A stretch of DNA of 64,000 nt, taken from positions 88,129,964-88,193,963 of the forward strand of contig NC_072796.1 of the NCBI RefSeq assembly GCF_028583425.1. The letters are read 5' to 3'. This document shows, one piece after another, positions 1 to 64,000 of this stretch. The position numbers were made by a program, and so were the translations under genes. The stretch is from Eublepharis macularius (lineage: Eukaryota; Chordata; Lepidosauria; Squamata; Eublepharidae). Position 1 is the first letter of the stretch; each line of letters begins with the position of its first letter. Below the pieces are notes generated by a model. The model did not search any database and had not been told where the DNA came from. It was given only the letters and a program-made list of their open reading frames with translations.

Positions 1-120
1 TCCACTCACCTGGCCGGTGGGGGCAGATGCACCTGGAGGGAGGCACGCTCACAAAGCACACCCACGCTCCCTCGCTGTGCTGGAAAATGATGCCATTTTC
101 TAGCACAAGGGAGAGCAGGA
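1..120 (-). mobile_element. Fragment of the short TGACATCA-bearing repeat family (family M1)
   Basis: The first bases, read on the minus strand, give a CCACCGGCCAGGTGAGTGG-like string. This matches the CCAGGTGAATGG / CCAAGTGAGTAGTGG block inside better preserved M1 copies at 53168-53456 and 23747-24053. The copy is cut by the window start and its inner limit is unclear. Confidence 0.3.
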
Positions 121-204
121 GCACTTCACTTGCTTCTCATGCATTTGAAGGGTGAATTCCCACTGGCTCCAGTCCCCCAACACCCTCTCCTCCAGCCTGG
201 TCCT

Positions 205-427
205 TGGGAGACCTGGCACCCCTACTTCCAGGTGGGGCCTGGAGATCTCCTTGAATTATATCTGTTCTCCAGACTACAGAAATCAGTTCCTCTGGAGAAA
301 ATGGCTGCTTTGGAGGATAGGCTCTATGGCATTATACTCTGCCGAAGTCCCTCCCCAAACACCACCTTCTACAGAGTGTACCCCCAAATCTCCAGGAATT
401 TCCTAACCCAGAGTTGGCATCTCTAGG
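205..427 (-). mobile_element. Short non-autonomous element, family M2 (GTTGCCAACTCC ends)
   Basis: On the minus strand it begins AGAGATGCCAACTCTGG and ends near CCAGGTGGGG/GTGCCAGGT. Inside are blocks shared with the copy at 36141-36357: GGAGATCTCCAGGCCCC, CAGAGGAACTGATT and AAAGCAGCCATTTTCTCC. It has no coding capacity. Confidence 0.55.
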
Positions 428-760
428 CCAAGGGGCCAAGTAGTAGTCCTCCAACACTACCTCTGGAAACCTATTTTCATAAAGGACTAAAAATAATGCA
501 AAATGTTGCCTCCTAGTCCAGCACTGAAAGGCAGTCCAGAACGATACCATCATTAATGGTATCGAGGCTGCTGAGAGATCCAGGAGAATTAGCAAAGTTG
601 TTCTCCCTCTGTCTGTTTCCCACTGCAGGTCATCCACCTAGGTGACCAAGGCCATTTCATTCCCATAACCAGGCCTGGAACCAGTTTGGAAAGGATCCAG
701 ACCATTTACTTCATCCAGGAATCCTTAAACTTAGTTTAGATAGCTGTATTTAGTGCTGTT
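428..760 (-). mobile_element. CR1-like LINE fragment (reverse transcriptase region)
   Basis: The minus-strand translation contains DPFQTG, a degraded RPGYG-E-ALV block, DDLQWETDRGRTTLL and LDLSAA. These are the RT palm blocks of the LINE family seen in plus orientation at 2100-3771. Stops and frameshifts break it, so it is a dead 5'-truncated piece. Confidence 0.55.
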
Positions 761-2099
761 CTATGAAATAGCATGGTCTAGCTTTACCCCTCTGAATCTT
801 TCTTCCACTTGCTCAGTTTTTCTCTTAGCCTTCTTGCCCACTCCAAGCAAATGCCTGTACCCAGCATGCAAGCCATGTCAGACACCAGGTCAGTGAATAA
901 ACTTCTTGCTCAGTTAGGAATACTGCATGATAGATGTGTGTATTAACTACCTAAGAAAATAAGAATAGTACAGCTTGTGGCTATGAACCTATTAACAATG
1001 AGATGGGAAGTCTCCTCACCAACTTTCAGTAAGGGATCAAAAGCCCACCCTCAGAACATTTTGACCACTGGGATCACTTTGGAGAGCTCTTCCAGGAATC
1101 CGCTGACCAAGGAACCACCCTCTCAGAGCATTTTCACTTAGGGTAACTTGCAATCATAATCTGTTATAGATAAGTACAGCAACAGAACATACAAGTGTGC
1201 ACACATACACAGCTTTCCCAGGATCACAGGGAAAGGAGAATAATTAAATTCTTGTTTTGGTTCAATTAAAATGTGCCCCTTATACTTCTTATGTAGATGC
1301 AAGTGCATGGACCTGGGATCTTCACTCCTTAATTATGTTCCCCTCCCCCTGCAAGTTCATTAAAAAAAAATTAAGCATCTGTGGACCTGTTATGACCTCT
1401 ACTTTCTTTAGGGTAGATTTTTCTTTTAATCTATCCCTTAACCCTCTGGGTAGTCTGCTGCCACCAGGAATATTTTATTCCAAGATATTTTATTTAAATT
1501 TTCCCTTTGGTAACGTTCCTAAGCATCAGGCTCCTTCGTGGTTCTATGTGGCCCTGAAGATAGGAATGGGATATAGCAATGACAGCTACACTGGGATATA
1601 ACAAAACAAAAATAAACTTTTATTTAGTCAAGAAGCGTATCAGTTTCATAAACGTAGTTCTCGGTTCTTAAAGTTACTTCATTTACTCTCATTCACACAG
1701 CTGGCCTCTCTTTCCCTGACTGAGTGTCCTTTCACAAACATGCTCAGTTCAGGTTCCACACAGGTTATATTTCTCTCATAAACACTTCAACATATTCAGG
1801 CAGCACACAGCTAGCCTGCTTTCTTCTGACTAACAATTTTCTCTCTACTCTCAGTCTCAAACTGCATTCACTCCACCCACCCTCTCAGTCCTCAACCAAT
1901 CATATCACTCACTCATCCATCTCCTTCACCCCCCACTCTTCACCTATCTCATCAAGCATTTAAAGATACATGCACACATTTACTTGGAATCATTACAGGA
2001 CCACTTAGCAGAAGACCTTAGGAAACTTCAGAGGCTGTGTTCAAAATAATTATTTATGTCATTTATTTACTTTGTATTTTGATAACACAAATAAGAATT
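761..2099. other. Intergenic DNA without recognised feature
   Basis: AT-rich, with only short chance open frames on both strands. An ACAAAACAAAAATAAA-like stretch near 1600 may be an old retroposon tail. No gene, RNA or repeat of known family is recognised. Confidence 0.4.
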
Positions 2100-3771
2100 A
2101 GAATGTCAGCATTTCTGCAATGGTGGCCTGTGCCATTCTCATAGCTCAGTTATTTCAAACAGTTCGGTCCTTGGTCTCCCTCTCTCAGGGAGACTGCCAA
2201 ATTCTTAATTCGACTATTGGCTGCGAGGCTTCTGCGAGCTATTTTGCAGCTATTTGTCCCTTCACCGTGGCCTGCCACCCACTGTTGATACAGTAAGGGA
2301 ACTGGAGACCCCTTGGCCATCTTCTGGGTCTGTATTAGATCATTTCAGGCTGCTCTCCTGGGATGAAGTTGACAGGATCCTGCAGGGGATGAGGCCAATC
2401 ACCTGTCCTCTGGACCCCTGCCCATCCTGGCTGGTGAGGGACCATTTGGAGGCCATTGTTAACATCTCCCTGAGTTCTGGGGGTTTTCCCAGAGCGTTAA
2501 AGGAGGTGGTGGTGCGGCCCCTCCTGAAAAAACCATCTTTGGACCCCACCAACCCATCCAGTTACCACCCAGTGACAAACCTCCCGTTCCTGGGCACGGT
2601 GATTGAGCGGGCGTTGGCGGTACAACTGCAGGAATTCCTGAATGATGCTGTAGTCCTGGACCCTTTCCAGTCCAGCTTCTGTCCTGGCCATGGGATGGAG
2701 ACAGCCTTGGTTGCCCTCACAAATGACCTTCGCAGGCCTCTGGATTGAGGCGGGTCGGTGCTGCTTGTGTTACTCAATCTCACAGCAGCGTTTGACATGG
2801 TCAACTATGACTTGTTGGCCAGCTACCTCACCGACATGGGGATTAGGGGGACAGCCTTACAGTGGCTGGTCTCCTTTCTCCAGGGTCGGGGACAGAGGGT
2901 GGCGCTCGGGGGAGATCTATCGCCCTTTGGTGTGCAGGGTTACGCAAGGGGCAATACTCTCCCCGATGTTATTTAACATCTACATGCGCCCCCTCACCCA
3001 GTTGGTGCAGAGGTTTGGGCTGGGTTGTCATCAATATGCAGATGACACCCAGCTTTTTCTGTTGATGGATGGCCAGCCAGACACGGCCCCAGACAATTTG
3101 GCCAGAGCTCTGGAGGCTGTGACGGCATGGCTGAAACAGAGCAGGCTGAAACTGAACCCAGTGAAGACGGAGGTCCTGCAGCTGGGACGGGGGCTGCCAG
3201 ATGTTGTGATCCAGCTCCCTGCCCTGGATGGGACACCACTGGCAACTTTGCCAGTGGTGAAGAGTCTAGGCGTGCTCCTGGATGCCTGTCAATGGAGGCC
3301 CAGGTCACGGCAGTTGCCAAGTCTGCATTTTTCCATCTCCGTCAGATCAGGCAACTTGCCCCTTATCTGACACTCCAGGGACCTGGCTACAGTGACCCAT
3401 GCAACTGTCACCTCCAGGCTAGATTACTGTAACTCACTCTACGCTGGGCTTCCCCTGGGCCTGATCTGGAAACTGCAACTGGTCCAGAATGCAGCGGTGC
3501 AGGTCCTGACTGGTATATCCTACCAGTCACGTATCAAGCCAGGCATTCAGTGGTTGAAGGGGGCAGTGTCATGTCAGCCTCCCAACTTTGTGGTGGTGAG
3601 AACTTCCCACCATTGTACTTTAATGTACTTGGTTAATTTCTTTTATTATTGCTTATTGTTTGTTTATTTTAGAATTGTTTTCTTGTTTTTATTGATTTTA
3701 ACTGTTGTTCACCACCCAAAGTCCCTGAGGATGGGCAGTTTATAAATTGAAATAATAAATAAATAAATAAC
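2100..3771 (+). mobile_element. CR1-like LINE, 5'-truncated ORF2 with 3' tail
   Basis: Reading frames on the plus strand carry RT blocks in order: SSYHPVTNLPFLGTVIERA, LDPFQSSFCPGHGMETALVAL, LLVLLNLTAAFDMVNYD, LFNIYMRPL, HQYADDTQLFLL and KLNPVKTEVLQLGRG. The order and wording are those of CR1-group LINEs common in reptiles. YADD is the RT catalytic box. At least three frame changes and an in-frame TGA near 2746 show it is dead. The 3' end is a TTTATAAATTG-like string followed by (AATA)n, at about 3740-3771. The same tail closes other LINE pieces and SINEs in the window. Confidence 0.85.
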
Positions 3772-3896
3772 ATGCTTTTTATGTATCTGTATTTGAATCC
3801 AAATATTGTTGTGCAATTCTTACCATATATGGAATGAGAAATGCCAGATGTTCAAGCTCACCCACCTCACCCTAATTCAGTGCAGGAGCAGCCTAT

Positions 3897-4478
3897 TGTT
3901 GGGGCCAAGTAGGAATTTTTTCTCTTTCTCCCTGAATTGGCTTGCGGGCGATGAGTTTTTTGCCTAGCTTACACTGTTACGTTTGGGGGAGGTAATTGGC
4001 TAGGTGGGTTGATTCCCCGTGGGGGCAGGTGGGAAGCTAGGGGAAAAGGAGCGGGCTGGTGAGCACCCTTGGCATATCCCCATTGGTGGGAAAACATGGG
4101 TCTGTCAGGAGCAGCTGGCTGCTTTACGGCCCAGTTGCGAGAACAAATGCCCTGGTGGGGAACCCCTGGACAAGCCAGTCTCCCCGCACAGCTTTACAGC
4201 CAGGTGGGGGAGCTTTAAAGGGGTGAACCACTTCATCTGGCCAGGCTGGGTCCCAGCCATACAGTGGATGGCTCATACCTGGGGCAGCAGGTGACTCACC
4301 CAGACAGGTCAAGGCAGTAGTCCAGGAGTGACTCCAGGGCCCGGCCTGTACCACTAGTTTAGGCCCTTGCTGTGTTTGTTAATATGTTGCTGTTATGTTA
4401 ATAAAGTGGCCCATTAGTTCCCAATTATGTGTCTGACTCTTCATTCCAACTATGGTGGCAAATCGGTGTGCTACAACA
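3897..4478 (+). mobile_element. Possible solo LTR
   Basis: The segment begins TGTTGGGG and ends TACAACA, so its termini form a TGTTG/CAACA inverted pair. An AATAAAG poly(A) signal lies near 4400, about 75 bases from the 3' end, as in many LTRs. No convincing target duplication flanks it, and no internal retroviral region is seen, so it would be a solo LTR fossil. Some other retroposed unit remains possible. Confidence 0.35.
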
Positions 4479-4794
4479 TCTGATTGTGTTGATGTGAAAC
4501 CTGTATTCTGGATAAGAGGCTACTGTTAGGACAAAATATGGGGAAACAGAATGGTTTCCAAGTTGCAAAAGTGTCAGTGATGTACATTATCTCCCTACCT
4601 GTTCAACCCATCATATAAGGAAAGCTGGATTAGATTTAGATGAAAATGGAATGAAAATTAGTGGAAAGAACATTAACCATTTGAGATATGCAAATGATAC
4701 CACATTACTGGAAGAAAAGACTTGAAATGACTACTGAGGAAGTTTAACATGATGCCTTTTAAAATGAACACATTGTTTAAAAACATTTCGTTGC

Positions 4795-5018
4795 ATACAC
4801 ATTGCTTACCTTCAGTCATGCAGTGAAAATCTTTGTGTTGTGATGGCAGTAGTTGATGAAATCATGTTTTTTGGGTCTGCACAGCCAATCAGATTGTTAA
4901 TGGGTGATCAGAAAACTTGATGGGTAACATCCTCATTTGGCCCTGCCCACTTTCTAGAAACACAGTGGGTGCCAGGCAGGCACCATGGTGCCCATAGGCA
5001 CCACACTGGGGACCCCTG
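4795..5018 (+). mobile_element. Non-autonomous hAT element, CAGGGGTCC family, 5'-truncated
   Basis: It ends ACTGGGGACCCCTG, the right terminal repeat of a family whose ends are CAGGGGTCCCC/GGGGACCCCTG. It shares CTTACCTTCAGTC, TCTGCACAGCCAAT and CCCACTTTCTAGAAACAC with the copy at 14930-15267. The left end is missing. Confidence 0.6.
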
Positions 5019-6899
5019 CATTAGCCAATCAAAAACTTTACAGGTACACTCTACAACTACTGCAATTTCATGCAAACCAAACAAAGTGCTGCAACCCAAT
5101 GCTAAACCAAAATAACAGTTCATAAAACTCCATGAAAGAAATTCTAGATTTAAAAGGAATGATAAGGAGCAACAAGAAGGAATATGATAAAATCTGTCAT
5201 TTTTTTGTCTTCTGCCTTAAAATCCTATGATGTTAATTGGCTACCAGGGTACAACATAACCTAATTAAGTAACATTTGAAAAGAAGAATTAATTTGATAG
5301 CAATTATTATTACTTCAGTTAAACAAATTAAACCTAGAAACACTAATTTGTATAAGGAACTGATATTTGACTTTGGAAACCCAATTTGTGATGATAATGG
5401 ATAAATTGTCACTAAACAAACATTTATGAAAAGCAAACATTATACACAAGAAACATACATTCAGAATTAGCAACCGTTTATTAACTGCTAAAATGAGATT
5501 AAAGGAACAGGTAAACCAGCAGAAAGTGTTAAGCAAGATGCGTTACAATGAGTATGATGTATTTTGTATTCATGATTTAAGAAAGGAAAGCAATAATAAT
5601 TTGGTTTTAATTTTCACAAAGATATAGAATTATAGATAATATGCAAATCTTTATTTCGAAATACAGTTTCTGTACATGCAAGAGGAGTTCTCATTTTTCT
5701 TCTACCTCAGTCAACCTGTAGATTATGTGAATATTTCATACATTTTTAAAATTTTGATAATTAAAACATTGCTTTTGATCGCAGGATTGGTATTCCTAAT
5801 TGCTGCCAAGTATTGCTACATTAGCAGCTGACTCCATGCCCTCAATTTCCTAAGACTGTCAACATATTTTTCAAGTGTCATAGCATGTTGGTTTTGTTAT
5901 CACACCCCTGCAAATGTGAACATGCGTTTTCAGACCAACATGGGGAATTAAGTGTGTTTGAGCAGGGAGTGGGGATCTTTTACCTAAATCTTTGGCTATA
6001 ACTGTGAGGACCATGATTCAGTAGGAAAAGGACACTTGAAGGTTTAACAAGAAATATGGATTTTATTGAGAGATTTGGTACAATACTGGGGAAGGGGGAT
6101 ATCCTAAGCAGATACTAGCAAATACTAAATCAAGACAAATAGCACATTTAGAGGAGTTATTTCTAAGCCAAAGGCATAAATGGGAAACAGGTCAGAGGAG
6201 AAGTGAGTGTCTGGGCCTCCCAGAAAGGTTCCAGAGAGAAGCAAAATGTCAGCTCTCTTTTGTGATGCAATATGAACTGGAAAATAAGGCATGGAGCAAA
6301 CAATATATTTCCTATGCTGCGTAGTGCGTAGCAATTAGGAGGAGGAAGGATCTAGTCTGTTGGGAGTCTATGGCAAACTCCATTTGAAGCCCAGAAAAAA
6401 CTCCGAGTTAGAATCCAGAAACCAGCTACAAAGATTAGAATCCAAGTTAGAACCAGCTACAAAGGTTTGGGGGCTAAGAGGTGTCTTGTGTGCATTTAGT
6501 TGCATTGAAAAGGGACAGTGTCTCTGTTGCAACGGGATTTGATCCAGGCTAGAAACTTTTAATCTTATTGGAAGATTCGAATTTTAGGGGAGTATAAGGT
6601 AGAAAGAACTCCAAGTATGGACATGATTTAAAAGTATGGCAAAAGTATGGAAAATCATCCTGGGCTAATTATTTACCCAACAGCTGCTCAGCTCAAGTTG
6701 TACAAAGTTTGGGTAGTAGCTTGATTAATTTATCTGCATGGCAAGCCAGATTTAAAAAAGAGTAGGAGATGGTTGATAGCCCTAGTGTTCCTTGTGATTA
6801 GGTTTTTCAGGGAAATCTGCATTGTTAAGACAAATTTCTAAAAGGCTGATCATTGTCCAGAAACCCATGGTCTGTAAAATATGGCCTGAATTTTGATGG
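5019..6899. other. AT-rich intergenic DNA, nothing recognised
   Basis: No convincing gene or named repeat. A TTTTATTGAGAGATTTGG string near 6060 would be AATAAAA on the minus strand and could mark the poly(A) region of an old retroelement running leftward. No termini or target duplication could be found to support that. Confidence 0.35.
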
Positions 6900-7900
6900 G
6901 CCCTCAGGAAGACTAGAACTATTGTCAAGGGAGTGTTTAGGCCTCCAGGGGAGCCTGGCTACCTTCCCATGAGTCACCTTTTCTGTTCCTGCATGTCCGG
7001 GGACGGGCCTCCCCTCCCTCGAACCCGGCACCCTCCACCCCCCCCCCCCAGAGGGCCCTCGGCTTACCCGGAGGCAGAGGAGAGCCGGAGGAGAAGAAGC
7101 GGCACCAAGGAGCCAAGCGCGGCCTGCACTGCGCCACTGGGAGACCTCGCTGCCGCCGCCGTGCCACAGCCTGAGCCCATCGGCCGCAGCGGGGGGAAGG
7201 ACGCCCCGAAGACAGAGCGCCCGGCAGTGCGCCGGCGAGCAGGGCGGGCCGCCCGGGCCCGGCAGAGGCTGCGCCACAGCCACGAGGCCTTGGCCCACCA
7301 GCCCGCGAAGCCACGCAGGCGCCTGCCCACCCAGCTGCAGGAGGGGCGGGGGCCAGCCGAAACGCCGGCCTGTGAGAGGCCCATCGGCCTGCCAGCCGGC
7401 CCCACCCGCAGAGAAGGCCCAATGGGGAACAAGTGGGCAGAAGACACGGGGAGCACCAGGGGCTGCAAGGCACAGAGGCTGCAGCCTAAACAGGGGTGGG
7501 GCCAGGTGTTAGGGCCCAGGTGATTGGGCTCACCTTGGGGGCTGGCAATTGGGCAGTGGGGCGGGGCTGCCCCTAGAGGGAGGGGATAAAAGGAGCTCAA
7601 GGCTTCCAGGCCAGGGAGGAGATAACAGGGAGGTTGGTCCTGATGCAAGGGCCACTCCCTGGGACAGAGTGTTGTGGGACCGGGCTGCTGCAAGCACCCA
7701 TAACAGCCTTTGGCCATCTGAGGCCAAACTAAGGAAGCCAGGAGCTCCAGCTAGCGCACGGGCCGCATGTACAGCCTTGGAGGGACTTCCCCCCCTGGGA
7801 CCCATCGCACACCCGGCATCGCTGCCCAGCTGCAATGGATCCCCCAGGCACTGCCCATGCCGACAGCGGGAAAGATCACACTGCAGCCTGATCCCAATGT
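6900..7900. other. GC- and CpG-rich island of unknown nature
   Basis: From about 6930 to 7870 base composition switches abruptly to high GC with many CpGs, a run of nine or more C at about 7040, and long open frames on both strands (196 codons plus at 6933, 217 codons minus at 7717). The translations are Pro/Arg/Ala-rich with no family motif, as expected of GC-rich non-coding DNA. A GGGATAAAAGGAG TATA-like string lies near 7583 on the plus strand. It could be an unannotated CpG-island promoter or part of a GC-rich repeat; sequence alone does not decide. Confidence 0.35.
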
Positions 7901-8579
7901 CTTACTTTAATATCAGCCATGACTTCTTTCTCCCATAATCCTAGACAGCACATCACCTTGCATAGAGCACTCCCACCCAGTCACCTTTGCAAGCTGCTGA
8001 TTTCTTCATTCCCTTTGAAAGCCTTGAGGGCACTTTGTTAAGGGCCTGTAGAATTGGAACCCTTGGGCCAATTCACTTGAAATATAGGGATTATTTACTG
8101 GATAGGAAGTCCTCGCTGACCTGTAATTTTAGTGTCATTTGGCTGGAAATGAACCATTCCGACCTCCCCCCACCCCATAAAAAGTCCCACATAGAGAATG
8201 GCAAACTGACCAGGCGGCAGGAGTTATAAAAAGGAAACCTCCTTCACTGTGTGAAATAAAACAAGGAAAGATGGCAAATGCAGATTTAAAAAAAAATAGT
8301 CAAAGTAAGAGCAGGAAAATAAAATGAATGAAACAGGGCGGTTTTTTTTTTTAACGCCAGTGACTGGTTGGAGCTCTCTTGCTAGACTGCTGCTTGATGG
8401 CCATTTTAGGAAGCAGTAGAGAGAAGCATGGCTATGCAGAGAGGGATCAGCTTCAAGGGATTGTAAAACTGACACACACACCCTTCTGTTCAATCTGCTT
8501 GAGATTTGGGGGTCTTTAGATAAAAGGCAGGACTATGTTCTGTGCAAATGTGGTGCACTATCTTTACAAACAGCTGCCC

Positions 8580-8690
8580 CTCATACTATTTTTTTATGTA
8601 GTGTTTTTATTCATTTTATACATTTTTAGTTGCTTTTCTACTTAAAAAGCTCTCAAAGCAACTTACAAAAAAGAACTCATTATCATTAGA
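8580..8690 (-). mobile_element. LINE/SINE 3' tail fragment
   Basis: The string TTATTCATTTTATACATTTTTAG followed by CTCTCAAAGCAACTTACAAA resembles, on the minus strand, the end of CR1-like LINE or SINE tails (TTGTAAGTTGCTTTGAG then AT-rich). It is weak evidence. The same region holds a minus-strand AATAAAA that could serve as a distal poly(A) signal of gene A. Confidence 0.25.
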
Positions 8691-8694
8691 TAAT

Positions 8695-8844
8695 GGCCAT
8701 TTCCACACATGTTGAATAATGCACTTTCAATGCACTTTCGCAATCCTTTTGAAGTGGATTTTTTGTTCCACACATGGAAAATCAGTTTCAAATGTTCACT
8801 AAAGAGTATTGAAAGCGGATTATCCAACGTGTGTGGAAGCAGCC
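8695..8844. mobile_element. 150-bp MITE with about 37-bp terminal inverted repeats
   Basis: The left end GGCCATTTCCACACATGTTG and the reverse complement of the right end, GGCTGCTTCCACACACGTTG, match over about 37 positions through the TTTCAAT block. The inside repeats related CTTTCAA and AATCC motifs. No target duplication is obvious. It has no coding capacity. The superfamily is not determined. Confidence 0.6.
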
Positions 8845-9676
8845 AGTGTTACTACTCTTAAACAACCTCATGTGGAATGGGCACTCGCATAAGTTGTTAG
8901 GGAGGCTCCATACTCCTGACTCCTCTGGAAGATGACAGAAAACAGTAAGTCATGAGCAGCACTTTGCACCTTCAGAGATACACCACAAAATAAGTTCTGT
9001 GTAGTTCCAACTGCATATATTTTATGCTAAAATTCCAAAACCACAACACATGTAAAATAAGCACACACAAGAATAAATCTACTGTTAAAGTAAAGTAAAA
9101 TTTAAATAGATCTAATTGTAGTTCCGGAACACTATTTAGCAGAAGTGAAACCTTAAATACTGACTCAAATTCAATCTTTTGAAAGGAATTCTACAGCAAC
9201 CATATTTGCAACATGATCACACAAATTTTATCTTAGTAAAGTATACAATCTCCTTGCCTACTCATTGAAAGAGAAAGATGGATACAAATAATAAAATCTG
9301 AACTGTGGAATGACAAAGCGTTAATACAGAATCATCTAGGCAATCCTTCATGGTAAAACCATTGATCTTCAGATTAAGCAACCAAAACTCCACTCCCCTG
9401 AGCCAAAGTACTGTAATCTATGAAATCAATAGTTCAAGCAAAGTTTGTTTCAATAGATTAATTTCATTAAAGATCATTAACAAGTCAAATACAACTTTAT
9501 GGTAGAAAAAAGCCTCCAAGCTAAAGTGGCCTAGCTGAAATGCATAAAGAACAGTGCTGTAACTGCATGTTTGATAGAAGTTAACAAACATAAAGAAATG
9601 TTTTAATTATTTTATGTTATAGATAAGTAAACCAAACATACATACATAACGCACACACGCACACACAAAAGAGGTT

Positions 9677-12600
9677 TCACGACTCATGTTTTGGATATTT
9701 CTCAAAGCGTTCCAACAAAGCTTTTTGTATGCTACCTGGAATTTTTTGGTGCTTATCTCTGAGGTTTTTTATTGCAATCTTTGTCTGAAAAAGAGAGGGA
9801 AAAAATAGAAATGAACATTTTTACTCTGCATTACCACAAACAAAATACTCAAGAAGCATTCATATTGAGCATTTCAAGGCCACTGTAAATTTAGAATTAG
9901 AGCTACAGTATTTTAGTTTATTAAAAGTAGCTATTATTAAGTATCTTATTTAACTGATAAATTCCATTCAACCTCCATCTTATTAACTTCTTAAGAAACG
10001 ATCCAAATGTACCCTATCACCCCATGAACATCTACCATATAATGATATGACTTTGCATAGGGAAGGAATGTATTATCAAATCACTAGTTGACAGTACCCA
10101 AACTGACTTCTGATTACACCAGTGCATCACCTAAAATTCATCTCTATGTTTGCCAATATTAGGATTAGCTCAATTACAAAGCTCTCTTCATAGGTTTTTA
10201 CAATACCACTCTATGAAAACTATTGGAAGATATATTTACATACATAAAGTGCAGAAGTGCTCTTAGAGTATCAAGAATACAATAATAGTCAACAATAGTT
10301 ACAAAATACAATGATCATACAATAGTCATAAATCACAATCAATCATCATTAATCAATAAATAGAATAGTCAAAAAGCAGATGGAAAAGCTCTGGGTCAAT
10401 GATACAGGATACTGTCACATTTAGTACTTGGGCATAGTTCATAATTCATGCATAGTTCATAGTTCTCCCACATACCGCCGTTCGAACTGGTTACAATATT
10501 TGAATTAGGAATACCCTTTTCTTCTTTTCACATGCTCTTTGCCGTATAAGGAGCCCATGTGTTCTGATCAGCGCTAGAGGCAGATCCATATAATTGCAAG
10601 CTTTTATATTTTCAAAGTGAGCATACCATTGTTTGACTGGCCTAATACTCTTTGGCCTAACAGCCAAAGATCTTTTGGTATCTAGTAAGATCAAACCTGC
10701 TGGCCGCCTTGAAAACATTTTAGGCTGAGGAGTAAGATGGAAATCTTTTAAATAAATACATCTACTTAAAGGCTGCCTAATATCTCCTTCATTCCATCTC
10801 CAAAGTATTTTAAAGTGCAGTCTATAAAAAAATATCCCCAGCAACATTCTGGGTTCTAAGTATGGTTGCAAAGCGTTACCTTGACAAAAATGATTTGTCC
10901 CTTTAATAGGACTCTTGAAAACAATGTGGAGGGAAGAAAGGAGCCCCTCCTCCTCTGGCACTATAGTGCCTATCAAGATTGGGCCCCTGTTGTGCTTTGA
11001 AAAGTAAAAAAATCAAGGCTCTAAAATAGTGCCTTATGGAAGCCATGGCATCAACTAGTTTGGCCCTTAATAGAAAGAATCAGAAGGTCTGGGTTACAGC
11101 AAGTATATCTCTAATTCCCAAAATACAGGTAATACTAAAAAGAAATCCTGCAGGTGTGTGTGTGGGGGGGGGGGAGCTATGGAGATACACTCCTCACTGA
11201 GGACTAGTGGCCATCTTCCATAGTACAACGAGATGCCTATAGAGAACTCTAGAAAAACTGAATTGTGCAACCAAAAGGAAACACATTGCTTAAACCACCG
11301 AGAGAGAGAACACTGCTGTACCTTCCTGCGATACTGCTCTGCTTAGAAGCCATACAGGTATAGGGTTAAAAACAAGCCTGGAGAGAAATGTCCTGTTCCT
11401 TTAACAGAAGCTTCATGTACAAAAAGAACAGCTGAAGCTTTTCATGGCATAGAGGTAAATAAGATCACCATAAGCCCAAGCAGATAAGGCAGGATAGAAC
11501 TTTTTAAAATAAATAAATAGCATCCCATTAAGCATCTATTAAAGGAATGGGACTTTTTTCCTCCAAGCCTTTGGCAACCCTGTTCACACCCAGAGGGTAT
11601 TAAACATGACCTCCATTTTCAATGGAGCAGGAGGTCCCCCAGGTTATACTCTCCCCTCCCCGCAATCATCACTGGCATCTAATAAAACCATGCAACCTAA
11701 ATGAGAGGGTGGGAGCTGGATGGAGCACTGGGCTACTAGGATTAATATGAACAGGTGGCAACACCAAACCGCCTATCTGCAGCAAGTGCATGGACCAACC
11801 AAAATGACTGGTATGTGGATTATCCAATCAATATGAGCAGCTTATCCCAAAGGACTGCTGAGGTTTTGTAGTAAGGTTTTATCACCCAGGAAACTATAAG
11901 AATGCAACTTTTACTTGGCTTCCTATTTAAAACTACTGTATTTTTAATTGGATTGGCTCCTATAATAACTTAAGCACTTTTCTGGGACTCTTGTGCTAGC
12001 ACTAGTGCAAGACTGCATGAAAAAAATAAGAATTTTTTTCATCTCCCACACCTTACATAATGCTGCTCTAGCAAAACACACTAGTTTATATATGATGAAC
12101 TTATCACAGCACAAGATTTCTTTATTTAAAATATTTATATCCTACCTTTCCATGGTGCCCAAGGCAGATTACAAAGTATACACATTTAAAAACAGTTACA
12201 CATGAATTAAAATACTGCTCCACTAAAAACAACCAATGGGAGTACATATATAATTAAGTATGCAATATTGTTAATATGAAACTTGCCTTTTCAGCTAGTT
12301 CCTCAGCTGTTATATGTGGATCATAAGTAATGGGATCTCCTACGTATGTGCAAAATTTGACTGGAAACCCTCCATATATGGGAACAATTGGCCATCGGGT
12401 ATGCTCATACAGCCACTTCAATGGCCCTGTACATAAGATTTAAAATAATTTAATAAAAGGTTTTGAGAAATGTTCTATTGCAGACATAGGCGATGGAATA
12501 AGCCCTGATTTTAAACAGACCCCTTATTATCTGTTTTGTAATATAAGTAGGGTGTAGTGGTACATGAGAAAAGGCCATGCAGTTGACTCATAATTGTGCA

Positions 12601-15600
12601 ATACATGCCTAGGCTGTCATGCATGATATGTTGCAGGGCCTTAATCTAATTCATAATTATGCATGTTTAACCTTCAATTATTATATTCATTTATGAGTAT
12701 ATAAACATGTGCTAGATATTAATCCAAAAAAATCAAGTTATGAAATAACTAGCCAATGTCAAATGGTAGTGAATTCTAGAGGGAAAACACGCAAAAAGGC
12801 AGTTGAACATTTAAGAAACAGAAAGAAAACATGAGCAGGATAGATTGAGGGACACCTAAAGGAGACAGAAAAATGAGAAGGATGCATGCCCAGCAGCTGA
12901 AAGCTCAGTAAGACTTCAAATGAACTGCAATTACATGGAAGTCTATTTAAAATCAGTGGAATTTATAAAATGTTCATCTCTGAGGTATAAGCAGCATATG
13001 GGAAGATAAAGCAGAATCAATCTTACATATTTTTCCAAGTGCCCTGTATCCTTCCCGAAGATTGGTTGTAAAAATAGGGATGATGGGCTGAAAGATGTGG
13101 GAAAAACATTACCAGAATTTCAGTCTCCCATTGTTTAATAATCCTGTGTTAGTATCACAGTGTCCATAAAGAAAATGTTACTTGGAATAATCTCTACAGT
13201 ATGAAATTTTGTCTCACTGCTCATGTCAGAACTAAAATTCGTCACTCTTGAAGCTACTGCAAGACTCTTGTTTACTCTGCCTTACTGTGCAATAGGATAC
13301 TGAAATCAATGGGCTTAAACTGGCGTAACTCTGTACTGTTGGGTAATCAAAGGAACAGAGTTAGAACCATTTAAAACCACATTTTGAAAGCTTAATTTGC
13401 AACATTAAGACTCAGTTCATGTGTTGAAGAAATGCATGGATGAGAGTCCTTGAAGAACTCTGTGGCATTCTGGGGAAATTAAGAGGGTTCTTTCCCACTA
13501 ATGTTCAGAGCAGTTAATCTGGACAGGAGAGCCTTCAGGGACTGACTTATTGAGGATTCACCTGCGCTCAACAGAGATGGGCACGAACAGCAATACAAAC
13601 AAAAAAAGTCACGAAAAACCCAATCAGCTGTTCATGAGGCCCCATTCTAAACGAACAGGTAGTCATTGCAAGCCTCGTTCGTTGCTGTCCATTGCTTTTT
13701 GTCAAGCCAGACAGGCACCTGCAATCTGATGGAGTGAGTGTAAATAATGCAGCGGAATTACGCTGTGCTGATTAGAGAGGCAAAAAGTTTTATTTGAGGA
13801 AGTTACATACTTGATCGTAAAGAGGAGAGAGAGAGATCCTTGCTATCTGACTACATCTTGCAGAGAGAGAAGAAGTGTGGCAGGAGAGAGAAGAAGCAGG
13901 ATATTGCCCTGTTTAGCCCAATAGGAGACAAGGAAATGACCCCCAGGAAACAAGAGAGGTGCTGCTCTCACTGTCCTAACTAAGTGATCCTTGCTGCCCC
14001 CTGCATGGTAGGCTCTTCTTCCTTCTTGCTGCTGCAGTACACCAGACATTGCTATTTCCAACACAATCAATTCCCTTGGCAACTTAGGCAGGGATTGTCT
14101 GAACTCTTGCTGCTGCCCTGGAAACCCCAAACTAAGCCTAATTTAGCTTGATAGGCAGGTCTTCTTTTCAAGTGTGGAGCTCCAATTTGTTACAAGGGAG
14201 CCAAGAGCAGGGGGGAGGGGGGATCCCAGCTCTGACTCCACAGACAGTGGAGTGGGAGAGAGACAGTTGCTGTTGGCATTTTGACAGAGAGAGTGCATTG
14301 GAGCTTGAATTTTCTGTGTGTGTGGTGGGATAGGGGTCTACCCCTTCAAGTTTCAGGGCTGCTTTCCTGCTGCCTGCTCAGGTAAGGCTTCTGGGAGTGG
14401 TGCAGTAGGGATCTTGACTTGGATGATGGCTGGAGGAGAGCCTGCTGGCCCCCACAAACAGCCAACCATGAACATGTTCATGAACAGGGCCATGTTTGTG
14501 GTTGTTTGTGAGTCCCTGTTTGAACAACAAACATCACGTTTGGGTTTTTTTCTGTTCGTGCCCATATCTACTCAGAAGTAGCTGCCACCTTTTCACCAGC
14601 TTCACTTCGTATCTTTCTTCTCCGCAACTGCAAAATATTTCAAAAAGCAAACTGTTTGTTTGGTTAGCTGCTGGTCTCTGGATCAGTCTAAGAAAATGGC
14701 AGCTTAAGCAAATTAGGAACTTTAAACTTTGAGTAAGGAAGACAGACTTGCATGGAGCAACAGAAGCATGAAGAGATCCTTCTGCTGCTTTTTTCTCTCT
14801 GTGGGCCTGAGAAGGCAATGGTTAACCCCTCTCCTTCACCTTTCTTGCCCCACAAACTATTCTGAACACCAGTGGAATGAAGACGCTTTTTCCCCCTCAT
14901 TTCTTCTTTCATATCCTGTCATGATAGATCAGAGGTCCTGAACTGTGCACCTTTGGAACTCTGACAGAGTGTGGTAAGTGCAGCAACAAAATGGCTGCCA
15001 CAAAATGGCTGCTGCAGAAGGTGAAGCAAGCCAAAAAATGGCTGCTACAGCTTACCTTCAGTCGCATACTGAAGATCTTTGTGTTCTGGAGGCAGCTTTT
15101 GCCAAAGCAGTGTTTTTAAAAATCTGCACAGCCAACCAAATCTCCAATAGTCAATCAGAAGCCATGCTTGGCAAAAGCCCCACCCTGCCAAACCCACTTT
15201 CTAAAAACACTTGGCGGGCACCAGGAAAGTTGTCAGAGGGTGCAATCATGCTGATGGGACCCTTGTGATACTTTTTCTCCTCCTCTCCCACAAGTACATG
15301 CAGTAACAGTACTAATTAAAATGTATCCTCTATGGTACTGCTGAAAGGTTGTATCATGTGAACACAAGAAGCAGTCTTATACTGAATCAGATCATTGGTT
15401 TATCAAAATCACCATTGCTTACCCTCACTGGCAACAACTCTGCAGCATATCATAGTTCAATATAAGAAGTCCAACAGACAACATTTCTCATTTCAGGACA
15501 AATCAAAACAACCTACACATACATTCTCACTAAACCTGTATAAATGGCTGAGGATTCTACTAATTTTATCGACAGTTTTAACGCAGATGATTGCATGCAG

Positions 15601-18600
15601 ATTTCATTTGAATGACAAGAACTTCAGAGCACAGCATGTGGCCACTTACCACTTTTGCATCTATGGCCACATGAGCAAAACCTGTACGCTTGCCCCACAA
15701 GAGACTGTAGTTCTCATCGCTAAACAGCGCTTCCCGGACTCCACCAGGTAGGACACCTAATAAGTACCCCTTTTTCAGAATTTCAACACATTGGACTCTT
15801 CCATCTTGCGTAAGACCTTGTACATTATAAAACAGCCTTATACCTGAAAAAGAAAATAGGCTATTATACTGAAATTCCTAAAACGTCTAAGAATTCCATA
15901 GAGTAGATATGTGACAAAAGATTACCTCCTCCCAAAGTGCAGGGAAAAAATCAACTACAATCCATGAGGGTTTTGATTCACTAGATAATTTCTATGCAAG
16001 CAAGAGGGAAGGGATTTTTGCTGATTTACACATCCTGCAGCAGACTTCTGACTTCCCTCACACCCACATGCTGTTCCTGAGGGGAACCCAAATCTCTTCT
16101 ATCAGACTGGTTTAAATACTCAGAAGGGGTCTGGAAATGCTACAGAGAGAGGCAGGTGAAAATCTTGTTTGGATTCTTTGGCTGTATTATCTAAGTGGAT
16201 CAATCAAAAATTCACTATAATTTACACCAACCTCTCTTTTTAAAGTGTTATAATCTCTTTATAACCCTTCTGAATATTTAACCCTTAATGAATGTACATT
16301 TTTATGCATTTGAGGAAGTACACTCTGACTCTCAAAAGCTCATGCTGAAATAAACTGTTAGTCTTTAAGGTACTACCAGAGCTACTTTTTCTTTCTCCCG
16401 AAGTTAATAATGAGATATGCAATTTATTATCTTTGCAGGAAATTACTCTATTGCCAGCATGAATAAATTATTCATCTACGTCACAAAATAAAATCTGACA
16501 TATACACATTCCTACTTGCTTGCAGTACAATGATAAATATTTTCATCCAATTTATTTATGTATCTGCTAAATCAAAAGCATTCAAGGTCAAACAAATTAT
16601 ACTATTTGTTTAAAAAGGTTTAACAATGCACCACTCTTTTAAAAAATTAGGCTTCATAGATGTGTAAAATCAAGATTTTTTTTCTTCTTTGTGATCCTAG
16701 CAACATTTTCTAAGTGCAACCAAGTATGTGATAATCTAAGGGCATCTGTTAGCTTAAAACAATGCTCCCATTGTGCTTTAGCAAGACTGTACCCTGTTCA
16801 CAAGTTACAGTGAAAACACATACAAACTGTGTACAGTGTACACTTGATTTGTCTTTATACATGAATAATTCTAATGTTATGCTCAATGCCTGTATGGCTC
16901 AACATGTGATTGAAACCCCACATTTTCCAGGTACTGATCCCCAGTTTCATTTGTAAAGAGAATGCAGATTGGTAATTTCTTATAAACAGATGCATGTGCA
17001 TTCACTGCAACATGTTAACATGAAATTCAGGAAAGTGAGAGAAAGATTGTTCAGATCAGGGATAAGACAAGGAGAAGCGCAGGTTAAGGAAGGCTAAGGG
17101 TCCCAGAGAGAGAGAGCAACAATGGCTCGAGTGGAACAGACCTTGAAAAATCACAGTGTCTGAATGGGGGAATCCATCACTTGCATGATTTTCTTATACG
17201 ATCACCCTCTTTGCAGATTTATCAGCAGGCATATCTGTTCAGCTGACAACTGGATGGGGCATTGTCTTCTGGGGTGAAGCATTATATTCATTATATTTAT
17301 TTATTCATTATATTTATTTTACAAAATGTATACCCCACCTTTCTGCCCTCAAAGGAGCCACCAAAGCAACTAACAAATTACAAAAATACATAATAAAACA
17401 CATCTTAAATTTCTTAAAAACAAACAAAAACACATCATTAGAACAATTAAAACCAAGCTAAAATACACAAAAATATTAAAAAATTAAAACGTATGCAGTT
17501 AGCTCATTAAAAATAAGTTTGTGACAATAACTAATTGAATCCTTCAGTGTCTTACCAATACTGACTCCATAAAGCCCCAATATTAGCCTCTTTTATATGT
17601 ATTAATGGGAGGACAGTTATGATGACACACATTCACACAGATTTCCAGGCAACATGTCAACACGTGCCCAGAAAGAGAAGCTTTTTGACAACCACCCAAG
17701 TATACTCAAATATGCCAACATTTCAGAACTATACAATAACGTGAGTGGAAAACCACAAATGAAGGCAAAAACGATTAACTAATTAACAACATTATATTAC
17801 ACCATATAAGTGAATCCAATAAACAAGTAAGATCGGATTCACTTATATGGTGTAATATATTGTTGTTAATTAGTTAATCGCTTTTGCCTTCACTTGTGGT
17901 TTTCCACTCACGTTACTGTATTACACTGTTTGAAGGCGTCTCCTTTTTTGGTTTGAATGTTTCAGAACTGGCATATAACATATTGTTATATTTTTATTCA
18001 ACTACAGATTATAGTCTCTTAGTCTGTAACACACACATTTCTACCAACACAAAACACACATTTTACCTGGTATTTTTGAAAAATGATAATCAACCACAGA
18101 GTGGCAGAGTCTGCCTGTCTGTAAGTACAGTCTAGAAACAAAGTAGAAATAGTCTAGAGGAAATGCTCCATGGTAAAATACAAAAAGCCCTGGTCCTTTT
18201 GGTACCTTATCCATTCCACGCACTTCATAACCTGTTCAAAATGGAAAAAAAATAATATTATTTTGGTAGAAGCATTTTTTTTACCTAAAGATTAGTAGGA
18301 AATAAAAAAAGATGTTATAACCAGTAGGGACATTACTATAGTCCAAAGATCCACAACACGGTACCCTTGGATGCTATGGCTCCCACCTATGTTTCCGGGT
18401 GCTTACTTTCCCCCAAAGCATCTGTTCCTTAAAGCAAAGAGCAAACTTCTGGCTTTTCTCCACTTTACTGGAGGAAAAAAGGTACCTCGAAAGCACCCAG
18501 GGGCATCATTTTCGTACCTGAAGAGAGTATTCACTTGCAAACAAATGCCTCCATTAGAGGAGGATGCTTGGTTCTGAATCTCCTCACATTTTGTGGAAAC

Positions 18601-21008
18601 TCCCCATTATTTATTGGTCCCATGACCCCCATGGCAGCCATTTTGTTGTGGTGCTTGTTACAAGTTCTCAAAATTCCAAAAATGTCTATAGGCTTAACAA
18701 GATTGAGGAGCCCTAGTACAAGCTTTGGGACCCAGGAATTTATCCTGCCCCCAATTCCATCTTGAATTTCCAGTAGTCAGTCAGATTAAGCCTTGTACCT
18801 CCAGCACAGGTTTTCCGTTTTTACTATTCAGGGGAGAATGGAGACTGAAGCTGACTCACTACAGTAGATTGTGGCACCTAAAAATTATGAATCTGATTTG
18901 TACTCACTGGATACAACAGGAATGTAGAGCAATTTCTAAACTCCTGTATCACCACAAGACTACCTGGAACCCAAGCCATATCTTGGGTTGCCAACCTGTA
19001 AACTGGTTTCTCTAGCTGTTCAAACTGATATTAGTTTGATATGCAGGCAATTATCAGGTGATGTTGTTTAATTTCATGCCAAGGAAATCTTTAACTGCTC
19101 ATTTCCACTCATTAAGCTTCTATTAAAGAGATGGGACATTTTATTCATATCCTGTGGGAAGCTGAAATGTACTGCTACCATATATCGAGGCAACAATAGG
19201 CAATCCCCCTCATGTTTTAAATAATGAGTCCTTCCACTTACATGAATGTCAGAAAATTCCCCAAATAAGTTTTTGGCCCACAGTAGCCACAGCAGATTTC
19301 TGTGTAAAAAACTCCTCGACCTAAGGTCCTTGACCTTAGTCAAGAAAGTAAGACGATAGCATTGGTTAGTAATTTACTAGTATTAATACAAAGCCCATAA
19401 AGCGTTCTTTAGCACAATGTGTATTACTTCTCTTGAAAGCATGAATGACAAAGAGCACTCATGGTCAAAATGAATTCCAGCTGCTAAGAACTTATAGAAT
19501 AGCTTGCATAAGGTCAGTAAAGCTCCCACTCTCCCAGCTTTCCACAAGGTATGCAACACTGGATTATTCAGGAGGAGGGCATTCTCCTCAGATTATAGGG
19601 CTGTGTCATAATAAATAGCTTAGAAAGATCCCTTGGTAGGGATAGGGGCTATAGACTGTGCTATTGGGTACTGTCTGCTGGTGTAGCTAGGCTCCTACTA
19701 GGGTGTTTCCACATGCTAAGCATGTCATGTTAATTAGTTACACTGTGTTTCAGAAAGATGTCATCTCTTTATGCTTGTTTCAAATTTTCTGCTACTATTC
19801 CCTATTGTATCTGCTCACTAAATGTCCTGTTAGTCATTATTGTATTTTGCTCATAGAATGTCCTAGTATATTGTATTTCACTTGCATTGCGTAATCTCCC
19901 TTGTGTCTTACTAGGTAGGAAGGGAGGAAGGGAGGCTGGTTTTCTGTATTGGGTAAGAGTTGAACATCTCAATTTGTATAATAAAGTATAATAGTACAAT
20001 GAATAAAAAAGCAATTAATTTTGGGAGGCCCTTCTTCAGTTGCCCCTGTCATCTGAGATTAGACAGGTGGCAACCCAAGACACGGCCTTCTTGGCTGTAG
20101 TGCCAAAACTTTGGAACTCCCTCCTTAGGGAGATTCATCTGTCTCTATCATTGTCTCCTGCCAGCAGGTGAAGCCCTTTTTGTTTGGTTTGGTGTTCCCC
20201 CACTAACTATTATTGGCCCTCCTCCCTGGTTGTATTTTTATATATGTTTATATGTTCCACGGAACTGTTTAAATATTTTACATACCACCAGAAATTGTTA
20301 AACAATAAATAAATAATTTGACTATATTGTATAATAATGAGATAAAAGGCATGCTTTATAAAAACTAACTCAACTCAAATTATTTGCTAGAGTTGTGTAT
20401 TGGCTAAGAGCCAGGACATACCCAGTTCAAACTGTAACACCTACAAACTTACTAGGTTGCCTTAGGAAGGTCTCACAGCCTTTATTTCCCCTACCCCCAG
20501 ACTGTAATACAGAAATAAGACTAGCTCACCTTACAGAGATAAGATTCCCGACACAATGAATAGGAACCACTGTGAATACTCAAAAGCAAACATCAATTCT
20601 AAGATATTTTAAACAGAGTGTTTAAAAATTGTCATAATGTGGGCTCTATCCGAATCCACCAATACAATATGATACCCCACTGTAACAATTCTTACCATGC
20701 CACACTATGCCATATATGTCCCAAAGATAACTCACTGCCCTCCTTCCATTGTCCCATGATTTACTGAGATAATCACTCTTTAAATTGTTCTTTCTTTTGT
20801 AAATATGAAGGAGAAGAATAGAAAGATAAATGAAGCCAAGTATAATTACAACAGGTGAAAACAGGATTATGAGGGGCATCAAGAGATACACTTCATAGTT
20901 TCCAAAATGTTGTAGGTAATGATTTGGATAAATCCATTCTTTCAATAAACTTGACAGCCAGGTCACATCTTCTTGCCCAGAAGAGTAAGATTCACTTCCG
21001 CTGGTCAT
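9677..21008 (-). CDS. TMEM68-like: TMEM68-like membrane acyltransferase, gene A (six coding exons)
   Basis: Coding exons on the minus strand, in order: 21008-20696, 18231-18067, 15843-15650, 13087-13027, 12426-12287 and 9784-9677, giving 326 codons plus TGA. The first coding exon begins at 21011, three bases before the ATG. Splice sites are GT/AG except the fifth coding exon donor, which reads AAG|GCAAGT (GC-AG). Visible protein features: a hydrophobic membrane segment at about residues 40-69 followed by HIYKRKN; H125-G-A-F-P-L-D131, the acyltransferase His/Asp motif; PGGVRE at 192-197; PIIPIFT, YGGFPVK and the C-terminal ITAEELAEKTK and LRDKHQKIPGSI. The order and length match TMEM68 (about 324 residues in human), an ER acyltransferase of the DGAT2-related group linked to triacylglycerol synthesis. 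Identity to human TMEM68, judged from memory, is only about half, so it is called TMEM68-like. All exons are open with conserved motifs, so it looks functional. Substrate is inferred only. Confidence 0.9.
10491..10976 (-). other. Unrecognised 161-codon open frame in the last intron of gene A
   Basis: A continuous minus-strand frame lies between the last two coding exons of gene A and in the same direction. The translation is basic and aromatic-rich (for example YLEPRMLLGIFFYRLHF, RRPAGLILLDTKRSL) and does not look like random GC-driven sequence. No family is recognised and no splice sites tie it to gene A. The best guess is a relic ORF of a mobile element. Confidence 0.3.
12110..12225 (-). 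mobile_element. LINE/SINE 3' tail relic in gene A intron
   Basis: CTTTATTTAAAATATTTATA then CCTACCTTTCC, AAGGCAGATTACAAAG and AT-rich DNA match, in reverse, the GGTATATAAAT plus A-rich tails of reptile LINEs and SINEs. It lies just downstream of coding exon 5 of gene A. Confidence 0.4.
13572..14574. mobile_element. About 1-kb non-autonomous hAT element (GGGCACGAACAG ends)
   Basis: The left end contains AGATGGGCACGAACAG and the right end CTGTTCGTGCCCATATCTA, so the termini are inverted repeats of about 16 bases. The left terminal TAG seems damaged. Flanks CTCAACAG and CTCAGAAG agree at six of eight places, fitting a decayed 8-bp hAT target duplication. The inside is non-coding and repeats AACA/TTGTTTGT motifs near both ends. 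It lies in the gene A intron between 13087 and 15650. Related termini occur on the element at 60984-62942. Confidence 0.7.
14930..15267 (+). mobile_element. Non-autonomous hAT element, CAGGGGTCC family
   Basis: It begins CAGAGGTCCTGAACTG and ends GATGGGACCCTTG, decayed forms of CAGGGGTCCCCAA termini. It contains repeated AAAATGGCTGC blocks, CTTACCTTCAGTC, CTGCACAGCCAAC and CACCCTGCCAAACCCACTTTC. Flanks TGATAGAT and TGATACTT match at six of eight positions, as expected for an old hAT 8-bp duplication. It sits in a gene A intron. Confidence 0.65.
16310..16395 (+). mobile_element. Partial copy of an AAGCTTATGCT interspersed repeat
   Basis: CTCTCAAAAGCTCATGCTGA, AATAAACTGTTAGTCTTTAA and GGTACTACCAGAGCTAC match the central part of the better copies at 50810-50938 and 51304-51429. 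It is a short unit in a gene A intron. Confidence 0.5.
17285..17510 (-). mobile_element. LINE/SINE 3' tail relic in gene A intron
   Basis: TTATTTATTCATTATATT then GTATACCCCACCTTTCTGCC and AGCAACTAACAAATTAC followed by an A-rich run. In reverse it matches the tails that end many CR1-like LINEs and tRNA-SINEs. Confidence 0.4.
17731..17959. repeat. Foldback element: 87-bp near-perfect palindrome with 10-bp flanking duplication
   Basis: The left arm (17731-17817) is the reverse complement of the right arm (17835-17921) with only a handful of mismatches; the loop is 17 bases. Landmarks are ATACAATAACGTGAGTGG against CCACTCACGTTACTGTAT. A 38-bp unpaired tail follows to 17959. The whole block is bounded by TTTCAGAACT at 17721-17730 and again at 17960-17969. 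It lies in the gene A intron before the exon at 18067-18231 region on the downstream side. Confidence 0.75.
20030..20330 (+). mobile_element. CR1/L2-like LINE 3' end
   Basis: The plus strand reads TAFLAVVPKLWNSLLREI, the ORF2 C-terminal block (LWNSLP-x-EI) of CR1/L2 LINEs. A 3' UTR follows, ending CATACCACCAGAAATTG then (AATA)n at about 20305-20320. It is 5'-truncated and lies in the gene A intron just downstream of the first coding exon. Confidence 0.6.
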
Positions 21009-21852
21009 CTTCTGTGTAAAAAGAAATCAAACCAAGTTTATGGAGAAAGCAATTTTTTAATGTCAACCCTCGATATTAAAAAATGACTTAATATCTTATA
21101 TTTTATTACAGTACAACTGGAACATTTAGGCTAAACTTGAGTTTCATTCCAAAGTAGTTTTAAACTGAAATTACAAGGACTTGAATGCCGCAAGATCCAA
21201 GCCGAACACTGGCTTGAGTCATGGTACACTCCCTCCGTATCATGCTTTGTACTAGATGTCATGTATCTCTTCACCTGTCCAAGGAGGAGGAGTCAAACCA
21301 AATCTTTTAAAAAGGAATAGTCAGGGAAACTGTGATTAAGAGAAGATGAAATTCTGTATTGAAGAGGCAGCTTTTAATTTTTTTTAAGGAGATAACTTTA
21401 CAGCAGACGTCCTAAGTGATAAATTTGTTACAATAATATTAGTTACGGCTTCACATTTTGTTGGATTGCCTCAGGATTAATTTTTGAATTAAACTCTTCA
21501 GATCAGTTGAATGTTACTTCTTTTATGAGTTAGCTTAGTGACAATATCTTTTATAACCAATGGGGTATATTTATCATTGTATAGGTTTTTGAATGTTGTT
21601 TTGTATGTTTTAATAATTATAGAAAACAAAATTTTGTTTCAATTGTTTGATTCATGCCTAAAGAGGCCAGATAAGTAAATGCACAATTTAGACTGCGGCT
21701 CAAAACCACAGGATCAATTGTTGTCTCTTATATGAACTTGGCAGAAGCTGGAAACCTTCATCTGACACTGCTTCCTACAAAAATGGATACACTTTTAACA
21801 GTAAAAAAATGATTATTAGCATTCCAGCTAATAACATCTACTTCTGCTTTAC

Positions 21853-22075
21853 AAATGGTGGAGAGTGCCCTCAAGTCATAGCTGACTTATGGCGACCCCT
21901 GGCAGGGTTTTCCTGGCAACAGAACTAAAAGAGGTGGTTTGCCATTGCTTGCCTCTACAACCTCGGCCTTCGTTGGACGTCTTCCATCCAATTACTAACC
22001 AAGGCCAACCCTGCTTGGTTTCTGAGATCTAACAAAATCATGCTCACCTGGGCAATCCAAGTCAGGGCTTGCCTT
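21853..22075 (-). mobile_element. 5S rRNA-derived SINE
   Basis: The minus strand reads AGCAGGGTTGGCCTTGGTTA then GTAATTGGATGGAAGACG, clearly the internal control region of vertebrate 5S rRNA (AGCAGGGTCGGGCCTGGTTA, GTACTTGGATGGGAGACC). Upstream lies TTAGATCTCAGAAACCA, also from 5S. The remainder, with GGTCGCCATAAGTCAGCT, is the non-rRNA body of the SINE. It sits between the first coding exon of gene A and its CpG island. Confidence 0.85.
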
Positions 22076-22199
22076 ATAAATATAGACACATAATTAGCTT
22101 TTGCAGTAATGTGGTCAACAGACAACACTCTATTCTTCTTTTCCCACACATGAAGTTTAGTACCCAAATTAAAGTGTCTGCAAACAGCGGCCACCTTCT

Positions 22200-22840
22200 T
22201 CCGTGTTACACAGGCTACAGCCCATGTTCAAGGCTCGTTCTGGCAGCGCCGACAGAGGCCGACTCCCCGCCGTCTGGGGCGCAAAAAAACCCTGAGCAGC
22301 CCCCGGCCGCCACAACACCTCGCTAATCTTTCAGCGTTTCAAATGCCCGAGGCCCAACATTAGGCCCCGAGACCAGCCCACGAATTCATCGCTCAAACGG
22401 CCGCCCTCCGTCTCCTTCCGCGCTTCAGCACTGGCGTCCTCCCTCCGCCTCTCCCTCGCGCCGTTCCGTGAGATAAGAAGATGCCGCCCAGCTGCCCGCC
22501 CACGCCCGACATCACCTGGCTCGGACTGCGGCTTGGAGGTCAGGCTCAGGCGTCCGTCGCCCTCTCTCCCCAAAAGCATTCTTTTGGCGCCTGCCAGCCC
22601 ATCGAAGACCCCGGCGGCGCGGAGCAGATCAGGCCGGCGGAGCACCGAGGATTCTTCCAATCCACGCCTGCAGCTGTCGAAGAAGCGCCCAGGGCGGCGC
22701 AGATCGCAGCGGCGGATTCATCAGAGTACCAGGCTGGGAGGGGCGGAGGACCGAACGGGAGCCGCAATGCAGTGGAGACGTTGGACGTCCTTCTGTTGCG
22801 AAAGTGGGAGGAAAGATTTTCATTTGCCGCAAAAGCACAC
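22200..22840 (-). promoter_or_regulatory. CpG island, probable promoter and 5' UTR exon of gene A
   Basis: This stretch is far richer in GC and CpG than its surroundings, with many intact CG dinucleotides from about 22230 to 22820. It lies about 1.2 kb upstream of the first coding exon of gene A, which starts only 3 bases before the ATG, so a separate 5' UTR exon must exist upstream. The open frames seen here on both strands look like by-products of high GC. The minus strand has an AG|GTGATG donor-like site near 22515, but the true exon boundary cannot be fixed from sequence alone. Confidence 0.6.
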
Positions 22841-23746
22841 TTTTGCCGCTGTTGGTAAATCTCCACGCAAATCTCCACGCAAATCCTTTTTACAAACCTG
22901 TCATGTCGCAAAGACACCCTTTGTTTAAACCAGGCTGAAGCACTGACTTGAAAAACCTTAAACTGCAGTAAATTCTCCTGGGCTGGTATCCTAAAAATAC
23001 TTCCGTTGGCTAAAGCGAGACTTCCTACTGAATAGATTGGCCACGGATTGTAGTCTTACAGTGAAATCCTAAACAAAGTTATTCCAATCTAAGCTTAGAC
23101 TGAAGTAACTCTTTAGAATTTCACTGTGAATCTCTTAAGGGCCGCTGTACATTATTTTCCCTCTCACTTGGAACTAACCACTTTCATTACTTTTATGTAC
23201 AGCTGAATGTAGTGGGAGTCTGTACCATTCCAAATAACACTTTCAAATACTTTTCCAAGGCTTTGTTTTTTAAAAGTAGGTGAGGGGATAAGATTCTAGC
23301 CAGTTCTTTGCTTTCAGCATAGCTTTTCCAAACATAGCTGACATCTGCTTTTGCCTTTTAAAAAAAATCTTGAGCATAGATTTCTTGCTGGTGTAACTTA
23401 CAGGACATGTCTCTTATGCTTTGGGCATGTCCAGTTACTGGTCTTTTTGAGAGAAAGTCATCATTACTCATACTAGTTTTGTATCAGAATATTCATTGAA
23501 TTCATTATGCTTATGTACTTCTAAATTTATTTGCCTTTCTCCTGGAGACTAACTAATGGTCAGTTAAAATGGACACTCTGTGCCCTTATTGTAGATAGAA
23601 GATTGGACAGACAAATGTCTACCTCACATAATTCAATAGACTGAGGACCTTACAACTGTATCAGTATTTGAACGCATTTTCAGACATTTATGTGTAGATC
23701 TGCCATCGTTGTTATATTTTTATTTTTTCCTTTATGAAGTTTGTAT

Positions 23747-24053
23747 AGGCTTGCCAGGTTCCCTTACCCTCCCAGTGGGAGGGAGGAACTGGCACTTACC
23801 TGAATCTTATACTTGCATGCACCCAGCCCAATCCAATGACATCACTTTCCCCAAACTGGCCCTGCACAAAGCCCAAGAACACTCCTGGGGCCTGTGCGAT
23901 GACATCACTCTTGGGAGCAATGTCGCGCCACACGAGGAACACACCCCAGGAGGCCTGTTCCCACACTTTCCCCCCTGCCAGCCAAGTGAGTAGTGGCAGA
24001 GGAAGGAGGCTGGGATGGGGATTCCCTGCCCCCACTGGGGGAATGGCAACCCT
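23747..24053. mobile_element. Short non-autonomous element, family M1, with 10-bp target duplication
   Basis: The ends are AGGCTTGCCAGG and GGCAACCCT (AGGGTTGCC reversed), an inverted pair. The exact string AAGTTTGTAT flanks both sides (23737-23746 and 24054-24063). Two TGACATCACT boxes lie inside. It has no coding capacity. Other copies: 32708, 49357, 52181, 53168 and 56340. Confidence 0.7.
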
Positions 24054-25264
24054 AAGTTTGTATGTTATATAACATTTAAAAATACCAAAATCATTTTGCT
24101 GTTTAAAACTGCTACATGAACTCGCTTATAAACCGCAGTGTAACTCAATAAAAACCATCTTGAATACATCATTTTACTCAACTCTGTTGTATGGATTCCA
24201 AATAAAATGTGTTGTTTTTGTTTTGAAGTTTGCATGTACTTTTACTGATACGCTTTTGAAGGTGTTTGCTTCTGCATTCAGTTTTCCACTGCCTCCCTTT
24301 CCGCTGCACACATTTCTTTAAAACGTGCTTTGAAAAGGCACACATATAAACTTCAACAATAAAATCAACTTTGAGGTTATTAGGAATCCAGCCCAGGAGG
24401 TTTACTTGGTAGTACATCTGATTTATTCAGTGGGTTTTACTCCCAGGAAAGGGATTCTTAGGACTGCAGCCTTGTTCTTGATTCATTCTAATAACACTTA
24501 ACTCATGTGTCTGATGTAGTTAGGTACTGTCTTGAATATGAGTTTATTCCATATGATCCTATTTGCCTGCGTGGAGATAATCTTGAGGGTCTTTCTTCAG
24601 GCAGTCTCAACTTGAGAAATTATAACCTGCACTATAACTAGTAGGGCTTCACCTGTGGATTGTTTTGGTGTTATGAAATAGCCTCATATAAATAAATTCC
24701 TCCCTCCTAGGTTTTAGGTATTTAGTAAAGCCTCTCTTTTTTCAAAGGTCTTTGGACAAGCAAATGGAAATACTGTGGAGAGCTGGGCAAGGGAATTATA
24801 TGCTTGATTTTTTTTTGCTTGTTCCTCTGAAATCCTGATTTTTAAATTTCATAGGGCACCATCCAGTCAAACAGAACCACTTTCAAGTATTCTTGATTTC
24901 ACTCAGAGAGTTAATCACCAGATGAAATCTCTCCCATTGAAATCCATAGGACTTTAGAATACTTACCTGGATAGCTCATATATATTTTATATATTTTAAT
25001 ATATGACTTTTTCCAGATACACTGTAACTTCCTGGAACTTGAAAGGAGGGGGCAGAAGTATATCAAGCAACATATTCAAGAAGTTTATCCAGAAACATAT
25101 TACCATGCCACAATTTTCTGTGCACATTCCTTTAATTCCTTCACTTTAAATGGTTAGGAATAAGAGAACAATTGTTTTAATTGATGTACTTTAGAATTAA
25201 TCTAAACGTTCATGAAAATAAGATTCATGATACTGCTGTAAGAAAGAGGTCAAGGATGATTTGT

Positions 25265-25440
25265 CAAATTGCAAAATGCTTTGGAAGGCATGTATTCTTC
25301 TCCCCTCTTCCATTTTATCCTCACAACAACGTGAAGATCGATCAAATTGAGGGAGAATGGATGGGCCAAGATCATGCAGCAAGCTACCCTGGCTTTGATA
25401 TTTGAATCTGGGGCGCCCAGATCCTCACCCATGAATGTTA
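25265..25440 (-). mobile_element. tRNA-type SINE relic
   Basis: TATCCTCACAACAACGTGAAG, CCAAGATCATGCAGCAAGCT and TTTGAATCTGGGGCGCCCAGAT match in reverse the body and tRNA-like B-box region of reptile SINEs. It is heavily decayed. Confidence 0.45.
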
Positions 25441-25519
25441 ACTTGCTCCTTTCCTAAAACTTAGGTGATTTTCCACAACTGTTGTCAAATTACAGAGCTT
25501 TACTAATGCATTATGGTGG

Positions 25520-25712
25520 AAGGGGAGGTCAAGTCTTAGCTGACTTACGGCAACCCCTTGTAGGGTTTTCATGGCAAAAGACTAACAGAGGCAGTTTGCC
25601 ACTATCTGCCTCAGGAACCCTGGTCTTCGTTGGCGGTCTCCCATACAATCACTAACCAAGGCTGACCCTGCTTAGTTTCTGAAATCTGACAAGATCAGGT
25701 TTGCCTAGGACC
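25520..25712 (-). mobile_element. 5S rRNA-derived SINE, second copy
   Basis: On the minus strand: TCAGAAACTAAGCAGGGTCA, then GCCTTGGTTAGTGATTG and GGGAGACCGCCAACGAAG, again the 5S internal promoter. The body carries AGGGGTTGCCGTAAGTCAGC as in the copy at 21853-22075. Confidence 0.82.
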
Positions 25713-25858
25713 ACTAATGCATTATTAGACATTTTAACTTGCTAGCTCATATACTGTTTTTCTTATTATTTATATAAGTAGTAGCTTCTTTCCCATGTAC
25801 AAACCTTTTTCTAACTTGAAGCACATTTAGAGAGCTGCTGTAGCACAGTGGTTAGAAA

Positions 25859-26137
25859 GGGGATGGGGCGTGGTGCAGCTTTTTCCCAGCAGGGCTTCTG
25901 AATGGCCACTGGAGATCGGAGAGGCTGTGCAGATTAAAAGGCATGTTTTTAAACAGTGCTTCTGCCTGAAATGTTGAAGGGTTAATACTAGATTTATGCA
26001 TAACCTTTACTCCCTGACATTTTGTGGCTGGCTATGAGTCCTGTAGCAGCAGCCACTTTTTTGGGTTGTACCTACCACACTGAGTCAGAATTCCAAAGGT
26101 GCCCACAGGTTCCAAAAGGTTGAGTCCCCCTCTTCTA
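25859..26137 (-). mobile_element. Non-autonomous hAT element, CAGGGGTCC family
   Basis: In reverse it reads GGGACTCAACCTTTTGGAACCT, then GTGGGCACCTTTGGAATTCTG, TGGTAGGTACAACC and GTGGCTGCTGCTACAGG. This is the same order as the copy at 14930-15267. A tRNA-SINE-like GTAGCACAGTGGTTAG fragment lies just before it (25836-25856). Confidence 0.55.
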
Positions 26138-27605
26138 GTGAATTAATACCACCATATACATTATTCAATGTGCATATAAGAGGCTACAAGAACATGTTCC
26201 AGTGTGATGTAAGATTCTGCTAGATCTGCGTTTCTTTTCAAATTAATGAAAAAATAAAGTCTCTCCATTCCTTTGGACACTGAAAGCTAATGGAAAAGCA
26301 ACAAATGAACAAATGCCATTCATTCATTCATTGCTTAGAACTTTCCTTCCTCTTCTTCCTCTAGTTCTGATTCATGCAGTTCTTTACACTTTACACTAAG
26401 AGCCTAATGAGACTTGTTTCAGCTTGATTCTGACAGGGACCATCATGGATGGAGGGGGCTTAAGTCTCCCCCCAAAACATACATATCTTTTTCCAAGCCT
26501 GAAATGTCCTCAAGGAGCCATTGTTTGCCACATTGAGCTAAACAGGTAGTTACCTTGAGAACTATATTTCCAGGGCATACTGAGGCACAATGCCAAGTCA
26601 CAGCAGAAATAGCACTAAAGTTGCAAGTAGAAGCAAGGTAGAAAAGAGATTCTTCCACTCACCAGCTAGCTGCCTGGGGGGGGGGGATCCTCCAGTTTCA
26701 CACACACCCCAGTCTGAAAAGCCACAGAACAGTAGCAGCAGCTTGTGAGCATCAGAATTTTGATGCCTCCTTCCCCATAAAGAGACACATATGCCAATTT
26801 AATCATGAGAAGCACCACTGATCTCCATAGCAGTTATCTGTTCTATCTAGGCTGTGTAATCTCCTGGATTATTTGCAGACTTGTATACACATGCAACTTC
26901 TGTAAACAGTTTAAAACTGATAACCATGAAAAAGAAATTGCAATCAACTCCTTCACTAGTAATTAGTAGAATGTGGAGGTTGCCCAGAGTTGGAGAGACT
27001 TGAGAACACTTTGTCCATCTTCCAGACAAACAAGGTCATCCTGATTTGTGTCAGTATACAGTGTTTCCATTTCCTATTTATCATTGCACCATCTCACTAG
27101 CATTTAGAATATTTTCTGATTCTTTGTAAGATATGTTCCACATTTCCATGAGCTGTTTTGTTCTTTGCAGTTGTGCCTGCAGACTACTGGAGAGATACAA
27201 AGGCAGTCAGCAATAAAATACTGAAAGTATTTTAAGTATACTGTAAGTATGGTATAGTTTCTGCACCAGTGGATTTATGGTGGAGAAACCTAAGAGACCC
27301 ATAACTAGGGGTATATGATTCAGGTTAGGAATTCAGCAAAAAATTCCAAATATTACATGACTTGGTAAAATTTAGTATTACAAAATTTTAACTTTACCAA
27401 ATTTATTTCGGTAAAATTAAGTAAACTTCAGAAATTGTGGCAAAGAAACACTGCTTCCTATTTTTTTTAACAAGATAGGAAGAGAAGAAAAGAAAAAGGA
27501 ACTAAAGCAGAGTGCATATGCTGTTGAACAAACTCCCGATTGACTCTATGGGAAATATTGACAGAGGAGCTATAAAAAGCTTTAATAAATTAACCATAGA
27601 GGCCC

Positions 27606-28670
27606 TTATTTATTTATTTTATTTATAACCCGCCCTCCCCACCGGTGGACTCAGGGCAGCTAACAACATTCAAAAAATACATTAAAAGTCATAAAAACAT
27701 AAAATCAATAATAATTTTTTAAAAGTCATTAAAATAGTCCAGGAGCAGACTATTTAAACAAATATTGGGAGTCTGTATACGGGCATAGCAGATGGCCGAG
27801 GGCAGCCCCAGAAGAAGTGGTGGTCTTAGATGAAAGGAGGACACCCGCTGGTACTCACCCAAAGGCCCGGCGGAACATCTCTGTTTTACAGGCCCTGTGA
27901 AACTATAACAGGTCCCACAGGGCCTGGATCTCCAGTGAGAGAGCTTTCCACCAGGCCAGGGCCAGGGCAGAAAAAGCCCTGGCCCTGATTGAGGCCAGAC
28001 GGATGTCCTTTGGGCCGGGGACCACCAGGAGTTGCTTGTCTGCAGAACGCAATGCCCTGCAGGGGATGTAATGGAAGAGGTGGTCCTGCAGGTATGCAGG
28101 CCCAAGTCCGTGAAGGGCTTTAAACACCAAGGTTAACACCTTGAACCGGATCCAGAACTCCACTGGGAGCCAGCACAGCTGGCACAGCACAGGATGAATG
28201 TGCACTTGGATTGGTGTTCCTCTAAGGACGCGTGCCGCTGCATTCTGGACCAGCTGTAACTTCCGGGTCAGGCCCAAGGGCAGCCCAGCATAGAGTGAGT
28301 TACAGTAGTCTAGCCTGGAGGTGACCGTTGCATGGATTACTGTGCCAGGTCCCAGAGCAAAAGATAAGGCACCAGTTGCCTAGCCTGTCGATGAAAAAAG
28401 GCAGACCTGGCAATGGTCGTGACCTGGGCCTCCATTGAAAGTGTGGCATCCAAAGTCACACCCAGGCTCCTCACCATCAGTGAAGGTTTCAATTGTACCC
28501 CATTGAGGGCTGGGAGCCGGGTCCCCAGCTCGATCACCCCACGACCCAGACACAGAACCTCCATCCTCAGGGGATTCTGATGTAACCATACCGTCACAGC
28601 CTCAAGACCCTTGGCCAAGGAATCCAGAGCGAGATCAGACTGGCTGTCCATCAGCAGATAGAGCTAAGTG
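27606..28670 (-). mobile_element. CR1-like LINE, ORF2 C-terminal part and 3' tail
   Basis: Minus-strand frames read MDSQSDLALDSLAKGLEAVT, VLCLGRGVIELGTRLPALNG, SLGVTLDATLSMEAQV, LQLVQNAAARVLRG and LCWLPVEFWIRFKVLTLV, the known order of the region after YADD in CR1-like RTs. The 3' end at 27606 is GGCGGGTTATAAATAAA followed by TAAATAAATAAG. Frameshifts break it and the 5' end is truncated. Confidence 0.82.
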
Positions 28671-28754
28671 TGACATTAGTTGTAAAAAAGCAAAAATGGT
28701 ATGCAGAAGCCTTAACTGTTATACAAAAAGGGAAAAGAAACAAGGGCAACATAT

Positions 28755-28983
28755 ATTTACTAGATTATACAAATATATTCAGGATAACTTCAAATGGTCA
28801 ATAACTAAAGTAAAATACAAGAACAGTACAAGAAAACAGCTGTCAAACATCAAAAATAGTAAAACTTTTTTTCTAAATTATACAAATATATTTAGGAAAA
28901 CTACACATGGGTAATAATAACTAAAGCAAAATACATAATTAATACAAGCAAACAGCTGTTAAACATCAAGAAGAGTAAAACTA
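28755..28983. repeat. Two-copy tandem repeat, unit about 114 bp
   Basis: The unit around ATTATACAAATATATT-AGGA, AACTAAAG-AAAATACA and AAACAGCTGT-AAACATCAA recurs once, ending AGAGTAAAACT / ATAGTAAAACT. It adjoins the Penelope-like element and may belong to its terminal region. A second shorter tandem (about 56 bp) lies at about 29450-29560, marked by GTTTACAAAATATCT. Confidence 0.6.
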
Positions 28984-28989
28984 GGGGCA

Positions 28990-30930
28990 GCATGTCAACA
29001 ATCCCATTTCAAGGAATGTCTTCATCAAGTCTGGAGGAAGGTAAAAGTTCCAAGAGAGTAAGTAGCACAAAAGCAGAAAAGATCTAAAACACAATATACA
29101 GATGTAATAACAAGAGCATAACTTTTATCAATTGTCAATAGCACAATCTGTATAATCATGATTTACCATGCCTACTTCTAAGTCAATATAAGCTGATTAC
29201 TTCATAGAAGTTGAAAACATCTGTAACACACCATAGGAAACCAATAGGTGAACACCACTGCAATAAATTATCAAGTTTATACACATACCATACATGATTA
29301 AAGTGAATAGCCAATCACACTAACATGAGCTGTCCAGGTTTCAAAATGGTTGGCAAGGAGTTTGTATGAAACAATACACAGTAAGAGCTTAAAAGAATAA
29401 ACTCATTGGATTAATTACAGAGTAGATTGCAGGTGTGTTCACAAATGCCATGAAATTAAAGGGGCAGCAAGCCAGAAAAGTTTACAAAATATCTTATGTA
29501 TTATGGAATTAAACGGGTGACACGCCAACAGTGTTTACAAAATATCTCATATCTGAATCATAATACAAAGGACATTCCATCTATTTATGCTAGTTACACA
29601 CAATAATAATAATAATAATAGAAGATTTATATACCGCCCTTCAGGACAACTTAATGGCCATTCAGAGCAGTTTGCAAAGTGTGTTATTATTATCCTCATG
29701 ACAATCACCCTGTGAGGTGGGTGGGGCTGAGAGAGCTCTGAGACGCTGTGACTGACACAAGGTCACCCAGCTGGCTTCAAGCAGAGGAGTGGGGAATCAA
29801 ACTTGGTTCTTCAGATTAAAGTCCTGCCACTACACCAAACTGACTCTCACCTTAGATCACTTCTCATACCAAACCATAACAAATATTCTCAGCATACTGA
29901 ATTTACATACCAACTTCAAAGAAATGATGATAAGTCTAATGCCTGATTTAGTCCTAAAAGAGCAACAGTTTGAAATTTATAAATAAATTGTGCTTCTTGT
30001 TATAAAAGCCTTCTGGACACATTCATCGGATTGTACGGATGAGCTTTAAACTGATACAAAACCAAAAAACAGAAATCAGGTTAATGTTGATGATGTTCAA
30101 TAAAATGACTAACAAGAGCTGCTTCTCCCACTTTATGAAGGATATGTGACATGTGTTCCATAATTCTTAACAAGTCTAATGCTGGTCCTTACAGTAATTG
30201 GCATGCACAAATTATTAAATAAACCACATTCCTAGAAATGCAGCTGGTTTGTTGTTGCAACTTAAAGATGCAGTGTCCTCTGGGATGTTTGAACTCAGTA
30301 GTTACTAATGCTAAATGACAAATAGAACAATGTTGACATTTAACATGTCCTTGATTCAGAGGTGGATTCTTAAAAGTGCACTCTACAGGCCAAACTACTT
30401 TGATGCTTCTAGTTTTACAAAAGCCAATTAAAGGTCTAAGATCACAGCCGGGTATCACTGATAAGAGATGTCCATGTTTAAAAATAATGGACCTAATAAG
30501 CCAAATTAGTAAGCTGAAAAGCACACGAAATCTGTTGTGTGAAGCAGTTCTTTGCGTTCAGCCTTTTTGGCACGATTGTGTGGCAAATGAACAATCCTCT
30601 GTGGGTAGCCTCTATTGATAAATTGCTGAGAAAGTATGGAACTGTCATGTGCAAACTCTTGTGGAGAGGTCGAATTTCTTTTGATCCTTAGGAGTTATCC
30701 AAAAGGAATATTATTGTGGAGGTGTGGTGAACAGAATGATGTGTAGTGTAAGTAAGAATTCTTATCGGTAGGTTTTGTAAATGTTTTGATAGCCACTTTA
30801 TTTGGTTCACTCAAAAAGACTGTGGTGTCCAAAAAAATTAATATGCTTAGAGTGAAAAGTGGAAGTCTGTGAGGTGAGGGGAAAAGGCTCTTTTCTGCAC
30901 CTAAAAGTTCGGTAGAAAGCCAGCAGGAGG
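28990..30930 (-). mobile_element. Penelope-like retroelement, broken
   Basis: The minus strand shows, in order from about 30900: a PTDKNSYLHYTSF block followed by IPFG (end of the RT domain), a GYPQ block, and at 30524-30189 a Cys-rich stretch GHVKCQHCSICHLAL followed by RNVVYLIIC. The last is the linker before the GIY-YIG-type endonuclease of Neptune/Penelope-like elements. A CTTCATCAAGTCTGGAGG string near 29030 fits the 3' UTR. The element is a truncated fossil with several breaks, and a SINE is inserted at 29599-29852. Confidence 0.68.
29599..29852 (-). mobile_element. tRNA-derived SINE
   Basis: In reverse it has A-box GGTGTAGTGGCAGGACT-like and B-box GAACCAAGTTTGATTCC regions, then CACAGCGTCTCAGAGCTC, CCCACCCACCTCACAGGGTG and the tail AAGGGCGGTATATAAATC with (ATT)n. 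It is the same family as 33815-34065. Confidence 0.75.
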
Positions 30931-30975
30931 ACAGTTGATTCAGCTGGCACAACAAATACACACTGCAATTTTGCC

Positions 30976-31000
30976 CTCCACACACACACACACACACAGA
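30976..31000. repeat. (AC)n microsatellite
   Basis: An uninterrupted run of CA dinucleotides of about ten units. Confidence 0.9.
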
Positions 31001-32707
31001 AGAAAACCACCAGCCCATTTTAGCACAAATATTTGCAGATAATTGAGAAAAGAGGCCCCAGAAATTTAGTTGGCTTGCCACTGGGATGGGAAGAGTCAGA
31101 AAGAGATGTTAGGGAAAGCAGAGAACAAGACACACCGTGTGTCACAGAGGATACCTGCAGAAACATCCAAATGAAGCTAATGTTAACTAAATGTAACTTT
31201 CCTCATTGCAGAGGTGGGAGAGATGGCTGATATAAATCATGTTGTTGTAATGTTGTAAACTTAACTTTCCCCATTGCAGGGGTGGGAAGAATGGCTAATG
31301 ATGAAGGCTATTACAGAGGGAGAATTACTTTAGTTTCCCAAGAGTAGTACATCTCACAGGCAGTTTCAGCCTGAGACTAGTGGGTAGGAATGGGATCTAT
31401 CTTATGCAACTATGTTTGGTACATGTTATTGTCTTGTGCTTGTGGCTTGGTATTGCAAGGTTCTGTTCTATGGTGTTCCCCCTCTGGCTGAACTCAGTGC
31501 CTGGTTGCTGAGAATGACACTGGTTCTATTGGACTAAGTTGCAAGAGTGTCCCTTGGCTCAGATTGGTTTGGGTGGAATGGATATGATTCTTAATAAAAT
31601 TCTCTGATGTGGGCTAAGTTGCAAGAGTATCCCTTGCTTTAGTTAGGTTCTTGGGGAGGGGGGTCCATTTCCTTGTTTCAGTTTGCTTCTGGTTGCAAGA
31701 TTGTCCCTTGCTTCAGTTTGGTATGGGTGATTCTCTGGTGTGATGTTGGTCCTCATAGAGAACAATGGAGAGTGGCTGGTCAACCTGTTCAGGGGATGGT
31801 AGGTTTTGAGGTGGCATCAGTTTGGTTCTGTGAGGCTTCCCCAGGGATGAGCTTGCATCTGGGAGTGTGCCTCAGCTGTGGCATTCTTGCCTTGTGCATA
31901 TGTGTCCCTGGGAAAGAAGTCTTAAAAGTTCTCATCATTGGAAACAATGGAGAGTAGCTGGACAGCCTGCTGAGGAGGCATCTATTTGGTTCTGTTGGAC
32001 TGTCCGGTGAGGAGCTTGTATTTGAGGGTGTGCCTCTGGCCATGGCAGCCTTGGTCCATGTGTTTCTGCACAGCTCGGAGTTTTCTGCCACAATAGAAAC
32101 AAATGGAGCTGCTGGGGCACCTTTTGGGGGGGCTATAAAGTGGTTCCTTGGCTTCCAATCTCCCTAAAACTTGGGTGATCTTTAGAGGACAGTGAGGAGT
32201 AGGCACCCTGCAAATTTGGTAACGTTTGATCAAAAAATGCCCCCTCAGACCACTTTATATTCAGAATTGAGTTTCCCATAGAAAACAATTGCCGAATTTT
32301 ACCGAATTTGATCTGTTTTAGCGAAATTAACTGGAGAATGAATTTGGTATTTGGGGATACCAATTTTTTTCCCAGTTCAGATTTCTGAACTTGAATTTGC
32401 CATTTATTTTCCTGTGCACACCTCTACCCATACCTCTGGTATATAAACTTTTATCCTTTCAGTTACCACTACAGGGTGAATGGAGTAAAAAATCTATAAC
32501 TGTAGCATACACATTTGACAAAATAATCTGGCTATTAGCAAGGAACAGAATGATTCCATTAAGGACTGAATAAGACCAGCAGCCAGCAGCCCTCCAGATT
32601 CTTTGTGACTAAAGCTACATAAGTTGCTATTTGGGAAGTAGCAGCTGAAAGGTCCTTTGGGTCAAAAGTCAGGACAACCCTAGAAGTGAAGTTGTTTAAA
32701 TAATTTT

Positions 32708-33209
32708 AGGGTTCCCAGGTCCCTATCCTGTCCTGGTGGGAGGTGGGGGACCCAGGACTTACCTTCAGAGGTGTTCTCGCATGTGCGCAAAGTGCGCTGC
32801 CAGAGCAGTATGATGACATCACTTCCAGAAAGTGACATCGTCATGCTGGCCACAGATGTGATCCGGTGCTTTGCACAGAGCTAATTCCAGCCCATTTGGG
32901 GCCAAAATTGGCCCCAATGAAGCATGGGAGAATGTCCATAGCCAGTGCAATGATATCACTTCAGGAAGTGATGTTGTCATGTCCCCCAAGAGTATGTGCG
33001 ATGTGCATGTTCTTAGGGTGCCTGCATGTTCTCAGGGTGCCTGCCTTCAGGAAGTGATGTTGTCATGCCCCATAAGAGCATGTGCGTCATGAATTTTTTT
33101 AGGGTGCCCACCTGTGGTGAGCGATCTTTAGACAGCCCAAAACCTCCTAGCTGGCAAGCAGGTAAACTGCTGGGAAATATTCTGCTACCAGCAGGTACCC
33201 GGGATCCCT
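32708..33209. mobile_element. Family M1 element, long copy
   Basis: The ends AGGGTTCCCAGGTCC and GGGATCCCT match the M1 termini. It has TGACATCACTTCC at about 32814 and repeated CAGGAAGTGATGTTGTCATG blocks (about 32963 and 33050) that form an internal tandem duplication of about 90 bp with GTGCATGTTCT-AGGGTGCC. Confidence 0.6.
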
Positions 33210-33814
33210 AACTACCTTCCCCTATAAAGGTTTTCTGGAGTTGTTGCTCACTTAGGATTTGAGATGCTGTCTCTCATACTACTACATACTACTCTCATAC
33301 TACAGCAGCCCTATCTAAATGTGTATATTTGCATGTATGCAAACAATACTTTAGGAAGAGGTTCCTAATGGCAGCAGAAAGAAGGGGTGCATGTTCCTAG
33401 TCCCTTTTTAGGGCAAACAATTAATATGGCTTCACCCTCTATCGGAACAGTCCACTATTTCCTCTAGTAAATTGGAGCTGTGATCTTCCAAGAGTTGTCC
33501 TCTAGCTTTTCATTCGAGGAGTTTAGGCCGTGGGTAGGACCTTCAAATCTTATTAAAGAACTTGCAGCTGATTAGAGTATATACTCTGGCAATATTTAAG
33601 CTTACAAAGGGTGGTGTCTTAGCTCTGTTATTTCAGATGTACATTTCAGTGTCTGGAACGTAATGTAAATTTAGTGCACACCCTTATCTGTGATGATGTA
33701 ACTTGGATTTTTAGAAAGAGTGTTATATATTATGAAGTAATAATGTAGCACACATGTAGACAATCACATTTTGCTTCTCCTGTGTGAGTGATTCTCAAAC
33801 TGTAGGTTATGTCC

Positions 33815-34065
33815 CAAAAGTGTAGTGGTTAAGAGTGTGGGACTCTAATCTGGAGTGCTGGGTTTGATTCCCCACTCCTCCACTTGAAGCCAGCTGGGAG
33901 ACCTTGGCCAGGTCACGGCTCTCTGGAGCTCTCTCAGCCCCACCCACCTCACAGGGTGTTTTGTTGTGGGGATAATAATGACATACTTTGTAAACCACTC
34001 TGAGTGGGCACTAAGTTGTCCTGAAGGGCGGTATATAAATTGAATGTTATTATTATTATTATTAA
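33815..34065 (+). mobile_element. tRNA-derived SINE, well preserved
   Basis: The A box lies in GTGTAGTGGTTAAGAGTGTGG and the B box in GGGTTTGATTCCCC. The body has GAGCTCTCTCAGCCCCACCC, ACCTCACAGGGTG and CCACTCTGAGTGGGCACTAA. The 3' end is CTGAAGGGCGGTATATAAAT plus (ATT)n. The tail resembles the 3' ends of the local CR1-like LINEs, which suggests LINE-dependent mobilisation (inference). Confidence 0.82.
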
Positions 34066-34829
34066 ACCCACAGTAACAAATATTTTAAAACCCTACGTTA
34101 ATACACACAAATGTGTTTGCATGCAATGCCTTACAATGTGAACCATATTTTCATTTATTTAGTTTAGTTTTCATGGGAGCATTTGTTCTACATAATATGG
34201 GTGTTAATTTTGTGCAGGAATTAATGAGGAAGATATCTGGATATCTAGACTCTAAGGGTTTAATGAATTTTCTGCAGATAGAATTAATCACTGATCATTA
34301 TTCTAGCCATGAAATGTGTGGTATCTGCTCTTTTTGTGTTTTTCACACAGCAGTTTTCCATCGTCTCAACCTATCTGTGATCTAATTTTCTAAACAATCA
34401 AAGCCACCATCAGACTGTTGCTCAATTGCACAAAATCCAGTTATTCAGCATATGATACAATGAAGTGATGCCAAGGCTAATAAAGGTGGAGTAATTCTGA
34501 TTCGTCAGCTGTTTATGATGAATTCAGGGGAAATTCATTTTCATAAGTATATACTCAGTCCACTCTCTGGGGGTGGCAGAGGAAGATATTAAAAACTGAA
34601 GCTAGAATCAAAACCTTTACAGTACCTGCCACAGGAAAGAGGTAATGGCATGGGGATATGGGAAGGGGTTAGTAGACTTTTGTTAGGATGATAAGACTGG
34701 GCTATTAATTTTATACATGTTTCAAATGTTTATAAGAAAAGAAGAGATAGCTATAAACAGTAGAAGCTGAATATTGGGAGTATGTGTAAATATTTGTATT
34801 TGTTGCTCTAGATCATACTAATTGCAGAG

Positions 34830-35030
34830 CCTGTGTGGTGTAGTGGTTAGGATCTGGGAAACTATGGTTCAAATCCCCACTCTGCCATGGAAGTTCAGTG
34901 GGAGACTTTGGGCCAGTCACAATCACAGCCTAACCTACCTCACAAGGTTGTTGTGAGGATAAAATAGAGGAAAGGTAAATTATGGGTTCCCATTGGGGAG
35001 AAAGGGGGGTATAAATGAAGTAAATAAATA
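34830..35030 (+). mobile_element. tRNA-derived SINE, second subfamily
   Basis: The A-box region is GTGGTGTAGTGGTTAGGATC and the B box GGTTCAAATCCCC. The body has GTGGGAGACTTTGGGCCAGTC and CAAGGTTGTTGTGAGGATAAA. The tail is GGGGTATAAATGAAGTAAATAAATAA. A 3' fragment of the same subfamily lies at 42385-42490. Confidence 0.8.
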
Positions 35031-36140
35031 ATTTATATTCTTATATTCTCTGTTACATATTTACTAGAAATGACTGTAAGTGACTGAACCAATTGCAGCT
35101 TTATTCAGGACAACTTTAACTTCCAAATATATTTTCGGATTATATAGTTTTTTAGAGAGGGACAGACTGCCAAATCCCTTCCAAGCCCATTGACTCCGAG
35201 GGATTTAGAACTGTGTAAATTTGATTATGAATATGTAACTGGTCTTCAGAGATCTGACTGAGGCCAATGTTATTTAACTCATAAATTAACTGGCTTGATC
35301 ATTTTGTCAAATCCAGTAGTGCTGCCTGCAGCTGGGAGGAAGGCAAAGTTGTGAGTCAGGAAGTTACTGACCACTGCCTCTCTGACCTGTACCAGCAGTG
35401 GCTGGAAGGAAAGCAAGCCTGCTGGATGCTACCTTCTTTCTGAGTGGCATGGGTTGGAGAGACAACAGGAATCCATCGTCTCCCTACCCGTGGTCGCTAG
35501 CAGCTAGAAGAAAGGCAAACCCAAGCAGCACTGTTAGTGCTGCTGCAGCTCACATTTTCCCAAGTTGTGCAATGGCAAGGCAGGTCCAGGATAGGATAAT
35601 GAGTGCCAGCCACGCTCGTTGCCTCTCTGCAGTGCTGCCCTCCTCAATTTCTACTGCCCAAGTGGTAACTTGGGTCACTTGGGCAGTGAGTTGGCCTTGA
35701 GTATGGACCACTTCAAAGTCAACATACTGAGACTTCCATGTTAAATGGAATAGACACTCATGCTCCTCCTGACCATATTTATATAGCACTGTGTGAAATG
35801 AATGCTCATTGTATTGTGTGAAATGAATGTTCATTGTATTGTAAGTCACTATTATACAGTATTGTAGGCTTGATCCTTCCCCATTTTTCTAATAGCAAGG
35901 ATGGATCCAGGGGCACACCTCAATTTTTAACCTGGCCCAATGACAACAAAGTATATAGTAAAGACAAATCTATATTCTCCAGATCCCATATAGATGACTC
36001 CAGCTTTCTGGTGGAAACTCACTGCCATAAGTCCAATAGGAAAAAGTAAAGCCAATGAAAAATAGTACCTATATTCTCAAAACTATGCTCTAACTGATTT
36101 AAAAAGATGTCATGGTGAACCTTATCAAAGACTGCCAATT

Positions 36141-36357
36141 AGAGTTGCCAACTCCAGATTGGAACATTCCTAGAGATCTGCTGTGTGGAGCCAGGGGAGG
36201 GCGGGGTTTAGGGTGGGGAAGGACCTCAGTGGCGGCTAACACCATTTAGTCCATCCTCCAAAGCAACCATTTTCTCCAGGGGAAGTACTCTCTATCATCT
36301 GGAGATCACTTGTATTTCCAGGACATCTCCAGGCCCCTCCTGGAGGATGGCATCCCA
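36141..36357. mobile_element. Family M2 short non-autonomous element
   Basis: It begins AGAGTTGCCAACTCC and ends GGAGGATGGCATCCC, an inverted pair. Inside are GGGGAGGGCGGGGTTTAGGG, AGCAACCATTTTCTCCAGG and CTGGAGATCACTTGTA. The flanks ACTGCCAATT and ACTGCCGATA match at eight of ten bases, consistent with a duplicated target. Confidence 0.65.
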
Positions 36358-37114
36358 ACTGCCGATAGATTGAACATTGTCAGCAAGGAAGAAATCCCCT
36401 TACCTATTTGTAAACACATATCATCTAGTAGTGCTAATAAAGCTGTCACTGTTGGAAATTAGGACAGAAGCCCAGTTGAATAGGGCCAAGGGAAGGTGCA
36501 TCATTCAGATACACCTGAAGCTGATCTGCCACAGATCACTCAGTCACTTTGCAACCTTAAAGGGGAATTAGATCCTGGTCTACAGTTAACCAAATTATCC
36601 TTCTCTAAGGAAGGACTTTGCTTTTTCCCCCAGACAGGGCCATTTTCTACACTTTTGGCAGATGAGTGAGGTATTAATTATTATAACTAGATAACTGGCA
36701 TGATTGAATTAGCCATTAAGAACATGGATTTCATTTGTACGCCACCACCCCGAGAACCTTGTCACTATCAGGCAGGAAAGCCATCGAAAATTACCAAAGC
36801 AAGCGGCAGCTTCGATGTTGTATCCAGGTCAGATCAGACAGACTTGGTCATCAAAGAATCTATCAAATGTGTCCGTGCAGGCCAATGAGATGCTTTCTTC
36901 TACCTAATCTGCTTTGAGTGGGGGTGGGGGAGTGGGAGGGGAGATCTCTGCCCAAAGCCCAGCAAAGCTCCGCTGAATGGCATTCAGGTGATGTAATATT
37001 TATTTGCTGCAATTATTGCCACTTCATAAGCTTGCAAATATGTTGTGCTCTCTCTTTCATTCTACCTGAGTTGTTATCTTTGTACATTCATAGTTCATTG
37101 CATTGTATATCTCA

Positions 37115-37430
37115 TTAAACTTGGGACAATCCTATGGTTTCCATGGAAGCCAAGAAGTCCTGAGCTATACCAGAGAAGGCATGCCTTACCCTAACTAACA
37201 ACCTGGAGATTTCAAACATCAAAACTGAGTCAACCTCTGTCAGCTCAGCTAGGTCTCTCACAGACAAGCTATGTGAATAGTATATCCCCTGGAAACTAAT
37301 ACAAGGTACGCAACCAAAGCTAGCATCTACTTGCGTCAAGTATCAGCAAGTAGAAAAGGACTCTCAGAGGAATATATTTAATTTTAATTTAATTTAATTT
37401 ATTATATTTATATTCCGCCCTCCCTGCTTA
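37115..37430 (-). mobile_element. LINE relic with endonuclease-like peptide and a separate 3' tail
   Basis: A minus-strand frame ends AQDFLASMETIGLSQV, close to the CR1-like endonuclease segment AQEFLASLAILGLSQI seen at about 39010. At 37375-37430 a reverse LINE tail appears (GGGAGGGCGGAATATAAAT then AATTTAA repeats). The two pieces are not contiguous in an intact LINE, so the copy is rearranged. Confidence 0.4.
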
Positions 37431-38579
37431 TAGCCAGGTTTTTTTCCTGGTGGGATCTTTGAGAGAGAGCTCTCAATACCTGAGGGGGGAATTGGTATAA
37501 ACCATTGCAGCTATATAGATGGGTACCTGCACCATTTTAAAAAACAAAAAAGCATTTATTATAGCAATACCCTTTCCTTATCCTGTAGTCTGAAGCTGAT
37601 GAAAGACCACATACTCACCTGTAATCAGATGAGATAGAATGTAACCATAAATAATATCCAGCCATGTTTCATCCAGCGCTCAAGGGTTTTCATATCTGCC
37701 TTTTTCCAGCAGTTCTGGATGACAGACTTTTGAAACTGGTGCTACTGGGGGAGATCTGCCTGCCTGCTTAATATGTAAGGGGGACAGCAGAGGACCCTGT
37801 ATTTAGATTGGGGGTGATCCCTCATGTGCTGCTTTCCCCTGCCTGCCCTCCCACCATTACCATCCCTGCTGTGTTTGCAAAGCTTTCCCTGGACTTGCCT
37901 GCTGCAGCTACTTGTTGTTGCTGCTTCACTGTTGAGGCTGTTAGAGGGGGTGTAACGGAGAGTGGCGTGCATGGAACCTCGGAGGGGAGGAAAGGGGTGT
38001 ACTGATGGAGTACTCCTGCTCTTTTCATCTGCCACCTCAGCAATGTTGTTGTTGCTAAATGTGGAGTTTGAGTCTGCTGAGAGTTTGAATGTTGTTGTGC
38101 ATTAGTAGGGATGGTTTGTTGATAGACATTTTGTGCCTGGGAAACGGCTCTCTTTTGCTTCAGGGTAAGGGGCAATGTTTTGGAGATGGCCAAGTTTTGG
38201 CGAGCTGAGCATGCCTTCTATATTCTTTAAATCAGTTCTACATTTGTTCTGGAGTCTTTGTACAAGCGCAAAGCATGTTTGTGTGTTTTTGGTGTTTCCC
38301 CCATTCCCTAGTTTTTATAGTTTTCAGATTTTTCTGCAAATCTCAGAGATTTCCCAAGCTTGTAGAAAAGACTTACTTTAGTGTAAGTGGCCATGATCCA
38401 TGGATATAAGTATCCGCAGATTAGAGCCACTTGGCAATTAGTATGTAAGATGATGCCATCAACATCTTTCACAATAAAATCGTGTAAAATATCTTATTTT
38501 TCATAGAATTGGTATTTATCAACATGAAGGCTGAAAAAGGAATTTTAACCAGACTTTGTTTATATTATACACTGGGCTT

Positions 38580-39385
38580 AGATGGAGATTATACCTGAAA
38601 CAAATCTGAATCTGTCTTGCCTACCTATATTCCCTACTGATGTTGTTTGCCTAACAGAGACATGGCTACAGGAAAATGACGTGGTATGTCCGCCCCATCT
38701 AACTCCCCCTGGTTATGCTGTCCTATACCAATTTTGCTATGGTAAGTGGGGAGGAGGGGTTGCTATTATTCTCCATGAGTCCTTCAACTTCCGTAGACTT
38801 CCAGTACAAGCTATAGTTGGTATTGACTGCATTTTCCTGTCTCTGGGAATTAAAGACAGACTGGGTATCCTGCTTGTTTACAGACCGCCCAGCTCCCCAT
38901 TAAGCACCCTTTCTGAGTTGGCAGAGCTGCTAGTGGATATGGTGTTGGAGACACCTACGCTTATTGTCCTGGGGGACTTCAACGTCTATGCTGAGTGTTT
39001 CAAGTCAGGCCCAGCTCAGGAATTTTTAGCTTCCCTGGCAATCCTAGGCCTCTCTCAAATAGTGACAGGCCCTACACATGAAAGAGGCCACAACTTGGAC
39101 TTAATATTTTGCACTGAACCTTTGAGAGAAAGTCTTGTTTCAGTGTTGGAGATTTGGCCTGAACTGTGGTCAGACCATCTACTGAAGGAAAAAGTAAATA
39201 TGGCCCCAACACCCCACAAATGGGGAGTCCAGTTAAAATTATTCACCCATAAAGGCTCGTGGACACTTCTAGATTCCAAAATGTCTGAGGATCTTAGAAT
39301 TCCAGACACATGTTCCATGGAAGTTCTCAGTGAGCAAGTTGGACTATAAATGATGTAAATAAATAAATTAAATAAATAAATTGAC
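38580..39385 (+). mobile_element. CR1-like LINE, APE endonuclease domain joined to a 3' tail
   Basis: A 255-codon frame carries endonuclease motifs in order: VVCLTETWLQENDVV, GGGVAIILHE, LLVYRPPSSPLSTL, VLGDFNVYAE, IVTGPTHERGHNLDLIF and a SDHLL block. These are the catalytic landmarks of the APE-like domain of non-LTR retrotransposons. Directly after it the DNA runs into GGACTATAAATGATGTAAAT and (AATA)n, so the reverse transcriptase is missing by internal deletion. Confidence 0.8.
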
Positions 39386-40035
39386 ATACCCCCCATACAT
39401 AGCAGAATCAAAGGTTTAACAAACCTTAAATATGCACAAAATAGTAAAAAAAAACCACACACAAACCATACCCATTATGAAATAAAGCTGTTATACAAAA
39501 CCCTATAAACTAAATGGCACAACTATATAAACTAAAATCCCAATATCTAAACATCTCACCAAATGGGCAGGTTCCGTACTGGAGGACATGATGTCTTCTG
39601 GCTTTATCCTCCCACCCTGAATGAGTTACATCATCATTGACATTGCCTGGGCGAAATAGGTAGCTTGAGCCAGAAAGGTAGCTCATGAAACAATCGGAGC
39701 CATTCTAGATAATACTGGGGGCGGGGGCCACACTCCAGCTACCAGACTGAAGATTTAGGCTGCCTAGACAGACACACACATAGCAGAAAGCATGGCACCC
39801 TAACTCCATGAAAGGCCACAGCTTCTCCCATCCAAAGACACAGCTATGAAACAATCCACAGATGTATTGAATGGATTTCTGAAAACAAGCCAGATGAATG
39901 GGACTGCCACATCTCTTGGAACAGTAAGGCTCCTGTGCCTTTAATATAGCACTGATAAACCAGAGAATGACTGGAAGATCTTTGTGTATCATTGCATGCA
40001 GATATAAGGGACAACTATGCTAGTCAATTAACTTA
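39386..40035. other. Intergenic DNA without recognised feature
   Basis: No gene or named repeat is recognised. Frames are short on both strands. Confidence 0.4.
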
Positions 40036-40375
40036 TTTTAAGCAGCTTTCAATGGTGCAAGAGTCAGGCAAGCACAAGAGAGGAAGAACGCACACTGGGC
40101 AACTGCCATGTTCTGGCCCTCCATTGATAAGGAGGAATCCAGTATCACTCCAAGACTCCAGATCGATGAGACAGGTGCTAACAGTGCCCCATCAAAGGTC
40201 GGGAGCCAGATTCCCAAATCTGGCAACCCCCGGCCCAAGTACAGGACTTCCATGTTTACTGGGTTCAACATTAGCTGGCTCTGCTTTACCCATCCAGCCA
40301 CGACCTCCAAAGCTCTCACTAGGACATCAGGGGCAGAGTCAGGCCGGCCGGCCGGCCACCCATCAACAGCTTAAT
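40036..40375 (-). mobile_element. CR1-like LINE fragment
   Basis: The minus strand reads VVAGWVKQSQLMLNPVNMEV, LYLGRGLPDLGIWLPTFDGA and SLGVILDSSLSMEGQ, the segment following YADD in the local LINE family. It points opposite to the larger copy at 40735-42035. Confidence 0.75.
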
Positions 40376-40597
40376 TACAGTTTTCCTGGTTTAGGTGGGG
40401 GAGAGGGTTGACCTAATGTTGGAATGCTGATGTGGGGTGGGGTGGGGGGTGGTAACAGAAAGAGGCAATCCTTTCAGGTTCCTTTTTAAACTTTATTTTC
40501 TTTGGTGTTTCAGTTGGGGGGTGCAGTGGTTTTGAGTGTTGGCTCTTGATTATTTTATTCTGAAATACTTTATGTTGCACTGTTGGGGAGGAGGTAG

Positions 40598-40695
40598 GGT
40601 TCCCAGGTGTCCATCGGTGGCAGGAAAACTGCTGAGGGGTTGCCACCTTGCCCACCAACCCACCTGTGATCAGTGGGAGGGGGCAAGATTTCAGA
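40598..40695. mobile_element. Family M1 fragment
   Basis: AGGGTTCCCAGGTGTCCATC resembles the M1 left terminus. It stops where the LINE copy begins and has no right end. Confidence 0.35.
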
Positions 40696-40734
40696 GCAGG
40701 CAAGATCTCAGAGCGGGCAAGCTCTCTTTTCTTC

Positions 40735-42035
40735 ACGGTCAGGGACAGAGAGTGGCGCTGAGGGAGAGGATATCAGCGCTCCAATCCTTGGTGTGCGGCA
40801 TCCCACAGGGGGCGTTACTTTCTCCATTGTTGTTTAATCTCTACATGCGCCCTCTTGCCCAGCTGGTACAGAGTTTCAGACTGGGTTGCCATCAATATGC
40901 GGATGACACCCAGTTGTACCTGTTGATGGATAGCCGGCCTGGCTCTGCTCCCAATACCCTAATTAGAGCATTGGGGGCCGTGTCTGGATGGGTGAAGCAG
41001 AGCAGACTGAAGTTGAACCCCTCAAAGACGGAGATCCTGTACTTGGGCCGTGGCGAGGTAGATATGGGAATCCAGCTCCCGACATTTGAGGGGGCACCAC
41101 TTGTGCCTATTCCATCGGTCAGGATCCTTGGTATGATGCTATATTCCTCCTTGTCAATGGAGACCCCGGTCAAGGCAGCTGCCCGAACTGCCTTTTTCCA
41201 TCTCTGGCAGGCCAAGCAGCTTGCCCCCTATCCCTCAACCCATGACCTAATGATGGTGATCCATGCAATGGTTACCTCCAGATTAGACTACTGTAACTCA
41301 CTGTATGCAGGGCTTCCCTTGGGTCTGACCTGGAAACTACAACAGGTCCAAAATGCTGCTGCTCATGTCCTGTCAGGAATTTCATTCAGGGCACATGTGA
41401 CTCCAACTCTGCAGCAGCTGCATTGGCTCCCTGTGGAGTTCCGGATCAGGTTCAAGGTTCTGGTTCTGACCTATAAATGGACTGGGACCAGCATACCTGA
41501 GGGTCTGCCTCTCCATGTATGTACCTCAGAGAGCTCTTCGCTCTGCAGGTAAACACCTACTGGTGGTCCCTGGCCCCAGGAAGGCTTGGCTGGCCTCGAC
41601 CTCGGCCAGAGCATTTTCTGTTCTGGCCCCAACCTGGTGGAACTCTCTGTTGGAAGACACTCGGGCCCACCAAGATCTTATATCTTTTTGGCGGGCCTGT
41701 AAGACAGAGATGTTCCGCAAGGCATATGGTTGAGGCCAGCACGGGATCCATCTAATTAGCCTCCCTGCTGGTCTCCTGCCAGTGGGATGTGAGGCTATAT
41801 GGTCCATCTGCTCCCCCCCCCTATGCTTGGGGAGTTAGACTTTTACCAACCCACACCTCCACCCTTTTCTTCCTTGGTGTATTGTGGGCAGGGAAAGGGG
41901 GAAGGGTGCCCCATCTGGAATACTGAAATTCATGTTTGTACCGAGATGTTATTTTATTGTTTTTATCCATTGGAATTTATGATTGTAACCCACCCTGAGC
42001 CTGCTTGCGGGGAGGGCAGGCTAAAAATCTAATCA
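40735..42035 (+). mobile_element. CR1-like LINE, 5'-truncated, long RT to 3' end
   Basis: A continuous frame to 41552 reads GQRVAL, CGIPQGALLSPLLFNLYMRP, HQYADDTQLYLL, LKLNPSKTEILYLGRG, MVTSRLDYCNSLYAGLP and LHWLPVEFRIRFKVLVL. After one shift the ARAFSVLAPTWWNSL block follows, then a 3' UTR ending GGGGAGGGCAGGCTAAAAAT and (AATC)n. It is the longest open RT frame in the window, hence perhaps one of the younger copies. Confidence 0.85.
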
Positions 42036-42040
42036 ATCAA

Positions 42041-42375
42041 TCAGAGGTTGCCTGCCATCGGAAGGCACCCCAGGAATGCACACTGCATGCATACTTCCAG
42101 CGGGCACAACAATGTCACTCCCGGAAGTAATGTTGTTGCACCAGCCACAAGAGGGCTCATGCACTTTGTCTGGGATCTATTTTGGTCCCAAATGGGAAAA
42201 ATTGACTCCACACGGAGTGCAGGACCACTCACACAACTGGTACAACAATGTAACTTCTAGGAGTGGCATTATCATGTAGGTGCTGAGGGGGGTGCACGTG
42301 CAGAGCGCACGCATGAAGAAACACCACACTGCTGGCATGAGGTAAGTGCCTGGTCCCTCCCCCTCCCGGGGAGTA
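42041..42375. mobile_element. Family M1 element, decayed
   Basis: Starts near AGAGGTTGCCTGCCATC and contains AACAATGTCACTCCCGGAAG, then GGTAAGTGCCTGGTCCC near the right end. Termini are poorly kept. Confidence 0.45.
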
Positions 42376-42384
42376 TAGGAACTT

Positions 42385-42490
42385 CACAAGAATGCTGAAA
42401 GGATAAAATAGAGGAGAGGAGAATGATGTAAACTACTTTTGGTCCTAGTAGTGGAGAAAGGTGGGGTATAAATGAAGTAAATAAATAATA
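42385..42490 (+). mobile_element. SINE 3' fragment
   Basis: AAAGGATAAAATAGAGGAGAG, TGGAGAAAGGTGGGGTATAA and ATGAAGTAAATAAATAATAA match the end of the SINE at 34830-35030. Confidence 0.6.
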
Positions 42491-42947
42491 AAGATGAAGA
42501 TGGAGGACAGATAAAAGGGAGGTTGGTGGGTGGGCAGAGAGGAGAGAAGGAAGTAGGGAAATGGTGTGGGGAAGGTATACAGGGGGAAATGAGGTGCCCC
42601 ACCACACAACTGGACCCAGTGCCATGTAACAGGGCCATAGTTTTCCCAGGTAGAGGCTATCAGAGGAAGGAAGGAGGGAAAGCTGAAGACCAGTCAGATA
42701 AAGGTAGCGGGGCATGTGAATAAGAAAGAAGGAAACAGGAAAAGGGGGCTCTCAGGGAAGGGAAAGAGGAAATAACAGGGTAGGGAAATGACATGCCTCC
42801 CTTGAGTCATTATGTGTTCCCTCTTGTGTTCTTTAATATTGCACAATTTCCCCCAAGTTTTAGCATCTTTAGTGAATCCCAAATGGAGGCAAAACATTAC
42901 AAACTCTTTTTAATATTCAGGAAATTTTTCTTTCTTTTTTTTAGGCT

Positions 42948-45900
42948 TTTTTTTTCAAGAAGAATTTTCTTTATTTAAACTATCAACAGTAAATATAAGA
43001 ACTATAAACGATAAACATAAAAAATAAAAATACACCATCCTAAAGGAACCACAGTAACAATACATATACACATAAAATAACAAACAAGTAAATAATAATA
43101 ATAAAGGAAAAATACAGTTTAAAAAAAGAAGACTAACACTAAACTACAAATTGAGTTCCGATTTTCTCCTCAACAAATATATATCATTTTCAAAGTCTCA
43201 CTTATTCTGTTAAACATAAGAGCCCTTTTTCTATGTTCATGATTTTTAATCCATAAATCTAGATATCATCAAGTCATTATTATCAATTTCATGTGAAAAG
43301 TTTATAAACGGTTTCCATTCAACCAAAAATGTAGATACTGTCTTTTCTCTGATCAGTGAAGTTTTGCCATTGATGCAAACTCCAAACCTTTTATCCACCA
43401 TTCCTCAATTGTAGGCAATGTTGGAGTCTTCCATTTTTGTGTACAAAGTACTCTTGCTGCCGTGCTCAAATATAAAAACAAAGTTCCAAAGTTTCTTTCC
43501 AACTGGCTGTCCGTTGTTCCCAACAGAAAAGTCTCTGGTTTCAGCTGAAGTTTAATCTTCAAAATCTTCTGAATCGATGATTGTATCTGCAACCAAAAAC
43601 TCTTTGCTTTCTTGCATGTCCACCACATACAATAAAACATCCCTTCTCATTAGCATGTTTCTAACATACTTTTGAGGCATCCTTATACATTCTAGCCAAT
43701 TTTTTGGGAGTCATATACCAATGATACATCATCTTATAGAAATTCTTCTTAATACTAGAGCTTAATGTAAATTTCAGCCCCCTTGTCCACATATTTTCCC
43801 ACTGCTCCATTAATATGTCATGTCCACAATTTTTAGCCCATTTAATCATACATTCTTTTACTTGCTCTTTTGTCTCAAACCTCAACAAAAGTTTGTGCAT
43901 TTTAGAAATACTGCTACTAAATCCTCTCTTGATTTAATTTTAATTTGACCTTGAGAAAATTCCAAAAAATCATTGTAAATTAGCCATTTAGTTGGATTAA
44001 CCATTTCCCTTCTAAAATGAGCTTCTTGTGATGATAGCCAGAGAGGTATTTTCAAACAAAACCTAAGTTTGTATTTATTCCATACTCTCAAGATGGCATG
44101 CCTTACATAATGATTATTAAACTCTACATTAAACTTGACCTCGTCATACCATAAGTATCCATGCCACCACCCAAATGTTAAGTCGTGCCCTTCGAGGTCC
44201 ATAGTCTTCTATTTTTTAACAAAATCCGAATGGATTCATCCAAACCAGACAGCCACAAAATATAATCTCATATCTGGTAGACCCAAACCTCCTTTTTCCT
44301 TCGCATCCTGTAGAACCTTAAATTTACCCCTTGATTTTTTGCCTTGCTATATAAATTTTGATATATCCTGCTGCCATTGCTTAAATAATGCCTCAGTTGT
44401 CAATACTGGAATTGTCTGAAATAGGAATAACATTCTAGGTAAAACATTCATTTTAATTGTAGCTATTCTTCCCAACAACAATAACTGAATTTTATCTCAT
44501 CTTAACGTATCACTTTTAATTTCACTCCAGGTCATAATATAATTATTTTGGAATAACATAAATTCATATTTGACAAACTGATACCCAAGTATTTACCTTT
44601 TTCTCAATTTTAAACCCTGTTTTGCTCTCCAATTTCATTTGGTCTTGAATTTTCATATTTTTAGTTAGCACTTTGGACTTCTACTTTTTACCTTAAAACC
44701 TGCCACTGATCAAAGTCATTCAATTTTGACATTAAAGTTTCAGTTCCCTTTAGGGGATCCTCTAAAACCATCACCATATCATCTGCAAAGGCTCTTAACT
44801 TGTAAATCTCCTGTTTCACCTTTAAACCTCCACAAGACAGGGTTGCCCGCTGTCACCCTTTTTATACTGGTGCTTGAAGTCCTGAATAGAGATCTCAATA
44901 TAAAAAGAGTGACAGCGGGCAACCTTGTCTTGTACCTCTTTGAATTCCACATGGTTTAGTTAACTCCCCGTTAACGACTATTCGTGTTGACTGGAATGTA
45001 TAAATTGACTTTTCTAAAATTATCTCCAAAGTCCATATCTTCCAAGATCTTAAACAAAAATTTCCAATATAAATTATCAAAGGCCTTCTCAGCATCTAGA
45101 AAAATCAGAGCAGCTTGTTTTTCATTGTTTTTCCAAGTACTCTATTCTTATATTGTCCTTCAGCTGCCTCTTTGGTAGAAATCCACTTTGGTCTTCATGA
45201 ATAATGATCTGGAGAATACCTTTAAGTCTTCTAGCCAATATTGTTGCAAACAACTTATAGTCATTATTTAATAATGATATTGGCCTGTAATTTCTTGTCA
45301 ATGTCTGATCTTGTCCATCTTTTGGCAAAAATGTTATATTCAGGCATCGTATCAGGCATTTTACCTCCCTCTAGGATAGAGTTCATCATTTTTTGTAAAG
45401 GCTGGAGAAGTTCATCCTCAAAACACTTATAGTAGCTGCTTGGGAGTCCATCGGGTCCAGGTGCCTTCCCCAACATACTCCTTTTTATAGCATCTCTTAC
45501 TGTTATAGGTCCATTCATAATTTTTCTTTGTTGTTACATGATCTTATGTAACTTCTGGTTATTAATATATTCATCTATTTTTTCCACTGATATGTCACAA
45601 CTCATACAGATTTGTGTAATATTGATAGAATGCCTTTTGTATGTGTGAAGTATCTGTTAACACAGCATCCAGCCTCTTGTATTTTCAATGTTATTCTCCT
45701 TTCTCAGTTTGTATGCCAATAATTTCCCTGGTTTATTTGCATATTCAAATGTTCTTTGTTTGGCATAATTCAATTTTATTTCCATTTCTCTTGACATGAA
45801 CATTGATAATTATTGTTGTAAGATCTTAATATGTTGTAAAGTGTTTGTATTTCCTGGAGTTCCCTTTAATTCTTCCTCTTTGCTCTTTATCTCCTCCAGA

Positions 45901-47558
45901 ATAAGTTGCTTTTTCTCTTGATTCTTTTTCTTCAGTTGAGCATTATGCTGGATTAAATAACCTCTAATAAACGCCTTACTTGCATCCCAGACCACTCTCA
46001 TGTCTGTGCCTTTATTTAAATTTAATTTGAAGAATTCTTTTAGTTTACTTCTACAATCTTTAATAATCCTTTCATTTTGTAAAATAGCTTCATTTAATCT
46101 CCACCGAAAGGTACCCCTTTCCCCCCTATAAATCATAGATACAGGATTATGATCTGAGAAAGTCTTGGGTAAAACCTCTATTTTAGCCACCCTAGTGGCG
46201 ATGTCCCTTGATGTCAAAATCATATCTATTCTTGAAAAGGATCTATACCTTTCTGAAAAAAAGTATACTCTCTTGCATTACCATTTTTCTGTCTCCACAA
46301 ATCAATCAAACCCAAATTGTCCATTAAATCAAAAAAAGCTTTGGGCAATTTACCCTGGGTCGTCTTGATGTGTTTCTCAGAACACCTATCTATCTTCGGG
46401 TCAATCACTCCATTCCAGTCCCCCATCAAGCAACAGTTTTCATATGATAAATCTGTTAATCATTCCCCAATTTTTTTGTAAAACCCAACTGAGAATATTT
46501 GGAGCGTAGAGACCCACCACCAATGTTTTAGACCCCTGTATATCAACTTCCACCACCACATATCTTCCATGCACATCGCTCAGTATCAATTTGGGCTTTA
46601 AATGTGGTTTGATATACAAAACAATTCCATTTTTCTTTTTAGTATCTGCTGCTATAAATTCTTCACCTAATACCTTAGAGGTAAAAAAAATGTATCTTTT
46701 TTCTAACATGGGTTTCTTGCAAACAAATCATATCATATTTTAGGTTCTTCAAATAGTGAAATATTTTCTTCCTTTTTTGGGCTGTTTGCCCCATTAATGT
46801 TCCATGTTAAACTTTTGTAATCCATATTGCCATCAGATTCTTAAGGTTCATAAAATGGGAGGCAAAAAATCAAAGAAATAATTATGAGAAAGTAGAAAAG
46901 GTGGAGTTAAATAAGACTGGTAGCCTTCATTTCCTACTTCTTGCTCTATTCCAATTGTTGTCCTGTTGATGCCTCTGTTGAACTTTCTGACAGAATGTCA
47001 TCCAAATGTTTGTATTTTTCCAGAAAGTCTCTGGCTTTATGAACTGAGTTCAGCCTAAATCTTTGTTTTTGAAATGTAAAAAATCACACCCTCTGGAGTA
47101 TCCCAATGAAAAGCAATATTTTTCTGTTTTAATTTTTCCACCAAAAAGCTTCCTTCCTTCCATTTGCACAAAAATCGCACAGGAATTTCTTTTAGAACAA
47201 TAATCTGGGCACCACCAATTGTTAATTTTGTGTTATAATGCTGTTGTAAAATTTGTTCCTTCACCTTTCTTCTTAGAAAATAAACCAGTACATCCCTTGG
47301 GACCTCCCTTGTTTTAGCAAATTTAGAGTTAATTCTGTATACTTTGTCAATTTCCATTCACATTACTTCCTGATCCCAATCCAAAAACACAGCCAAGGCC
47401 GTAGTCATTTTGTCTGTGATGTCCTCGCCATCCTCTTCTTGAATGGATCTAAACCTCAAAGAAAATTCTTTTTTTCGCATTTCTAATAGAGCAAAATTAT
47501 CCATTTGTTTTTCCATGTCATGAGAATCTAGTTTGTTCTCTAAGATCTTGACCTTCCA
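42948..47558 (-). mobile_element. L1-clade LINE, 3' part: ORF1 C-terminal region, ORF2 and poly(A)
   Basis: On the minus strand, ORF1 pieces lie at 47558-47055: end of a coiled coil (ILENKLD), then an RRM-like FSLRFRSIQE and a C-terminal domain (VLVYFLRRKVKEQIL, FHWDTPEGVIFYISK). ORF2 follows: endonuclease (FIAADTKKKNGIVLYIKP, MMGDWNGVIDP, FSDHNPVSMIY), RT (GKAPGPDGLPSSYYKCFEDE, NYRPISLLNNDYKLFATIL, RQGCPLSLFLY, then LRAFADDM) and the C-terminal region to 43353. The 3' end is AATAAAG then a run of A at about 42950. Many frameshifts show it is dead. The 5' portion is inverted next to it. Confidence 0.88.
44833..44932. repeat. Inverted repeat made by a local inversion inside the L1 RT
   Basis: Arms of 34 bp (44833-44866 and 44899-44932) are reverse complements with two mismatches around a 32-base loop. 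The right arm encodes RQGCPLS on the minus strand and the left arm encodes the same on the plus strand, followed by LVLEVLNRDL, the normal continuation of the RT. The continuation is therefore inverted in place with its leading segment duplicated. Confidence 0.8.
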
Positions 47559-48556
47559 GCGAGGAGGGCAAGGAAAGCAGACATCCCAGCGAGAGCTGAG
47601 AGACAGCACAGCTATTGCCTGTAGTGGGAGAGGTTCCCAGCTAATCTGCCGGGATCAAAGGACAGATAGTGAGTTTTCCCCTATATGCATTCCTAAGATT
47701 GTTTCTGTGGGGGAGTTCATTGCAGAGGGCGGAGGTCTCGGCAGTCCGGTCCCTGCCTTAAGCAGTTGGAATCAGGGAAATCCAACTCTGCTCAAAGCTG
47801 TGCTATAGCCTATTAATAGACATTAAGCTTTCCTCATTTCTTGATTTTAGAAGAGAATAACTACTTTAACAATGAAGAGAGATTTTCTCCAAAACAATGA
47901 GATAATTTCCTTTGGTGAGAGAGCCTTTTTTTAGGAGGCTACAAAAAGACATTTGAATAAATCTTTTTCCAACTTCTTGGAAGATTTATGGACCTAGAAA
48001 GTAAAAAGTCTAAACTTTGAATTAAAGGCAAAGATTTGCAAGTTCCTTATTCTGGGGAAAAGTACATTTGAGATTAAAAGTATTGCTCATTTTTTTAAAC
48101 AGTGAAGTAGTAGAATTTCTGCTGTTTTGACTAAAGGAGATAAGAGACTCTAGAAGATTCGACCTTGAGCCTGGTTCTATGATAACAGTACTAAATTAAA
48201 AGCGAAAGCTATATGGTTGCCATAGCGAAAGAGATAAACTTTCTGGTTATGGATTTTTAGATGCATGCTGCCACCTTTGGGCACCCTCTGGCATCTACAG
48301 AATATTTATAGATAATGACTGCCACCACAAAAAAACCCAACATGGATCTCTGGATTTTCCAGAAATGGAACAATTTCAGAAGTATTTCCAGCAAATAGCT
48401 GTTAAGGTGGAGGAGTTGGGGAAGAACCTGGGGAGCAAAATGGACTCCCTTGAGAAATGAATAGATGGTTGCATTGAGAGATCAAATAACAGAGCAAGTT
48501 CAAAAATTGGACCAATCTATGAAACAAATTTTTGCTGAAGTGAAGGAAATTTTTCT
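47559..48556 (+). mobile_element. Inverted 5' part of the L1: 5' UTR and ORF1 coiled coil
   Basis: Reading plus, this holds a 5' UTR-like stretch and, near 48330-48555, frames with EMEQFQKYFQQIAVKVEELG, KNLGSKMDSLEK and DQITEQVQKLDQSMKQIF, a heptad-rich coiled coil as at the start of L1 ORF1. It abuts the ORF1 middle part in opposite orientation at about 47558. This is the layout of a twin-primed L1 insertion. Confidence 0.65.
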
Positions 48557-48714
48557 TTCTTGTCCTGAAAAACAACCAGTTCATGTCACTTTCCAGGATC
48601 AGATTTTTATTGGGCTACAAAATGCTAGCTATGCTGACAGTTTTGCTTGTGTTATGCATTTCTACCTTGATCTTTCTGTACACATGTCTGATTTGGCCCC
48701 CCAGGAGATGCGGG

Positions 48715-48872
48715 GGCATACGTATTTTCCTCCATATTTTATTTGTACAACCAGTCTATGAAGCAAGTTAACTTGAGAATAAATGGCTCAAGGTCACACA
48801 CAATGAGCTTTAGGGCTGAGGGGGATCTGAACACAGCTCTCCTAGGTTGCAGCCCATCACTCTAACTGACTT
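48715..48872 (-). mobile_element. MIR/tRNA-like SINE relic
   Basis: GGCTCAAGGTCACACACAAT, GGGCTGAGGGGGATCTGAAC and CATCACTCTAACTGACTTG resemble, in reverse, the tRNA-like head and body of an old SINE. Confidence 0.45.
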
Positions 48873-49356
48873 GTAATAAGCTTGGAGAATGGTTCTGTCC
48901 TCTGTCCTCTGATCACTGTGGGATCAGACATGACAAAGGAAATGATTATGACTCTTCTGTAACTGTATCCTAAATGGGTCATTGTTGTGATGCAGCATAA
49001 AATTGCCTTAGTGATATCAGCATCTAGAGTGATTGCGCACCCCCCCCCCCTCAAATATGTCCAGTCAGGGCCAATTCACAAATGACAGAGCCCTCATGGC
49101 CACCCCTGTGTTCATCCTTTTCCTGTTGGATCAAACGTACTGGGAGTTCTAAGCTCAGGACTTAATTCCTAAAATTTAAGCTTTCACTCCTGCACGGTTT
49201 TCCAAACATGAAACAGCTCAAAGGACATTTCCCCATTGGGGAAACTTTCATATATTGATGGAATAAATACAAGTTTCCCCAATGGGGCAAAATAATGGCT
49301 TTTCAGGGGAAATAGTGTGAAAAGAAGGCTTAGTCCTATCCTCATGTTCCATGATT

Positions 49357-49796
49357 AGGCTTGCCAGTCCCCCAGAAGGGGCAGGGAATACCCCACCCTA
49401 GCCTCCACCCCCCGACACCTCTCACCCAGTTGGCTGGGAAAAAGATGATGGCATGTAGTGGCAGGGTCAAAGCGTGTTCCTACATGCTTCAAAGCGCCCA
49501 CATACACACCCACATCGCAACAGCAATGATGTCATTTGTAGTGTGACTCGGAAATAATGGGTTGCACTGGGGACCGATTGAATGAAAATTTAGTGCTTAA
49601 GGATGATTTTCACTCCATCAGCCCCCAGGGTGACCCATTACTTCCACGTTGTGCCAGGAATAATATCATTGCTGGTGCAATGCAGGGAACTCCAGAGCTC
49701 ATGCAAGCAAGTTAAGTGTCCCCCTGTGACACACACACACACACACATACACACACACACACACTCCAGTTGGGGCCCCTAGGGACCTGGAAACCT
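49357..49796. mobile_element. Family M1 element with internal microsatellite
   Basis: The ends are AGGCTTGCCAGTCCCC and GGACCTGGAAACCT. It contains AATGATGTCATTT and a (AC)n tract at 49727-49763, probably expanded from an internal CA motif. Confidence 0.55.
49727..49763. repeat. (AC)n microsatellite
   Basis: About 18 CA/TA dinucleotides, interrupted once, inside the M1 copy. Confidence 0.9.
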
Positions 49797-50242
49797 TATG
49801 ATCTTGATTTGAATTTGGCCAACACACAGTCAGCTTCCAGAACATACAAAGAATTTGTAACATGTGGATTAGCTCTAATTTACTTGGGTTGACCCATGGG
49901 ATTCAATGAGTCATAACAGCCCAAGTCAGCATTTTTTTGCATTTTCCTCTCCTAATTTCTTAGTCATTCTAAAATGTGATGGAATATTTGAATTGCTTGA
50001 AGAGTAACATAGCTTCAGTTCTTTCCACCTGGAAAGAACACCACAGGAAGGAGAAGCCTGGCCTGGCCTCAGACATAGGCCACAAAGGAGTATCACAGGG
50101 AGCTTGCTTCCCTCCTTTTCTTGCCAGAATCGCCTTATTAATGCAATAGAAGGCCTCTTAACAATGAATTATCTTTATTTTTCCAGGTCAGAAGTGACTC
50201 GATGAATGGGATTTTACTTGGTTTGTGCCATTTACTCCAAAG

Positions 50243-53200
50243 ATGATGGAGATCATAAACTGTACCCTAGGGCAGAAATTTACAACTTGCCTGACTCATA
50301 CTTTGAAAGGTTATCAAGATTATATGACATATACCTTGATACTGTTAGTGACTGTAATAATACTCAATTATCCCAATTTTTTTTCACTGTTTCTGATCTA
50401 TTTAAATCAAATTTTCTATTACGCTTATAAAAAAATATATAACCTGCCAGAAGATGTTTTAAGAAAAGAATGGAACAGACCAAGATATTTGGTGGCATCT
50501 GTTGGGACTATCCTAGGAAAGTTGTTGCACGGTAAGCATTAATTTCTTTCTTTGTCCTTTATTTATGTCATTTATAGTCTGCCTTTCTCACTAAGACTCA
50601 AGGCAGATTACATAGTATGAAATTAGTACAATCAGTATCAAAGACATTTCCATACAGTGTCAAGGACATTTCCATAGACAATGCCATAGGATAAATAAAT
50701 ACAGTTTACAAAGACATAGCACCTTTAAGACTAACCAATTTTATTGTAGCATAAGCTTTTGAGAATCACAGTTCTCTTCGTCAGATGCATGGAGGGCATG
50801 GAGGGCATGCATGCATCTGACGAAGAGAACTGCGATTCTCGAAAGCTTATGCTACAATAAAATTGGTTAGTCTTAAAGGTGCTACTGGACTCTTTTTGAT
50901 TTTGCTACTACAGACTAACACGGCTAACTCCACTGGATCAAAGACGTAGCATTAGCAAGGATTCAATACAGAGTTGAAGAACTGCTGAAACAGAACATAA
51001 TCAATTCTAGGACTGTCATTAGACAACATGAAGCACAGGTAGTATGAGATCCTGGCATTTTATCTTGTTTAGCTTTAAAAGATTTCCATGGAAAGATCTT
51101 CTGAGCATGTTTTCAATTCACAAATATCATCTGCAGATTGTGTTAGGGCTCAGACATGGAGGAAAGGGGCCCTTCTCATGCTCATGCACACACGCACACA
51201 TACACACACCTCCAGTGGGGCACACAGTAGGTTGGGTCTAGACAAAATTTTCCACTAATGGAAAGGATAGGTAAATTTCCACCAATTCCTTCTTCCTGCT
51301 GCATAGATCCAGAGGAGTTAGCCGTGTTAGTCTGTAGTAGCAAAATAGTAAAGAGTCCAGTAGTACCTTTAACCAACTTTACTGTAGCATAAGCTTTCAA
51401 GAAACACAGTTCTCTTTGTCAGATGCATCCCTGGGGAAATGTTTCTGGAAGATTTTTCTGCCAACATCTCATCTTGTTTGACCTTCAAGTATTGTGAAAG
51501 AACTCTTTGTGATACAGTACCCCTTCTCTTCAGAAAGACAATGAGAATCCAGCAATCATCTTATTTTATTACAAGTAATTCAATGTGATTTGATCATGAT
51601 CTGAGAAACTTATTTGATAAATTATATTTGACACTTGAATAGAATTTAAAGAATTCTATTCAATTTAAGGAATAGAATTCTATTCAATTTAAGGAATCAT
51701 GAATTTAATATTTTGAATCTAGGTTAGAGAACACAAGTTTAGTGTGCATTTTTATTGATTTTTTTTCAATAAGATGGAATCTCATAGGGTGGGAAAGTAT
51801 CCCGAAATTCCTAATAATTAAAAACACTAGCAGCAGCAAGGCAACAACACAGATTTGCCTTCATAAAATGAAAAGATAAACAGGGAGGGACACTCTAGTA
51901 TATGAACAAGACCAGCCAAACATTTTTCAGCACCCTCTGCTAGCAGCTAGCTGAGTACCTTGCCTGCCACCCAAGCACCACCACCCCAATAGCCTGGGTG
52001 TGCACAGAACCTCCATACCCTAAGCTGAGCTGCCACACAATGAGCCAGGTGCACAAGCCCTAGGTGCTCCTTAAGCTGCCACACCAAATTCAGGCACACC
52101 CCAAAGTTGCTGAACCTGAACTGGGTGCACACAGACCTAGGCATCCCCTGAGCCACTGTGTCCAAGCTGATGATCACAGTAGGGCTGCCAGGCCTCATGC
52201 TACAGTAGGAGGCAGCACTTGTTGCCCACCTCTGCTCACAGTGGAGGTGAGAAAGAAAAAATTAAGTCGGTATCATGTGCACTGTGATGTCACTTCTGGG
52301 GGAAACCCAGAAGTGATGTTGGGTAGTTCTTGGAATCACTGGAAACTATGGTTTTACCTAAAAGTTTCCAGTGATTTCTAGAGTTACTAGATGTGATGTC
52401 GCAGCATACATGACATCGTGCCCCATGGCCCCCATTTTCAAAGCTTCCACTAGTTACCTAGCATGGCATGGCAACCTTAGTTCACAGACCCAGACATGCC
52501 CCAACCACTAATCTGGGACCCTGGCAAGCAAGAAGCACCTGCTGTTACTCTATACACTGGGTGGGTGGGGAAACTGGCGGGGGCAGAGCTGGATGCTGCC
52601 TGCTCTTTTCTCCGTGCCTTCTTAATGGGGTAGGGGTTGGGGTGAAGTGGGAGAAGGTATCCCAGGTAAGCAGGCCCTGGCCCCCAGGTCATGAAACCAA
52701 GCAGCAGCACTGGGGCTGGGGGTGCTGCTCAGGATTTCCACTTATTGCCCCTGGCATCCCCCATTCACCACTCTGGTGCCCTAGACAATTCCGTAGATCT
52801 ACCTAATGGGACAGCCAGGCCTGTACATCAATCAAAAGCATGCTATGAAGAAGCTTCAGATGGACAAGCTTTGTACAAAGAGCAAGACCATATAATTGCA
52901 TCAGGAAAGATCATATCAGGAAGGTTCATGTCAAATCTAAAATAAAAATACCTGCAGGTTGGGTTATAAAATAAACCATCAGACCCTATTGAAGAACTCC
53001 ATACTTAACACCTTTATCTTGTTATGTTTTGGTCAGGCACAGATTGAAGGGTAAATAAATAATCAACAGTCATTGCCAATTTTGATTAACTTCTCCCCCA
53101 GTTCCACGTTTCTTTTCTGCTTGCAGGCTTTTTCACTGAGTGTTCCTTGTTTAGCAGTGTAAGAATTAGGTTTGCCAAGTCCTCTTACCCTCCCAGCAGG

Positions 53201-56200
53201 TGGGGAGGGAACCTGGCACTTACCTTTATAATCTTCTTGGGCCTCTGTGAAGCACGGAAGCATGCCTGCCACTAGACACAAGGATGTCACTTGAGGAAGT
53301 GATGTCTCACAGCTGGCAGGAGTGTGCTGGCCTGGGAAGTTTTTTGCCTCCTGGGCCCATTCCCCAGGCCTTTCCCCCCCACTGGCCAGGTGAATGGTAG
53401 CGGGGGGCAGAGGCTGGGAGTGGGGAATCCACCTCTCCCACTGGGGGACCTGGCAGTAAGAAGTGAAGTGCTTTAGGCTGTCCCTTAGTCTTAGCTTATA
53501 GGAGAGGGGAGACACAATAAAGTCAAGGCTAGTGCCTCTTTCCTTTCTATTATCCTTTGAAGAGTAGATTGGTATTCTCAGGACATCCTTCCTTCTGCCT
53601 TGCATACCTCTCTTCTTGCTCTCTTTTTCATGTTGCAGCCATGAGGGTAGGACAAGCCATCCCTACTGCATCCAGCCGGTACCTTTGTGCATGTAGTTTT
53701 AGCCCATTGCTTCGCGTCCTACCCTCTGCTGCCTACTGGAACAGCTCTTTGCCCTCCTCCAAATGAAAGGCTGTCATTTGGAGGAGGGCAAAGAGCTGTT
53801 CCAGTTGGCAGCAGAGGGTAGGACGCGAAGCAATGGGCTAAAACTACATGCACAAAGGTACCGGCTGGATATTAGGAAAAACTTTTTCACAGTCAGAGTA
53901 GTTCAAAAGTGGAATCAGCTGCCTAGGGAGGTGGTGAGCTCCCCCTCACTGGCAGTTTTCAAGAAGAGGCTGGATGAATACTTGTCAGAGATGCTTTAGG
54001 CTGATCCTGCACTGGGCACGGGGTTGGACTAGATGGTCTGTATGGCCCCTTCCAACTCTATGATTCTGTGATTCATTCCTATCCCCAGGAGTGCCTTAAA
54101 TAAAGGACTCATATTTCTTTTCTAAAGCTTAAATCTGGCTCCAAGTGGGAGTCTGTTTCTCTGCATATACTTTGAACTCACCTTCACACTCTCTGCTACA
54201 CACACTACGCTGCTCTGCAACAAGCAGAAGCACCTTCATGCGTCTAATCTCTCAGGATTTCTGCTATAGAATCATGATCTCCCCGCCCCCCCAGCGTTGT
54301 CATTCCCTCAGTTTAACCTAGGACAAAATGGAGTGAAGCATATATGCTGCCCTGAGTTCCCAGGGTAAGGAGGGATGAAAATTAAGGGATAATAAATGGA
54401 TGGCTGATTAATGTATTAATAGGTACAGAGATTATTATAGACACATAGTCAAGAAATTGCTTGACTAGTACCTCAATAGCTTTAAAAGTTTTTTAAGAAA
54501 ACAACATGGAAAGTTTTTCCCGTCATACCCACTGTTCATTTGCCCACCTTATGCAATCATCTTGTTTTAAGAAATGTAGATAAGGATGAGATCTGTGTCT
54601 ATATGAAACAATACTGAAGCTATTATGTCATCTCGTTCACAGGTTATGAGGTCTGTGGAATTGAAAATATACCAGAAGGCCCAGGACTTATTATCTATTA
54701 CCATGGAGCCTTGCCTATAGATTATGTGTTTTTTGTATACTTATTCTTCATCACCACAGGAAGATTCTGCTACAGTGTGATAGATCATTGCCTTCATCAT
54801 CTCCCATGTAAAAAAGAATTCTATATCTTTTGTTACTAGACTAGATCAGACTAGACTGGTTCCACCAGGTTTCACTAGAAAATCAAACATATTTTATACC
54901 AAATGAAACAACAATGAATACATTTTTAAAAGAGACACTCAAGTGTTATTGTGTATATACTGCACTATAGTATGTATTTAATGGGGAAGGAGATCTGAAG
55001 GGGTCAGACATTCAAGGGGAGGCAGTTGCTTAAATCAAACTCTTTGTGACAGCCCTTTGTCCAAGACAATTTTTCCCCAATGGGAGTAGAAGCACAGAAT
55101 CATCAAGCCCCCCCCCCCCCCGCACAATGCAGGAAATTAACAACTACCTAATTTACCCTCTGGACCTTAAGTCTGGGGGTATGAGGGAAAGCCTGTAAAA
55201 GAAGGGGAAAACTAAGGCGGGGGAAGGAGAATGGTATAACACACATGCTGATACTTTCCTGCAAAGGCCTCACCAATTCATTAAAACTAAAGTGAGGACA
55301 ACAGTTTTACATAACACACATGCTATCTATTATTTAAAAGTACATGCACAATAATCATTTTCCATGTTTCTCCTGGTCCCCTTTTTTCAGTCACAAAACT
55401 GATTAGGAACATCATTTGTCTTTGTAAATCAAGAGAAGAATGTATTGAAAAGCTAAAGAAAGGCCATCTGGTGGGTATTGCACCAGGTGGACTTCGAGAG
55501 CAAAACTATGGAGATAACACTTACAAAATGATCTGGGGGAACCGTAAAGGATTTGCTCAAGTAGCTATAGATACAAAAGTGGTGAGTGATTTCTCCTTGA
55601 CTGTCCCTTTGTCCCTTCTTAGATTGTAAGCTGGCTAGATATAATTATTTCTCCTACCATAAGGAATTTATTTCATTTAGTAGGATAATTTGGTGCCGTT
55701 TACCTGATAAGAAGCAATCGAATTCATATCTATACTTATTCAAGGTAAAGAACATCACATTTCACTCATACTTCATTCCTAGCAATAATACAAATTTCAA
55801 AATACTGGCGAATTTCAGGATTATAATAGGTTCAGTGATCCTTCAAGGGCAGCAATCAGCAACAAGGCAAATTTGCACCTCAACTGATGTTTATTTGGCA
55901 AGGTCAAAAGCAAATGAGACAATTCCATGTTGCATTGCAGCAGTGATCCTAGTCCACATGGTTTACCACATTACCATCCCCTAAATGTTCTTCTTACTAC
56001 CTTCGTCTCAAAGTGGCTCAGTAAAAATGAATTTGTTGACAATCTTATAATCTGGAGCATTTTCCAATAAGACCTTCATTTAAAACATGCCAACATAGCA
56101 TTTCACTGATTTACACAACCAGATGTTTAACTAAGTCTTCATAATTTCATTTATTTCATTTTTTTTAGCCAATCATACCTATGTTTACACAAAACATCCG

Positions 56201-59200
56201 GGAAGGATACCAGACATATGGAAATATATGTAAGTTACATTTGATATATTCTTAATAAGCAATTATTTATACTGCATTCTATGCATACTTTTAAACTCTA
56301 TTTAATTCAGTGGGATTTTTTCACAAGAAAACACATATTAGGTAGGAATTGGGGGGAACATGGGGGAATGCCATCAGTGATGGCATGATGTCACTTCTGG
56401 GGGAAACCATAGAATTTCTGGTGAGTTCTGGAGAGGAATGATGTCACTTCTGGGTTCCCCCCAGAAGTGATGTGATACCATCGCTGACATCTTTTTCATC
56501 CCATTATTTTTCTCTAGTTGGCCACAGGAATGGCAGTGAAACAGGAACCAGGGACAAGGGATCTCTTACCCCTAGAAGGAAACTGGCAGCCCTACATATG
56601 GGAGCTAAGATCAGTTGTCCTTTGGGATTTTTCAGGAACCACAACCTGTTAGATGTAGATGATAGCAGCTGCTTTTTAATAATAGGCAGATCTTCCAGAG
56701 ACTTGCGATAAACACATGAGGTTCTTGTAAGCCTGGACATATATCTCTTTTTCCATAACTTATTTGAGTTACTATTACCTGGAAAATTCTAAACTAGTCT
56801 TTACCAAGACATTTTACCTTCTGATATTTAATAGAATTATTAGGCTATGAGCCTGCGGATGCGGGGAGGGCGGAATATAAATGTAATAAATTAAATTAAA
56901 TTTAATATATTTGCGTATCTTTTATAGAAGAACAGTTGTGTGTATACACTTTGTGATGAGAACACTGACAAAGACAATATGTTTAAATGCATTTGGTCTT
57001 TTATGGTTTTGTGGTTCAGAAGATTATAGATTTCCCCCCATTAAATTCTATTTCGTTTGTTCTGATTATTGGTTTCTAAGAGCAGATTTGTTTTTTTCTT
57101 ATATCTTTGTTCCTCAATGTTTTAATTTGATTTGTGTGTTGGTTTGGTTTCAACTTTACTTCCCCCAGTTTTTAAATGTAAAAATCCAGTTTATCTGCAT
57201 AGAAGTTGTCTGCTTTCATATTTATACTGCAAGTTGAGTAAATAAATATACTTATGATGAATTTTGTTCTACACTTTTCTAGAGACCAGGGATGAATGTT
57301 CATTATTTCTTTTAAAAAAGTGCACCTCCTCAATTTTGTTTGTTTTCAATGAAAGAAAATGTTCTGTGCATATATGCTAGGACTATATTCTGTGCATGGA
57401 ACTCTGTTTGTTTGTTTGTTTATGTCATTTAGAGTCTGCCTTTCTCACTGAGACTCAAGGAGGATTACATAGTGTGAGATTAGTACAATCAGTATCCATT
57501 TCCATACAGTTATCAAGGGCATTTCCAAACAGTGTCAAGGACATTTCCGTAAACAATGTCATAAGTTTTTACAAGGACATAGCATTAGCAAGGATTCTGT
57601 CAGAGTGTCAGTTTGCTGGTCAGTTCTCAAGCCAAAGCTACACCATGTTCTCGTGTTATAATCTGTAGTTGTTTAGTTCTCTCCCTCCAGGCCCAGGTGC
57701 TGCCCAGGCCACCTCTTTCCATGGGAGCGAAGAATTCTTATCAGCCCGTTCCGGCTGACCTTGACGTCCTCGCCTTCCCAGGCCTTCTAGACAGGACTAA
57801 GGGGGGAGGCTGGGAAGGGGTGTTTGAAGTGTGGTTACTTTCATTTTGTTTGTCATTCTCAACAAAGCTTTCGTTCAGCCAAGGCCTTTATAGTTCTTGG
57901 AATATGGCTACTTGTATCCTGAGCATTGTCTTTCAATAAACCTTTTGGAATCAAGAAACTTTGTGCTTCTTGCAGAAGGCGGAAGACGAACTCTAGATAA
58001 CTGGGATGCCATAGTCTGACAGATCCAATACAGAGTTGAAGCTTTTAAATTACAGCCAAGATAAATAATAGGTATTTCGATATTTATATCCTAATTTTCT
58101 CCCTCCTAGAGACTCAAAGTGGCTTAGAACATGGTTCTTCATTTCATCCTCACAAACAACTTTGTGAGATAGGTTAGATGGAGAGACTAAAGTCACCCGG
58201 CAAACTTCCAGGGAAGACTGGGAATTCAAACTTGGTTTTCCCAGATTCTAGTCTGTCACTCTAGCAAAGATGCTATGCTCTGGTAACCTACTCAAAGTGT
58301 TCATGACTTTTCATGGATTTTCTACCCGCAGATGTGCATCCAGTAGCTTTCTTCTCTTGCATTTTCATTTTTAAATGTTCTTTATTCAGCTGAAGGCAAG
58401 CTGCATGTGGTACCTCTCTTGGCTCCTTGCAAGCCTCAGATAATGTTTGATGTTTTAATATTATCCCAATCTTACCTTAATATACAGGGCCGATGAGATG
58501 GCTTTTTGAAAAAACACGATGTATATTCTTTCCATCATATGGACTAATTCCAGTTAAACTTCGGACACATATTGGAGAACCCATTCCTTATGACCCAAGT
58601 ATAACTGCTGAAGAATTGGCTGAAAAAGTAAGTATTTCAATGCTTAAAGGCTAATGCTCCCAACAAATTGCCTGTCAGTCACACCCAATATAAACCTAGT
58701 CTGTATTGTACTGGGAATGATTTACAAAGCTAAGTTTGTGTCATGGTCATTTGAATCCAAATGAAAACAATCCGTTTTGGGTATTCAGAGAAAGCCAGCT
58801 GTCTGTCAGCTGGGGCTAGTGACAAGTAGCAGAACCCAGGGCAGGCAAGGTTTCTGTGACATGAATATCAACCAAAGCTCTGAAGGACCATGTCAGGTAA
58901 CATAGTGCAAGAGGGGCAAGTATCCAGAAAGTAACATGATTGCTGCACAGTTTGCTCAAATTGTTGAACAGGCTCTGAGCTTGGGACTTTATAATGCTTG
59001 GTATATACATAGTAGTCCTTAGGATCAGCTGAATGAGTGCTTAATCAAATAACAGAACTGGTACAGAAGTCCAAGCATAGGGCTCACTTTGCAAGAGATG
59101 CACTATGTTTAAATGACTTTTTGATTTATTAATGTTTATTAAGTAATATTAATGTATTAATTAATGTATTTATTTTTAATTAGTGACTTTATAAGCCTCT

Positions 59201-60348
59201 TATAGCATTGGATGGATGTGGGATATACCTGGAATATAGGTTTGAGAAAGTATGGGTATATCTGGGATAAAGGGCTCTTTTCAGATGTTACATCCAACCA
59301 CATGTAAATTCTCCCAAAACATACATTCATCGTGTTGTATGAAAAGGAGGAAACACATGTACTTTGCATGCATATAAAACTCCAGTATGCTCAAACATAC
59401 ATTCTGGTTCACACATATCAAAGCTACATGCATATGCAAAATAGGACAACATGGAGACATGAGAATCAGAAACATCATGGGCAGTGCACACTACCATTAT
59501 GTGAATTGCTGAGCACCCATTATACTTGTATATAGCATGTGCATAGTCTCGCCTGCTGTTGAGGGGAAAAGTGAAAGCCCGACATTGGGGATCCACAAAG
59601 ACTCATGGGAGGAGAGGCGTGGAGTAAACAATAATGAAAGATACTAAACTCTGGGACTAGAATAACAGGTTCCTCCTGAGGACTAAGCCTTGAGCTATAG
59701 TGCAATTGCTTTACACTGCTAACTATTGGAATTTGGGCTTAAGCAAACAGTAAGCTACTCATGTACAACCCATGTACTCCAGGGTATTATTAACTGCCAA
59801 ATTGTTCTAAGCATTCTGTGCCTCCTCGAGGGCACAGAGCAGGCTCAGTCTTATCAGGCGATTGGGGGGCATGATCTGTTTTGTTTCCTTTGCATCTTTT
59901 GTGCCATTTGTTTTTGTATACTGTTAAAAATATTTCTGGCCACAGCATACCAGCAGCTTACGTTGTCAATATCCTATAATGTCTCAGCCCAGAAGAGACA
60001 GCAGGAAAAGGCCCAGATTCCAGGAAGTCAGAACCAACTTTATTCCTGAGACTTTGAAAGCTGCACTGACATGCCACATAATCATAGATAGAACGGTACC
60101 TATTGCTGCATGTACATGCAAGGGGCAGTCTATGACAAGGCCTAGATATCAGTTGGTACAGGGAACTTTATAAATCTTCCCTAAATTTCTGAAAACGGAG
60201 GTAAATGCTTTATTCTAAATATGTTTGTTTTCTCTCCCAACAGACAAAAATTGCGATAGAAGCCTTACGGGACAAACATCAGAAAATACCAGGAAGCATA
60301 AGAAGAGCTCTTTGGGAGCGTTTTGTGAACTATCACAAAGATAAATAA
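50243..60348 (+). CDS. TMEM68-like: TMEM68-like membrane acyltransferase, gene B (six coding exons)
   Basis: Coding exons: 50243-50531, 54643-54807, 55391-55581, 56169-56229, 58488-58627 and 60244-60348, giving 316 codons plus TAA. All introns are GT-AG. Intron phases are identical to gene A, and exon sizes are equal (165, 61 and 140 nt) or differ by one codon (191 against 194; 105 against 108). Features: hydrophobic stretches at about residues 24-55, H117-G-A-L-P-I-D123, PGGLRE at 183-188, PIIPMFTQNIREGY, the ITAEELAEK segment and the C-terminal RDKHQKIPGSI block. The acceptor at 50185-50186 opens the first coding exon, but the reading frame has a TGA at 50195 and no ATG until 50243, so the methionine equivalent to gene A's start is gone. 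The 5' UTR exon and promoter were not found. It lies divergent to gene A, about 28 kb away. Role as for gene A: membrane-bound acyltransferase in neutral lipid synthesis, by family inference. Confidence 0.87.
50555..51000 (-). mobile_element. Interspersed repeat (AGTCTGCCTTTCTCACT family), split by the palindromic insertion
   Basis: ATGTCATTTATAGTCTGCCT, CAAGGCAGATTACATAGTAT and repeated CATTTCCATA-ACAGTGTCAAGGA, then GCATTAGCAAGGATTCAATACAGAGTTGAAG after the insertion. A second copy at 57415-57597 plus 58022-58045 is interrupted at a different place by a solo LTR. In reverse the start looks like a LINE/SINE tail. Confidence 0.55.
50722..50938 (+). mobile_element. Snap-back insertion of the AAGCTTATGCT repeat with 75-bp inverted arms
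   Basis: Arms 50717-50791 and 50810-50884 are reverse complements with few mismatches (AAGCTTTTGAGAATCACAGT against ACTGCGATTCTCGAAAGCTT). The 18-base loop is GAGGGCATG twice. The right arm continues into CTACTGGACTCTTTTTGATT and ACAGACTAACACGGCTAACT, the rest of the repeat unit. CAAAGACATAGCA (50709-50721) and CAAAGACGTAGCA (50939-50951) flank it, a 13-bp duplication with one mismatch, as after LINE-driven retroposition. It lies in the first coding intron of gene B. Confidence 0.75.
51304..51429 (-). mobile_element. AAGCTTATGCT interspersed repeat, full-length unit
   Basis: In reverse: ATGCATCTGACAAAGAGAAC, AGCTTATGCTACAGTAAAG, GGTACTACTGGACTC and CTACAGACTAACACGGCTAA. This is about the same 122 bp as the right part of the insertion at 50722-50938, without inverted arms. 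I recognise it as a repeat that also appears in other amniotes but cannot name its class with confidence. Confidence 0.6.
52181..52478. mobile_element. Family M1 element
   Basis: The ends are AGGGCTGCCAGGCC and GGCATGGCAACCTT. Inside are GTGATGTCACTTCTGG and AGATGTGATGTC. The flanks TGATCACAGT and AGTTCACAGA match at seven of ten bases. It lies in gene B intron 1. Confidence 0.6.
53168..53456. mobile_element. Family M1 element
   Basis: The ends are AGGTTTGCCAAGTCC and GGGGGACCTGGCAG. Contains GATGTCACTTGAGGAAGTGATGTC. The flanks TAAGAATT and TAAGAAGT match at seven of eight. It lies in gene B intron 1. Confidence 0.65.
53670..54075 (+). mobile_element. CR1 3' end with a 97-bp inverted duplication at its 5' side
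   Basis: Plus frame 53773-53999 reads GKELFQLAAEGRTRSNGLKL, YRLDIRKNFFTVRVVQKWNQ and LPREVVSSPSLAVFKKRLD, the CR1 ORF2 C-terminus. The 3' UTR GGTTGGACTAGATGGTCTGT and the octamer-type end ATTCTGTGATTC are the CR1 hallmark. The first 97 bp (53774-53870) are repeated in reverse at 53670-53766 with almost no mismatch, around a 7-base loop. It lies in gene B intron 1. Confidence 0.85.
56340..56593. mobile_element. Family M1 element
   Basis: The ends are AGGTAGGAATTGGGG and CTGGCAGCCCT, the left one decayed. Two GATGTCACTTCTGG boxes lie in it, about 49 bp apart. The flanks ACATATT and ACATATG match at six of seven. It lies in gene B, in the intron after the 61-nt exon. Confidence 0.55.
56840..56905 (+). 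mobile_element. LINE/SINE 3' tail
   Basis: GCCTGCGGATGCGGGGAGGG, CGGAATATAAATGTAATAAA and TTAAATTAAATTTAATA, matching the tail at 37375-37430 in the other orientation. Confidence 0.55.
57598..58021 (+). mobile_element. Solo LTR nested in another repeat
   Basis: It begins TGTCAGA and ends TCTGACA, a 7-bp inverted pair of the canonical TG...CA type. GATTC (57593-57597) and GATCC (58022-58026) flank it, a 5-bp target duplication with one difference. A CTTTATAG box and an AATAAA poly(A) signal at about 57934 lie in the expected order. The host repeat resumes exactly behind it (CCAATACAGAGTTGAAG, as at 50960). No internal region is left. It is a fossil of an ERV/Ty3-type element, moderately old by the single mismatch between the duplications. 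It lies in the gene B intron between 56229 and 58488. Confidence 0.82.
58073..58270 (-). mobile_element. tRNA-derived SINE
   Basis: CATCCTCACAAACAACTTTG, GTCACCCGGCAAACTTCC, TTCAAACTTGGTTTTCCCAG and CTAGTCTGTCACTCTAGC are, in reverse, the SINE body and the B and A box regions. It lies about 220 bp before a gene B exon. Confidence 0.6.
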
Positions 60349-60983
60349 TGTAACTAATGAAGTACATATATATGATATTTGATAAGAGAACTATGGGAAC
60401 TTAAATATTAAATTATCTTATACTTCTTAAACTAAGCTTAAGCTCATCGTTCCTGGTATTCTTATTCCAATCTCCACTGTATACTTCAAGGAGTCTCTCA
60501 GTGCCTTCATAGAGCCTTTGTTAGCTGTCTAAACTCAACCTCCCTTTTGGTATTCCTATTTAACCACCATATCCACTTCAGCTTTCCCTTGCCTCTTTTT
60601 ATATTAGATCTTAGAATAACCCTGTGGGCTTATATGTTCTCCACAAAAATTAGCAAACTGAAAAGAAAAGCAATAGTAGAAATATTCCTTCAGTTTATTT
60701 CCATGAAAAAGCTGAGACTTCATTTGTGATGAGCAGAAACAAGAAGTTTGGCACATTTTAACCATGTATTTAAGACATAAATTGAACATAAGAAGGGCTC
60801 TGCTGGCTCAAACCAGTTGATCCATCAGATGTAGTGTCTTGTTTCAAACTGATGTTGACCAGTTGTCCTGGAGGGCCAACAAACAGGGCATAGAGGTCAG
60901 AATCTCCCCCTGTCACTGCCTCCTAGAACTGTTCAGAGGTTTACTGAATGTACAAGTTTCCTTTAGTCATAATAACTCATAAC

Positions 60984-62942
60984 TAGAGATGGGCATGGAC
61001 TGGCATTTGCCTACGGACCACCGGTTCGGGGTTCGTGGGCTTCCACGGACATGGTCCATGAACTTTTAACAGACCAAGCCTGGTTCAAGAAGCGGTTCGA
61101 GTCAGAAAAGGCCTTGGTTTTCCCACAGATTTTCACTTCAGTCGACTTTCCCCACCAAAGGTTCTCATGTAACGCTCCTCGATTATCACTTTTCCAAAGA
61201 GACAAACAACAACTTCCCCTCCCCTGTTCTGACTGACCCTTACCCACCCTTGGGGGAAGGAGAGAGACTTGTGCTCCTGTCCAGGAGAGGTGGCTGCCCA
61301 CAAAACCCACCTACATGGGGCTGCATCAACAAGATATGCCCTCCCCAGGGGCGGGAAGACCAACTCTCCATGATGGGAAATGAATGGATGTACTTGAGTG
61401 AAAGCCAACTCCGCAACAGGATCATGTAGCAATTCAAAGGCCCCTTGCTGGAATGGAAGGCACAGGAGGGATGGAAAGGATGTCTTCCACACCTTGAGGG
61501 AAGGAAACGTATGCTACCCTGTTCAGAGGGAGCCTCTTTGGGCAGTGGACAACGAGTCCCACCTTAGTGACGTGGTGTGTCAGCTTGCTTGCTATCAAGC
61601 AAGCTGACCTGGGCCACTGTCCTACTTCTCACTGGACTTTGGGGATTGACCCTCAGAGGGGTCCTTGCGCTCGCAAGAGCAGGACGGTCGCCGACAAAAC
61701 CCACTTCACTGAACGTGATGCAGTCCACCAAGGAAGCTCATCATGTGCCTTAGACTGTTTTGTCAGCATACAAATCATATCAAGAAAAAGAGGAGGTACT
61801 TAGAAGGTGCCAGGGACAGGGCTTGTCATCGGGAGGAGGATAATATATATTTGTAAAGCTCAGTCATCATGTGCCTTACACTGTTTCGTCAATATACAAA
61901 TACAAATCCACTATTTAGGGAGTGAAAAAGGCTTAGAAAGAAGTGAAGCAGACAGAGCCCCCCAAAACCTGCTGCCAGTGGTTCTAGGGTGGGTGTTTCA
62001 CAGAGGCCAGTAGCAGTCTTCCCCCTGCACCTCAAAAGCCAGGCTGGAAATATCCCCCCAAATCACCCACTATTTAGGGAGTGAAAAAGGCTTAGAAAGA
62101 AGTGAAGCAGACAGAGCTCCCCAAAACCTGCTGCCGGTGATCAGAGAGTGGGTGTTTCACAGAGCCTAATAGCACTCTCCCTCTGCTTGCATCTCATCAG
62201 CAGCCAAGAAAGAACGTGGGGGAAAGAAGGCAAGAACTCAGGCAGACAACGCCCAAAGCTGCCTTGCACCCACTGTGGCTCTGTGAGTGGGTGGCGTCAG
62301 AGCACAATAGAACCCACCGGCAACCCAGAAAAAAGGAAGAGATTTGGGGGGGGGATTAAGCCCAAGAAGAACCCAAGGACTCGAAAAACGCAGAAAGAAA
62401 ACAGAGTAACCCGATAGTGTGGTAAAAGGATTTTTTTTAAAGTGCTCTCAAGAAAACTAGAGTAGAAAGGAGGAGAAAAAAATTAAACAGGAATGGAGAA
62501 AAGAGTAAGCTCTCTTGCAACTGAAGCCCCAAAGCCCCAAGGCACAAGCCGTGCTCTCACCAAAAAAAAACCTTCCCCGCAGCAAGCAGTTGCTAAGCTA
62601 ACTCGCGTCCCTGCACCAGCAAAATGGAGCAGAGCTTCGCACACTTTGTCTTTTGTGCAGAAAGGCTAGTGATCTCTGTTTGGCTGACAGAGCTGCCAAT
62701 CAAGGTTTCCTGGGCTAAGATTGGTGTGTTCCAAACGGAGAAGGTGGCTCCACACCGCTGCCGAGGAAATTGTTTGAGCAGGAATCCTAGCATGACGGGC
62801 CAACGGACACACGGACAGAAAGCCCCAATGTTTGGCGGTTTCGTGAGAAAAACACGCACCCACAGCCCGCGTGTTCGCGAAGGACGAACTGGGTAAGTTC
62901 GTGACGAAATTAGGTCCGTTATGCAGACCATGCCCATCTCTA
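60984..62942. mobile_element. 1959-bp non-autonomous hAT-type element, intact ends
   Basis: The left end TAGAGATGGGCATGGACTGG and right end GACCATGCCCATCTCTA form a perfect 15-bp inverted terminal repeat. CTCATAAC flanks it exactly on both sides (60976-60983 and 62943-62950), an 8-bp target duplication typical of hAT. No transposase frame is present. The inside holds diverged direct repeats (listed separately) and GC-rich blocks. It sits inside an older CR1 copy, about 640 bp downstream of the gene B stop codon. Confidence 0.85.
61738..62175. repeat. Internal direct repeats of the hAT-type element
   Basis: TATTTAGGGAGTGAAAAAGG recurs 159 bp apart (61912 and 62071), each followed by AGAAGTGAAGCAGACAGAGC and CAAAACCTGCTGCC. 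Upstream, TCATCATGTGCCTTA-ACTG with ATACAAATC also occurs twice (about 61740 and 61865). The element has grown by tandem duplication. Confidence 0.8.
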
Positions 62943-63344
62943 CTCATAACTACTGATGGACCTAATCCCCACGAATCTGTGTTATTCCCTTTTAAAAACC
63001 CTCTGTGCTAGTGGCCAGCATTATATCCCCTGGCAGTGAGCTGCACAATTTAATTAACCATTGCATAGTCTTTTTGTCCATTCTGAATGTATTGCATAAT
63101 CACATTTATTGGGTGCCAGTATTATGGGAGAGAATGAAAAAGTTCTCTGGATCCACTTTCTTCACCCCATGCATAATTTTATAACTTTATGTCCTTCCTT
63201 AAACTGAGAAATCCCAGAATCTTTAGACTTTCCTCATAAGGTTTACTAGTTTAGATTTTATATTGGGTAAGTTAAGCTCTTTGGGGTGGATTATAGAGAA
63301 ATTGGTTAGTAGGGGTGGGGAGAATTGAGTTTTCAGCCTATTAG

Positions 63345-63720
63345 CTAGTGGAGTGATGTACTAGATGTCCATAATATACAGCCAGTTGTATGATACAATC
63401 GGGTGGGAGTGGTGTAATCATCGATGGGGGCAGTCAGTATGGAGTCGGGGATCCCAGTGCTCATAGGACACGGGAAGTATAGTAGTGGGGCCAGGTATTG
63501 TAGAGGAAGGAGACAGATTTGCTCAGCTTCCAACCATCGCCCCATTCCAAGGCACGTTGGCAGTGGGGCTAGAAAAAATTGCCTCCTCCCAGCACTGATA
63601 TTGTGTAATGCCAGGTCCATCACCAATAAGACAGTGCATCAGTATTTTGCAATGAATAATATGGATTTGGTGTGTATGACAGAGACCTGGGTGAAGGAGG
63701 ATGAAATGGTCACCCTGAAA
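63345..63720 (+). mobile_element. CR1-like LINE, 5' end of ORF2
   Basis: The plus frame ends LILCNARSITNKTVHQYFAM, MDLVCMTETWVKEDE, the very start of the APE endonuclease domain of CR1-like LINEs (NARS...ETW). It is cut off by a (AC)n run at 63728, after which no LINE reading frame is seen. Confidence 0.65.
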
Positions 63721-63727
63721 GAGATGT

Positions 63728-63750
63728 GACACACACACACACACACACCG
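63728..63750. repeat. (AC)n microsatellite
   Basis: Run of CA dinucleotides at the point where the LINE endonuclease frame stops. Confidence 0.85.
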
Positions 63751-64000
63751 GATTTTTCAGTCCTCCATCAGGCATGGGATAGTGAGACTGAGGGATGGGA
63801 AGTAAATCCTGGTTAAGGTGCCATTTTTGTGTGGCAGTTGATAAAAATAGTAAATGACCAACACAAGACCATATACATTTGAACCCTAGGTTAATATTAC
63901 ACACTTTTACAAAAAACAAACCTATACATCCAGAAGCCAATATGTATCAATTCTGCTGTGAGGATATTACCTCATATATTGTGTGGTGTAATATAAATTA

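Follow-up and report, generated by a model that had tools for sequence, protein, structure and literature searches.

The window analyzed here, a stretch of 64,000 nucleotides from the gecko Eublepharis macularius (C7:88129964-88193963), contains two genes, A and B, that likely belong to a tandem set of five paralogs of TMEM68 (DIESL) at the ancestral TMEM68 locus, TMEM68 itself having apparently relocated to another contig, C5, and that would encode mono-/diacylglycerol acyltransferases of the endoplasmic reticulum (ER). Splice-site models, with both strands read, place gene A on the minus strand (21008-9677; 326 aa) and gene B on the plus strand (50243-60348; 316 aa), each intact, with six coding exons and without a stop or frameshift (Table 1). 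The initial annotation had described two divergent six-exon genes with the same layout, phases, and motifs, and these models bear it out, coordinates and motifs included. Intron phases 1,1,0,1,0 (introns 1-5) are common to both genes, and three exons are of equal length in A and B (exon 2, 165 nt; exon 4, 61 nt; exon 5, 140 nt). Of the ten introns, nine are GT-AG; gene A departs from this at intron 5, with GC at the donor site. The two proteins share 155 of 316 aligned residues (49%), with 31.5% identity in the part encoded by exon 1 (29/92) and 56.6% in the remainder (125/221). In structure, phases, motifs, and identity, the likeness of A and B is far above chance. That neither gene is a retrocopy, as was also proposed at the outset, holds as well: the introns are kept, and introns in all six genes of the family described below rule out a retrocopy origin.

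Table 1. Coordinates of genes A and B and of related features. Positions without a contig name are those of the window; the others are given by contig.
Feature	Position	Strand	Remarks
Candidate gene A promoter: CpG-rich stretch	22087..22986		GC 0.57, CpG observed/expected 0.91
Gene A coding exon 1	20696..21008	-	ATG at 21008; N-terminal membrane anchor; hydropathy segment residues 37-72
Gene A exon 2	18067..18231	-	catalytic motif HGAFPLD (H125, D131)
Gene A exon 3	15650..15843	-	PGGVRE (motif LPGGVRE)
Gene A exon 4	13027..13087	-	motif IV proline
Gene A exon 5	12287..12426	-	GC-AG intron comes next
Gene A exon 6	9677..9784	-	stop TGA, ends at 9677
Gene B coding exon 1	50243..50531	+	ATG at 50243; sequon N6-C-T; membrane anchor
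Gene B exon 2	54643..54807	+	catalytic motif HGALPID (H117, D123)
Gene B exon 3	55391..55581	+	PGGLRE (motif APGGLRE)
Gene B exon 4	56169..56229	+	motif IV proline
Gene B exon 5	58488..58627	+	splice-site model
Gene B exon 6	60244..60348	+	stop TAA
T1	C7:87959963-87932928	-	317 aa; phases 1,1,0,1,0
T2	C7:88005159-87981275	-	320 aa; phases 1,1,0,1,0
T3	C7:88075820-88034625	-	311 aa if started at later in-frame ATG; phases 1,1,0,1,0
C5 gene	C5:18552355-18522650		330 aa; six exons, phases 1,1,0,1,0

Genes A and B are divergent, and their first coding exons lie 29.2 kb apart. Within the spacer, 29% matches other sequence within the ~330 kb compared, a lower bound for its repeats, and two of the four long open frames tested with Pfam match retroelement domains (PF03372 and PF00078). 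Upstream of gene A, a 0.9-kb stretch has the top CpG observed/expected ratio among the 22 CpG-rich stretches listed for ~304 kb; assigned by position, it is a candidate promoter of gene A.

The two genes had initially been taken for a pair, a view that did not survive a search of the genome (2,236,738,225 bases in 72 contigs), in which A and B proved to be two of five genes on C7. Three more full genes of the same layout (T1, T2, and T3), all on the minus strand, lie left of the window on this contig. Translated searches with protein A and the C5 protein, in which only the best-scoring candidates were counted, give at least six family members with open frames in the genome, five clustered in ~257 kb of C7 and a further one located on C5. 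The gene order on C7 is XKR4-like, T1, T2, T3, A (T1 to A on the minus strand), B (plus strand), TGS1, and PENK-like. With the C5 protein as the query, all 33 candidates (E up to 10) were scored, and six belong to the C5 gene, 25 to the C7 cluster, and two to a fragment on C1; the gene A query, with 25 matches among 38 candidates, contributes a single further exon, a broken one, at C7:95940344. A seventh full gene was rejected, as beyond the six genes there were only fragments on C1 and C7 among the best candidates scored. The C1 fragment (C1:232080892-232081254) is an open frame of 106 codons in which an exon-1-like piece runs directly into an exon-5-like one, and the C7 fragment (C7:95940344-95940430) is a broken exon 5. 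The six genes are under purifying selection, with dN/dS (NG86) of 0.17 to 0.36 in all 15 pairs; dS among them is 1.2 to 2.5 and so close to saturation or past it.

The window falls within the ordinary TMEM68 locus, here filled by five diverged genes. Named by Pfam family and order, not by full gene models, the neighbors are TGS1, XKR4, and PENK. The TGS1-type methyltransferase family (PF09445) has its sole genome match at C7:88241294-88241530, ~51 kb beyond gene B, and XKR4-like exon matches are found at C7:87649857, 87805633, and 87898324-87898923, the last of which ends ~34 kb before T1; in each of these three XKR4-like rows the match is interrupted by a single in-frame stop, possibly because it runs beyond the exon ends. 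The PENK-like match (C7:88684067) is one of three opioid-precursor matches. In human, the order is XKR4, TMEM68, TGS1, and LYN. The chicken order, as given in PMC11210043, is XKR4, TMEM68, LOC421125 ("transmembrane protein 68-like"), TGS1, and LYN. It had been suggested that the genes might stand in place of canonical TMEM68, and they do, with an XKR4-like gene and TGS1 flanking the five. The initial annotation had also allowed for a plain ortholog in its usual neighborhood accompanied by a known paralog; the neighborhood is indeed the usual one and a chicken paralog is annotated, but neither A nor B is a plain TMEM68 ortholog (AU p 0.04 and 5e-5, respectively; see below). Between gene B and TGS1, at C7:88205585-88206631, there is a 349-codon open frame that by eye resembles part of a retroviral envelope gene. 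Elsewhere, at C1:23151511-23528329, several exon matches to XK-related genes, scoring alike or nearly so and spaced ~65 to 87 kb apart, suggest a tandem array.

Which of the six genes corresponds to TMEM68 was assessed against an approximate human sequence, which at 334 aa versus 324 published must be wrong in about ten residues or more. Compared with the peptides of four published primers, two of which overlap, it matches at 38 of 43 residues, and the five mismatches comprise two engineered changes and three mouse-human differences or sequence errors. The C5 protein is 64.1% identical to this sequence and the five C7 proteins 48.4 to 52.7%; with A at 50.8% and B at 49.8%, the considerable difference from human TMEM68 noted at the start is confirmed. 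In a tree of seven rows (the six genes and the approximate human protein), the C5 and human proteins are joined with bootstrap/aLRT support of 100/99, and this link is retained at 94/92 on the columns before PIIPMFTQN (N-terminal) and at 86/82 on exons 2 and 3 alone. AU tests with human placed beside a C7 gene instead gave p values of 0.04 for A (borderline), 5e-5 for B, 3e-4 for T1, 3e-4 for T2, and 0.004 for T3. These values for A and B, together with the 100/99 support for C5 and human, rule out either gene as the one-to-one TMEM68 ortholog, borderline as the value for A is. Independently of this human sequence, the C5 protein has a sequon at N5 and its dyad at H130/D136, the numbers published for human DIESL; the dyad histidine of the five C7 proteins falls at position 111 to 125. 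Since none of the five C7 genes groups with human TMEM68 and the C5 gene does, the five are paralogs. The simplest reading of the sequences is that the C5 gene is probably the TMEM68 ortholog, relocated with its introns.

It is improbable that the C5 gene is instead a second copy or an assembly misplacement. A Pfam scan of ten long open frames in its surroundings found only retroelement traces and named no flanking gene, and a single genome was available, both of which leave room for these alternatives; against them, the gene has six exons with the phases of the family, lies on a 175.5 Mb contig, and is the only one outside the cluster with all six exons matched among the best candidates scored. 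For the relocated ortholog and its paralogs, we propose that the five paralogs would have arisen at the ancestral locus of TMEM68, flanked by XKR4 and TGS1, through duplications that were local and kept the introns, and that the TMEM68-grouping gene would have moved to C5 with its introns while the paralogs stayed.

Trees were also computed with a bacterial outgroup (L038), the single confirmed prokaryotic relative (two peptide patterns, 28 stretches matched, one confirmed), which is too long-branched. The best tree with this row lacks the C5-human group, with the joined tree behind it by no more than 0.6 log units (AU p 0.45), and support for the five C7 genes as one side is 48/99; with this support, and with C5 and human apart in the best tree, the root and the monophyly of the five C7 genes are not established. 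The outgroup sequence (L038:1441-2214, from a Bdellovibrionales metagenome-assembled genome) encodes a protein of 257 residues whose best segment is 41% identical to the TMEM68 family (residues 98-327), and as explanations an ancient bacterial relative, gene transfer, and a stray contig all come into consideration. A and B are sisters with 90/89 on seven rows, 95/92 without the human row, and 92/90 with the bacterial row; the relation was not recovered on two shorter column sets, and given this loss and its moderate support, we do not rely on it.

It is quite possible, and compatible with the local duplication proposed above, that the five-gene cluster is ancient, predating the bird-lizard or the mammal-reptile split, and was lost in mammals. 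The protein distance between A and B (1.3-1.4 changes per site, compared with 0.59 between C5 and human), the dS of 1.2 to 1.9 between C7 genes, and the one TMEM68-like gene found at the same place in chicken (PMC11210043) are all consistent with great age. However, the C7 genes seem to be faster-evolving, as in the region of A and B encoded by exon 1, so that distance overstates age, and instead of five genes of this kind the chicken table has a single entry (PMC11210043).

Both proteins score over the cut-off of 23 bits for the Pfam Acyltransferase family (PF01553; A 38.0 bits, B 46.9 bits). The catalytic His and Asp, at a spacing of six residues (human H130/D136), are kept as H125/D131 in A and H117/D123 in B, and so are the glycine and arginine of motif III (mouse G198 and R200) in PGGVRE (A) and PGGLRE (B); the motif IV proline (mouse P229) is present in both. 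With this family match and with the dyad and PGG.RE kept, the initial reading of A and B as TMEM68-like acyltransferase genes is upheld. DGAT2, MOGAT, and AWAT (PF03982) are related enzymes of the same pathway that A and B match weakly, but the scores (A 14.4 bits, B 19.9 bits) lie under the cut-off of 22, so that membership of the DGAT2/MOGAT family was rejected; the 28 PF03982 matches of the genome are on C3, C6, C12, and C13, away from A and B. A PDB search with protein A gave one chance match only. On the Kyte-Doolittle scale, an N-terminal hydrophobic segment spans residues 37-72 in A and 31-54 in B, versus 51-73 in mouse TMEM68. A second segment (mouse 123-145) is over the threshold of a simple Kyte-Doolittle scan in B (125-143) and under it in A, in the C5 protein, and in the approximate human protein. 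The Asn5 sequon has no equivalent in A, reads NCT at N6 in B, and is present as N5 in the C5 protein.

We regard it as very improbable that A or B is decaying into a pseudogene or acts as a regulator devoid of catalysis. The unusual donor of gene A intron 5 (AAG/GCAAGT, window 12286-12281, minus strand; GT in the counterpart introns of the other five genes) might be read this way, but introns of the GC-AG type are recognized as a minor splice class. Gene B, for its part, departs from ten columns that are invariant across the six other aligned sequences. Opposed to such decay are the open frames of both genes, their retained dyad, PGG.RE, and motif IV proline, and the A-B dN/dS of 0.36.

Mammalian TMEM68 is described as an ER protein whose MGAT and DGAT activity needs the His-Asp dyad (PMC9916437, PMC10482677); it was recognized in 2023, as DIESL, as a DGAT1/2-independent maker of triacylglycerol (PMC10482677) and is reported to be held in check by TMX1 (PMC10482677). 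By analogy, A and B would reside in the ER membrane, where the His-Asp dyad would move an acyl group onto mono- or diacylglycerol. Descent and an intact active site, both read from sequence, make it most likely that mono-/diacylglycerol is what they acylate. A and B share with human and mouse TMEM68/DIESL the PF01553 domain, the HGAxPxD dyad motif, PGGVRE, the N-terminal membrane anchor, and the address between XKR4 and TGS1, but unlike it they do not group with human, have lost the motif II phenylalanine, and, in A, lack the Asn5 sequon. The phenylalanine (mouse F165, which is human 166 by the one-residue offset of the dyad) is replaced in all five C7 proteins, by L, L, Y, I, and T in T1, T2, T3, A, and B, respectively (I161 in A, T153 in B), and is kept in the C5 and approximate human proteins.

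A and B might then have the same fold and acylate a long-chain alcohol, a sterol-like alcohol, or a lysolipid rather than act as triacylglycerol enzymes, which we consider rather unlikely. The motif II change common to the whole cluster, and kept out of the C5 gene, is in line with a different acceptor, as is the divergence of gene B directly past PGGLRE, where it reads QNYG and gene A reads ALFS. On the other hand, neither A nor B has altered its motif I catalytic residues, its motif III glycine and arginine, or its motif IV proline, and for F165 a role in substrate binding is only proposed, as one that "may be important" (PMC5417663). In the preferred reading of A and B as mono-/diacylglycerol acyltransferases, the five C7 proteins, devoid of the motif II phenylalanine and, in A, of the Asn5 sequon, would differ in acceptor choice or TMX1 control. 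Such a change in acceptor choice or control in the C7 proteins may have occurred, and we are less sure of it than of acyl transfer itself. Glycosylation is reported to be dispensable for triacylglycerol accumulation by TMEM68/DIESL (PMC10482677).

The human, mouse, and zebrafish literature consulted for comparison treats TMEM68, in the portions available, as a single gene. A known parallel is chicken LOC421125, which lies at the corresponding position, between TMEM68 and TGS1, as an additional TMEM68-like gene (PMC11210043, PMC12203006); it differs in being one such gene beside TMEM68, whereas the gecko has five and its TMEM68-grouping gene is on another contig (PMC11210043). Since LOC421125 is already annotated, an extra TMEM68-like copy is not new; relative to the portions of the literature searched, the new part is the five diverged copies, the relocated probable ortholog, and the absence of the motif II phenylalanine from all five, and no account of a five-gene cluster, of ortholog relocation, or of a shared motif II loss was found in the TMEM68 literature covered, most subscription papers being outside the search. 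Hints of use come from chicken and a lizard. LOC421125 is an egg-number candidate from ovary expression data (PMC12203006; repeated in a review, PMC13299478), a chicken "transmembrane protein 68-like" gene is one of those most strongly down-regulated when the tracheal mucosa is challenged with Mycoplasma (PMC7885271), and a TMEM68 gene is among the sweep outliers in Eremias argus (PMC9942394). These reports are hints of use, not of function. When a reptile or bird gene is named "TMEM68" from its position, for instance in an egg-number GWAS or a selection scan, a paralog may be meant.

We speculate, as an unlikely case, that the five form a lineage-private set of diverged TMEM68-type acyltransferases at a vacated address, every one of them adapted to its own acceptor or tissue. 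If so, the tissues could include skin with its barrier lipids, yolk, the eye, and the fat-storing tail. Mammals make skin waxes with the DGAT2/AWAT set, and a private TMEM68 set would be the counterpart in another enzyme family. The six TMEM68-type genes, five of them changed at a putative substrate residue, amount to natural variants for acceptor choice and TMX1 control. Not every cluster member need be active: in T2, exon 4 (C7:87991613-87991553) encodes alanine in place of the motif IV proline kept by the other members, and in T3, motif I reads HAALPID. In exon 1 of T3 (C7:88075853-88075820), the codon at the position of the C5 start ATG is ACA, and a start at the later in-frame ATG would drop the luminal sequon.
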